NCBI GenBank assembly: GCA_947561395.2 | Contig: OX387190.1 | Span: 29,630,858-29,694,857 of the forward strand | DNA length: 64,000 nucleotides | Reading direction: 5' to 3' | Source of the DNA: Buxus sempervirens | Lineage: Eukaryota; Streptophyta; Magnoliopsida; Buxales; Buxaceae | Position numbers and translations under genes: made by a program | Shown here: piece after piece, positions 1-64,000 of the stretch | Numbering within the stretch: position 1 is the first letter of the stretch | Layout of the letters: each line of letters starts with the position of its first letter | The notes under the pieces: generated by a model | Seen by the model: only the letters and a program-made list of their open reading frames with translations | Told to the model about the DNA's origin: nothing | The model's database searches: none

Positions 1-1475
1 CAAAGAATTGAATATGTTTGTCAATCTAAAACAGAATACCATCCCCGCAAGTAACAATCACTCATGGTGAAAACATCTCTGACAGCATTTCCTCCATAGG
101 GATAACCTAGCCAACCTGCTCTTAGCCAGACCATCAGCCATATCTTTAACTTGTGGTGGTTATACAATCATAAAGCCTTCAATTAGACCTAATCTGCGAG
201 AGAAATTCACAGATTGTCTCTCTAAGAAAGGATTGTGGTAGAATCTCCCCTCTACCACCATGGACGTGAGAACCAATGAACTTGCCACTCTAATGCTCAT
301 CTCAATAGCTTTTATTGGAGTCAGCCTCAACTATAGGACCTGAAAATTAATGAAAAGAGAGTCTCTAGAAATTTTTAAAAATGCCCTCATGGCTAAATGA
401 ACTAGAATCCCCAATGAAAATCACCATAATTCAACTTCATTGTCCCCTCTGCACTCTGAAGTCTTCCAATTAAATACAGAACTTCTCCAGAAATGGTGCA
501 GAGTGAGACACCATTCCCCATCTCCTTAGTAAATACACCAGTGATGCACCTCAAGTCATGTCTGATTTTAGCCCGTTGTGCTACACTAATCCCAATGAAA
601 TCATGGTAGAGGTCTTGGCACTAGAGAATCTGGCCTCCCAAGCTTGGAATTGGGATGTGTCAAGGGAAAAACTTTCAATATAATCCAATCTATACCTACA
701 AGCCTCACAATATAATGCCAAATCTGTTGAGCAAGAATAAGTGATTGATTATCACCGACTTATGCACATGAAGCAAACCTCCCAAGACAGGAAAGGAATG
801 TACTCATCTCTATGCTATATGGACTCGCGGTATGGGTGCCAAGTACGGGCATGTGCCTACTAGTTGGACCATCTGATCCTTAAAACCCAAGTTATAGGGA
901 CTCAGTGAAAAGTATCTAAAATTTTGGTAAACTTATTATATTTTATTTAAACCATTAAAAGTTTTAAGTATCATCTTTAAATTTCTAAATTTATAATAAT
1001 AGTTTTCTAAGCAACATCCACTAGATATGTAAACGGGATACAACTTACCCACCTTTCATCATTTGAAAAGTTTTTGGTTTTCAAAGAAATTTTTTTTCTA
1101 AAAAGCTACTAAACAGCCTCTTAACTATTGATACGTGAACCATTCATGATTAAGCATTCATAGTCTTGTTTACGCAACAAATATTATTCACAGTTGAAGG
1201 AGGAAATGAAAATGCTCTATGAAAAAAAAAAGAAAAAGGAAAAGAAATCAACCTCTGCAAAAAGAAAGAAGACAAATTAAGCTATCTAGAAATTTGATAT
1301 AGATGATCCAGATATCCATAGTTGATAAAAAGCAATCAGGAGGCCAAAAAATAAATAAAAATAAAACCTAGTCTTCCCCAAAACAAGTTAGTCTTCTTCA
1401 TTTAAACAAAAAAAGCAACTGGATTTAGATCAAATTTGCATCCTTTAGAGAATAGCTAAAGGAATGGAGAACTAC

Positions 1476-1585
1476 CAATAGAAAGGCCAGAGAGTGTAAT
1501 CGAGATCGAAGACGACCAAGCGAGGCAGGATTCGGAAGAGACCGATCATCTGCAAAGCCTCTTCCTTCACCTTCTCGTCTCCCAT
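1476..1585 (-). CDS. MDP-1-like phosphatase, exon 1 of copy 1 (partial)
   Basis: This is the first coding exon of a magnesium-dependent phosphatase 1-like HAD protein. It starts at the ATG ending at 1585 and encodes 36 full codons containing the HAD motif I, VVFDLDYTLWPF. It ends with a canonical GT donor at 1474-1475. It is 110 nt long, exactly like exon 1 of the complete gene at 45082-49210, and differs from it by few codons (MGDEKV against MGDKKV). No other MDP-1 exon lies in this copy inside the window. In copy 2 exons 2-4 lie about 3 kb further left in plus coordinates, so here they would be off the left edge, if present. I cannot tell whether this copy is functional. Confidence 0.8.
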
Positions 1586-1730
1586 CCTCTCCCCTTCCCT
1601 CTCTCCCACGAACGAACGAATATTTGGTCTAATGACATTATGAAACTCCGTTGTAAAATGCGTTCGGAAATGTATAGCACAGGATGCCGCAGATGACACT
1701 ATTACACGGAATCTACAGCCTTTCAACATC

Positions 1731-2899
1731 AATTTTAGGGTTTTTTTTTTACTTTTTTTGCATCCATACCCCTATGTTATTTTATCTTTGCATTTATATC
1801 CTCATGTTTTTAATATTTACATTTATACTCCTCTATTTATCAAAATCGTTACAGTCATACCCCTAACATTAAAATCCGTTAAGTTTGTTGTTTAGTTTTT
1901 TTAAATGACAAAAATAACCTTTTGCAAAATAAATGATTTTTACATTTATTTTCCTATATTATCTTCTATTTGCATTTATACCCTTATATTATTATATTTA
2001 TTGCATATGTAACCAAAGTCATCAATATTAGGGCCTTTTGCATCCATACCCCTATATTATGATATATTTGCATTTTTGTCCTTATGTTTTAAGTATTTAT
2101 ACCCATACTCCTTTACGTATCATAACCATTACAATTGCATCCATACCCCTATATTTATACCCATACTCCACTACATACCATGTAAAGATGCTATTAAGGT
2201 TATCATGCAGAAAAAACACAATCTTGAAGAATACTGTAATAAAGCTTATCACATTCAAACATATTAAGCAATTTATGCATATATAATTCATAGTATCCTT
2301 GATTATAAGTTGTGGCCTCAAGACATTTATGGTTGTAATGTCTATCCACCTAACACATGCCGACCACAAGAACGACAAAAAAAAAAAACAAACAACGCGA
2401 TGTGAATGAAACTGAATCAAGTCAATGCATGCCATCTAAAAGGTGAAGAAAGTTAGACCATAATAGACGTACATGCAAAGAGTCAATTCTTAGTAGGGGC
2501 AAAAGGCAAGTATGGCTGTAGAGGAGTATGGGAGTATGGGTATAAATACTTAAAACACAAGGAAAAAAATGCAAATATATCATAATACAGGGGTGTGGAT
2601 GCAAAATGCCCTAATATTGATGAATTTGGTTACAGATGCAATAAATATAATAATATAAGGGTATAAACGCAAATATAAGATAATATAGGGGGATAAATGT
2701 AAAAATCATTTATTTTGCAAAAGGTTATTTTAGTCATTTAAAAAAAATAAACAACAAACTTAACGGATTTTAACGTCAGGGGTACGACGGTAATGATTTT
2801 GATAAATAGAGGGGTATAAATATAAATATTAAAAACATGAGGATATAAATGCAAATATAGAACAATATAGGGATATGGATGCAAAAAACCCTTAATTTT
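1731..2899. repeat. Foldback (long inverted-repeat) element, copy 1
   Basis: The left arm (about 1731-2110) and the right arm (about 2520-2899) are inverted copies of each other. Both are rich in the phrase 'GCATCCATACCCCTAT' and its complement, and a short unique segment lies between them. The ends read AATTTTAGGG and its near-complement. It has no credible coding capacity. It looks like a non-autonomous foldback or MITE-type DNA transposon. The second copy at 49369-50532 comes from the tandem duplication and is not an independent insertion. Confidence 0.7.
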
Positions 2900-2979
2900 A
2901 ACCTTAAAGAAAACCTTCAATCACTCAACTGCAAAAAAAAAATAATAATAATAATAATTTTAACCATTAAGAAGGGTAT

Positions 2980-3107
2980 GCGTGAGATGCTGTCACGTCA
3001 CGTGGAGCATCTCACGCCTAATGTTTTTTCCTATGAACCCACTTGATATATTAATAACACATGAAAAATAAGTAGCCGTGAGATGCTCACATGACAGCAT
3101 CTCACGG
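2980..3107. repeat. Pair of GTGAGATGC hairpins, copy 1
   Basis: There are two perfect or near-perfect short hairpins. The first (2980-3017) has the arms GCGTGAGATGCT and AGCATCTCACGC around a centre containing CACGTG. The second (3076-3107) has the arms CCGTGAGATGCT and AGCATCTCACGG. The same pair is present at 50611-50720. The CACGTG core is a G-box type sequence. They may be ends of a small inverted-repeat transposon or a regulatory dyad. Confidence 0.6.
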
Positions 3108-3368
3108 CCACATAAGGGAACAATTCAGAGAGGCGTGCGCACGATTTCATTACGGGTGGATGCCCTCATTTACAGAATAGTTTTATTTTATTTTTTATTT
3201 TTACAAACACAAAGGGCTTGTGAATGGCGTTGGAGCAGAAGATGACAATCGACGACCATCACACAGCTACCTCAGTTCTTATTTTTTTCCCCTCAAATTT
3301 CGAATAAAAGCCTGGTTGTCGCTTCCTGTCTCCTCGTCCTCTTTGATTATTCTTTTCCTTTCCTGTTA

Positions 3369-3686
3369 TGATACGTGACTTTGCACATGATCCTGGAGAT
3401 AGATTGCACAGTCAGCAAGGGATCTTATCAGTGGGTTTGTTATTTGAATTTGTTTGAGTTGATAACTCTTAGTGGAGTCATATTTATCTGTTATTTAAAT
3501 TTGAGAGTAGGTAGTTTGATCTTTTGAAATTTCAAAGAGTCTGTATAAATCTAAAGTAGATTTCAGATAGGAGTCGTCTTGGAGAATAATCTAATTTGCT
3601 TCATTGGAGGAAGGCATCCCTCGAAGAGAGCCATTTATCTTTCTTTATTTCTTAGTTTTTTCATCTCAAATAGAAGTCACATAACA
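3369..3686 (+). repeat. 5' LTR of the chromovirus
   Basis: This 318-bp LTR starts TGATACGTG and ends ATAACA. It is nearly identical to 10540-10857. It supplies the promoter of the element. The primer-binding site follows within three bases. Confidence 0.95.
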
Positions 3687-3688
3687 TT

Positions 3689-3699
3689 TGGTATCAGAG
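3689..3699 (+). other. Primer-binding site, initiator tRNA-Met type
   Basis: TGGTATCAGAG is complementary to the 3' end of plant initiator methionine tRNA. It lies two bases downstream of the 5' LTR, as expected for the minus-strand primer site of a chromovirus. Confidence 0.85.
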
Positions 3700-3713
3700 A
3701 CGGCTTTCCTGTT

Positions 3714-4620
3714 ATGGCGGATGGAACCCGAATTGCAAGTCTGAGTGATGCAGTAGGACAATTAAAGGAGACATCTGAAGAGCATAAGCGGGTTCTCAAT
3801 GGGCTACAAGAAGAAGCTAAGGCTAATAGAGAGCTGCTACAAGAAGTTCTAGGAAAATTAAATAGCATGACCAGTCAAAGGGGAGAAAGCTCAAATGACA
3901 GATCAGTAAATCGAAGGAGTGAATCACAACACCAAGAAATGAGTCGAGGATTTGAAACCAGAACTACACGTTTGGATTTTCCTCGTTTTGATGGCTCAGA
4001 TGCATCGGGGTGGATTTATAGAGCAGAACAGTTCTTTGGTCTTCACCAAACGCCCAACCATAAGAAGCTAGTAATTGCATCTTTTCATCTTGAAGGAAAA
4101 GCATTGCAATGGTTTAGATGGATGGAGAAGTCGGGAGCTATAACTAATTGGGCAGACTTCACTAAAGCGATGGAGATACGTTTTGGCCCTACCGAGTTTG
4201 AATATCCTACAGCACTCTTAACTAAACTTCGGTAGCAAACAACGGTAGAAGAATACCAAACAAAGTTCGAGGCTTTAGCAAATCGATCTGACGGGCTTAG
4301 TGATTCAGCTTTGGTAAGCTGTTTGTTGCAGGGTTGAAATATGAAATCAAATACATGGTTCAAATGCTCAAACCCACCACCATATCGGCGGCAATCGGCC
4401 TTGCTCGATTACAGGAGGAAAGGACATTATCAAAAAGGCGTTTAATGAAGAATGAACCACCCAAGGGCATCAACTCAAGCTCCAATATGAACCTGCCAAA
4501 ATCCACAACAGTTCCAATCAAAAGAGTCACACCCGAGGAAATGAAGGAGCGAAGAAATAAGGGGCTATGTTTTTATTGTGATGAGAAGTACTCTCCTAAT
4601 CATAGATGCAAAGTCCAGCG
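3714..4620 (+). pseudogene. Chromovirus gag region (broken)
   Basis: This encodes the capsid and nucleocapsid part of the polyprotein, starting at ATG 3714 (MADGTRIASLS). It opens with a helical coiled stretch, continues with the retrotransposon gag domain (LEGKALQWFRWM at about 4093-4128), and ends with a CCHC-like knuckle ([14 protein letters not shown], about 4568-4609). A TAG at 4233-4235, where a Gln codon is expected, interrupts it. A one-base deletion near 4320 shifts the frame before the downstream part, which is open from 4334. The product would package element RNA. In this copy it cannot be made whole. Confidence 0.85.
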
Positions 4621-6017
4621 TCTCTATTTAATGGAGGGATCCAATGCTGTGGAGGACAATGCTGTGGAGGAAGGCAACGTAGAAGAAGGAGAAATAACAG
4701 TGGAGGAAGAAGGAATTACACCAACTGTGGAGGTTATTCAACCAGAAATTTCATTACATGCCATGGCAGGTACTGTCACACCTCAAACTCTAAGATTAAA
4801 TGGGATGTTGGGTAAAAAGAAAGCCATGGTGTTAATTGACTCAGGTAGCACCCACAATTTTTTAAACCCAGTTTTAGCTTCAAGGGCAGGCTTACATGTC
4901 TCAAGAGAAGAAAAAGTTGAGGTGGCAGTGGCTACGGGTGATAAGGTGGTTAGTGAAGGAAGGGTTAATGAAATAACCTTGATCTTGCAAGGAATTTCAG
5001 TCACCACTGATTTGTATTTACTGGAAATTGGAGGTTGTGATGTGGTATTGGGTACACAATGGCTAAGGACACTTGGGCCAATCACATTTGAATTCTCCAA
5101 GTTAACCATGGAATTTTGGTTAAGGGGGAAACATTGCTTGATAAAAGGAGAGTCAATGAAAGATCTAGACGTAGTTGGGGAAGATAATATAAAGAAGTTG
5201 AGAAATTCAAAAAAGCATGGATTATTGTTGCAATTGTTTAGTGCTGTGGGGACCCCACAAAAACCCCAACGTGATCCATGCCTAGAAGCCCTCTTAGATG
5301 AATTCAAAGACATTTTTGAGATTCCACGAGGGTTACCTCCAAAACGGCCTCAAGATCATTACATACCGTTGATTGAAGGTGCAAAGCCTATAAATGTCAG
5401 GCCTTATCGTTACCCATATTATCAGAAGACTGAAAATGAAAAAATAGTGAGGGAGATGCTTCATGAAGGTATAATACGTCCTAGCCAAAGTCCTTATTCT
5501 TCTCCAGTCATATTGGTGAAAAAGAATGATGGAAGCTGGAGGTTATGCGTCGACTACAGAGCTCTCAATAAAGAAACTATCAAGGATAAGTTTCCTATTC
5601 CTGTTGTTGACGAATTGCTAGATGAGCTACATGGAGCAACCATCTTTTCAAAGCTTGATCTAAGGTCGGGATATCACCAAATTCGTGTGCACCCAGATGA
5701 CATCCCAAAGACAGCGTTCCGCACCCATGAAGGCCATTACGAGTTCCTTGTCATGCCTTTCGGTCTCACTAATGCACCGTCAACCTTCCAAAGCTTGATG
5801 AATGAGGTATTTAGACCATACCTACGTAAGTTTATTCTTGTGTTTTTTGACGATATTCTGGTCTACAGCAAATCATGGGATGATCACCTTGAACATTTAC
5901 GGGTGACTCTAAAGACCTTGAAGGATCATCAGCTCTATCCCAAGGAATCCAAATGCTGGTTCGGGTGTAAGTAGATTGAGTATCTTGGTCATATTGTATC
6001 TCATGAGGGAGTGGCTG
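4621..6017 (+). pseudogene. Chromovirus protease and reverse transcriptase (broken)
   Basis: This is the continuation of the same polyprotein. The aspartic protease active site [12 protein letters not shown] lies around 4826-4861. The linker '[13 protein letters not shown]' precedes the reverse transcriptase, which has [34 protein letters not shown] and the catalytic FFDDILVYS near 5846. A TAG at 5972-5974 (again at an expected Gln codon) ends the frame shortly before the thumb region. At 6018 the reading is cut by a solo Tat LTR. The frame resumes at 8431, with the 5-bp duplication GGCTG at both edges. Confidence 0.9.
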
Positions 6018-6122
6018 TGTAGACACCCCAAATTGCACCTCAATATAAGAGAATACTCAAAAGGAACTTTAAATGTGTTATTTGAGCATTGACATTTGTC
6101 AAAAACTCTCAAAAATGGTGCT

Positions 6123-6388
6123 AACCGTACTGAATAAACGGTTTTTGTAATTTTGGTCTCAACCGCTCTGTATGTGCGGTTGCAACCGCACACACAGCAC
6201 GGTTGATATTCATGCTTCTCGCGTGAGGCGCCACGTGGCCACAGGCTGTTAGGCCGTTGAGCCACGTCGACAGCAATCATGACGAGCGTAACTGATTTGA
6301 ACCGCCCTATATGAACGGTTTGGTTAGATTTGCATAGAAACCGCACATGTAGTGACGGTTCTGTTGAAACCGCACTGTGTATACGGTT
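6123..6388 (+). promoter_or_regulatory. Cluster of six CCG-N11-CGG dyad modules (solo LTR U3)
   Basis: The units start at 6123, 6161, 6184, 6300, 6339 and 6368. Five are exactly 21 bp with AACCG arms facing CGGTT arms across 11 bases. The one at 6339 has 12 bases between the arms. The cluster lies in U3, about 200 bp upstream of the TATA box. Confidence 0.85.
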
Positions 6389-6590
6389 TTGGCTATTTCG
6401 GGGATTTGCGAAATGGCTCGATCTCTGAGCCTTATTTACGCATATTACCTCTCTCTCAGGGACTTGAACTCCTTATTCCACCCTCCGAAACTTCTAGTAT
6501 TACAACAATTCAAGGCATTTGCTTGAATTGGAATAATCTAGAAGGCTTTTTTGGGCATACCCTTGGGACTCTTCTACCCTTGGCTTTGCC

Positions 6591-6598
6591 TATAAATA
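6591..6598 (+). promoter_or_regulatory. TATA box of the solo Tat-A LTR
   Basis: TATAAATA is followed by a C/T- and G-rich start region (AGAGGGGTCC). The same sequence occurs at equivalent positions in the other two Tat-A LTRs (12842 and 38170). Confidence 0.7.
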
Positions 6599-8435
6599 GA
6601 GGGGTCCTCCTCTTGCAAATGGCTGATAATTTGAAGCTTGGAAGCTCTGCAAGAAGAGGAGAAACTCTGCTGGATTGCTGCCTCAAGTGTTCAAGCTACC
6701 TAAGGTAAAGTCCTGATTACATTTCCAGCTTCTTCTTTACATTCCAACTCCCAACTTCTACCTTTCTGTAGTGTAAGGCCAGTTTGTGGTTGTTTGCAAG
6801 CCCCAAACCCCTTCCAAAGTACCTGGGAATCCTCTCTAGCCGTAAAACGTGAAGAGAGAGCCTTGGGAAAAGGAAGGTGGAATGGATCCTCTAGGCTTAG
6901 AACCTACAAGTGATGAAGAGCATGCTGTGAGGTTATTTTAAACCAATGGATGTTTATTTTCTGATGTTTTGCACTCGTTCATGGAGAAATATGTGAATCC
7001 TTGCTCTCAGTAGCAAAGGATTCCATCCTTCTCCTAGGGAGTGGATTTCCACATATTCACACACTTTTCACCATTTTTCATCAAATAGGCTAGATCTGGG
7101 ATTTCCGTGTTTAATATGGGAAATCTAAGATTATTGGCTTCAGAATGAATCTTAGAACTTCATGAGAGGGTTTTTACTGATTTTTAAGAGTTTTGGTCGA
7201 ATTCACTTGCACACATGCAATGATTTTGGTTTTTTTTTATCCAAAAACCTTCAAAACAGGGCAGATCTGTGGCCTGTGTTGGAATGCTTATAACTTCATC
7301 CTCCGGATGAATTTTTGAGTGATTTCAAAGACATGTGATAGATGGGAAGACCTAATTTATATCGGGAAATTTTCATTCACTTTTATGGAGCCAATTTTTG
7401 ACACCATCTGTTCAAAGTCTGTAAGTCAGTTCAGCCCAGATTGCTGAACTTGCCGCTTTGATGGTGCACCATTTGCTCAATTTTAATCCATTTTGAGTGA
7501 TTCTAATTCCTGAGTTTTCCTTCAGAAGTCTATTTTGATTTCCAACTGGTTTCAGCAGATTTTGATTTGATTTGCGCCTTGGGTGCTCGATTGACTCAGA
7601 GATGCTCGCTGGCATAGTCCAGAGCTAATCTGTGGCCTTCTAGGCCTGTTCAAGAGAGCACACAAGCCACATTTGGATAGAGTTTGGTATGAGGTTTTTT
7701 TTTTTGGAAAGATGGCACCACACACTTCCTCCATACCAATTTTCATGGATTTTTATTGAGCCAAACTCCACGAATAGGATTTTGAAAATGCCTACTCAAC
7801 ACTTTTTCCAAGTTATAACAGCAGATTTCAAATGTGGATATCTCTCTCATTTTTAATCGGATTGAGCTGAATTTTGTACTGTATACTCTACTATATAGCA
7901 GTGTTCAAATGGCTTTGGTTTCATTGGATTTGGATTTAAATTGAGTGAGTTATGGTTAATCGAAGCTTTCAAGCTCTTTTGGTATGATTTCTCCAGATTT
8001 GCCTTAGCTTGATTTTTCTTCATTTTTACTTTGATTTCCATTCACTCATGAAGTTTTAGAAGTGATGAATCCACGAAGAGAGTCTAAGTTCATTGGACTT
8101 CTCATGGGGAATGGTCACACACATCGTGCTTGTTATAAGCACCTCTTTGTTCATTTTTATTAACAAACAATTTCTAGCATAAGCAAGCATGTGGCAACCG
8201 TCTTAGACGGATGAGTGGGGGTGCCTAACACCTTCCCCCACTCATAAATAATTCCCCTTACCTGATCTCTGGATTTTTCCTTGTATTAGAGCTACTTTGG
8301 CTCTATTTGGCATAGATGAACCCTTTGGTGTCCATTCACACCTTAAAATGGATGGTGGCGACTCTATATCTTTTTGAACCCCGCGTGACGATATCGGAAG
8401 TCATCTTAGGTGACATTTCCATGTCTCACAGGCTG

Positions 8436-10549
8436 CTGATCCAGAAAAAATTGCATGCATGAGGGATTGGCTAGAGCCAACTACTATAAAGGCATTGCGG
8501 GGTTTTCTCGGTCTAAGGGGATATTACCGGAGGTTCATTAAGGATTATGGAAAAGTTGCTGCTCCTTTAACTCAGATGCTAAAAAAGGACAATTTCACAT
8601 GGGCAGTTGCAAGTAGGAAGGCATTTGTGCAATTGAAGAAAGCAGTAACCTCTCCACCAATACTTGCATTACCAAATTTTTCAGAAAAATTTACAATAGA
8701 ATGTGATGCTTCAGGTGGAGCAATAGGAGCTGTCCTACTACAACGAGGAAGACCTGTGGCATTCTACAGTCAAGCTCTAAAAGGGAAAGCTCTTCAATTA
8801 TCAACTTATGAGAAGGAACTACTTGCTTTGGTGATGGCAATTCAGAAATGGCGCCCTTATGTGTTGGGAAGGACCTTCATTGTACGTACAGATCAGCAAG
8901 CCCTTAACTTCTTGTTGGAGCAGCGTATTGTGACACCAACACAGCAAAAATGGATCTCAAAGTTACTTGGATATGACTTTACCATTGAATATAAAAAGGG
9001 AAAGGAAAATACTGTTGCAGATGCCTTATCTAGGAAAGATGTGAATGAAGGTGAGATGTATGCAATCTCAACCCCACTTTCCTCTTGGCTTGATGATGTT
9101 AGGAGAGATTATGATGAAGAGGCATGGCTGAAAGATAAGGTTCAACAATTTGAATCTGGCAAGCTCAACTCCCAACGTTATACACTTAGAGATGGGTTTC
9201 TTTTCTACAAGGGAAGGCTTCTAATAGGTCCAAAGAGTCCCATGAAGATGAAAATCTTGCAACAGTTGCACTCCACACCAACATCTGGACATTTAGGTTT
9301 CCACAAAATCTTAAAACGTGTGAAGCAAGATTTTTTTTGGAAAGGGTTGAAATCAGATGTAAAAAAATATGTGAAAGAATGTGATGTGTGCCAACGTGTC
9401 AAAGCTGAAAATGTGGCATCACCAGGCCTCCTCCAACCTTTACCTATACCAGCTACTATCTGGACAGACATCTCCATGGATTTTGTGGAAGGCTTACCTA
9501 CATCACAAGGTAAGGACGTGATTATGGTGGTAGTCGATAGATTAACAAAGTATGGCCATTTTATTGCTCTTTCTCATCCTTACACTGCTTCCATGGTTGC
9601 TGAAAATTTTATCAATTATGTATTCAAGCTACATGGGATGCCCAAATCCATTGTCAGTGACAGGGATAGTATATTTTTAAGTGCCTTTTGGAAAGAATTC
9701 TTTGAGCTGCAGGGAACTACATTGAGCATGAGTTCAGCTTATCATCCCCAATCTGATGGGCAGACTGAGATTGTGAACAAATGTATTGAAAATTATTTGA
9801 GGTGCTTTGTGGGTTCTCACCCTAAACAATGGACAAAGTGGCTTTCTTTATCTGAATATTGGTATAACACCACATCACATTCATCAACAGGCATGACACC
9901 ATATGAATGCCTTTATGGAATCCCACCTCCACGTTTGATGAGTTATGGTCCAGGGACAACACGTGTACAAGCAGTAGAAGAAATCTTGCAACAAAGAGAT
10001 CTTATCCTTAAGCTGCTCAAAGAGAATCTAATAGCTGCTCAAGATCACATGAAGAAATTTGCAGATCGAAGGAGAACAGAAAGAGAATTTGAAGTGGGTG
10101 ATTATGTTTATCTAAGACTGCAGCCATACCGTCAAAGCTCAGTGGCATTGAGAAAGGTTTTGAAATTATCTCCAAGATACTTTGGGCCATACAAGATTAC
10201 ACAGAGGATAGGGAAGGTTGCCTACAAGCTTAAACTTCCTGAAGGGTGCCGAATTCACAACGTTTTTCATGTCTCTTGTCTTAAAAAGAGGGTTGGAGAT
10301 AAAGCTATTACTTCAACCTCTCTTCCTTCCACAACAAAAGACGGGGTGATGCAGATTTTTCCAGAAGCTATATTGGATAGAAGAACTGTCAAACGTGGGA
10401 ATCATGCAGTTACTGAGGTGTTAATCAAATGGTTAGGAACAGAGGAGGCGGATGCTACATGGGAGTTGTATCAAACCATTATGGAGAAATACCCAGAAGC
10501 TAACCTTGAGGACAAGGTTCTTAAAAAAGGAGGGGAGAATGATACGTGA
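8436..10549 (+). pseudogene. Chromovirus RNase H, integrase and chromodomain
   Basis: This is the distal part of the chromovirus polyprotein, open from 8459 to the stop at 10549. The RNase H carries the acidic residues in IECDASGG, YEKELLA, RTDQQ and ADALSR. The integrase has an HHCC zinc finger (SGHLGFHKIL to ECDVCQ, about 9280-9400) and a D-D-E core (TDISMDF, VSDRDS and the Glu of DGQTEIVNKC). A C-terminal chromodomain (AILDRRTVKRG to DATWELY, about 10360-10470) places the element among the chromoviruses, in which this domain guides integration. This part has no internal stop but is separated from the RT by the nested LTR. Confidence 0.92.
10523..10539 (+). other. Polypurine tract of the chromovirus
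   Basis: A run of A and G (AAAAAAGGAGGGGAGAA) lies immediately before the 3' LTR. It is the expected primer for plus-strand DNA synthesis and overlaps the end of the pol frame. Confidence 0.85.
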
Positions 10550-10857
10550 CTTTGCACATGATCCTGGAGATAGATTGCACAGTCAGCAAGGGATCTTATC
10601 AGTGGGTTTGTTATTTGAATTTGTTTGAGTTGATAACTCTTAGTGGAGTCATATTTATCTGTTATTTAAATTTGAGAGTAGGTAGTTTGGTCTTTTGAAA
10701 TTTCAAAGAGTCTGTATAAATCTAAAGTAGATGTCACATAGGAGTCGTCTTGGAGAATAATCTAATTTGCTTCATTGGAGGAAGGCATCCCTCGAAGAGA
10801 GCCATTTATCTTTCTTTATTTCTTAGTTTTTTCATCTCAAATAGAAGTCACATAACA
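10540..10857 (+). repeat. 3' LTR of the chromovirus
   Basis: This 318-bp copy of 3369-3686 has about three substitutions. It is followed by the second TGTTA target duplication at 10858-10862. Confidence 0.95.
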
Positions 10858-12136
10858 TGTTAGGGTTTGTTTTGTATTTGTATTGATCTTTTGAAAATCG
10901 AAATGAAATTCAGAGCAAATTTTTAGGTTCTCCATCCGCATCTCGCTCTCTCATTCATTCTTTGGTATGCAGAAATGATGGTTTCTGACCTGTAACGCCT
11001 GGACAGGTACGGTGTTCTTTTGGCCCGGACAAGAATGGTCTTCTTTTCCATTTTTCTTTTCAAGTTGTCTTTGGCTGTTATGCTCGAATGGTGAATTTGA
11101 GCGGTTTCTGTTGTTATTGATTGACGTAACTTATGTTCTCTTTAGGTTTTAATTTTTGAACTTGTCGTATATATCATCGTTGTTATCACATTTGTTCCTT
11201 TGTGATGAATTCACTTCATATTTTTTCAGTTGTGCATATGTTCATCTGTTATCAATGCTAACATCCTCCTTGGTGGTTTCTTGTATATTGGTCCTTCTTC
11301 CTCTTGGACGGTACCGAGTTGGTAGTGGTACCGCCCAAGTCATGGCTGAGTTAAACCGAGTTTGGTGAATCCATTAAGGAAATATGTACCGGGTTGCAAA
11401 CTCATATTGACTGAGTTTTCAAACCATTGACAGTGCACTTGAAAATAATTATTGCATAAGGGTAGAGGAGCTTCTTATGAGGGAAGCATATTTGGTAATC
11501 TGTGCTTTTATATTATGCAGAAATACTAAAAGTCATCAATTACCAGTTACACGGTTCACATCAGCTCTAACGTTAATTGATGTGGTGATCACTGCTCAAA
11601 AGAAATATTATGATCTGTGGATGAGTGTGCTGTGTGGAAAATCATGAAATATTAAAATGGATATTATTTAGTTTCTTATTGATTACCTGATTGAGATATC
11701 ATAATGCAAAGTGGCGATACATTCATAAAATGAATACTGAACCTATTAGACAAGCATAGATACTACGGGGCTGGATACGATGTGGTTATTCTGATCAACC
11801 CATTTGAGATAACCATAAGTGATGTTTGGAGCATCTTTGCTAACCTCCACACTCAGAACAAACCTTTGCTTCTGGCCTGTGCTAGTGAACTGGAGAGTCG
11901 CTGGCTCAACTTGGGCCTTCATTTCGCTTGGAAACTCCAGAACTGCATGGTAAACTGCAGTTTCACCTCCCACATTTGTCACAACCCTGCTGAAGTTTTT
12001 CACGTTTGTCAATCTTGTTTCTTTAGGAAATATGGCAACAAAAGATGGGTAGTTGAGGTCAGATGTGTTGTCATGGCAAGTCCATTGAGTCCGCCTAATT
12101 GTGGCACTCATCCGCTGTTCATTGTATCCAAGGCTG
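10858..12136. repeat. Tandem duplication, copy 1, right part
   Basis: This matches 50977-52250 and continues the duplication after the chromovirus insertion. Bases 10863-11745 contain no gene I can recognise. They include T-rich, leader-like sequence starting 'TAGGGTTTGTTTTG'. From 11746 the region holds the 3' end of the subtilase. Confidence 0.95.
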
Positions 12137-12260
12137 CAGAGGAAATCTACGTAGTCCTGGAATCCCATGTCATAGACTAGCCCAGGGTCACTGATTTTGT
12201 TAGGATTGATCTGGCCAGCGCCAAAATCCAATGGCGTGCTAGGTAACCCTGTGCTCTGAT
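11746..12260 (-). pseudogene. Subtilisin-like protease, 3' part (split by Tat-A)
   Basis: This is the C-terminal part of the SBT1-type subtilase whose 5' part is at 40017-41815. From the junction at codon 'Q-STGLPS' it contains the conserved GAGQINP and DPGLVYD block. It then has the fibronectin-III-like C-terminal domain (LNYPSF, SRVVTNVG, YGYLKWVD) and stops at 11746-11748. The 27.75-kb Tat-A element lies between the two parts, with the duplicated CTGAT at 12256-12260 and 40012-40016. Removing the element in thought restores the codon register (the DQ-S junction), so the split is a simple insertion. The protein would be a secreted serine protease, but this locus cannot make it. Confidence 0.93.
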
Positions 12261-12373
12261 TGTAGACACCCCAAATTGCACCCCAATATAAGAGATTAAC
12301 TAAGAAGAGCTCCAAAGGTCTTATTTGAGCCTTGACATGTGTCAAACTTTCAAAAACTTTCAAAATCAGTGCC

Positions 12374-12640
12374 AACCGCACTGTGTATACGGTTTTCATA
12401 ATCTCGGTTTCAACCGCTCTGTATGTGCGGTTGCAACCGCACACACAGCACGGTTCACATCAAGGCTTGTTGCGCTGGCGGCCACGTGGCTTCGCGAAGC
12501 TTCGGCCGTTAAGCCGCGTGGACAGCACTCAATTAAAGCATAACTGAATTGAACCGCCCTGTATATGCGGTTTGGTCAAATTTGTACATAAACCGCACTT
12601 TAAGTGACGGTTGTGTAGAAACCGCACTGTGTATACGGTT
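12374..12640 (+). promoter_or_regulatory. Cluster of six CCG-N11-CGG dyad modules (Tat-A 5' LTR)
   Basis: The units start at 12374, 12412, 12435, 12552, 12591 and 12620. All have AACCG and CGGTT arms. Spacing is 11 bases, except 12 bases in the unit at 12591. They lie about 200 bp upstream of the TATA box. Confidence 0.88.
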
Positions 12641-12841
12641 TTGGCTGTTTCGAGGCTTTGCGAAATGGCTCGATCTCTGAGCCTTATTTACGCATATTAT
12701 CTCTCTCTCAAGGACCTAAACTCCCTATTTCACCCTCCGAAACTTGCTGAATTACACCAATTCATGCCTTGGAGGAGAATTGGAATAATCTAGAAGGCCT
12801 TTTTGGCCTACCCTTGGGACTCTTCTACCCTTGACTTGGCC

Positions 12842-12849
12842 TATAAATA
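12842..12849 (+). promoter_or_regulatory. TATA box of the Tat-A 5' LTR
   Basis: TATAAATA is followed by AGGGGTCCTCC. It is the likely core promoter for the gag-pol transcript. Confidence 0.75.
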
Positions 12850-14666
12850 GAGGGGTCCTCCTCTTGCAAATGGCTGACAATCTGAAGCTTAGAAGCTCTG
12901 CAAGAAGAAGGAGAACCTCTGCTGGATTGGCTACTCAACTGCTCAAGCTACTAAGGTAAGGCCTATTTGAGTTATTGCTTCCTCTTTAAGTTCTAGCAAA
13001 TCTCTCATCTTCTACCTTTCTGTAGTGTAAGACCACCTGGTGTTGTTTGTAGCCCCAAACCCCTTCTAAAGTACCTGGGAATCCTCTCTAGCCGTAAAAC
13101 GTGAAGAGAGAGCCTGGGGAAAAGGAAGGTGGAATGGATCCTCTAGGTTTCGAACCCTCAAATGATGTGCAAGCATGCTATATGGTTATTTTGAGCCCTT
13201 GAATGCTTCTCTGATCATTTTTGTATTTGGAGAAGATGTGAATCCATGCTCTCAATAGCCATGGATTCCAACTTTCTCATAGAAATGTGATTTTCCACAT
13301 CTTTGCACCCACTTTCCACCCCTTTTTTTTTATCAAAATATAGGCTAGATCTTGGATTTCCATGTAAATATGGAAAATCTGAGATCATTGGCCTTAGAAT
13401 GAGTTTTTAGAAGTTCATGAGTTGTTTTTCATGATTTTAAATTGTTTTGGTCGAATCCACTTGCACACATACACTGATTTTGGATTCTTATTCAAGGTTC
13501 TTCAAAAACAGGACAGATCTGTAGCCTGTCTTGGAATTCTTATAGCTTCATCCTCCGGATGAATTTTTGAGTGATTTCAAAGACATGTGATAGATGGATG
13601 TGTCTATTTAATATCTGGAAATTTTCGTCCACTTCCATGTAGCCAATTTTTGACACCATCTCTTCATAGTTTGTAAGACAGTTCAGCCCAGATTGCTGAA
13701 CTTGCCGCTTTGATGGTGCACCGTTTATTCGATTTTAATCCGTTTCATGTGATTCCAGTTTCTGAGTTTCCTTTGAGAAGTCTATTTTCATTTCCAATTG
13801 GTTTCAGCAGATTTCAATCTGTTTTGGTCTTGGGTGCTCAGTTGACTCAGAAGTGCTCGCTGGCATAGTCCAGAGCTCATCTGTGGTCTTCTAGGCCTGT
13901 TCAAGAGAGCACACAAGTCACATCCGGATAGAGATTGGTGTGAGGTTTTTTTCTTTGGAAAGATGGCACCACATACTTCCTCCATACCAATTTTCATGGA
14001 TTTTTATTGAGCCAAACTCCACGAATAGAGCTTTGAAAATGCCTACTTAACACTTTTTCTGAGTTATAACAGCAGATTTCATATGTGGATTTCTCTCTCG
14101 TTTTGGATCGGATTGAGCTGAATTTTCTACTGTATACTCTACTATATACCAGTTTTCCAATGGCTTTGGTTTCATTTGATTTGGATTTGAATTGGGAAAG
14201 TTATGGTTTATCAAAGTTTTCAAGTTCTTTTGACCTATTTTCTCCAGATTTGCCTTAGCTGGATTTTCTTCATTTTTTACCTTGATTTCACTTCACTCAT
14301 GAGGTTTTAGAAGTGATGAATCCACAAAGAGAGCCTAAGTTCATTAGACTTCTCATTTGGAATGATCACATACATGGTGCTTGTGGTAAGCATCCTTTTG
14401 CCCATTTTGTTAGAAAAATGATTCTAAAGTATAAGCAAGCATGTGGTAACCGTCTTAGACGGATGAGTAGGGGTGCCTAACACCTTCCTCCGCTCATAAA
14501 TAATTCCCCGTACCCAATCTCTGGATTTTCCTTGTATTAGAGCTACTTTGGCTCTATTTGACATCTATGAACCCTTTGGTGTCCATTCACACCTTAAAAT
14601 GGATGGTGGCGACTCTTTACATTTTATCGATCCCCGCGTGACGATAATCGGAAGTCATCCATGTCT

Positions 14667-17058
14667 TTTGCTTGCTTATTCTTTGTTTGATTTTATTGAT
14701 TGTTTGTTGATTGGAGTGATTGTAATAAGCATGCTGATGTGAATGCTTCTATACCTAGAGAATGTGAGACCATAGGAAATAGGGCATGAGATGTGTGATG
14801 CTTTGTTTATGCTCAAAACCATGTTAGGAGACCTAGCTAGTTTTACCATGCTAGGCTACCGTGTTTATATGACGAGCATGTTTTGATTAGGATTCTAATG
14901 TCATTGAGCATGTGATCAGGATTTTTAGGGAGATATTTTGAATACGTCAAAAGCATGCTCACCATAATTGAATACTATTTGTTGTATGATATGATAACAT
15001 GCCTCCATGTTTGCATGATTGTGTGAATGCATATTTAGATGGAGCATGCTAGGCTTTCTTTTATTTAATTGAATGTTCCCATGTTTATTAGCTTCAAAAT
15101 GATCTCTATATCATGCCTTGGTGTGTATGGCTTGCATGGCTGCGAAAAAAGAGTGGCAAGGGTGGGACGTTGTGTTGAATGTGACCCACTTTTTCAAATG
15201 CACTTGTGCACCTTTTTTTCTTTTTTACACAGCCTACCTATCACCTATAGGAAGTTGAACAAGAATGTGGGTAGCTTGGCGCACCGAGGTCGTTACTTCG
15301 GAAAGCGAAAGTGAAAACATTCACCTTAGAGACTTTGAGCCAATGATGTGATGACATGGTGGATCTAGAATTCTGGTCATACACTAGGCTTGAGCTCTAA
15401 GTTGCCAATAAGCCAAAACCCAAAACCCCTACGCGAAGGTGGAGAAACACCCTTTTGGCCAAAATAAACCAAATGCGATGGGGAAGGGTTTGTAATGAGG
15501 GAAGGCCATCTTGCATGGCTCAGGTGACCCGAGGTATGATATGGATACCATCTTGAAGATAAACTTGAGGTAACAAGGTATTTTCAAATTTTTCCCTTGT
15601 AATAACCTCCATACTTTATAAGAAGCAAGGTTATAGTGTCCATTTGTTGGGATTTTGTTTTTCCCAGAAAATTACTGTTAGCCTAAGATTGGTGTAGCCC
15701 TTAGAGAGAGTTTTTACTCTTCTTAGGTGTCATTCTACCCAAATGCCCATAGGAGGCACCCAAAAGGCCCAAAATCCATGCATTAGGTGTCCATTTTTAG
15801 GAGGGAGCCTATGCCCTCCTTTGTATGAATATGGCTAATCCTCTTTCTTGCAGGGAATTTGTGTGTGAAGGCCATCCAAGAGCTGCTGGTGCAAGGAGCC
15901 TCTTCTTTTTTCTTTTGTGTAGAAATTTTCATTCTCTAGCGCAAGGAGGCTAAAACTGTCATTTTTATTTTGATTCATGCCCTTGAAGGCCAATTTGTAT
16001 TGTAACATGTTTCTTTCATTATAAGAGATCTGTTTGTGCATATTTATGGTCTCCGCATGCACCTTCATGAAATTCATGGTCTAAGCGGGCTTTTAATGCC
16101 ATTTGATGCGTCAAATGCCCAACTTGGGGCAGTCTGGGGGCCACCCAATGGTGAACAATGTGTTTGGGTATTTAACCAAGCTAATGAAACCAATTGGAAA
16201 AAAGAACAAATCGAAAATCTCATTTTCGGCTGGAAACCGTCCTGAGTATGCGGTTGTCTGCATTCTCGCTGCAACCGCATGTTTCATACGGTTTGAGCCA
16301 AACCGTCCTGAGTGTGCGGTTTTAAGCCGAAATCCCATTCTGGCCATGCTAATTAAACATTTCTGGGTCCTTTCATCCCTAAGTTATATAAGCAAGTGTG
16401 CAGTGACTCCAAATAAGATAAATGGCATTTAAACCATTCCAAATCCACCTAGATCAAGAGATTAAGGTCCTTTTGAACATATTCACCTAAATTGAGCAAA
16501 TTAATCCAACTCAAAGGTGAAATAAAAGTTGGCTCAAACCAAAAATCAGGTCAAGCACCAAATTTCGGGGTTTAAGCTCATGTTAGGCTCTTTTTACCTA
16601 ATTTGAACACCTAACCCATCTTAATTGAAGTAAATGATTAAAAGAAAATTGGTTCAAATAACCAACCTAATCATACTTCAACCTCAAGAATTAAACTTGG
16701 AAATCACAATAAGCTTCCAAAGCATGTTTTAGGCCTAAAGTGGGATCTAAACCAAGAGTAAAAGGAAAAGAGGCTCAACTCTTTAAAATAGAGCAAATTC
16801 CAACCAAAAATAAGAAATCTTTAATCATAAAGTATTCAAACTTTTAAGATTTCAACTCATGGGGTCACTGAGAAACCTCTGAATTCCAAGCAAATGATCA
16901 ATTAAGGATTCAATGAAAAAAAAAAAAATTTTTTTTTTTTTTTAATAAATCACCACCTCAAAGATAAAGTGAGTCTCTTTTTAACTCAAAATACCTAAGG
17001 CTGGAAATCAAAAATTTTTTTTAGGCATCTGAAAGCCTTGGAATTTCAGAAAAATCAA
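14667..17058 (+). other. Untranslated leader of Tat-A, first part
   Basis: There is no credible coding sequence between the 5' LTR and gag; stops are frequent in all frames. It contains one dyad-module cluster (16235-16321) followed by a TATA-like TATATAAG at 16384. The last 60 bases hold A and T homopolymer runs that may be unreliable in the assembly. Confidence 0.7.
16235..16321 (+). promoter_or_regulatory. Three CCG-N11-CGG dyad modules in the Tat-A leader
   Basis: Three 21-bp units start at 16235, 16273 and 16301, all with AACCG and CGGTT arms. The first and third share the centre TCCTGAGTNTG. The sequence TATATAAG begins at 16384, about 60 bp downstream, so this could be a second, internal promoter ahead of gag. 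Confidence 0.75.
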
Positions 17059-18071
17059 TTCATAGGACTCCTGGAAGCCTGAAATTCCAGACTTTTTCAA
17101 AATCTTCATAGGCCTTCTAAAGCCTGAATTTAGAAATTCATAGGACTCCTGGAAGCCTGAAATTCCAGATTTTTTCAAAATCTTCATAGGCCTTCTAAAG
17201 CCTGAATTTAGAAATTCATAGGACTCCTGGAAGCCTGAAATTTCAGACTTTTTCAAAATCTTCATGGGCCTTCTAAAAGCCTGAATTTAGAAATTCATAG
17301 GACTCCTGGAAGCCTGAAATTCCAGATTTTTTCAAAATCTTCATAGGCCTTCTAAAGCCTGAATTTAGAAATTCATAGGACTCCTGGAAGCCTGAAATTC
17401 CAGACTTTTTCAAAATCTTCATAGGCCTTCTAAAGCCTGAATTCAGAAATTCATAGGACTCCTGGAAGCCTGAAATTCCAGACTTTTTCAAAATCTTCAT
17501 AGGCCTTCTAAAGCCTGAATTTAGAAATTCATAGGACTCCTGGAAGCCTGAAATTCCAGATTTTTTCAAAATCTTCATAGGCCTTCTAAAGCCTGAATTT
17601 AGAAATTCATAGGACTCCTGGAAGCCTGAAATTCCAGACTTTTTCAAAATCTTCATAGGCCTTCTAAAGCCTGAATTTAGAAATTCATAGGACTCCTGGA
17701 AGCCTGAAATTCCAGACTTTTTCAAAATCTTCATAGGCCTTCTAAAGCCTGAATTTAGAAATTCATAGGACTCCTGGAAGCCCGAAATTCCAGATTTTTT
17801 CAAAATCTTCATAGGCCTTCTAAAGCCTGAATTTAGAAATTCATAGGACTCCTGGAAGCCTGAAATTCCAGACTTTTTCAAAATCTTCATAGGCCTTCTA
17901 AAGCCTGAATTTAGAAATTCATAGGACTCCTGGAAGCCTGAAATTCCAGACTTTTTCAAAATCTTCATAGGCCTTCTAAAGCCTGAATTTAGAAATTCAT
18001 AGGACTCCTGGAAGCCTGAAATTCTAGACTTTTTCAAAATCTTCATAGGCCTTCTAAAGCCTGAATTTAGA
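17059..18071. repeat. 78-bp minisatellite, about 13 copies, in the Tat-A leader
   Basis: These are head-to-tail copies of a 78-bp unit that begins TTCATAGGACTCCTGGAAG and ends GCCTGAATTTAGAAA, with very few differences between copies. One copy carries an extra A near 17277. Because 78 is divisible by three, the minus strand reads as a repetitive 26-residue peptide, which I do not take as a gene. The high similarity of the units points to recent expansion or ongoing unequal exchange. Confidence 0.95.
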
Positions 18072-18514
18072 AAATCATAGGCCCCTGAAAGCCTGCGTAA
18101 TTTCGGGAGGTTGTGGAAGCCTTAATTACAAAGCATAAGCCCTTGGAAGCTTATGTAATTCCAATGCTTGATTTGACTATGGGCTTTTACCATAGCCATA
18201 TCATTTTGTGGGACATGTTGGAGGCCCTAGAATACTCCAACAAAATTTCTGAGGTTTGATCTTTTTCGTATCAATCACCTCGTCTTAATAAGGTTATTTT
18301 AACCATAAATACAAAAATCAAAAAAGAAAAATATATGAATGCAAAGAGAACCCCAGACTCATGTTCACCAAGCCTACATGCATGCATAGGTGTGTAAAGT
18401 TGATTGGATGGGATACTAACATTTTTCTCTTTTGTCTTTTTCCTTTTACTAAGGTACTAAGTTCCTACTGCAACCATTGCTCCCCGACGTTCTCAGAGAT
18501 TAAAAGCTGCTACC
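18072..18514 (+). other. Tat-A leader, last part before gag
   Basis: This holds no gene. A pyrimidine-rich stretch ending TTTTACTAAG (about 18425-18455) just before the gag frame could be a splice acceptor, but no donor could be matched to it. Confidence 0.4.
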
Positions 18515-20836
18515 ATGAACCCTGCTGAGGAACAATCCACTGTTTCGGCTGAGGCCTTTGCTCAACTGCAAGAGCAAGTGGCAGGGATGACCAAACTATT
18601 GGAGAATTTGCTGGCCAACCAAGCCGCTCAGGCTCAGGTGCAGGCGCAACAGGCGCAGGCTCAGGTTCACCAGGCTTCATCATCCCACAATGCACCACCA
18701 CAGGCTCCACCCCAGACTGAACTTCCACCACCAATCCAACCTATCCCACCTCAACCTGAACTCTCTCATCCAAACCCCGAGCCTATCCTGATCCGGGAGG
18801 AGGAATCTGAATGTGAGAGGGAAAAGGAGAAAGAAAAGGAGAGACTGAGGGTAGAAGTGGAAAGAAAATTTTTGGACAAACTGGAGTCCATTCAAGAGGA
18901 ACTGAAAGAAGTGAGGGGGATCAACACGTTGGATGGTACCAACTTCCAAGATCTCTGCCTGTACCCCGACGCATGCTTACCGGCCAAATTTAAGTGCCCG
19001 GACTTTGAGAAATATGACGGCACCGGATGCCCAATGAGCCATCTGAAGCTCTACTGTGGGGCGTTATGCCAATTTGGCCAGGATGATGGCATCCTGATCC
19101 AGCTGTTCCGGAGAAGCCTAACTGGGGCAGCCTTGAGATGGTTCGCAACTGTGGACCACGGCAGAATCAGAAGGTGGAAGGACCTAGCTGATGCTTTCCT
19201 TGCTCAGTACCGTTTCAATGTAGACATCGTGCCAGATAGGTACGATATGATGAAAATGAGTAAGGGAAGAGAAGAGACAGTTAGGCAATATGCCAAAAGG
19301 TGGAGAGAAGCCGCCTCTCAAGTCAGGCCTCCCATGATGGAGCCAGAGATGGTTACCACCTTCATTGGCACACTGGGGCATCCATTTTACAATCACTTGG
19401 TGGGTCAGGTTACCACCAGTTTTGCTGCCCTAGTGTTAGTCGCGGATCGGATTGAAGATGGAATCAGATCCGGGCGAATCCACGACCATTCTGCCACGAC
19501 TCGTCAACAGGAGCCAACTTTTGATCCTTCTGCCCAGAAGCAGAAAAATGGGGCAAGAAGGAATGGAGGAAAGAAAGAAGGGGAAGTAAACATGGTACAA
19601 CCCCAACCACCACAGAAACCCATCCAGATCAATATTGCTGCACCTCCACCCAGTCCAGTGCAGCCACAATCGACCTATCAAAACCCTCTCAACATTAATG
19701 TTCCTCAGGCAGCAATGCCCAACCAAAAAAGGGTATTCTCAAAAGAGGAGAGAGACGCTTGGATGGCGTCCAGAAGGAGCAGGGTCCTTTCCCCTCTTCC
19801 TGTGACTCCATCCCAACTTTTGCCATCTTTGTTAAACGCAGGGTATGTCACCCTGAAAGAACCAAATCCGAATGCTTCAAAGGGAAAGAATTTCGATCCC
19901 TCCACCACCTGTGAATACCATATGGGTGCACCAGGACACCCTACAGACAGGTGTTGGCCATTAAAACATGCCATCCAGGATTTGATCGATCAGGGAACCC
20001 TGTTGTTTAACACAGCTGCACCCTCTCCCGCCAGGACTGACATTGGTCAGAATCCTCTGCCCCAGCATAATGGGGCTGGTCCTTCCAATTTTGTAGGGAC
20101 CATCTCTTCTAGACCTAGGACTTTTGATCCCTCGCAGCTGATTGCGCCAATAGGGACGTCTGTTAGGGTCTATTTTGACCAGGAAGAGATAGAGGAACAA
20201 ATCAATGTCATTTCTGGAAATAATGGAAATGGCGAGACTGCAGAGGACATTAATGCCTCTCTAAACCGGGCCGCTTCTCTCATGGCCCAGCTTAATGTAG
20301 CCAAACCCCCTCTCATTATTAATTGCAACCAGGCTGTTGCTTCCCCACCTACTCCATCATCCAAACCATCTTTGGTCATTAATTATGACCCCACCACTGC
20401 TTCAATTACGTCTGTTTCTTCTCAGACCTTAAAATCCTCTCAACCCAAGGCACCAAGGCAATCTTCGCCTCTGGTTATTGAGGTGCCTTCTTCTAACCTT
20501 AATCCCACATCAACTCCTGCACCAAGGTTTCATCTCCAACCCTTGGTATTTAACGTTCCTAAACCCTCCTATTCAGAAACTGCTGTACCTTGGAACTACA
20601 GCGAGGGTTATACGACCACTATCCCAGTGGCCGGGAATCAGGGTCAGGAGGAGGTAAACCTCGTGACAAGATCAGGGAGGTGTGTGGAAGGAAAAGAACA
20701 AGAAAAGAAGGAGACAGAGCAAGTCCAGAAGGGGAAGGCCAAAATAGGGGAAGACACCCCTCAGGTCGACAGTAAGGAGGCAGAAGATCTCCTAAAAATA
20801 CTGAAAAAAGTGAATTCAATATTGTCGACCAATTAA
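18515..20836 (+). pseudogene. Tat-A gag
   Basis: This encodes a gag polyprotein of 773 residues as it stands, starting MNPAEEQSTVS. A Gln/Ala-rich coiled stretch (residues 15-60) and a Pro-rich stretch are followed by a charged EKEKEKERLR segment. Next comes the retrotransposon gag domain at about residues 165-330 (TGAALRWFATVDHGRIRRWK, QYAKRWREAA). The C-terminal half is Pro/Ser-rich and includes a Cys/His segment (CEYHMGAPGHPTDRCW, about 19912-19959). The frame ends at 20836 after a shift in an A-run near 20800. In the other frame the conserved Tat motif (AQISILGLLLNSEKHRDSLM) continues to a TAG at 20918-20920. Gag would assemble the element's cytoplasmic particles. Confidence 0.9.
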
Positions 20837-22290
20837 CCAAGGTCCCTGCCCAGATATCAATACTGGGATTATTGCTTAATTCAGAAAAGCATAGGGACTC
20901 ATTAATGAAAGTACTCTAGAGCGCCCACGTGCCCAAAACAATTGAGCCAGACCAGCTCGGCACAATGATCGGCCAGATCCTATCTCACAATGTAATAAGC
21001 TTTTCAGAAAGCGAGATAAGCCCTGGTGGAGGTTATCACATGGACCCTTTGCACATCACTGTGCTCTGTAAGGGTAGCATGATAGCCAGGGTCCTAATTG
21101 ACAATGGGTCAGCCCTAAACGTCTGCCCCCTTGTAACTTTTGTGAGGCTTGGTCTGGACCAATCCAAGATAAGGCAGAACGGGAGGATTGTGAGAGCTTT
21201 TGATAGCTCCAAAACACACTCCCTAGGGGAGATTGAATTGCCGATTACCATCGGACCGAATATCTTTAATATCACATTCGAAGTGATAGATATTCCTGCT
21301 GCCTTCAATCTACTTCTGGGAAGGCCATGGATCCACTCAGCTAGGGCTATACCCTCTACTCTTCATCAAAGAGTAAAATTTATAAAAGGCCTGAGGGTGA
21401 TAACGGTCCTAGCCGAGAGTCTAGTCCCTCCCGTCATACCACCTGACGTACCTTTCATTAATGTAGAATTAACGGCAGACAAAATTGCCTTTCACTCTTT
21501 TCAGTTTGAGACAGTCAACTTCATACCTGGGGGGTGTCTAAAAAAGAATGAGAAGTTGACCTGCGCCAATAAGATGGTGGAGAAGGTCTTAAAGGATTGC
21601 AATTTCCACCCAGGAAAGGGGTTGGGCATTAACCTGCAAGGAAGGGTGACGCCCATAGAGGCACAGAGGCTAGTCCCACGAGTAGGACTAGGGATGAAAA
21701 TAAGAAGATGGAAGAGGGGACCACAGAAAGAAAATGGTGGTGCGGGGGGAAAGAATCAAGGAAAATTCCCTCATTTAAGGGAAACTTTCCCGAAGCCCTC
21801 TCATACCATTCAATTGGCTCCTCCTACAGATTCCTCCAAGCCTCCGTATTTCAATGACAACCCTTTCAGAAAACCTTTTACCTCAACCCTTCAACCTTTT
21901 ATCCCCCTCTCATCCACTTTGGCGCCCAAAGCCACGGGTGAGCCTGAGCCACTGCCACAAGAGCAGCAGGATTTCACAGAAGAGATAGGGGCATTCTTTG
22001 CAATGACAGAGAATGAAGGAAGAGAGAAAGCAGAAGAAGAGGTTCCTTTTATCGACTGGGCCTCAATCAAAATTCCTGATGAGGTCACCTCTGAACTCAG
22101 CCCCGAAACAGAAAAGGGCAGTTTTTCAAATCCGGTAATGATGGTATCGGATCAAGAGTTTGAGGAAGAACGGGTTTGCACTATACCACCTGTTCCAGAG
22201 GGCTTTGTATTGAAAAATTGGGAAGAGACCCCTTTGACGTTTGAGGCTGCATATGGTTGGCAATCAGCTGCGGCCTCCAAAAAAAAAAAC
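20837..22290 (+). pseudogene. Tat-A protease and G-patch-like region
   Basis: This is the start of the pol region, open from about 20929. The aspartic-protease-like domain has ARVLIDNGSALNVCP as the active-site loop (about 21085-21129) and FNLLLGRPWIHSA downstream. The Asp-Asn-Gly in place of Asp-Thr/Ser-Gly is seen in other Tat elements. A G-patch-like segment follows (NFHPGKGLGINLQGRV, about 21601-21648), then a low-complexity linker. The frame breaks in an A-run at about 22279-22290 and continues in another frame. The function in an intact element is cleavage of the polyprotein. Confidence 0.85.
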
Positions 22291-24100
22291 TCCATTAGTG
22301 GATTGCCCTTTTCCTGAAGGTTTTAATGAACCTTCATCTTCAGGAAAAGCCTCTTTAGAAGGTTCTCAAAAAACCCAAAAAGATTTTTCAATTTTTTCTA
22401 GAAAATCTAAAGCTTTCAAAATGGTCCAGACTGCTTATGAGCCATATATACAGACTGAATTAGAGCAAGTTGAATATGACTTCGATCTCGAGCTCGACTT
22501 CGACCTAATGGGGATCGAAGAGGAGATCGAGGCCGAAGACGATGACCTTCCAAGAGAAATATCATATCAATTGGAACGTCACGAAAAGGGTATTCAACCT
22601 AATATTGAAGAAACCATTTCCACAAACCTGGGAACCGAAGAGGACCCAAAAATTGTAAAGATTGGTGCATGCTTGTCTGAAATGCAGCAGAAGGAAATGT
22701 CCCAATTCTTGGCCGATTACAAGGACGTGTTCGCATGGTCTTATCGGGATATGCCAGGGTTGGATACAGACATGGTTGTACACAGGTTGCCAATCCTGCC
22801 AGGAGTAAAGCCTATTAAGCAGAAATTGAGAAGGTTGAAACCAGAATGGACTTTGAAAGTCAAAGATGAAGTAGTAAAGCAGTTTCAAGCCGGGTTTTTG
22901 GCGGTGTCCACATACCCTGATTGGCTAGCCAATATAGTCCCAGTTCCAAAGAAGGATGGAAAAGTCAGGATGTGTGTGAATTACAGGGATTTGAACAAGG
23001 CGAGCCCGAAGGATGATTTTCCATTGCCACACATCGACATCTTGGTTGATAATACGGCAGTGCACAGCTTGTTCTCTTTCATGGATGGCTTTTCCGGATA
23101 CAACCAAATCAAAATGGCAAAGGAGGATCAAGAGAAAACCGCTTTTATCACTCCTTGGGGAACTTTTCACTACACAGTCATGCCTTTTGGATTGAAGAAT
23201 GCCGGGGCAACATATCAGCGAGCCATGACGGCCCTTTTCCATGATATGATCCACAAAGAGATGGAAGTCTATGTGGATGATATGATTGCCAAATCATGTG
23301 AAGAGGAAGACCACTTGATCAATCTAAAGAGGGTATTTGACCGTCTAAGGAAGTACAGCTTAAGGCTTAATCCAGCAAAGTGTGTCTTTGGAGCCACATC
23401 AGGGAAATTGTTAGGCTTCATTGTAAGCAGAAGAGGGATTGAGATAGACCCGTCTAAAGCCAAGGCAATCATTGAGATGCCATCTCCTAAGACTGAAAAA
23501 GAAGTTAGGGGCTTTCTGGGAAGAATTCAGTATATCAGCCGGTTCATAGCACAACTCACTGCTATTTGTGAGCCGATCTTCAAACTTCTAAGGAAGAATA
23601 ACCCAACTATATGGAATGAGGATTGCCAACAAGCATTCGACAAAATAAAAGATTATCTGTTAAATCCACCTGTTCTAGTACCACCAATCCCAGGGAAACC
23701 ACTGATTCTGTATCTATCAGTTCTAGAAACATCAATGGGATGCGTATTGGGGCAGCATGATGAAACAGGCAAAAAAGAAAAAGGCTATCTACTATTTGAG
23801 CAAGAAGTTTACAGATTATGAGACAAGATATTCGCCTTTGGAAAAGACTTGTTGCGCTTTGGTCTGGGCAACTCAGAGGCTTAGGCACTATTTCTTAAGC
23901 TATTCAACTTTGTTGATTTCCAGGATGGATCCGTTGAAATATCTGTTTGAGAAGCCGACTTTAACTGGTAGAACAACGAAGTGGCAGCTTTTGCTTTCAG
24001 AATTCGACCTGACATATGTCACTCAGAAAGCAATCAAAGGTCAGGCAATTGCTGACCACCTAGCTGAGCATCCATTACCAGATTATCAACCTCTTAAGAC
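22291..24100 (+). pseudogene. Tat-A reverse transcriptase and RNase H
   Basis: The reverse transcriptase spans about 22790-23420 with VPVPKKDGKVRMCVNYRDLN, MDGFSGYNQIKM, MPFGLKNAGATYQ and the catalytic VYVDDMIAKS near 23267. The connection (RRGIEIDPSKAKAI, VRGFLGRIQYISRFI) leads into the first RNase H domain. A frameshift in an A-rich run at about 23765-23785 falls inside RNase H (GQHDETGKK to AIYYLSKKFTDYE). Together with the other breaks this makes the element dependent on other copies for movement. Confidence 0.92.
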
Positions 24101-24600
24101 GAATTTCCCTGATGAGGCCATCTTATTTGCTGAAGAAGAAGAAAGTGAAGACTCCTGGCAGATGTTCTTTGATGGGGCTGCAAATATGAATGGAAATGGG
24201 ATCGGCGCAGTATTAGTAAAGCCAGATGGTTCACATATCCCAATCGCAGTGAAATTGAGGTTTCAGTGCACGAACAACATAGCAGAGTATGAGGCATGTA
24301 TAATCGGATTACAAGCTGCTCTAGACCATGATGTTCAAGAACTTGACGTATATGGAGATTCGAGTCTTATCATCTTCCAAACAACTGGGGAATGGAAAAC
24401 CAAAGATCATAAATTGATCCCATATCACCAATATTTGGAAGAAATAAGTACCAAATTTACTCGAATTTCTTTTAGCTATATGCCAAGGGCTAAGAATCAG
24501 TTTGCGGATGCCTTGGCGACATTGGCCTCAATGGTTAGTATTCCAGAAGGGGTAGACATACAACCACTTGAAATTGAAGTCAGAGACGAGCCAGCTTACT
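24101..24600 (+). pseudogene. Tat-A second, archaeal-type RNase H
   Basis: This second RNase H-like domain follows the ordinary one. The acidic residues are in MFFDGAANMNGNGIG (about 24163-24207), NNIAEYEACIIGL, VYGDSSLI and ADALATLAS. A dual RNase H is the recognised hallmark of the Tat lineage of plant Ty3/gypsy elements. The frame is open through this domain. Confidence 0.9.
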
Positions 24601-25886
24601 GTCTTGTTTTGGAAGGAGCGCAAGAAACAGAAATACCATGGTTCCAAGATATCAAGAATTTCTTGGATAATCGAAATATTCCAGAAAGCGCTAGTCCCAC
24701 TGAAAAAAGAACAATACAGAAGTTAGCAGGACAGTTCCTTCTAAGTGGTGGGCAGTTATATAAGAGATCTTACAATAATGTTCTACTCAGATGCGTCACC
24801 AAGGTTGAAGCAGAAAGGTTGATTGAAACAGTGCACGGGGGAGTCTGTGGGCCGCATATGAATGGACACATGCTCGCAAGGAAAATCCTGTGATTGGGAT
24901 ATTATTGGTCCACTATGGAGCACGATTGTTGTCTACATGTTAAGAGATGCCATTTGTGCCAAATATACGCCGACAACAAGCATGCACCACCAAGTGAGCT
25001 GCACAGCATGACCTCTCCATGGCCGTTCTCTATGTGGGGTATTGACGTCATTGGGATGATTTCTCCAAAAGCGTCTAATGGACACCGGTTCATTCTAGTG
25101 GCAATTGATTATTTCACAAAATGGGTTGAAGCTGCTTCGTATGCAAATATCACAGGAAACCATGTTCTTAAGTTTCTAAAGCACAACATAATTTGTCGCT
25201 ATGGGTTGCCAAAAGCCATAGTTTCAGACAATGCTTCAAATATTAAGAACAAGGATATGAAGGAGATGTGTGAGCAGTTTCAGATAACTCATCACAAATC
25301 AGCCCCTTACAGGCCAAAGATGAATGGAGCAGTAGAAGCGGCAAATAAGAATATAAAGAAAATAATCCAGAAGATGGTGGTAAGCTATAGAGATTGGCAC
25401 GAGATGTTACCATTCGCTCTCCATGCTTACAGAACCTCGATCCGAACTTCTACTGGGGCAACGCCATATTCCTTGGTTTATGGAACAGAGGCAGTCTTAC
25501 CTGTTGAGGTAGAAATCCCTTCATTAAGAGTGCTTATGGAAACAGAGCTTGAAGAGGCTGAATGGGTTCAGTCTAGATATGAGCAACTTAATCTGATAGA
25601 AGAAAAGCGGTTGAATGCGCTTTGCCATGGTCAACTGTATCAGAGGAGAATGGCCAGAGCCTACAACAAGAAAGTGAAGCCCAGAGCTTTCCAAGTGGGG
25701 AATCTAGTCTTAAAGAAGATATTACCATTTCTGGAAGACCCTCGTGGAAAGTTTAAGCCAAATTGGGAAGGACCTTATGTAGTAAAGAAGGTCTTGTCAG
25801 GAGGCGCTCTTATCTTGACAGAAATGGATGGGGCAGATTTTCCTGAGCCAATCAACTCCGATGCGGTCAAACAATATTTCCCTTGA
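24601..25886 (+). pseudogene. Tat-A integrase
   Basis: The integrase has an HHCC finger (HGGVCGPHMNGH to CHLCQIY) cut by a TGA at 24891-24893, where Arg (CGA) is expected. The core then has GIDVIG, VSDNAS and the Glu of NGAVEAANKN as the D-D-E triad (about 25040-25340). A C-terminal domain (VLKKILPFLEDPRGKFKPNWEGPY) ends at 25886. Apart from the stop the domain is complete. The enzyme would insert the element cDNA into chromosomal DNA. Confidence 0.92.
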
Positions 25887-26936
25887 AGGAATATCACAAA
25901 GAAATGATCCGAGGCCATTTTCCTTCATCCCTCACAAATTTTAATATCCCTAGATTAAACCAAGTTGAGCCTGTTCGTGTTTTAAAGAACCTAAACTGGA
26001 GCTTACAGTCGCGATAGGGGCAGGGTTAATAGAGAAACAAAAAGGGAAATAGCAAAGAAAGGCCAAATACAAAGAAAAAGAAAAAAGGCCAATATTGGGA
26101 ATGGGGGGTCGCATCCATTATGACTGTAAGCCCAGTTGTCCCATTTTCAAGATGTTAAAATGTTGAGCCTATAATAACCTTCTTTCATAAACTCAACCCA
26201 GCCTTCGTTTCGTCCTATTGGTCAAGTCCTCGGTGATCTGGGTGTATTCCTTCAAGCTCGAGATGTCGAAAGGGCAATGACGGAATAAGTAAGCCGGTCC
26301 TAGTGAAAACCGTAACAGGCACTAGGGGCAATATTGGCAGAAAGAAGGCGAAAGAAAAAAAAAAGAATAAAAGAAAAGAAAGAAACAAGGAAAAGGTCAC
26401 CAACCGCACTTGGAATGCAGATTGAACCAAACCGCCCTTTTTCTACGGTTTTGGCAGAAGGGCTATGCAACCGCATATTGAAGACGGTTTTGGCTAAACC
26501 GTTCTGAATGCGCGGTTTTATGCAGCAAAATTGAATTGAGCAGATTTTCTGCACAGGACTGAACCAGTAGGTTGGGGCAGGCCCCCTGGAAGTGGGGAGG
26601 AAACTTGGGAATGAGTCTAAGGGTTCCAAGGGGGACGGATTGGCTTCCTCCTCATTAACTGAAATACCCTTTTTGCCCAACTTACTTCAATTCATCCAAC
26701 TATATGGGATTAAAGCATTATGGACCAATTTACAATAAAAACACACAAAAATGAAAATTATATTTTGGCCGATGATGAGAAATCAGTGACTTTTCATTAA
26801 GACTGTCAGTTTTTACAAGCATATGAGAGTTCTGAGGCCAATAGTATAAAAACCTATTTTGTATTCTCTATCTTTCCACTAGTGGAGTTTCTCTTTGTAC
26901 AGAAGTGTAAAAAAGGAAAAAATACAATAAAAGGGG
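25887..26936. other. Spacer between pol and antisense gene A
   Basis: About 1 kb lies between the convergent integrase and gene A frames. It contains the dyad-module cluster 26402-26517 and A/G-rich stretches near 26040-26090 and 26340-26390. Bases 26820-26930 are similar to the 3' flank of gene A in Tat-B (61380-61490, inverted) and are probably its 3' UTR. I see no coding sequence. Confidence 0.65.
26402..26517. promoter_or_regulatory. Four dyad modules between pol and gene A
   Basis: The units start at 26402, 26430, 26469 and 26497. The last three have AACCG and CGGTT arms with 11 bases between. The first has lost its right arm (CAGAT in place of CGGTT). No TATA-like box or gene start is obvious next to it, unlike the other clusters. 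Confidence 0.75.
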
Positions 26937-29511
26937 CTAATCTCTATCCCCTAGCCTTTCCTCAAGCTCTCTGATCCGAGCCGCCTGAACCGCCACAAGC
27001 CTTTCAGCCCCCTCTGCATCTGGGTCACTGAGGAATGAGATGACGTCATCTGAGAGGGTCTGCCTAGTCCTCATATCTCGGAGCCTGGCCATGGTATCGT
27101 CATGCCTGCGCCATGCAGCTCTCACCTCGAAGCGACGGGCCTGTATCTGCTCAGATAATCGCCGCTCCAGATCTTCCTTCTCCAATCTCAAGGTTCGGGC
27201 CTCCTCCACCCATATGAGCTGAAGCCGCCTATGAGAAGCCCGCTCGGTCTCCAAGAGGTCCTCATAAGTAGGACACGGGATAGCAGGAGGATCCACCGGT
27301 ATGGAAGCGCAGCTCTGCACCTGCTCTCTAATCCAGAAAATATAGTCCTTCTCATGCAATTTGGAGAAGACAAGACCTCTCAAGAAGCAGGCCTGCGACC
27401 ATTCCTTCAATAACCGGAAGGATAGGCCCATGGTAGCCGGTGTGAGCGGACCTATGAGCTCTTCATATCCCTGAGGTACCAGGATCCCCTGCACCTCCTC
27501 TCCAAACTGCCGGATGACCCTCAAAGGCAAATAAAGCAAGGCAGACCTCAAGCCCATGAGCACCGCGAAATTCTGGTCGGAGAAGCTGATCACTGTCTCG
27601 ACAGAAGGCTGATAAGCACCAGGCCATCTCACCTGGTCGTCCTGAAGCGTCCCCAAGAAAGCAAACCATCCCTGTTTGCCACCATGGATATTGGGACACC
27701 CCCTGTTGCTCATCAAAACAGGAATATTTAGCCGAGGGAAGAAACGGCGGGTGATCTCTTCAACTTGACTCAGGTGGTCAAGTAGCCAAAGCTGCAAATA
27801 AAAGGGAAGCATTTCCAACCTTAGAAAATTTCAATTTTGCAATAAAAATTACAATTCAAAGAAAGAGGTTCAGATTTTACCTGAAGTATAGGGGCGCAGG
27901 CAAGGAAACTTTTCTGCTTCCGGTGATAGCAGTCAGTCAAGGCCTGGTACATTTCAGCCAGGATCATAGGGGCAAGCCTTTCGCGCTCCCTAACTTGGCA
28001 AATGACTGAAATGAGGGATAAATCAACCTCGCTATCACCTCGGGGGAATAAAAGTTGATTAACCACTATCAAGGTCAAAGCATTGAACCGGGCCGGCTGG
28101 TTTGGGCTATTCAACAGCTTTTCAGTCAAAAATGACTTTGATAGGGTCAATAAGGCATCGGCTTCCCCTAACTCTTTCTTGTTAATCCCTAAAAAAGTGG
28201 AGGCTTCCTTTTTGAAGCTCGGTTTGAGAGGTGGGTTGACTACTTTCTTAGAGAAGCTGAGGTTGAGGATGGTTTTGACCTCCTCGACTGTAGGGGTCAT
28301 CTCTTTTTCCCCAAACCTGAAGAGGTTCAATTGAGGCTCCCAATGCCAAATTAGTGCCTCTATAATTTCCCATTTTAGGGGAACCTTTGGGATTGAGAGG
28401 AGGTGGCCTAGATTGGCAGAGGCCCAATCCACCTCATCTTGAGGAGTCATTGAGGAGACCCACTGTGCGCGCGTGGGAAACGCGGCACGGGGTAATTCGG
28501 AGTCGCCACCGCCTGATGGGGTGCAGGCGGACACCTGAGTGCCTAATCTTGTCTATTTAGGGCTTTTGGTCTGCAGCTTGAGATTCTAAGTCGATTCTCG
28601 GTTGCGGTCTGGGGAAGTCCGTAGACACCCCAGTCCACCCCGTTGGATGACGGGTCCCGTGGGTTCCCTGATTTGAGTCAGCTCTCTTGCTTGGTTCTCA
28701 CCCGATTCCTAATCCAGCAGGCATTTAAGTTAGGTCTAGGCGGGACCACCTGAGTGGTGTGGGTCCCTTTAGTTGATTTTATCTTTGCTTAACTTAAATT
28801 GTCTGAGTCTGATTGGGTGGGCCCCGTTGGAAGGTCCACGGTGTCCTTGGCGGGCTTGTGTGAGCCCATGTACCCATGTGGGCCTCGGTCTAAGCCTAGG
28901 AGGCCTTGTGGGCTTAGGTTAATGAGTTGATTTCACTTAATTTATTTAAGTTTGAACTTTTAGGTGATTTTCATGCAAAGGGTTGGACTGCATTGGTTTG
29001 CGGGCCCCTGGGTGAGCCCCCATGGTGGTTGCCAAATAGTATTGATTTATCTTTCTTGAGTTGAGCCAAAATGGATTGGTCATTGGGCTTGGGACCCATA
29101 GCCCAATTTTAGGCTTGAAAGCCTGAGTTCTAGAAGTGTAGGGCTTGCACCCTAACTTGGGTTGACTAGTGGGCTTTGGTGGGCCCGATAGGCCCTTGCC
29201 CGTGGTCTCGGCCAAACCACGCAATTCATGCATTCATTCCACACATCAAGTTCGGGGTGGGCCACATTAGGCTTGGCCCACTTGGTTCAGTTAACGACTT
29301 TAAGTTGCTTAATTGCATGCTTAAGGAGTTTATTGGGCTTGGTGGGCCCCGTTGGAAGGCCCACTAGTGTACCAAATTGGACCGGTGGTCCAGGTCCCAA
29401 GTCGGGTTTCCGGGTGACCCGGAAACCCTGTTGGTTCAGTGGTTTTGGTTCAAATCGCCCCAAAATTCGGCAAGACATCAAAACATACAAAAAAAACACA
29501 TTTCTGGGTGT

Positions 29512-29571
29512 ATCCGGCCTCAGTGGCCGGATACACATGGGCCCTAGGTGATCCGGCCTGAGTTGCCGGAT
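29512..29571 (-). promoter_or_regulatory. Two dyad modules in the Tat-C LTR, distal group
   Basis: Two 21-bp units (29512-29532 and 29551-29571) have ATCCG and CGGAT arms and 11-base centres GCCTCAGTGGC and GCCTGAGTTGC. They lie about 2 kb downstream of the LTR TATA box in transcription direction. Confidence 0.8.
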
Positions 29572-31561
29572 CACCTCAAAATTGCCTTTTTGTGGGCTTA
29601 GGCCATTGGGATGGCTTCCAGGGGTTTCCTAAGGCCTTTCTAAGGTTTGGTGGGCCCCTGGGAGGGCCCACACTAGCTCAGGTTTGGGGGGAAGGCCTCA
29701 TTTGGCCTCCCCTTTTGGTTTCTCATAAAGCTATGGAGACATGGGAAGGCATGGGGCTTGCTGCCCTTATCCCTCCTTCTCCAACAATTACAGCAGCAAG
29801 GTATGGGGCCTTGCACCTCCAGATTCCATGATTCCATGCTATCGCTTCGTAAGAAATTAGAACCCAATGGCCATGCATCCGAACGGTCAAATAAGAGCAA
29901 GAGAACAGCAGCTAACAAAAGAAGCTCACATGGGCCTTAATCATGCAATGGTGGTGAGCAATGCATGGGGTTTGTAGGGGCTCGGGTTACCTTCATGGTG
30001 CCCACAATGGGGCTTGGCACTCAACTAAATCTTGACCAATGGGGGCTGCTGCTGCTGCCTGCAGCAGCCCCACAAGGGTCTTGCATACTCATCAAGACGG
30101 CATGAGAAAAATAATTAAAAAGGGGACATGTTGTGCACTCATAGGAGGTGAACACATGGGGCTTGAGGGGCTGTGTAGGCATGTTAATGCATGACCAGGG
30201 GCAGCAAGTGGTCATTCAACAAACAAACAACAAGAAAAAAAACAGCAACCACTAAGCATCAAGAAGGCCTCTCACAAAAGGCTCAATATGCATACGGGGA
30301 CCCCTTGGGATTGGTGGGTAAGCACCTCCACCTGACACTTGGGGTGGGGGTGCCTTGGGGGCTCGGTTGAGGTGGCAAATCTGCTGGGAACAGCAGTGGC
30401 ATCAAAGTCCACTGCTGTTCCCAGCAGCAACTTGAAGGCAACACTATAAAGGGGGTGCGGGAGGCATGCTATCACGCAAAGAACACCAAGTTACCAGGGG
30501 TGGGGGGGAGCATGCTTAACACTTCTAACAGTGGCATAGTGAGGAGGAGAAATCACAGAAAAATTGCATGTGTAAAGGAGAAAGAAGAAGGATCATGCTT
30601 GCACTCGACCACATTCATGACACAAAAAAAACAGGTTCTCACCATGGCATAGGTTACATGCACAGTTTTTTTCATCACTCACCAGTAGGCGATACCATAC
30701 ACCACCCTTATTCATTTATCCATACGAAAATAAAAAGACAGTAGATTGGCACATACGCCAAGATGAAGCTTGGGGAAGGTTAACCATGCTCATGCAAAGA
30801 TGAAGCTTGGGGAGGGTTAACCATGCTCATGCAAAGATGAAACTTGGGGAGGGCTTACACCACCTGTTTGTTTCACCTAGATCTGAACTCAGATTCCCTA
30901 CCTACCACAAAGCTCTTAAAGAAGGGAAAAAGAAGGGGGGATATATATGGGGGTACACAAGAGGAAAATGCTAGTAGGGGACATGCTCCCTTTTGATGAT
31001 ATGAAACATGCATCCTAAGGAAGACAAGCATGCAAACCAGCAACTGGAACAAGCATTCTAGACACTAAACAGCGACTTAACAAGCCCAAGAGTGCTTAAC
31101 AAAAACCCTCCCTCTCTCCCTAGGACGAAATACCTACCTCCTCTCTTCTCTTTTGGAGGATTTCATGGTGAAATGGAGGGACTAGAGCATACAACCACTT
31201 AAAAGGAATTTGATCTAAAGTATGGGAGAGACCAACTCATGCCATAACAAGGACTAACCAATATCATGTATGTAATGTAAAAATTAGTGAGAAACAATAC
31301 CTTGGGGTGGTGGGTGTTCCTTGAAGCTTGGATAGCTGCCGGACACCGATTGGATGCTCAAGCTCTCTCCCAACAGCAACTAACTCCTCTTTATTGTAGC
31401 AAGGAAATGAAGGAGAAGGAGGTGGTGGGGGTGAGATGATCTTGGAAGGGAGTGGGAGGGTAGTGGGGGCAAAAAGGGTGCTGGGAGGAAGGATACGAAT
31501 GGAGAGGAATGTTTGGAAAAATCCCAAAATAGACCAACCATTGGAAAGGGGGCTGCTGCCC

Positions 31562-31570
31562 CCTTTTATA
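31562..31570 (-). promoter_or_regulatory. TATA box of the Tat-C LTR
   Basis: The minus strand reads TATAAAAGG directly after the module group at 31583-31824. Confidence 0.65.
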
Positions 31571-31582
31571 AAAAATTAATGT

Positions 31583-31824
31583 ATCCGGACTTGGAGTCCG
31601 GATACACTATATATCATGTGTATCCGGACTCCAAGTCCGGATACATTAAGCTACCTTTGTATCCGGACTTGGAGTCCGGATACAAAACATAATAATTGGC
31701 AAAATTGATTTCCGCCGCGAATTTGTCGGAGAATCGGCGCGAATCTTGCCGAGCAAATCTTCGTATCCGGCCTTGGAGTCCGGATATACACAAGGGTATG
31801 TGTATCCGGTATATTTGACCGGAT
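31583..31824 (-). promoter_or_regulatory. Five dyad modules in the Tat-C LTR, promoter group
   Basis: The units start at 31583, 31622, 31661, 31765 and 31804. Each is 21 bp with ATCCG and CGGAT arms, and three share the centre GACTTGGAGTC or its complement. The group ends 13 bp upstream of the minus-strand TATAAAAGG. Confidence 0.88.
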
Positions 31825-32671
31825 ACAAATCGAAAAATTACGGATTTGCCCTTCGACTTGACCGATTCGACCGATTCGACCGATTTGACACTTTTGGATA
31901 TCTACGGATTGCCCCGCACGAATTTTTGTTTAGTCCTTGAGATTTTTGGATATTCAAGATTTAGTCCCCGAGATATTTCGCTGCGTTGGCAGCCACGTGT
32001 GCAGTTCTTGCGCCACGTGTGCAGTTTCCGGCTTTTGCTGCCCGGAAACTTCGACAACTCATATCTCTTTTATCTGATCTCCGATTTGAGCAAACTCAAT
32101 TGCGTTGAACTTGTATCGGAGCCCTCTATTCAATGACATAGGGTTAGCACTTGGCACGGGGTTCAAGGAAAAGTCAACTTTCGGCTCATCCTCAAGTTTG
32201 ACCGCCCGCAGAACCCTCATCCGGACTCTGATTCCAGCAAACCCAGTTGCGTTGGAACCGTGTCGAGATTCTCTATCCATTGAGATGAAGCATGGTAGCC
32301 AGATTTCATTTGATCGAAAGGTCAACTTTCGACCCCCCTTGGGTTTGACTTTTTAACAGGATTTTGTATTTTTGGCTTTTTGGGAGCGCAAAAATGAGGT
32401 GCTTACACCCACCTCTCATAAAATGTATCTACAATGGCATACTTAGTCAAATTAGGAGGTTTGGACCTAATTTTTGGTCTAGGTGCTGGTATTTCAGGTA
32501 CGGAAGATGAAGAAGGCACAGAAGCTGAACCAGAAGCCATTGATGGGCAAAAGTGGATTAAAGGCAGCTAGGAGAGAGAAAATCGCCGAAACAGGGGGTT
32601 TCTGACCTAAGCAATACATCAAAATGACGTCCTGCCCGCAATTCGCGGCTTTAAAATAACCTAAGGGCAAA

Positions 32672-32789
32672 AACCGCATACACAGAACGGTTATGCCTGA
32701 ACCGCACTTAATATGTGGTTGCATTCCCGCAAGGTTTAAAAACCGCGGAATAAGTACGGTTCTTGTATAACCGCCCTGAATGTACGGTT
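32672..32789 (-). promoter_or_regulatory. Dyad-module cluster upstream of Tat-A gene A
   Basis: Four units start at 32672, 32700, 32741 and 32769. The arms are AACCG and CGGTT; the unit at 32700 has a TGGTT right arm. They lie 130-250 bp upstream of the gene A start codon (32540), with an AT-rich TTATTTTAA on the minus strand at 32651-32659. The arm type matches the Tat-A LTR, not the nested Tat-C LTR. Confidence 0.82.
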
Positions 32790-33020
32790 TTTGCACAAAA
32801 AAGGGTTTTTTCTCCTTTCCTTTAATAAGTCATGTTCCCAGAAAACCTGTCACCTGTATAACAGTTATAACATGACAGGCATACACAAATGAACAAAAAA
32901 ATCTACAAAAAAGAAACAAAACCAAATAATCTTCTCTTTTTATATATAACTGAAAGTGGATACAGCATGTTTATATACAACTGTCAAATAAATCCTAAAT
33001 CTAGACCTATCTCCTACAGG

Positions 33021-35868
33021 TCAATCCCTATCGCCTCTACCCCGCCGACGCTGCCGGATGAAAAAGTGGTCGGAAAAGCGCTGGCTAGCAGGAGAAGAAG
33101 GCTCACCAAGCAAGGATGGACCAACAGGAGGCACCGGGTCTGCAGGAGGCGCAGGATCGGTAGAAGAGGCTGAGGCCGGAGTTGGATCCTCCTGGGTCAG
33201 GTCCATGAAGCAGGAAACTGAAGTGTCCGTCGCCAAAGGGACCAGCTCCAGAACCCGAGAGTCCTCCGCAGAAGGAGATGGATCTACGGTACCAGCTACG
33301 CCGGGAACATCCTCCTCTCTCATAGGCTCGGCCGCCTCTGGCTCAGCTACACCAGGAACATCCTCCTCTCTCGCAGGCTCGACCGCATCATGAACCGCGG
33401 GAACCTCCAAGTCACCCTCCGCTGGCTCAGGAGCAGTCTCTGGCTCAGATGCAGGAGCGGTCTCAGATACAGGTGCAGCCTCAGGCATCTCGGCTGACTC
33501 AGGAACTACACCAACAGAGGTAGCCTCAGCCGCCACCTCAGTCTCTCTCTCAGGAATCTCCACAGCTCCTAAAGAGAAGGACCAAGTGCGAGAATTGGAT
33601 GGTGAAGGCACCGCATCCTCCTGGAAGACAAAGACAGACTGATCAGAAACAGGAAAGATAAAGGAAAAAAATATATATATACAAGAAACTGAAGAAGACA
33701 GACCTGAGCTCCTGAAGGCCCCGCTTGGCCCTGGGCACTGGCCAACTGGGCCCGCAAGTCGGCAATGAGAGCGGCCTGCCCAGTGATGATGACATCGCTC
33801 TCAGCAATGGCGGCGTCTCTCTCAGCCAGCTGGCGCTCCAGATCCGCATATCGAGCCCGGACCTCCTCTAGCCGTGCCTCCTGAAATAAGATAAGAAGAG
33901 AAAAGATATCAGTAAATAAGAAAGAAAGACTAGAAGAATTTACAAGAAAGGGAGGTTCATACCGTGGTGTCATAGAGGCGGATCACTACCCCTCCTATCT
34001 CAGTAACTCCACCTCGAACGGGCATGGGCTGCATCAGACAACCCACTGAGACCTGCCCGAACCAAGTATCATAGTCACCATCGACTAAAAGGCCATCTCC
34101 TGCTTCCCACTCACCGAAGTGGGCAGGGTCGAATGGACCAGGAGGGATGAAAGGGGCTGTGGCTGGAGGAGCCGCTGGGATCCGGGGCTCACCAGTATGC
34201 TGGAAGAAGAAGCGCTCCCCGAGGTACCATATACTGCCCAACTGCCCAATAAAGAATGGGTACCTCTGGCGCCGCTGATCCAGGGCGAAAGCGTCATCCA
34301 CAAAGGGCTGAAAAGCCAGCTCGTCATGCAGGCCGTCAAGACGGGGAACGGAGAGCTGAGGATAAGCAAAAAAGAATATCAGAATCTGATAGAAAGGAGA
34401 AAAGGAAATGAAGAAAAGAGAGACGGGGAAAGTGCTTACCTCTCTCCTGAAGGTCCTGTCCAGGTGAGCCCTGGCCGACCTAGGGCGACTCTTCTCTGAG
34501 TCACGCCTAATCTGATTCCACCGACGGGCCAAGGGAAACGTCCCCTCAGACAAGGTGGAGGTAGGGCGAAAGTGGGCCACATAGACCCGAGCAAAGAACT
34601 GAAAAAAAAGAGAAGAGAAGAGGAAAAGAGAAAAAAAAGAAAAAAAGAAAAAAAGAAAAAAGAGGTTAAGCAGAGAAAAGAAGAGAGAAAAAGAAAAAAA
34701 AAGAGAGAAAAGAAAGGAAAGGAAGAAGAAAAGAATTTATACCTGCAGAAAGGGCCAGAAAAATCTGCAACCCACTCCGGCTCCCCTGGGAGAAGACAGG
34801 CCGGAAACCACTCGTCGAAGGCCCGCTAGCAAGGTGCCATAAACCAGCTGGCCCCAAGCGTAGTCCCTCGCTCGGTGCAAATCCCGGAGAAGACTCAAGA
34901 AATGGGGGCTGACTGAAGTAGTATCCTCCAAACAAAAGCAGGATCCCATCATCAGAAGAAAGAGAAACCGGAAAGCTATCGGGAAACTGGGATGCTCCGC
35001 TGCTAGGGTGCTGAATCCCCTCTCTATAAATGCCTCCCTCAACCATGTCCGGGAAATACGAGTGATCCTGCTCCGATCCCACGCCTCCACGGACATCTCG
35101 TCATATCCCAACAGCTCAGCAATCTCCAAGTCCGCCGGCCGATCCATCTCAGTGATGACATCTCCAGTCATCCTGATCCCGGTAATGAGAGCGAAGTCGG
35201 AGGGTCGAATACCTATCTCCACATCGGGCAGATGGAAGCTCAGGGTCTCCGGGAAAAAGCGCTCCAACAAAGCCAAGATCAAGGGCCGATCCTGACGGAC
35301 GCCGGTAATGGTAATGAAGGGACCAAATCCAAAACGGCCCATCTCTCGGCGCAGAGAGGACGAGCAAGCCCCTACTACATCAGCAAAAAGGGCCTAGCTC
35401 CCTCGGAAATGGGAAGAAGGATATCTAAGAGGGATGTCTGCCCTGACGCCTGCCGAAGGATGCGTCGTCAAACTATGAAGGAGAGGGGTGTCCCGGATCT
35501 GATCTGCTATCTCTGCAGGAATGGCGACACGAGTCGCCCGGGCCCCCCGCCCTACCTCTACGACGAGCTCCCCTACGCTCTTGGACCTCACCAGCAGGCT
35601 AGAAAGGCAAATAAAAAGGGTTTAAGTTGAATGAGATAAAAGAAAGGCCGGGTTTTAAAAAAGGGAAAGGGAATACCTCTGGGATCGACTCCAGCGAATC
35701 CCCAGACGCTCCAGAGTCTGAATCTGAAAGCTCCAGACGACTGGGAGAAGAAGGCTCAGGGTCTGGCTCGGCCCTAGAGGAAGACGCCACATCGGCCGGA
35801 TCCCTCCGAACCCTCGAAGATGAAGGCTCATCTGCGGGACCCCGGGAAGCACAACGGGTGCGAGCCAT
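33021..35868 (-). pseudogene. Tat-A antisense gene B: PMD-like protein with coiled coil and RG-rich end
   Basis: This six-exon gene is antisense to the element. Its exons are 35868-35677, 35598-34743, 34598-34440, 34355-33963, 33880-33704 and 33620-33021, all with GT-AG junctions. Exon 2 carries a PMD-like domain: RPLILALLERFFPETLSFHL, DVEIGIRPSDFALITGI, FLLMMGSCFCLEDTTSVSP and WGQLVYGTLLAGLRR. Exon 4 has a second conserved block (RYPFFIGQLGSIWYLGERFF). Exon 5 is a coiled coil (RYADLERQLAERDAAIAE). Exon 6 is acidic and Pro/Ala-rich and ends in RQRRRGRGDRD. It is broken by a TAG at 35396-35394 (Trp in the Tat-B homologue). A probable one-base insertion in a G-run near 35550 also breaks it, since exon 2 is 856 nt. 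The cellular role is unknown. Confidence 0.8.
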
Positions 35869-36754
35869 CTACAGGACCAATTACAGGGAGAAATTCAATA
35901 TGCTTTTTCGTTTAAATAAAGCCATGATATTTTCTTTCATATTTTCCTTAACTTTTCTTTTCTTTAAATTAAACAAATTTGTTTGGTGCACAGGAGAAAG
36001 GAAATCAAAAGAGACACTTCAAAAAGGGCCCAGCCAGACAAGGATTTGATTTCTTTTACTAACCTCTTTATTATTTCTGTTATATATAAGAATTATATAT
36101 AAGAAACAAGATTTTCTATATATCTTTCTTATAACAAAAAAAAAAAAAAAAAAAACTGTGAAAGAAGTTTTCAAGAGCCTAATTCCATTGATAAAGATTA
36201 TAGAACTCTAAAATGTTTGCAGATTATCTAAAAATCCCTAAAATTCTGAATTTGTTTTCTTTTCAGGTTTACCAAAAGAAAGCAGTACTAAGGGCAGTCA
36301 AGGCATGATCAAAATAACAGGAGTTGCCTACACCTATTCATGCTAAAGATTTTGAGAGAAGCTTTCAAAGTACAAGAGCGGGTGCTCAGAATTTTGAAAT
36401 AAACATGGAAGCATGAATAAGGAATGAGCATATCAAGTGTTAGGTTGCCACAGAAAAGAAATCATCAGGCTGATGAAAGGCAAACATGCAACGAAAAGCA
36501 ATAATCAAATTGGATAAACAGAAGAACAACAATCAAGAAAGAAACTGGCATCATGAAGTAAGATTTTGGACAAAATATAAGCAGTATAAGTCATGGCCGA
36601 CACAGATACAGAATTCGAGGGATCCTGTTTGATCATAGGTCATCAGTTCAGAGCATGCCCAAAAGCAAAAGTATAACAGCAATCAACCATGAAAATCCAT
36701 GCACAAATGTTCGAATTAATTGCTTGCGAAAAGAATAAGTATCCGGCCACTTAC
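35869..36754 (-). other. Leader intron of Tat-A gene B
   Basis: On the minus strand a donor (CACAG then GTAAGTG, 36754) and an acceptor (CTGTAG, then ATG at 35868) define an 886-bp intron that ends exactly at the start codon. Tat-B has the same layout (55512-56449). The intron body is A/T-rich with a 22-base A run at about 36128-36150. I saw no other gene in it. Confidence 0.65.
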
Positions 36755-37149
36755 CTGTGATTAGCCGAAATCAAAGGTTTACAAGAAAAACGGAGTCTTG
36801 GCCTCACCGGAGCTCCAGAAATGACTGACCGGACGATTGGCGAACTCAGAAAATCCTCAATCGATGAGGGAGCTGGGGCTAAATCGTGGTAGGATGGCAA
36901 GAGCTCGCCGGAATCCTCAACCACAGGAAGTTGTCGATCGCTTGTCAAAACAGAGGTCGCCGGAGAGAGCAGAGTTCACCGAAAAAATGACTTCGCTGGA
37001 AGCGGAGTAAGGTCGCCGGAGAAGATAGATCGAAGACCGGAGGGAAACCGCGGTCGCCAGAGGGAAGAGCAACAACACTGATGGTCAAGGGTTTCGCAAA
37101 GGAAATGAAGCCAGGCGCGGTCGCGGTCTCGGTTTTATGGAACCTAGAA

Positions 37150-37247
37150 AACCGCACATACAGAGCGGTTAGTATTGCAAGGCCAAAAACCGCACACACA
37201 GCACGGTTGAAATTGAAAATGCTAAAAACCGCATGTTCAGTACGGTT
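37150..37247 (-). promoter_or_regulatory. Dyad-module cluster and TATA-like box of Tat-A gene B
   Basis: Three 21-bp units start at 37150, 37188 and 37227. The first is the exact reverse complement of the LTR unit at 12412, and the second is identical to the LTR unit at 12435. A minus-strand CATAAAAC lies at 37139-37132, about 10 bp downstream in the direction of gene B. Confidence 0.85.
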
Positions 37248-37571
37248 GGCACCCAAAAATGAATTTTCAAAACTTTTTCAATCTCTCTCAAAGGATCTAT
37301 GTCCAGGGCAGTTGTGAATTGCAAGAAACACCATCCTATCAACTTTTGCTTTTAAAATTTGCTCAAATCTCACTTCATAGCCACGAGTGCTCTGTGAGAG
37401 GCGAGGAGAGGATTTGACCCTTAAGGTTAGGGACTTTTCATCAAATCCTTTAAACAAATTCTTTTTCAAAAACCATATTGGAATTCTTGCAGCTCATAAT
37501 CAAATGGACATGATCCTAGGGGGTGCAATTTGCGGGTCTTTTACTCTCCGCTGCCAATTGATTCCAATCCC

Positions 37572-37588
37572 AGCGAAGAGGGGGCAGT
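37572..37588 (+). other. Polypurine tract of Tat-A
   Basis: AGCGAAGAGGGGGCAGT sits immediately before the 3' LTR. It is the expected plus-strand primer site. Confidence 0.8.
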
Positions 37589-40011
37589 TGTAGACACCCC
37601 AAATTGCACCCCAATATAAGAGATTAACTAAGAAGAGCTCCAAAGGTCTTATTTGAGCCTTGACATGTGTCAAACTTTCAAAAACTTTCAAAATCAGTGC
37701 CAACCGCACTGTGTATACGGTTTTCATAATCTCGGTTTCAACCGCTCTGTATGTGCGGTTGCAACCGCACACACAGCACGGTTCACATCAAGGCTTGTTG
37801 CGCTGGCGGCCACGTGGCTTCGCGAAGCTTCGGCCGTTAAGCCGCGTGGACAGCACTCAATTAAAGCATAACTGAATTGAACCGCCCTGTATATGCGGTT
37901 TGGTCAAATTTGTACATAAACCGCACTTTAAGTGACGGTTGTGTAGAAACCGCACTGTGTATACGGTTTTGGCTGTTTCGAGGCTTTGCGAAATGGCTCG
38001 ATCTCTAAGCCTTATTTACGCATATTATCTCTCTCTCAAGGACCTAAACTCCCTATTTCACCCTCCGAAACTTGCTGAATTACACCAATTCATGCCTTGG
38101 AGGAGAATTGGAATAATCTAGAAGGCCTTTTTGGCCTACCCTTGGGACTCTTCTACCCTTGACTTGGCCTATAAATAGAGGGGTCCTCCTCTTGCAAATG
38201 GCTGACAATCTGAAGCTTAGAAGCTCTGCAAGAAGAAGGAGAACCTCTGCTGGATTGGCTACTCAACTGCTCAAGCTACTAAGGTAAGGCCTATTTGAGT
38301 TATTGCTTCCTCTTTAAGTTCTAGCAAATCTCTCATCTTCTACCTTTCTGTAGTGTAAGACCACCTGGTGTTGTTTGTAGCCCCAAACCCCTTCTAAAGT
38401 ACCTGGGAATCCTCTCTAGCCGTAAAACGTGAAGAGAGAGCCTGGGGAAAAGGAAGGTGGAATGGATCCTCTAGGTTTCGAACCCTCAAATGATGTGCAA
38501 GCATGCTATATGGTTATTTTGAGCCCTTGAATGCTTCTCTGATCATTTTTGTATTTGGAGAAGATGTGAATCCATGCTCTCAATAGCCATGGATTCCAAC
38601 TTTCTCATAGAAATGTGATTTTCCACATCTTTGCACCCACTTTCCACCCCTTTTTTTATCAAAATATAGGCTAGATCTTGGATTTCCATGTAAATATGGA
38701 AAATCTGAGATCATTGGCCTTAGAATGAGTTTTTAGAAGTTCATGAGTTGTTTTTCATGATTTTAAATTGTTTTGGTCGAATCCACTTGCACACATACAC
38801 TGATTTTGGATTCTTATTCAAGGTTCTTCAAAAACAGGACAGATCTGTAGCCTGTCTTGGAATTCTTATAACTTCATCCTCCGGATGAATTTTTGAGTGA
38901 TTTCAAAGACATGTGATAGATGGATGTGTCTATTTAATATCTGGAAATTTTCGTCCACTTCCATGTAGCCAATTTTTGACACCATCTCTTCATAGTTTGT
39001 AAGACAGTTCAGCCCAGATTGCTGAACTTGCCGCTTTGATGGTGCACCGTTTATTCGATTTTAATCCGTTTCATGTGATTCCAGTTTCTGAGTTTCCTTT
39101 GAGAAGTCTATTTTCATTTCCAATTGGTTTCAGCAGATTTCAATCTGTTTTGTGTCTTGGGTGCTCAGTTGACTCAGAAGTGCTCGCTGGCATAGTCCAG
39201 AGCTCATCTGTGGTCTTCTAGGCCTGTTCAAGAGAGCACACAAGTCACATCCGGATAGAGATTGGTGTGAGGTTTTTTTCTTTGGAAAGATGGCACCACA
39301 TACTTCCTCCATACCAATTTTCATGGATTTTTATTGAGCCAAACTCCACGAATAGAGCTTTGAAAATGCATACTTAACACTTTTTCTGAGTTATAACAGC
39401 AGATTTCATATGTGGATTTCTCTCTCGTTTTGGATCGGATTGAGCTGAATTTTCTACTGTATACTCTACTATATACCAGTTTTCCAATGGCTTTGGTTTC
39501 ATTTGATTTGGATTTGAATTGGGAAAGTTATGGTTTATCAAAGTTTTCAAGTTCTTTTGACCTATTTTCTCCAGATTTGCCTTAGCTGGATTTTCTTCAT
39601 TTTTTACCTTGATTTCACTTCACTCATGAGGTTTTAGAAGTGATGAATCCCCAAAGAGAACCTAAGTTCATTAGACTTCTCATGTGGAATGATCACATAC
39701 ATGGTGCTTGTGGTAAACATCCTTTTGCCCATTTTGTTAGAAAAATGATTCTAAAGTATAAGCAAGCATGTGGTAACCGTCTTAGACGGATGAGTAGGGG
39801 TGCCTAACACCTTCCTCCGCTCATAAATAATTCCCCGTACCCAATCTCTGGATTTTCCTTGTATTAGAGCTACTTTGGCTCTATTTGACATCTATGAACC
39901 CTTTGGTGTCCATTCACACCGTAAAATGGATGGTGGCGACTCTTTACATTTTATCGATCCCCGCGTGACAATAATCGGAAGTCATCCGTGATGACGAATC
40001 CATGTCTCACA
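37589..40011 (+). repeat. 3' LTR of Tat-A
   Basis: This 2423-bp LTR begins TGTAGACACC and ends TGTCTCACA, followed by the target duplication CTGAT at 40012-40016. It is nearly identical to 12261-14666. It contains six dyad modules (37702-37968), TATAAATA at 38170 and GTGGCGACTC at 39933-39942. Confidence 0.95.
37702..37968 (+). promoter_or_regulatory. Cluster of six dyad modules (Tat-A 3' LTR)
   Basis: The units start at 37702, 37740, 37763, 37880, 37919 and 37948, and correspond one to one with those of the 5' LTR. The unit at 37919 again has a 12-base centre. Confidence 0.88.
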
Positions 40012-40016
40012 CTGAT

Positions 40017-41815
40017 CTATGATTGTCTTCTGTGTGTTGTCAATAGTATATGCTGTGGTCATGATTGTTGAACGGATTGCTGCTGGACTCCAATCATGGT
40101 GTATGGCCTTGAGTAGTGCTGCCACTCCGGCAACATGTGGTGCTGCCATAGATGTACCGGATAACAGTGCATAATCTGTCACCATTCTATAAACACCTAC
40201 CTCCGTGTATGGTATGTTTGGTGGAAATGCTGCTAGCACATCTTCTCCTGGAGCTATTATATCTGGTTTTAGGACACCTGGGTTAATAGGGTCTGGTCCT
40301 CTTGAAGAGAAAGAGGTCACCTGAGGTGCCAGTTTTGCACCTATCTTTGTTATTACAAACCTCATCTCTTTCACTGTTGCATTCCTCACTTCCACAACAT
40401 ACTTCCTAACTAGAGCACCCGCACCGGTTTGTAGAACTACAGTGGGAATGACGTAATCACTTGGATCCAAAGTCAACAACCCATCCGACATGAATATGCC
40501 TCCGTATGCTCCAGATCTTTTAACTTCGTCCATCTGAGTATAAATATCAACCTCAGGACTGCTGTTATCACACAAAACGAGCTTCCCTGCAACCTCCTTT
40601 TGAATCCAAAGTTAATTTGTCACATCCTGCTTTGCTTGTGTCTTCTTTCCCGTAATATAACTGTGCATCGGTGATGTAAACGCTCTGGGGAAAGTAGGAA
40701 GTTCCTGCCATAGCCATACCATTGCCAAGGGTCATTTTTGCGACAAAATTCCTATCAACAGTGCCAGCTCCAACAGTTGTGATCCATGGAGCTCCATTGT
40801 AGGTTGATTGTGGATCTGGTCCATCATTCCCAGCTGAGCAGACTACAAATATTCCTTTCTCGGTTGCCGAAAGAGAAGCTATAGCAATTATATCATCGAA
40901 AAGCGGCGAGTGGTCAAAGCCTAGAGACAATGACATGATGTCCACGCCATCGGCTATTGCTTGATCCATCCCAGCGAGCACATCAGTTGCTGCACTCTGG
41001 TAGGTGTCTGTTGCCCAAAAGACCTTGTACATGGCAGCATGTGCACCTGGGGCTACTCCCGTTGCTGTGCCTGCAGCATATCCAAAGTAGCTTGCTCCAA
41101 GAACAGGACTGCCGGCTGCTGTGGATAACGTATGAGTCCCATGTCCTGCAGAGTCTCTCGCAGAGTTGTAATCGAAATCCTCAGAGATTTTTGTGCCGGC
41201 AGCTTGAAGTCCTTTACTAAAGGAACGAGCACCAATGAGTTTCCTATTACAGAGAGAAGGGTTGAATGCAGTTCCATTCTCACATGCACCTTTCCATCTT
41301 TTTGGCACCGGGGACATTCCCTCGTCGCTAAAGCTCTTACTCTCAGGCCACACTCCTGTGTCTATAAGTCCGATGATAACATCTTTGCCATATGACGCAG
41401 CAGGCCATATGCCAGAGGTAGGTGTTAGGCCAAGGAATTTAGGGGTATAAGTGGTGAAGAGCTTGCCAAATGACTCACGATAAGTGGCACGGTGAGCTGG
41501 TAATTTCTCAATCTCAGATAGTTGAGAGGGTGTGAGCCTGGCGCTAAATCCTTGCATGACATGATTGTAGGAATAGAGCAGGGTTTCTTGGTTCGAGGTT
41601 GTATTGAGTGATGACAAAGATGATGACAAAGATGCTAGGATGGAGAGGTACCATGATTCATGGGTGGAGAAGGATGCAGGTTTGTGTGAGTGGTCCATGT
41701 TGATGATGTACGTTTGGTAATCCTCCAAAGTTGACACTGCATTGTTACTCAGCACTAGCAGTACGAGCAACCATGGCAGTACATGGTGTGTGCTTGCCTT
41801 GGTGAAAATCTTCAT
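40017..41815 (-). pseudogene. Subtilisin-like protease (SBT1 type), 5' part, split and frameshifted
   Basis: This is an intronless plant subtilase starting at ATG 41815 (MKIFTKASTHHVLPWLLVLL, a signal peptide). An in-frame ATG at 41869 is possible but would place 18 polar residues before the hydrophobic core. The I9 propeptide (YIINMDHSHKP to FSARLTPSQL) is followed by the catalytic Asp (IGLIDTGVWPE), His (AGHGTHTLS) and oxyanion Asn (CSAGNDGP). Next are the protease-associated region and the catalytic Ser (LSGTSMAAPHVAG). A one-base insertion in a short G/A run at about 40594-40601 shifts the frame inside the PA domain. At 40016 the gene is interrupted by Tat-A, and it continues at 12260. 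The whole protein would be about 770 residues, normal for the family. It would be a secreted protease. Confidence 0.95.
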
Positions 41816-42510
41816 CGTAGTGGAAGATATGGTTTTGGTAGCTGTTGAATGATGAAACCCGGACTCCAAATTTATAATGCAAAAACTGACATTCCTTTGT
41901 TGTTTGAAAAAATTTAACTCTGCCTTTTGGCGATCTTTCCCACGCTAAGAATTCATGAACTGACAATTGTGTGTTCTTAAAGTATTGGTTTTGTTGATTG
42001 CTTATGGTTTCCATCGTATGGCCTGTCTTCCCCTTCGTTTTCTTCACTCATTCTTGTTTTACTCCTGATGATACAAACAAGCTTGATCGTCTTTTGCTTT
42101 GGAGAAATGGGTTCTCGTTTAGGGGACATCTTGGCCAGCCGGTAGTTTTTCTTTTATTAGATATTTTAAGCTGCTGAACGATGAAACGGAGACATAGACT
42201 TCGTAGTTGAGATGGGACGATTGTGGTTTCACTGCTGAAGACAAATTGCTTAATCTGCCTTTTTGGTCTTTCTCACATTAAGAGTCCATGGACGGTCGTT
42301 TGAAGTGTTCTTTAGATATTGGTTTCGTTGGTTACTTGTGTTTTCCATCGTAGGGCCTGTCTTCATTCTTTGTTTCCTCCACTCTTTTTTGTTCTACTCT
42401 GGAACACACACAAGCTTTCATCTGATCTGTGTATGAATACAGCCTCATTCCTTTTCAGTGATAAGGAACTAAAATTTTCACCCTTTATTTGAATGATTCG
42501 CCAAGGAGAA
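41816..42510. other. Upstream region of the subtilase
   Basis: This is presumably the promoter and 5' leader of the subtilase. Two stretches (about 41860-42060 and 42180-42400) are imperfect repeats of each other: both include 'GATGAAAC', a 'TTAATCTGCC'-like phrase and a 'TTGGTTTCGTTG'-like phrase. No other gene is evident. Confidence 0.5.
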
Positions 42511-42827
42511 CAGTGGCGGAACCACGTTATGGTTAGGAGGGGCAATTGCCCCCCTCCCCCTAACTTTTATTTTATAATTAAAAATGTATATATTTTATAT
42601 ATATTTTAATTAAAATTTATGTTTTGCTCCCCCTAAAATTTCTGGTTTGCTCCTCCCAATCCATTGAAATTTTTATATTTCATGAGAACCCCCTCTAAAA
42701 TTTCTGGTTTGGCCCCCCCCCCCCCCCCCCCCCCTTGAAATTTCTATATTTCATGAGAAGTGTTATTTGAAATTTTTTTTTTGGTCTCCCCCCCCCCCCC
42801 CCATTTGGAGTCTTGGTTCCGCCACTG
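42511..42827. mobile_element. hAT-like MITE
   Basis: This 317-bp element has terminal inverted repeats CAGTGGCGGAACCA and TGGTTCCGCCACTG. It has near-identical 8-bp flanks, AAGGAGAA at 42503-42510 and CAGGAGAA at 42828-42835. Terminal sequence and 8-bp duplication fit a non-autonomous hAT element. The interior holds repeated CCCCCTAAAATTT-type phrases and long C runs (about 42713-42734 and 42788-42802) whose lengths may be unreliable. No coding capacity. Confidence 0.8.
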
Positions 42828-42835
42828 CAGGAGAA

Positions 42836-45081
42836 GAATACTAGTTTTTATTTTTGGTCTTTAGGGAAGGGGACTAGGGACGAAGGCAGGATTCGATCCT
42901 AGGCCTCGGTAAAAAGTTACACTAAGGTTTGTGAAAGTTTTGAGACACGGCATCTGAAGTGATTTGATTGGCTTTGCATCGAAAATCCTAAAATTTGAGC
43001 GTTCATATTTGAAGAAAATTCATCTACATGGAGGCTGGTTGAATTTTTTAAAATTAGGTAGAAGAATTAAAGCCTTGTTGTGGATTTTCAATAGCTGGGC
43101 GTGTCTCCTTGATTTAACTCTACCATTTGTGGGCGTACTTTAGAATCTTACGGGCTGCTTGCAGATTCCTCAAGCATTCAAAACCTGTATTGAGAAGGAT
43201 GGTAGAGGCTTCCAATGAAAAGGAGAAATCTGTCTGTATAATCAACTCGGCCAAAATTTACTGCCCAGCGGAGGCCTCACCATAAAACAACTGAAAGCAT
43301 TCAATGAGGCCTTATTTGAAAACAATGGCTTAGAGAATCAAAATAATGAAGACAAATCAATGGGTTGAATTTCTTAGTCCAAAATAGTTGAATGTTAAGA
43401 GTTTAAAGAAAGCTAAATGAAAAAGAAAAAAAAATTTGCTTCGTGGATTTGGAACCAAATTAGCAGTGCCAAAGAATCAGGATGAGAATACTATGATATG
43501 GAAAGAAACTAGCAAAAAGGTACTATAATAATTCAACATTTCGAATGCTCACCAAAAGGTAGAGCTGTAAGTAATGCAGGTTGGGTCGGATTATGATGAG
43601 TTTGTGTTCCACCCAATGTAAGATTTACTAGTTCAACTTAGCCATTAGCTTTGCCCTAACCCAAATTTATTAAACACAAACCTTATTATTAAAGTTCGGG
43701 CCAGGTTTGGGTTGGCCCAAACAAAATGTACATTTTATATATTTCTTTCACTTTTTGGAATGAATGAAAATGTTGGAATACCTTAGGGCTTTCTTATTGC
43801 TCTCTTGAATTTGGGAAAAAAAGTTATGTATTTATTTCTTAACAAAATTATTTTTAAAATATAATAAGTGAATCACAAGCCTATTGTACTTGTGGTTGCA
43901 CCATATTTGTTGTAGAGGATATGAGCCTAAATATCACATTCCTTGCAGCATATATATGAGCGTGCATGTATATAATTATTTATTTGAGAATAAATTCATA
44001 AACATGGTCAATCCAAACCAACTACCTCAGGTGGGAAAATTTGGATTTTGGCAACTTGAAAGAACAGATGCTATCTGTGGCATGCTATGACTGCACATCT
44101 TTTTTAACACAAAAGAGTTTCATTTTTTTGGTGTTAATTTTTTTAGATGGTGCTCTTTTTATAGTTCTATCATTGATAGAGTCTTGGAGGTTGTTTGGCA
44201 ATGTTTTTTTGGAATAAGTGAAGAAACAACCAGTTTAGTAACAGTTATTTAAATTAAATCAGTGAAAATGTGTTTTAGTAAGTCAATCAATAGCCGATTC
44301 CATTACTAACGAGAACTCCATGAGTTCTTCAACCCACGTCATTGTTCTACTAAATGTTTACAATCAAGGTAAGCTTGGCTCTTCCATTGCAACAAAACTT
44401 TGAAACCTCTTCTCCTATTTCACAACGTACAGAAAGAAAAATCCTATATCTTCTTATCATATATTTGATACCACCTTACAAGTTTTTTGATAGATTGGGA
44501 TACTATTATTATTATTATTTTTTATGTAGAATAAATATATAAACGCTTATTTCATTCGATCTTTCAAACACAAATAGGATGATTTAACAAATTATAAATA
44601 AAAAAAGTAGCATTTAAAAGAAGAATTTATAGAGACATAAAATGACAAATTTCTACATTTTTGAAGTAGCTAGTTTCAAGCCAAGTTTGGAATCATTCAT
44701 GAAGTGAGGAGGTAGTTGGTTAAGACTTAAGAGACGGATAAAAAAGAAAACTCTTTAGGTCTTCAAGGCTGGTTAATAAAGAACATTTGGCTCTTGAACA
44801 TCCTCGAATTCATTTCTTACTTTACATTTACAGTCAAGGACAATGAAGGAAAATAAGTGGCAGAATATAAACGACAAATATGGTTCTGATGTGCCAAAAA
44901 AAACGTTTCCCACTCTATGTGGTCCTGCATGGATCAATTTGAAACAATCTACCAGTACCTTAAGTGCTTCAAAACATTCATCTCATGAATTGAAAAGTTA
45001 TCGCAGTAAAATCCCAATATAAAAATGATGAACTTCAGGACCTTAAATACTTCAAAACGGGAATATGCATATATATATAAT
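42836..45081. other. Intergenic region between the subtilase and MDP-1
   Basis: This is about 2.2 kb of A/T-rich sequence downstream of MDP-1 and upstream of the subtilase. Open frames are short and unconvincing. I see no known repeat except short A/T microsatellites. Confidence 0.6.
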
Positions 45082-49210
<4,129 letters not shown>

Positions 49211-49368
49211 CCTCTCCCCTTCCCTCTCTCCCCACGAACGAACGAATATTTGGTCTAATGTTAATTGCCGTGACATTATGAAACTCCGTTGTAAAATGCG
49301 TTCGCAAATGCATAGCACAGGATGCCGCAGATGACACTATTATACGAAAGCTACAGCCTTTCAACATT

Positions 49369-50532
49369 AATTTTAGGATTTTTTTTTACTTTTTTTGCAT
49401 CCATACCCCTATGTTATTGTATATTTGCATTTATATCCTCATGTTTTTAATATTTTCATTTATACTCCTCTATTTATCAAAATCGTTACAGTCATACCCC
49501 TAACGTTAAAATCCGTTAAGTTTGTTGTTTAGTTTTTTTAAATGACAAAAATAACCTTTTGCAAAATAAATGATTTTTACATTTATCTCCCTATATTATC
49601 TTCTATTTGCATTTATACCCTTATATTATTATATTTATTGCATATGTAACCAAAGTCATCAATATTAGGGCTTTTTGCATCCATACCCCTATATTATGAT
49701 ATATTTGCATTTTTGTCCTTATGTTTTAAGTATTTATACTCATACTCCTTTACGCATCATAACCATTACAATTGCATCCATACCCCTATATTTATACCCA
49801 TATTCCTCTACATACCATGTAAAGATGCTATTAAGATTATCATGCAGAAGAAACACAATCTTGAAGAATACTGTGATAAAGCTTATCACATTCAAACATA
49901 TTAAGCAACTTATGCATATATAATTCATAGTATCCTTGATTATAAGTTGTGGCTTCAAAACATTTATGGTTGTAATGTCTATCCACCTAACACATGCCGA
50001 CCACAAGAACGACAAAAAAAACAAACAACGCGATGTGAATGAAACTGAATCAAGTCAATGCATGCCATCTAAAAGGTGTGGAAAGTTAGACCATAATAGA
50101 TGTACATGCAAAGAGGCAATTCTTAGTAGGGGCAAAAGGCAAGTATGGCTGTAGAGGAGTATGGGAGTATGGGTATAAATACTTAAAACATAAGGAAAAA
50201 AATGCAAATATATCATAATACAGGGGTGTGGACGCAAAAAGCCCTAATATTGATGACTTTGGTTACAGATGCAATAAATATAATAATATAAGGGTATAAA
50301 CGCAAATATAAGATAATATAGGGGGATAAATGTAAAAATCATTTATTTTGCAAAAGGTTATTTTAGTCATTTAAAAAAAATAAACAACAAACTTAACGGA
50401 TTTTAACGTCAGGGGTACAACGGTAATGATTTTGATAAATAGAGGGGTATAAATATAAATATTAAAAACATGAGGATATAAATGCAAATATAGAATAATA
50501 TAGGGATATGGATGCAAAAAACCCTTAATTTT
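49369..50532. repeat. Foldback element, copy 2
   Basis: This duplicate of 1731-2899 has the same inverted arms and middle segment and a few base changes. Confidence 0.7.
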
Positions 50533-50610
50533 AACCTTAAAGAAAACCTCCAATCACTCAACTTCAAAAAAAATAATAATAATAATAATTTTAACCATTA
50601 AGAAGGGTAT

Positions 50611-50720
50611 GCGTGAGATGCTGTCACGTCACGTGGAGCATCTCACGCCTAATGTTTTTTCCTATGAACCCACATGAAAAATAAGTAGCCGTGAGATGCT
50701 CACATGACAGCATCTCACGG
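50611..50720. repeat. Pair of GTGAGATGC hairpins, copy 2
   Basis: These are the same two hairpins as at 2980-3107. The arms are kept, and the spacer between them is about 18 bp shorter (copy 1 has an extra 'TTGATATATTAATAACAC'). Confidence 0.6.
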
Positions 50721-50976
50721 CCACGTAAGGGAACAATTCAGAGAGGCGTGCGCACGATTTCATTATGGGTGGATGCCCTCATTTACAGAATAGTTTTATT
50801 TTGTTTTTTATTTTTACAAACACAAAGGGCTTGTGAATGGCGTTGGAGCAGAAGATGACGATCGACGACCATCACACAGCTACCTCAGTTCTTATTTTTT
50901 CCCCCTCAAATTTCGAATAAAAGCTTGGTTGTCGCTTCCTGTCTCCTCGTCCTCTTTGATTATTCTTTTCCTTTCT

Positions 50977-52250
50977 TGTTAGGGTTTGTTTTGTATTTGT
51001 ATTGATCTTTTGAAAATCGAAATGAAATTCAGAGCAAATTTTTAGGTTCTCCATCCGCATCTCGCTCTCTCATTCATTCTTTGGTATGCAGAAATGATGG
51101 TTTCTGACCTGTAACGCCTGGACAGGTACGGTGTTCTTTTGGCCCGGACAAGAATGGTCTTCTTTTCCATTTTTCTTTGCAAGTTGTCTTTGGCTGTTAT
51201 GCTCGAATGGTGAATTTGAGCGGTTTCTGTTGTTATTGATTGACGTAACTTATGTTCTCTTTAGGTTTTAATTTTTGAACTTGTCGTATATATCATCGTT
51301 GTTATCACACTTGTTCCTTTGTGATGAATTCACTTCATATTTTTTCAGTTGTGCATATGTTCATCTGTTATCAATGCTAACATCCTCCTTGGTGGTTTCT
51401 TGTATATTGGTCCTTCTTCCTCTTGGACGGTACCGAGTTGGTAGTGGTACCGCCCAAGTCATGGCTGAGTTAAACCGAGTTTGGTGAATCCATTAAGGAA
51501 ATATGTACCGGGTTGCAAACTCATATTGACTGAGTTTTCAAACCATTGACAGTGCACTTGATAATAATTATTGCATAAGGGTAGAGGAGCTTCTTATGAG
51601 GGAAGCATATTTGGTAATCTGTGCTTTTATATTATGCAGAAATACTAAAAGTCATCAATTACCAGTTACACGGGTCACATCAGCTCTAACGTTAATTGAT
51701 GTGGTGATCACTGCTTAGAAGAAATGATCTGCGGATGAGTGTGCTGTGTGGAAAATCATGAAATATTAAAATGGATATTATTTGGTTTCTTATTGATTAC
51801 CTGATTGAGATATCATAATGCAAAGTGGTGATACGTTCATAAGATGAATACTGAACCTATTAGACAAGCATAGATACTACGGGGCTAGATACGATGTGGT
51901 TATTCTGATCAACCCATTTGAGATAACCATAAGTGATGTTTGGAGCATTTTTGCTAACCTCCACACTCAGAACAAACCTTTGCTTCTGGCCTGTGCTAGT
52001 GAACTGGAAAGTCGCTGGCTCAACTTGGGCCTTCATTTCGCTTGGAAACTCTAGAACTGCATGGTAAACTGCAGTTTCACCTCCCACATTTGTCACAACC
52101 CTGCTGAAGTTTTTCACATTTGTCGATCTTGTTTCTTTAGGAAGTATGGCAACAAAAGATGGGTAGTTGAGGTCAGATGTATTGTCATGGCAACTCCATT
52201 GAGTCCGCCTAATTGTGGCACTCATCCGCTGTTCATTGTATCCAAGGCTG
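50977..52250. repeat. Tandem duplication, copy 2, right part
   Basis: This matches 10858-12136. It ends at the Tat-B insertion. Bases 50982-51859 contain no recognisable gene. Confidence 0.95.
51860..52250 (-). pseudogene. Subtilisin-like protease copy 2, 3' fragment
   Basis: This is the last 130 or so codons of the second subtilase copy. They run from SLGYNEQRMSATIRR through the fibronectin-III-like domain (LNYPSFVAILP, SRVVTNVG, YGYLKWVD) to the stop at 51860. It is about 95 percent identical in protein to the copy-1 end. At 52250 the gene is cut by the Tat-B LTR. The cut lies only 124 bp, in gene coordinates, from the point where Tat-A cuts copy 1. The remainder of this copy must lie right of the window if it exists. 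The fragment has no catalytic residues. Confidence 0.9.
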
Positions 52251-54156
52251 TTGTGAGACATGGAAAAATCACCGGAGTGATCTCCCTCCGTCAACACACG
52301 GGGCTCGACGTAAAGAGTGGGAGTCGCCACGATTCATTATTTTGAGGTGAGAATGGACAGCAAAAGAGTGAAAAACAAACAAAAAGAGACAAAAATGCTA
52401 AAAGACAAATTCTAGAGTAAAAATAACCCTACTTGAAAATCAAATCCAGAGATGGGTAAGGGGATTAGATTATGAACGGGGGAAGGTGTTAGGCACCCCC
52501 ATTCACCCACACAAGGTGTTTGCCAAGTATTTATTCATGCTAAAAGAAAATAGAAAGCTTGCTAAAAAATCATGAAAAAGCCTTGAAAAAGGAACAAGTG
52601 TATGATATATTCACATGAAGATCCAAATGGATTCTAGATCTTCTCTTATGTCAATATCATTTCTGGAATATCACAAAAATATGGAAATCAAAATAGAAGT
52701 TGCATAAAACCAAGTTCAATCAAATCCGGGAGGTTTGGTAAAAGTAAGGCAATCTTTCTTGAAATTAATCAAATCCAATTTTAAATCAAGCCAAACCAAA
52801 TCCATTTGAAAGATTAGGGTAAATAAGAGATTCATGCAAAATTTCAATCAAATCCGGTTGAAAACCTAGGAGTTATGGCTCTTTTAGGGTTGCTGCCGGG
52901 GATGATTAAAAGTGACAAGTGGGCATCTTTGGAAAATCATATAGAAAAATCCACTTCATAGAAATCCGTGAAATTTGGTGTCAATGAAGTCTGTATGGCC
53001 ATCTTTCAACAGAAACTGGCCTCATACAAAAACTCATTCGGATGTGCCTTGGGTGACTTCCCGAACAGGCCCCGAGGATCACAGATTGACCCAGAAAAGT
53101 GCTGTTGAGCAGTTCTGAGTAAATCCGCTCTCCACGACACAATTTAAATCAAAAAATTATAAAATCAATTGGATTTAAAAATAGACTCATAAAGGAGTGC
53201 CCAGAAACAAAAATCACTTGAATCGGATTTAAAACGAACACATGGCGCTCCGTCGAAGTGACAAGTTCTGTATTTAAACCTGAACTGACCAATCAACTTC
53301 GACAGAGAGGTGTCAAAAATCTGCTTGATAGAAATCAATGAAATTTGGTGGGTATAAACTAGACAGCCTCACCTTTCGCATGGTTCTAGAATCACTCCAA
53401 AATTCATCCGGATGATGAAGTTATGAGTGTCTGAAGTTAGGGTACAATTGCTGTCAAGTAAACCCTAATTCGAGTGAAACCAATACCAAAATGTGACAAA
53501 GTGTGTGCAAATTTGTGCAAGACAAACAAAAACCTTTAGAAATCATTTGAAAACATTCCAGAATTGATTGAGGCAATTTATTAGAGATTTATCACAATGA
53601 ACGTAACAAATCCCCAAATATGAGCCTATCCCGCCAAAAGAGTGTAATATGTGTGCAAGAGTGAAAAACCAAGCAAGATCAATACAACAACATATCATGC
53701 ATATAGATTCAACAAAATAGGTTCTAGAACAGCCTAGGGTTCCGTTCCATTATCGTTTCCCTTTGTTCTCTCTCCCCGTTAAACACGGTTCTTCAAGATA
53801 ATCAAGGGTACTTTGATTATAGAACGGTTTTCAATCATTCAAAAGGCTTCATGCTACATGGGTTCTAGTACTAGGGTCAATCCCCAGTCTCGTTTCTCCT
53901 AGATCCCGCCTTCACGTTTTACGGCTAGGGGGAGTCTCGAGATACTTTGAGCCGGGGAAGGATTTCCATACACAAACAAGGCTTTATTCTACAGAAAGGT
54001 AAAAGAAGAGATCTAGATCTAAGAAATTAAATACAGAAAATAGAAGAGGGTTGAGGCTTACCTGGGGTTCTGGAAGCAATCCGGCAGCGGTTCCCTTCTT
54101 CACTCGGAGCTCTTCAATCTCCAAATTCTTGGCCATTTGATTGAGGGGGAGCCTCC

Positions 54157-54164
54157 TATTTATA
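54157..54164 (-). promoter_or_regulatory. TATA box of the Tat-B LTR
   Basis: The minus strand reads GCCTATAAATAGG, the same context as in the Tat-A and Tat-D LTRs. Confidence 0.7.
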
Positions 54165-54321
54165 GGCAAAGGCTAGGGTTGTTGGTAGACACAACTTAAT
54201 GTCTAGAACCCTCCAACCTTAACCCTAAGGCTGTTTCCAAGATTTCCCCTCATTTAATGAGGGACATGATGGTAAAAAGTAATTTCTCTCAGAAAACCCT
54301 AATTTTGAGCAAAACTAATGT

Positions 54322-54420
54322 ATCCGGCAACTCAGGCCGGATACACTAAAGGCTCCTTGTATCCGGCACTTGAGACCGGATACGAAGGAAACTACTTGTA
54401 TCCGGCCTGAGTTGCCGGAT
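54322..54420 (-). promoter_or_regulatory. Three dyad modules in the Tat-B LTR
   Basis: The units start at 54322, 54361 and 54400. All are 21 bp with ATCCG and CGGAT arms. The symmetry extends to 25 bp (GTATCCGG and CCGGATAC). They lie about 160 bp upstream of the LTR TATA box. Confidence 0.88.
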
Positions 54421-54512
54421 ACAGGTAAAATTTTATTTTCTCCAAATTCTGTGCTGGCTTTCAAGGAGATGATGATTTTTGATGATTGTTTGTGCAATTT
54501 GGGGTGTCTATA

Positions 54513-54530
54513 ACTGCCCCTCTTTGCGGG
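54513..54530 (-). other. Polypurine tract of Tat-B
   Basis: The minus strand reads CGCAAAGAGGGGCAGT next to the LTR, closely matching the Tat-A tract at 37572-37588. Confidence 0.75.
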
Positions 54531-54925
54531 AGCTACGAAGCAGTGAGCTGCAAAGATTAGACAAGCCCAAATTGCAATCCCTTAAGCATGATTTGCTTGA
54601 TTTAATTCAATTTTATAAAAAAAAAACCAATTTTTGGGTGAAGATTTGCCAAAAAGCCCTAACTTTAAGGGGGGCATCTCTCCAAGAGTTCTTAAATTCC
54701 ACCGAGCACTTGTGGCTGTGAAGTGGTTTTTAAGCCCAAAAATAGGGATTTTTTTGAAAACTGATTTTTTATCAAAGCAAGTTAAAATTGAGTGAATATC
54801 ATCCTTTTGACCAGGCACATTTCCCAAGATTGTCCCAAATTCCACAGAGCTCTTGTGGCTGTGAGGTGGATTTCAAGACAAAAATAGGATTTGTGAGAAA
54901 ATAATGAGTTTATAGCACATTTTTG

Positions 54926-55120
54926 CTCTTTTCCTTTTTTCTTTTCTTCTTTTTCTCATTTTTTTTCTTTTCTTTTTTTCTTTTCTCTCTTTTTTTTTCT
55001 TTTTTTTTCTTTTCTCTTTTTTCTTTTTTTTTTTTTCTCTTTTTTCCTCTTTTCTTTTCCCTTTTTTCTATTTTTCTTCTTCTTTTTCTCTTTTTTCTGT
55101 TTTTTTTTTCTGTTTTTTCT
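54926..55120 (+). repeat. Long pyrimidine (C/T) tract
   Basis: About 195 bases are almost pure T and C, just upstream of the gene B promoter of Tat-B. It is low complexity; the phenylalanine-rich frame across it is not a gene. Confidence 0.85.
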
Positions 55121-55123
55121 TGT

Positions 55124-55200
55124 ATCCGGTATTATATACCGGATAAGGCATGGCTCGTGTGTATCCGGCCTGAGTCACCGGATACACATGGCTTTATAAG
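55124..55200 (+). promoter_or_regulatory. Promoter of Tat-B gene B: two dyad modules and TATA
   Basis: Two 21-bp units start at 55124 and 55163 with ATCCG and CGGAT arms and centres GTATTATATAC and GCCTGAGTCAC. TTTATAAG begins at 55193, 10 bp after the second unit. A leader exon and intron then lead to the ATG at 56450. Confidence 0.82.
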
Positions 55201-55511
55201 TCGCGCGCGACCGCGACTTTTCCCATTCTTTTCTTTCTGCTTCGATTACTCATACCGGCCACAGGCTCTCCTTTCCTTCGTCCCCGACGACTCCTTCTTC
55301 TCCGGCAACCTCTCCAGATTCCGGCGACTCCTGTTTCCACCGGCAGCTGCTAGTAACTCCAGCAACCTTCATTGTTCGCTCATTCAAGGCAGCAGTCGAG
55401 CCCTAGCTCGATTTCTTCAGATTTTTGGTGGTTCTGCTATTGTCCTTGCTCCGATGATCTTCTTTGAGCTCCGGCGAATCCAATTTCACTCTCTCTATTG
55501 CCCATCAAACA

Positions 55512-56449
55512 GTAAGTGCAACTGGGCATCTTCACATTTTTTTGTTTATGCCGAATTGCCACTTATTTTGTGAATTTTCTGTTTGATCGCATACTTCCCC
55601 CAAGCAAGAAGGATTCAGACTTTTCATTTGCTATTGAATTCTTGGATGAACCATTGTTGGCCTAGTTCTTTGCTGCTGAAATTTTTCAGACTTAATGCCT
55701 TGTGCTTTGCTGTGATCATGATTTCTTTCTTCTTTGGTGGTACCCTTGAATTAATGGTATCTCAGAATTTTGGACTGTCTGCTGCTGATATTAGCTGATT
55801 TACATGAACTGATGATGTCCTGCTGCTTGCATGCCAATTTTGTATGTTAGAACAAACTTTGCTTTCCTAATTCAGTTTTGCCACAATTCCTTAGAACTGT
55901 CTTGTTAGTGATATTCTTTCACTATTCCTGGGCCAATTCCCAACCGGATGGTTCACGATATGATTTTGCTTTTCCAGACTTGATGCCATGTTTGTTGTTT
56001 TCTTTCTTTCAATTTGCTTTGGCTTGCTAATTCCGAACATAGTGTTCATGAACTTGATTGACACCTTCAATAATGTGATGCTTTCGGACGAATCCCGATT
56101 GCCTGAAAACTCTGAACTTAGCTGTAATCTGTGTTGCCAGGGTTAGGATTGCCCGACACTCTTGACTTCAGATTGGTGCCCAAACAATATTTCACATTTT
56201 GCTGCAGTATTGATGTTGACATATCTTATCCTTTCTTGAGAAGGGCCGCATGTGGTTCATGCTTTTGCGGCATTTTCACCTATCCCTTTTGCACCAGGTA
56301 CCCCTAGGATCAAAGTAGATTAGGAATGATTAGGTACTGTAGAAACTCAGAACTACATTAGTGGTGAGAATACCCAATATTGATATCTGAACTTCTGATA
56401 AGACATTAAACATAAACAGAAACTTAAAATACTGCCCTGTTGTCTGTAG
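55512..56449 (+). other. Leader intron of Tat-B gene B
   Basis: The donor GTAAGTG is at 55512. The acceptor TCTGTAG ends at 56449, directly before the start codon. It is the counterpart of 35869-36754 in Tat-A, with the same donor heptamer and the same exact abutment to ATG. Confidence 0.65.
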
Positions 56450-59110
56450 ATGGCTAGGAGTCGTTCCCGAGTTAGAGAGGAGGTTGACCCTGCTGACCAG
56501 CCTTCCACCTCGCGGGCTCGGACAGAGGTGAGTTCCAGTGCCACCTTGTCTGAGCCATTAGGTGACTCCCGAGAGAGCTCTGCTGAGGTAGGCTTTCAAA
56601 TTCTTTCTCTTCCTTTTCTTTCTTCTATTCTCCTTTCCCACACAACCTTCACATCTTTCTCTTGGAATTTAGCCCGTGGTTGCACCGGCTCGAGGTCGAG
56701 GCAGAGGCCGAGGCAGGGTTCACGATCAGGCCCTTGAGGGCGAGAGAGGCTGTGGCAGAGGCCGAGGTAGAGCCAGAGGTGCAGCTCAGGAGGGTACCGC
56801 TGTAGCTCTGTCAGGGGTCTCTGACGAACTGAGGGCATCTGTTCATGATACAGAGCTCCTCAGTGGCTTGGATATCCACCCCTCTATGTGCATCAGGGCA
56901 GATGTGCCGCTCCCCTACCATTCCTCCCACTTACGAGGCAGCTGGGGGAGATTCAGTGAGTTGGCACAGTCTCTCTCTCCGGCACTCAGGCGTGAGTTTG
57001 GGAGGTGCCATTTGGATCATTTCATCAGCATCCCATCTTTCAGAGCCGATCGTCCCCTTATTTTTGCTATGATTGAGAGATATTTCCCGGAGACTCAGTC
57101 CTTCCATTTACCGGACGTGGAGCTAGGGATCCGTCCCTCAGATTTTGTGATGATCACCGGTATTCCATTGACGGGGCGGACCATTGTCTTGGATCGGCCT
57201 TCTGCAGAGGATGTTGGGATCCTCTTAGGATATCAGGATCTGCCCCATGCTGCTTGGGATGGGCGCAGTGGCCGCCTCTCTATTAGCTGGTTGAGAGAGA
57301 GCTTGGCTCATCATTATGAGGGGAGGCACGAGACCATCTCCGTGGAGGACGCAGCCTTTGTGCCTATCTTCCGTCATGTTTTCCTGCTGATGCTTGGGAG
57401 CTGCTTCTTTCCGGAGGATACCACCAGTGTCAGTCCGCTTTTTTTGGATGCCTTGAGAGATCTCCGCCAGACCCGCCAGCTGGCTTGGGGTCGACTCATT
57501 TATGGGACCATCCTGGCCGGGTTGTGCCGAGTGGTTCGAGGCCTGGCATCCCCGCGAGGCGATGGAGTCAGTTGCCGGTTCTTCTGGCAGATTCTGCAGG
57601 TATTGGACTCATCTATCTGATTTAATTCTTTAGGTTTTATCCCCCTTTGTTTCTACCTGATTTTCCTTTTTCCAGGTGTTTATGTACACCTACATGACCT
57701 TTTTCCGCCCATCCCCTGTACCTGAGGTCGCGGATTTTCCTGTGGCTCTGTGATGGTCCGCCCAGGTTCGAGATGCTGATAGGAGCCAGCCTCGTACTGC
57801 CCGGGTGCACTTAGACCGTGCCCGCCGATCTGATGTAAGTCCTTTATCCCTTTGCCTTTCTCTTCTTGCCTCTTGACTGTATCTGACCCCTTTTCTTCTT
57901 TGCAGCTCATCCTATCACGTCCTGATGACGTGGATGTTGGAGTTGCCCGTGAGATGGCAGTACAGGATGCTTTTGAGAGAGATCTCAAACGTCAGCCCTA
58001 TCAGTGCTTCATTGGGAGGCTTGGTAGGGTGATGTACTTGGGAGAGCGCCTGTACTTTCAGCACACAGGCATACTTCGCATCCCCGTTCATCCTCCTCCT
58101 GTGGGTCCCGACACACTCCTCCCAAGCTTTGATGTGGATTAGTTCGACCATTTCATGGATGTGGAAGGGCTTACAGTAGAGGGGGATTACGACGAGTGGA
58201 TCCAGAGAGTCTCCATCGGATGCTTGATGGATCGACCCACTCGTGCCGGGGTGACGGAGATAGGCGGGATCTGTATCCGGATCCACAAGGACACGGTGAG
58301 TCTTGTGATACTCCTGTTTTTATCTGCTTTTCTGCCTTTATGCATTTCTGATCCCCCTTCTGTTCTTGTTGACAGGTACACGAGCTGAACACCATCAGGG
58401 ACCGGTTCGAGAGCCAGCGAGCCGCGATCGATGATATGATCGCAGAGCATGACGCGGTCGTGGCCCAGAGGGATGCCCAGATCAGGGAGCTGAAGGCCCT
58501 AGTTGCCGAGCTCCAGGCTAGACAGGTATCTAGTCTTTTCATTTTTCTCATTTCCCTGCTTCTGTTATTCTGATATAGCTTTTTTACTTGTGCAGGGCCC
58601 AGTCTATGAGCATGCCTTCTTTGTTCCTGACCCGTCCCCAGCTCGGGCTGCTGATCCCGAGGATGCCCCAGCGGCTAGTCCTGATGAGCCGGATCCTCCT
58701 GCTCCGTCTGCAGACATTCCTGGTATGCTCTTCTTTTAATTCTCCTCATTTATTCTTCCTTATATCTTGATCTTCTGATTTTTCTCTTTTCTGTGGACCC
58801 AGCTACTTCTGCTCCTGGTCCCTCTGCTGCTGACGCTGGGCCTTCTGGAGCTGCGGGAGCAGAGCCTGCTATGGCTGAGGGCCCAGTTGGGCCGGTTGCT
58901 GCTGAGCCAGAGGCTTCCTCCCCAGATTCTGCTCCTGCTCCGCCCCCAGACATCGAGGATTATTGCTTGGAGTATCAGCTTCAGCAGGTGGTGGGTCGGC
59001 ATCCTTGCCATGCAGCCGAGCGTATCCTTGCATACTCTAGAGGCCGATCACTTTGGGGGAGAGGCCGTAGAGGTGGACGCGGCCGAGGACGCGGGGATGA
59101 TCCTGCATAG
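56450..59110 (+). pseudogene. Tat-B antisense gene B: PMD-like protein with RG-rich ends
   Basis: This is the seven-exon homologue of 33021-35868. The exons are 56450-56587, 56673-57599, 57676-57834, 57906-58295, 58376-58525, 58596-58722 and 58803-59110, all GT-AG, summing to 733 codons. Exon 2 opens with an Arg/Gly-rich run (ARGRGRGRGR, CGRGRGRARG). It then has the PMD-like domain: RPLIFAMIERYFPETQSFHL, GIRPSDFVMITGIPLTG, FLLMLGSCFFPEDTTSVSP and WGRLIYGTILAGLCR. Exon 5 is a coiled coil (DAVVAQRDAQIRELKALVAE). The C-terminus is again RG-rich (RGRRGGRGRGRGDDPA). Stops at 57751 (TGA, from Arg CGA) and 58140 (TAG, probably from Gln CAG) inactivate it. Exon 3 is the same length, 159 nt, in both elements. 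Confidence 0.82.
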
Positions 59111-59322
59111 GAGTAGATTAGGATTTTCTTTTTTCATGTATTTACACCATCATCCTTGTACAAAAACTTGCATATATATATAAAAAAACTTTTTATTCAT
59201 TTTCCATTGTCTTGCACATCTTTTGTCTCCCATTTTATGCAATTATGAATTGTACACAGGTGAAACAGGTAAAAAATTCGGATTTTTTATCCTTAGCTCT
59301 TTTTTTTGCTGTTTTTCTTTGT

Positions 59323-59482
59323 ATCCGGCATATCAGACCGGATACATTAAATTTCCTTTGTATCCGGCATAATATGCCGGATACGCTAAGGTTTATTTGT
59401 ATCCGGCAAAGAATGCCGGATAAGGAGAGAAAGCTGTGTATCCAGCCTGATATGCCGGATACTTAAAAAACTTCTATAAAAG
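59323..59482 (+). promoter_or_regulatory. Promoter of Tat-B gene A: four dyad modules and TATA
   Basis: The units start at 59323, 59362, 59401 and 59440, with ATCCG and CGGAT arms. The last has ATCCA, a decayed left arm. TATAAAAG at 59475 follows 14 bp after the last unit, about 115 bp before the ATG at 59592. Confidence 0.87.
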
Positions 59483-59591
59483 TAACCAGCATCGGGATTT
59501 GCACATTTTTTACGAGTTTTTGAGTTTAGAAACCCCCTTTTTCGCCTTTTTCTTCCTCCTCTTGAGTTCTAGCTTGCTCCCATCAACTCCA

Positions 59592-61343
59592 ATGGAATCC
59601 GGATCATCTTCTGCCCCATTATTGTCTGTCCACACTGCCTCCCCTGCAAAACAACCTTTTAGATCAAAACCCCCAAATCTTACTAGGTACAACCCCGTGG
59701 ATTCTTTTTACACGAGATGGGTTAATTCTATGACCATAGATGAGGAGAGGAGATGGGATTCTACAAATCTAGGCCACACCCTGCTCATTCCCAAGGTTCC
59801 CTTCAAGTGGGAGATTATAGAGGCCATGATTGGTCATTGGGTTCCCGATCTCAACTTGTTCCGTTTTGGGAACCATGAGATGACCCCAACAATTGAGGAG
59901 GTTGAAACCATCCTGGGCTTGAGGTATGATGAGAAGGTGGTGAATCCACCTCTTAGGCCCAGTTACAAGAAGGAAGCTTCTACTTTTTTGGGCATAGGGA
60001 AGAAGGACTTGGGGGACTCTGACACCCTTATGACCCTATCTAAGGCTTTTCTGACTGAGAAGCTTTTGAGAGGGGAGAACAAGGAGGCCCGATTCAATGC
60101 GTTGACCCTGATAGTGGTCAACCAGCTGCTTTTCCCACGGGATGATGATGAGGTGGACTTGGCCTTGATTTCAGTGATATGCCAGGTTAGGGAGAGGGAG
60201 AGGTTGGCCCCTATGATTTTAGCTGGGATCTATCAGGCCTTGACGGATTGCTACAATAGGAAGTCGAAACGCTTCCTAGCATGTGTCCAGATCCTGCAGG
60301 TAAAAATACTCTTTTTTTTTCTTTTTTGCTTTTTTTTTTTTGCTTTCTTTTTTGCTTTTTGGCTTTCTTTTTGCCCTTTTTGCTTTTTGCTTTTTTATTT
60401 TATTTTATTTTTTTTTACAATGTGCTGATATATCTCTCTTCTTTTGCAGCTTTGGCTACTTGATCATTTGAGTCAGATTGAAGAAATCAATCGACACTTC
60501 TTCCCGAGTCTGAAAGTCCCCATCTTGATGAGCAACAGGGGGTGCCCCGATATTCCAAGGGGCAAACAGGGCTGGTTCACTTTCTTGGGCTCACTTCAGG
60601 ATGACCAGGTGAGATGGCCTGGCACTTATCAGCCCAATGCAGAGACAGTGATTAGCTTCCGTGACCGCAACTTTCTGATCCTAGCTGGCCTGAAACATGC
60701 AGTGCTGTATCTTCCTCTGCGGGTCCTTCGTCAGTTCCGAGCGACCCAGGGGATTATCATCCCATGTGGATATGAGGATCGTCTTGGGCCCCTTTCTCCA
60801 GCTACTATGAAGCTGAATGCCTGGTTGATGAAGGAGTGGTCCTATGTCCGCTTCATGCGTGGTCCAGTCTTCTCAGAAGCCCATGTGAAGGATTATCTCT
60901 TCTGGATCAAGGAGCAGATCCAGAGTCAGGCACCAGTACCTGAAGATCCTCCTGCAGTCTTGGCTCCCACTTATGAGGATATTCTAGAGTCTGAGCGGGC
61001 TTCTCATAAACGGCTTCAGCAGATATAGGTACGGGAGGCCCAGGAGCTCAGGATACAGGGCATTTATCTAGAGAGGCAGCTTGAGGAGCAGATCTCACGC
61101 CGTACTGCCATGGAAGAGAAGCTGGAGGAGCAGAGGCAGGCCCGTCGCTTTGAGGTCCGTATGATCCGGCAGAAGCACCAGGATACTTTGGCCAGCCTTA
61201 GGAGTATGCGGATCAGGCAGGCCCTCTCAGATGAGGTCATTTCCTTCTTGAGTGATCCCGCTGCAGAAGGGGCTTCAGGAGTCATAGCAGCTCAGGCAGC
61301 TCGGATTCGAGAGCTTGAGGAGCGGCTAGGAGACAGAGACTAG
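59592..61343 (+). pseudogene. Tat-B antisense gene A: PMD-like protein with coiled coil
   Basis: This is the two-exon homologue of 26937-32540: exon 1 59592-60299, intron with GT-AG and a long pyrimidine tract, exon 2 60450-61343. The start is placed at 59592 (MESGSSSA) because the upstream in-frame ATG at 59499 lies about 20 bp from the TATA box and the Tat-A protein starts at the equivalent place. The PMD-like domain has KWEIIEAMIGHWVPDLNLF, EMTPTIEEVETILGL, LTLIVVNQLLFP, and ILQLWLLDHL across the splice. A TAG at 61026-61028 (Trp TGG in Tat-A) cuts off the coiled coil (EQRQARRFEVRM to RELEERLGDRD). Without the stop it would have 533 residues. Confidence 0.82.
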
Positions 61344-61746
61344 CTTTATTTCCTGCACACATTTTTTCATTTTTTTTTCCTACCTTTGTACAAAAGCAAA
61401 CTCCAATAGTGGAAAGTCAAAGGATTTAATTCAAAATAAAATTTTTATATTATTGGCCTCAGAATTCTCATATGCTTGTAAAAACAAAGGTTTTATGAAA
61501 AGTATTTGATTTATCATCACTGGCCAAAGTATAGTTTTTTCCTTTTTATATTTTTTTTGTTTTTTGAAATTTGGTCCATGCACTTAATCACCTATAATTA
61601 AAGGAATTAGAACCAGGTTAAATAATAAAAAGGGTAGTCCAAAAAACGATGAGAGATCAGAACCGTCCATCTTAGGCCCTTTAGAGTCATCCCCAAATGC
61701 CAAAACTGTCCTCATTCTGCTCATGCCAACTTTACTTCAAGCTCCG
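61344..61746. other. 3' flank of Tat-B gene A
   Basis: This is similar to 26540-26936 of Tat-A (inverted), so it is the old spacer toward pol. Bases 61380-61490 resemble the presumed 3' UTR of gene A. No coding sequence. Confidence 0.6.
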
Positions 61747-62494
61747 TGTGCGCACCTAAACCTGGCCTAGATCGCACACCGGGCGCACCTTCAGCGCGTG
61801 CCTCGGGACATTCGGAGTCGCCACTGCCTGAGAGTGCAGGCAGACACGGTTTTGCCCTAATCGGGTCTAAGTCTGGTCTGCGGCTTTTCAGAGTTCTAGC
61901 TAAGTCCTCGATTACGATCCGGGGAAGTCCTAAAGACACCCCGGTCCGTCCCGTCGGTTTGACGGGTCCCTCGGGTCTCCCTGGTTCTTGAGTCAAATTC
62001 ACCCTTTTCCTAGACCAGCATGCTGTATTGTTAAGTCTAGCGGGGCCTTCTGAAGGTGTGGGTCCCTTTTATTTGATTTTATCTTTTTATTGATTTAAGT
62101 GGAGTGGGTCGGACCCGGGTCCCGTTGGAAGACCCGTGGGCTGCCATGGTTGGGCCTTGGGCCCAGTTGGGTTATTGAGTAACCCATTTGGTTATTTTAC
62201 TAAGTTTTGTTTATTTATAATTTTAGTCTGGGCTTAGTGGGTTTGGAATAGGCCCATTAGCCAAAGTCCAGTGGCCTGGGCCCGTTTTATTGAAAACGGG
62301 CCTGGTACGGGCCGGTCTAAATGTGGGCCCTCAAGTGGGCCCAAGGGGAATCTTGATGGGCCCGTATGGGCTCAAAGTCAGAAATGGGCTTAAGAAAGCC
62401 CAAAAATGGTTAAGGGGATGGTTCAAGCCGGTTTAGACCGGAATTGGTCCAACCGAACCAAGAAATTACACTTTTACATTATTTTTACGTTTCG

Positions 62495-62596
62495 CCCGTG
62501 TTTGCTCTGCGGTCCGGCTTGCCCGTAAATGAATTCCGGTCCCCTTTGTCCGTGAATTAGCTACGGTCCAGGCTGGACCGGCCTGAGTTTACGGAC
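62495..62596 (-). promoter_or_regulatory. Four dyad modules in the Tat-D LTR, distal group
   Basis: The units start at 62495, 62521, 62548 and 62576. All keep CCG, 11 bases, then CGG. The outer arm bases vary (GC, GT or GA on the left, TC or AC on the right). The last has the centre GCCTGAGTTTA, similar to centres in Tat-B and Tat-C. Confidence 0.8.
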
Positions 62597-63391
62597 GCGA
62601 CCCAGTTTGCTTGTTTGCTGCCGATTCTGCTTGGGATGTATTCCGTGGCCTTCTCAGATATTCTGGTGACTTTAGCAACGATCTCAAGTCATTCAAAATG
62701 CTTCATATTCCCCATTTGGCCTAAATGGCCATTTCTTCCTTCATTGATGTCTTTGCTGGAAAACCAGCTCTTCATTAGTTGCCCATGGCCAATTTCAGGG
62801 GGGAGTAGGGGGTATTTACAGGGGTGATTTTAGCAGCAAAAGGTGGTCTAAAACTTCTTCTTCATCCAGGCATAAAAAAAGGCTTTGATTAGCTTATTCA
62901 AGAGTCCTTTTAAGCCTTTCTCTTCCCACTACTCTCTCTTTTATTTTCATATAACTTCCTTCTTTATTTTAACTTCCCATAACTTAGAAAACAGCAAATT
63001 GATTAGTAACACTAAAATCAAAATATCTAAAAGAAGCTTAAAAAGACATTAAAAATGCTAATCACATTAGGAAAAGGGGATATACTCACAATATGCTTAC
63101 TCAATAATGGTGATTCCTCCGGCAAATTCGGCAGCGCTTCCGCGTCCTCCAAGGTTTGTTAGGATGAATTAGGAAGGGCTTGGCTAAGGTGGATGGGTTT
63201 AAGACCAAACTAAAGAGAATATGGGCATGGCTTTGAGGTAGTTTAGAAATATAGGGGTAATTTGGGAATTAAAATAGGTTTAGGTTAAGGGTGATGGTAG
63301 TTGGACAGAGTATGGCCGAGGTAATCACATAGGCAGAGAGGGGAGAGGCCAGGGAAGGATGGCTTGTTCAAATGAAGGGGGGTGGCCTCTC

Positions 63392-63399
63392 TATTTATA
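63392..63399 (-). promoter_or_regulatory. TATA box of the Tat-D LTR
   Basis: The minus strand reads GCCTATAAATAGAG, starting 15 bp past the promoter-side module group. Confidence 0.7.
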
Positions 63400-63413
63400 G
63401 GCAAAAATCCCGT

Positions 63414-63628
63414 GCCCGTATTTGGAATACGGGCGTACCCTGCCCGTAATTCCAATACGGGCTGCCTTGACCGTAATTTAAATACGGGCGAAAAACGAAT
63501 ATTTGCAATTATCGCAGATTCGTCCGTACAGGACGCGTGTTCCGCCGTACGGCGACGCGTGTCTTCCTTCTAGAAGCGTGCCCGTATTTAAAATACGGGC
63601 ATGCCCTGCCCGTAATGTAAATACGGTC
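63414..63628 (-). promoter_or_regulatory. Five dyad modules in the Tat-D LTR, promoter group
   Basis: The units start at 63414, 63442, 63469, 63580 and 63608. Each is 21 bp. The arms are GCCCG and CGGGC, with GACCG in one and CGGTC in another. The centres are A/T-rich (for example TATTTGGAATA). Confidence 0.87.
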
Positions 63629-64000
63629 CCGCACGTTTTAAAAATGTGTGGATTTCAAACCTTTATTCAATTTGGTTTTTGCAAGATTTTTATCCGATTT
63701 TTACGATTATTTTATTAAAAAGCGAGATTCTCTTTATTAAAATATTATTAAACACATTTATCTTATTTATTTTATTGGTTTGTTCCATTTTTTGCTGCCT
63801 TTTTGCCACATGGGCAGTTTTTCTGAAACTTCAATTGCTCATAACTTTTTCATCCGGTGTCCGATTTCAGCAAACTTAGTGTCGTTGGAACCGGCTCGGA
63901 ACCACCTGTCCACTGGGGTCAAGTTTGGCAGCTGAATTGGGGTCGAGCAAAAAGTCAACTTTTTGCTCCCCAAAAGTTTGACCAGCTCATATTTTTCTCA

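Follow-up and report, generated by a model that had tools for sequence, protein, structure and literature searches.

Insertions and antisense genes at the locus

The window, meaning here the whole 64,000-nt stretch of Buxus sempervirens DNA that was analysed (assembly GCA_947561395.2, contig OX387190.1, positions 29,630,858-29,694,857, forward strand), contains five insertions that carry clusters of the dyad CCG-N11-CGG. Units were assigned by their flanking arms to class A (AAACCG..CGGTTT), class B (TGTATCCGG-N9-CCGGATAC, gap 11) or class C. The features are as follows, with clusters given without strand:

6018-8430, plus strand: E3, a solo LTR (target duplication GGCTG, by eye)
6123-6388: cluster of six class A units in the U3 of E3, five with gap 11 and one with gap 12
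12261-40011, plus strand: E4, a large Ty3/gypsy element (target duplication CTGAT) that encodes a dual RNase H
12261 to about 14663 and 37589-40011, plus strand: 5' and 3' LTRs of E4, 99.5% alike
12374-12640: cluster of six class A units in the 5' LTR of E4, five with gap 11 and one with gap 12
16235-16321: class A cluster in the E4 leader, ahead of gag
18461-25883, plus strand: E4 gag, G-patch frame, reverse transcriptase, two RNase H domains and integrase
26430-26517: class A cluster after E4 pol
26940-28458, minus strand: main part of the antisense PMD2 of E4 (DUF7745/PMD); the first part is on the far side of E6, at about 32408-32541
28464-32407, minus strand: E6, a 3.9 kb solo LTR inserted into the E4 PMD2 (target duplication CCCAC)
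29509-29574: class B cluster in the downstream part of E6; two units, the second with symmetric variant arms GTGAT..ATCAC
31580-31827: class B cluster in the U3 of E6; five units
32672-32789: class A cluster in the promoter of E4 PMD2; three exact units and one decayed
33024-35868, minus strand: antisense PMD1 of E4; several exon-like frames, PMD match at 34740-35393
37150-37247: class A cluster in the promoter of E4 PMD1; three units
37702-37968: class A cluster of the 5' LTR of E4, present as a copy in the 3' LTR
52252-54512, minus strand: LTR of E5
54319-54423: class B cluster in the U3 of E5; three units
55121-55186: class B cluster in the promoter of E5 PMD1; two units
56450-59107, plus strand: PMD1 of E5, which runs antisense to the element and has several exon-like frames, with a PMD match at 56673-57617
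59320-59463: class B cluster in the promoter of E5 PMD2; four units, one with a decayed triplet
59592-61340, plus strand: PMD2 of E5, antisense to the element (DUF7745/PMD); exon 59592-60299, then 60450 onward, the latter part with one in-frame stop in the window copy
62494-62596: class C cluster in the downstream part of E7; four units with less regular arms
63414-63628: five-unit class C cluster in the U3 of the minus-strand LTR E7, which extends past the window end

A dual RNase H is a mark of the Tat group. Frames at 22238-24890 of the E4 pol encode one (RT RNase H and RVT_3), and excerpts of the literature tie gypsy elements with this feature to that group (PMC9289625). The antisense frames match PMD/DUF7745 in Pfam and not DUF1985, and the PMD frames are under constraint, with dN/dS of 0.05-0.18 in the 13 pairs, out of 16, that yielded a ratio. 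Protein searches returned one homologue for PMD1, P0001 (26% identity over 56%), which touches DUF1985 only at a non-significant E value of 0.13, whilst searches with the PMD2 exon returned neither a protein homologue nor a matching solved structure. An AlphaFold model of one PMD1 exon, made with no alignment, reached a mean pLDDT of 37 and was set aside as unusable. Viral contigs searched with the PMD2 exon, a reverse transcriptase stretch and the class B pattern gave no matches. In excerpted accounts, host PMD proteins MAIN and MAIL1 act in silencing and gene expression, and PMD clades A1 and A2 are described as encoded exclusively by gypsy elements (PMC5418596, PMC7156037, PMC9899485); the literature excerpts examined describe no DNA target of PMD.

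Geometry, placement and conservation of the dyads

Exact CCG-N11-CGG was found 55 times in the window, compared with 0 to 16 occurrences at each other gap (gaps 3 to 30 scanned); 200 dinucleotide shuffles gave 2.3 on average and never more than 7. Two complementary bases lay outside the core at 46 of the 55 places (shuffles: mean 0.16, maximum 2), and the gap scan that the first-pass annotation had proposed bore out its observation of clustered, fixed-gap dyads. Four isolated exact places (8381, 33844, 37037 and 61941) were set aside; the remaining 51 form 14 clusters, where that annotation had listed 12. Its count of 57 units was recovered exactly when the 51 were joined by a decayed-arm unit at 59442, two further decayed sites recognised by eye near 32701 and 26402, and the gap-12 units at 6341, 12593 and 37921, which are, as it had stated, three copies of one LTR unit. 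This gap-12 unit is conserved between the E3 and E4 LTRs and comparable ones recur in the genome, so a gap of 11 is not absolute. The clusters had been described as a feature of LTR families; they are indeed present in LTRs, but six of the 14 lie in the leader, after pol or in antisense-gene promoters, and the idea that dyads are confined to LTRs was dropped once the clusters had been mapped.

Neighbouring units follow quantised steps. With the 3' LTR of E4 omitted from the tally, the 31 centre-to-centre steps below 60 bp comprise 11 of 27-29 bp, 18 of 38-40 bp and two of 23 bp, and five additional steps span 69 to 117 bp. The reverse orientation, CGG-N11-CCG, occurs 17 times in the window because dyad units at the 28-bp step create it. 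Rfam reported no family at threshold within the window, and a tRNA-Ser call at 63408-63488, which overlaps class C dyads, was rejected as a probable artefact of their palindromes.

Besides LTRs, the dyads occupy the promoter of each antisense PMD gene, and in several cases a TATA box follows 12-18 bp later. The last unit precedes TATA by 14 bp in the U3 cluster of E6 (minus strand) and by 16 bp in the U3 cluster of E7, and the promoter clusters lie 12 bp before CATAAA in E4 PMD1 (by eye), 13 bp before TATAAG in E5 PMD1 and 16 bp before TATAAA in E5 PMD2. Both E5 distances were constant among the E5-type copies read (13 bp in 4/4 for PMD1, 16 bp in 3/3 for PMD2). LTR clusters of E4 and E5 are more distant from TATA (203 and 159 bp, respectively), and no adjacent TATA was recognised at the leader, post-pol and downstream-LTR clusters.

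Each element family has arms of its own, and all clusters of one element share them. AACCG..CGGTT arms were present in 22/22 distinct units of E3 and E4, spanning the LTR, leader, post-pol region and both antisense promoters; TAT..ATA adjoined the core in 9/9 units of E5, from its LTR and both antisense promoters; and in 16/16 further E4-type PMD2 promoters, 56/56 exact units were of class A. The earlier description of arms and centre as variable around a fixed spacing thus stood for the arms and the constant gap, subject to the gap-12 unit, but not for the centre, many class A centres being CTGTRT or CTGAGT and centre identity over the window being 0.66 within clusters, 0.43 between clusters and 0.32 when shuffled. 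Half-sites are conserved: 60/60 arm bases were unchanged between two LTRs, and C>T/G>A was the only change type in 40 half-site columns across 17 related promoters, although the copies compared are kin and the counts are not independent. An element's clusters could also have come to share arms through ancient copying from one to another.

Spacers at the 39-bp step had an identity of 0.35 within clusters (7 pairs) and 0.31 between them (59 pairs). The clusters therefore differ from a simple tandem satellite, in which the whole unit, spacer included, would be alike, and they seem not to have been copied from a single tandem array of recent date, an origin that the first-pass annotation had wished to see checked. 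Tandem Repeats Finder called three of them arrays (periods 39, 39 and 27, 80% matches), which can be because of the shared arms. Lack of a genome-wide excess of gap 11, which it had set as a second ground for refutation, was likewise not observed: class B occurs 16,782 times at gap 11, compared with only 14 and 10 times at gaps 10 and 12, respectively, and class A at 3,904 places at gap 11, compared with 161 at gap 12. An unbiased 200-kb sample agreed, with 47 dyads at gap 11 and 5 to 23 at each of the 27 other gaps. Together, classes A and B provide >20,000 exact sites of one rigid geometry.

Comparison with described systems

The literature searched yielded no description of a CCG-N11-CGG dyad, and four systems offer partial likenesses. 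Excerpts on VANDAL DNA transposons describe sequence-specific anti-silencing VANC proteins, carrying DUF1985 and DUF287, of which VANC21 reads YAGTATTAY (PMC5735166, PMC10398659). As in the VANDALs, a family-specific short motif that differs between related families is repeated here in non-coding parts of the elements; there it is read by an element-encoded protein, for which the PMD proteins are only candidate counterparts in the present case. On the excerpted description, the systems differ in that ours are Ty3/gypsy retrotransposons carrying PMD/DUF7745, and that the VANC21 motif is not a dyad; this motif was not enriched in the window (1 match, 1.19 expected). Retand, as excerpted, shares with the present elements a gypsy origin, an extended stretch from pol to the 3' LTR that houses antisense genes, tandem repeats, and a proposed regulatory role, but its antisense domain is TRP28 (PF04195) instead of PMD/DUF7745, and the excerpts mention no dyad (PMC11963269). 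TRP28 was absent among the window frames scanned with Pfam.

MAIN and MAIL1 resemble the gypsy-encoded proteins in being PMD proteins (PMC5418596, PMC7156037, PMC9899485), but the promoter motif linked to them in the excerpts, DOWN (CATGCAGTTT in MORC1), is a different sequence from the dyad and was not enriched in the window (8 matches with <=1 mismatch, 6.39 expected). Gal4-type sites had been named as the nearest analogy. Gal4 reads CGG-N11-CCG as a dimer, and the likeness extends to two CGG triplets, a gap of 11 and, as proposed here, reading by a dimer. The analogy fails in orientation, however, the triplets being reversed (CCG-N11-CGG) and the flanking arms forming part of the site, and Pfam reported no zinc-cluster (Zn2Cys6) domain among the window frames scanned.

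Dyads as candidate operator sites

The earlier interpretation was partly supported. Its argument that a constant gap with changing arms fits a dimer reading two half-sites is favoured by the sequence patterns described above, and the best explanation overall, to which we give about an even chance, is that the dyads may be operator sites of an element-specific control circuit. We infer that two everted CGG half-sites, with centres 14 bp apart, would be read together with their family-specific flanks by a dimeric protein or by two related proteins. Such dimers, arrayed at intervals of ~28 or 39 bp upstream of the LTR promoter and both antisense PMD promoters, would set transcription of these promoters or prevent their silencing, activation or anti-silencing being the favoured direction of control. 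The regulator is probably encoded by the elements, with the antisense PMD1 and/or PMD2 proteins as first candidates; made from promoters that bear their own class of sites, they would render the circuit self-regulating.

A stronger version, which we advance tentatively and consider somewhat less probable than not, is that plant gypsy elements carry a self-contained, family-private system in which antisense PMD proteins act as dimeric DNA-binding regulators that target a gap-11 dyad, present both in the LTR and in the promoters that drive the regulators themselves, the arms changing together with the protein between families. If so, the plant mobile domain would gain a DNA target, and an origin would be suggested for the silencing function of host MAIN and MAIL1. 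Private regulators carried by elements would make a retrotransposon counterpart of VANC systems, and would offer naturally occurring pairs of protein and site that do not cross-react. With so many rigid sites tied to antisense PMD promoters, the function of PMD and antisense genes becomes a question for the bench.

The alternative that survives best, although we regard it as unlikely, is that host transcription factors bind the dyads, through one plant family of dimeric CGG readers to whose different members each element family has adapted, with no specific regulator encoded by the elements. LTR promoters commonly rely on host factors, and plant LBD proteins read everted CGG half-sites with a shorter gap, although our literature search found no paper on such reading; no host factor is known to us that reads everted half-sites at gap 11. 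Class B arms occur with E5 and also with the solo LTR E6, in which no PMD gene was seen; an element's arm class is therefore not necessarily tied to a protein that it carries itself. Against host factors, the arms switch together at every cluster of an element whilst the PMD genes stay, which is simpler with a regulator owned by the family.

An improbable reading is that no protein uses the dyads, which would instead be nucleic-acid hairpins, or palindromes whose symmetry is maintained through template switching in the course of copying. In its favour, the two arms complement each other and change in step, and the class B arm has two fully symmetric variants. Pairing at distance 9 occurred in 100 of 117 clustered units and at distance 5 in 90, where independence would give 52.9 and 50.4, respectively, although the mixing of classes inflates this excess. 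However, the CCG and CGG triplets persist whilst other stem bases vary, a loop does not need a spacing of exactly 11 bases, class A bases inside the triplets pair at distance 5 in only 5/22 units, and both the quantised steps and the position of sites beside TATA speak against this reading. A role in organising a nucleoprotein complex for packaging or integration, rather than in transcription, is very improbable; it would suit the clusters in the leader and after pol, but the best fixed positions are at antisense-gene promoters, which such a function does not need.

Dyad clusters in a nest of LTR retrotransposons

The dyad observation is real, strong and genome-wide. Exact CCG-N11-CGG dyads numbered 55 in the window, against 0 to 16 at every other gap between 3 and 30 and a mean of 2.3 (maximum 7) in 200 dinucleotide shuffles, bearing out the recurrence reported in the first-pass annotation. 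With four isolated dyads (8381, 33844, 37037, 61941) dropped, 51 exact units in 14 clusters remain, where that annotation gave 57 units in 12 clusters; the clustering of gap-11 units is upheld, and the same clusters also include one decayed-triplet unit (59442) and three gap-12 units. Self-comparison, LTR ends and target duplications resolved the nest of elements as follows.

E2: LTRs 3368-3687 and 10539-10858 (320 bp), chromodomain gypsy element holding the solo LTR E3
E4: 12261-40011, target duplication CTGAT, large element with gag, pol, two RNase H domains and two antisense PMD/DUF7745 (plant mobile domain) genes, PMD1 and PMD2
E6: 28464-32407, 3.9-kb solo LTR, target duplication CCCAC, splitting PMD2, the second antisense gene of E4
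E5: minus strand, right side of the window, LTR 52252-54512, element with the same two antisense genes as E4
E7: about 61750-64000 (ends approximate), further LTR after E5

The clusters had been described as recurring across LTR families, which holds for eight of the 14 (E3, both LTRs of E4, E5, two in E6 and two in E7); the other six lie outside LTRs, in the E4 leader, after E4 pol and in the PMD1 and PMD2 promoters of both E4 and E5. This plan recurs in element copies elsewhere in the genome: among loci that include L021-L024, chosen for class B matches, clusters precede PMD1, PMD2 or both in L010, L021 and L022, the latter two having LTR clusters as well, and L024 has clusters in an LTR and ahead of gag.

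Other features of the nest were also recorded. E3 interrupts the reverse transcriptase region of E2 (3368-10858), and the E4 insertion interrupts a subtilase gene (Peptidase_S8, inhibitor I9 and Fn3 parts; 11749-12459 and 39985-41944, minus strand). A stretch with the subtilase end is duplicated at 47617-52250, where E5 begins (96-98% alike to 1-3368 plus 10858-12136). The E4 leader holds a tandem array before gag (17057-18095; 78-bp repeat, 13.3 copies, 97% alike), and an E4 frame between gag and reverse transcriptase (20920-22314) has a G-patch domain.

Gap 11 across the genome

Throughout the window's own genome (676.5 Mb, 247 contigs), the excess of gap 11 over gaps 10 and 12 was evident in class B (TAT..ATA next to the core), whose pattern TGTATCCGG-N9-CCGGATAC, equivalent to gap 11, had 16,782 forward-strand matches and none when read backwards, versus 14 and 10 matches with the gap shortened or lengthened by one base. 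Class A (AAACCG-N11-CGGTTT) occurred at 3,904 places (control 116) versus 161 at gap 12 (control 155), and many of the listed gap-12 matches resemble the gap-12 unit common to E3 and E4; counts for both classes stem from repeated families, and the events are not independent. A motif-blind sample of twenty 10-kb pieces, evenly spaced from 1.0 to 29.5 Mb of the 43.6-Mb contig C12, contained 47 dyads at gap 11 versus 5 to 23 at 27 other gaps, or 29 versus 0 to 8 when two complementary outer bases were required. Gap 24 ranked second, a spacing that class B neighbours at a 39-bp step produce geometrically.

Arms, steps and selection

Arm sequence followed the element family. AACCG..CGGTT flanked 22/22 distinct units of E3 and E4, whether in LTR, leader, post-pol region or either antisense promoter, and class A arms were found in 56/56 exact units of 16/16 further E4-type PMD2 promoters, which are close relatives (PMD2 92-98% identical). 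In E5, 9/9 units, spread over the LTR and the two antisense promoters, had TAT..ATA beside the core, one of them with its triplet decayed. E6 had class B arms in 6/7, the seventh being a symmetric variant, and E7 had CCCGT-type arms (class C), less regular in its downstream cluster. Additional arm types in the sample were GTAACCG..CGGTTAC and TGTATCCGA..TCGGATAC. Complementarity between left and right bases was tallied over 117 exact units lying in clusters, drawn from the window and a set of further loci: 90 units paired at distance 5 (50.4 expected if independent), 100 at distance 9 (52.9), 111 at distance 10 (85.5) and 85 at distance 11 (62.1), an excess that comes in part from mixing classes. 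At distance 10 the left base was A or G in 116/117 units, giving the general form R-N-CCG-N11-CGG-N-Y.

Centre-to-centre steps below 60 bp (n = 31) fell at 27-29 (11), 38-40 (18) and 23 bp (2), with five longer steps of 69, 104, 111, 116 and 117 bp; the two main values appear to differ by about one helical turn. Spacers at the 39-bp step were 0.35 alike within clusters (7 pairs) versus 0.31 between clusters (59 pairs), and a single within-cluster pair was available for the 28-bp step (0.80 alike) and for the 27-bp step (0.25). Most arrays are thus not recent tandem copies, which speaks against the refuting case named in the first-pass annotation, clusters explained by one recent tandem array; Tandem Repeats Finder does, however, list arrays at 80% for 31580-31684, 59314-59422 and 63413-63490.

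Between the E3 and E4 LTRs, arm bases were identical at 50/50 positions of gap-11 units and 10/10 of the gap-12 unit, compared with 47/55 and 9/12 for centres, 200/264 for U3 flanks and 1713/2003 for the rest of the LTR (Fisher P = 5e-6 for arms versus U3 flanks, 0.006 for arms versus centres); centres were kept no better than the LTR overall. Across 17 E4-type PMD2 promoters, the 40 half-site columns showed no change but C>T or G>A, while other changes reached 6.1% in the spacers and 3.1% in the centres, with 4.5% for upstream sequence and 1.1% for the downstream flank. The C>T changes are consistent with methylated-cytosine loss following insertion. Judged by codon substitution, the PMD frames are under constraint, with NG86 dN/dS of 0.05-0.15 for PMD1 (8/10 pairs) and 0.07-0.18 for PMD2 (5/6 pairs), the three pairs lacking a ratio all involving E4, for which dS is near saturation. 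By eye, a stop was present in 9 (E5 query) and 16 (E4 query) of the best 150 PMD2 matches per query, with 150 of 5570 and 5380 candidates scored and top-scoring matches favouring intact frames.

Promoter placement and a candidate regulator

The final unit ends 13 bp before the TATA of E5-type PMD1 (E5, L010, L021, L022) and 16 bp before that of E5-type PMD2 (E5, L010, L022), and in the E4 antisense promoters, by eye, CATAAA follows the final unit after 12 bp and TATTTTAA after 15 bp. In 16 further E4-type PMD2 promoters, also scored by eye, TATTTTAA followed the final unit in 12, a close variant in one and neither in one; in the remaining two the final unit was decayed and could not be scored in this way. 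Unit-to-TATA distances were 14 to 18 bp in the LTRs of E6, E7, L004 and L005. By contrast, the LTR clusters of E4 and E5 are not TATA-proximal, with TATA 203 and 159 bp further on, and no adjoining TATA was recognised for leader, post-pol or downstream-LTR clusters. TATA matches at a distance of 10 to 20 bp beyond a unit numbered 10 versus 3.1 expected, same-family copies not being independent, and two of the ten (31624 minus strand, L008) look like chance.

No description of the dyad was found in open-licence literature, where few searches were aimed at the motif and most subscription journals lie outside coverage, so within that scope the motif remains, as first proposed, undescribed. VANC anti-silencing proteins, known from VANDAL transposons, bind short family-specific motifs that recur through the non-coding parts of the element (PMC5735166, PMC10398659), a similar logic with a different element class, motif and protein family. 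P0001, a PMD protein recovered by protein search, has a hit to the VANC domain DUF1985 at E 0.13, too weak to count. PMD clades encoded by gypsy elements are likewise described, as are host members acting in silencing (PMC5418596, PMC7156037, PMC9899485, PMC9289625), and for Retand elements a regulatory role has been proposed for the antisense genes that follow pol (PMC11963269).

The first-pass proposal of a dimer reading two half-sites is well supported at the sequence level by the constant gap of 11 and the family-changing arms. On the favoured reading, such a regulator would read two half-sites separated by 14 bp, neighbouring dimers would stand in register, and LTR and antisense genes would both be under its control. 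PMD1 may carry specificity; comparing E4 with E5, it is more divergent (56% identity, 206 codons) than PMD2 (75%, 192 codons). The C-terminal part of PMD2 resembles, by eye, a coiled coil that could serve in pairing. TATA-proximal arrays at an element's own genes would be no less compatible with activation or protection from silencing than with repression. The tie between dyads and antisense PMD genes goes beyond the first reading. Arms shared by all promoters of one element and differing between families argue for a regulator belonging to the family. The main rival is that a set of host paralogues binds the dyads; E6, which has class B arms but shows no PMD gene, could reflect this or could be a non-autonomous element relying on the E5 system.

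Long LTRs of the E6/E7 type (E6; E7; L042 with L004, L005 with L041) carry two dyad pairs, the second well downstream of the first. For two of them, the surrounding 19 kb gave no match to E2, E4 or E5 proteins, so such LTRs may be non-autonomous. A tRNA-Ser call at 63408-63488 overlaps class C dyads and is probably an artefact.
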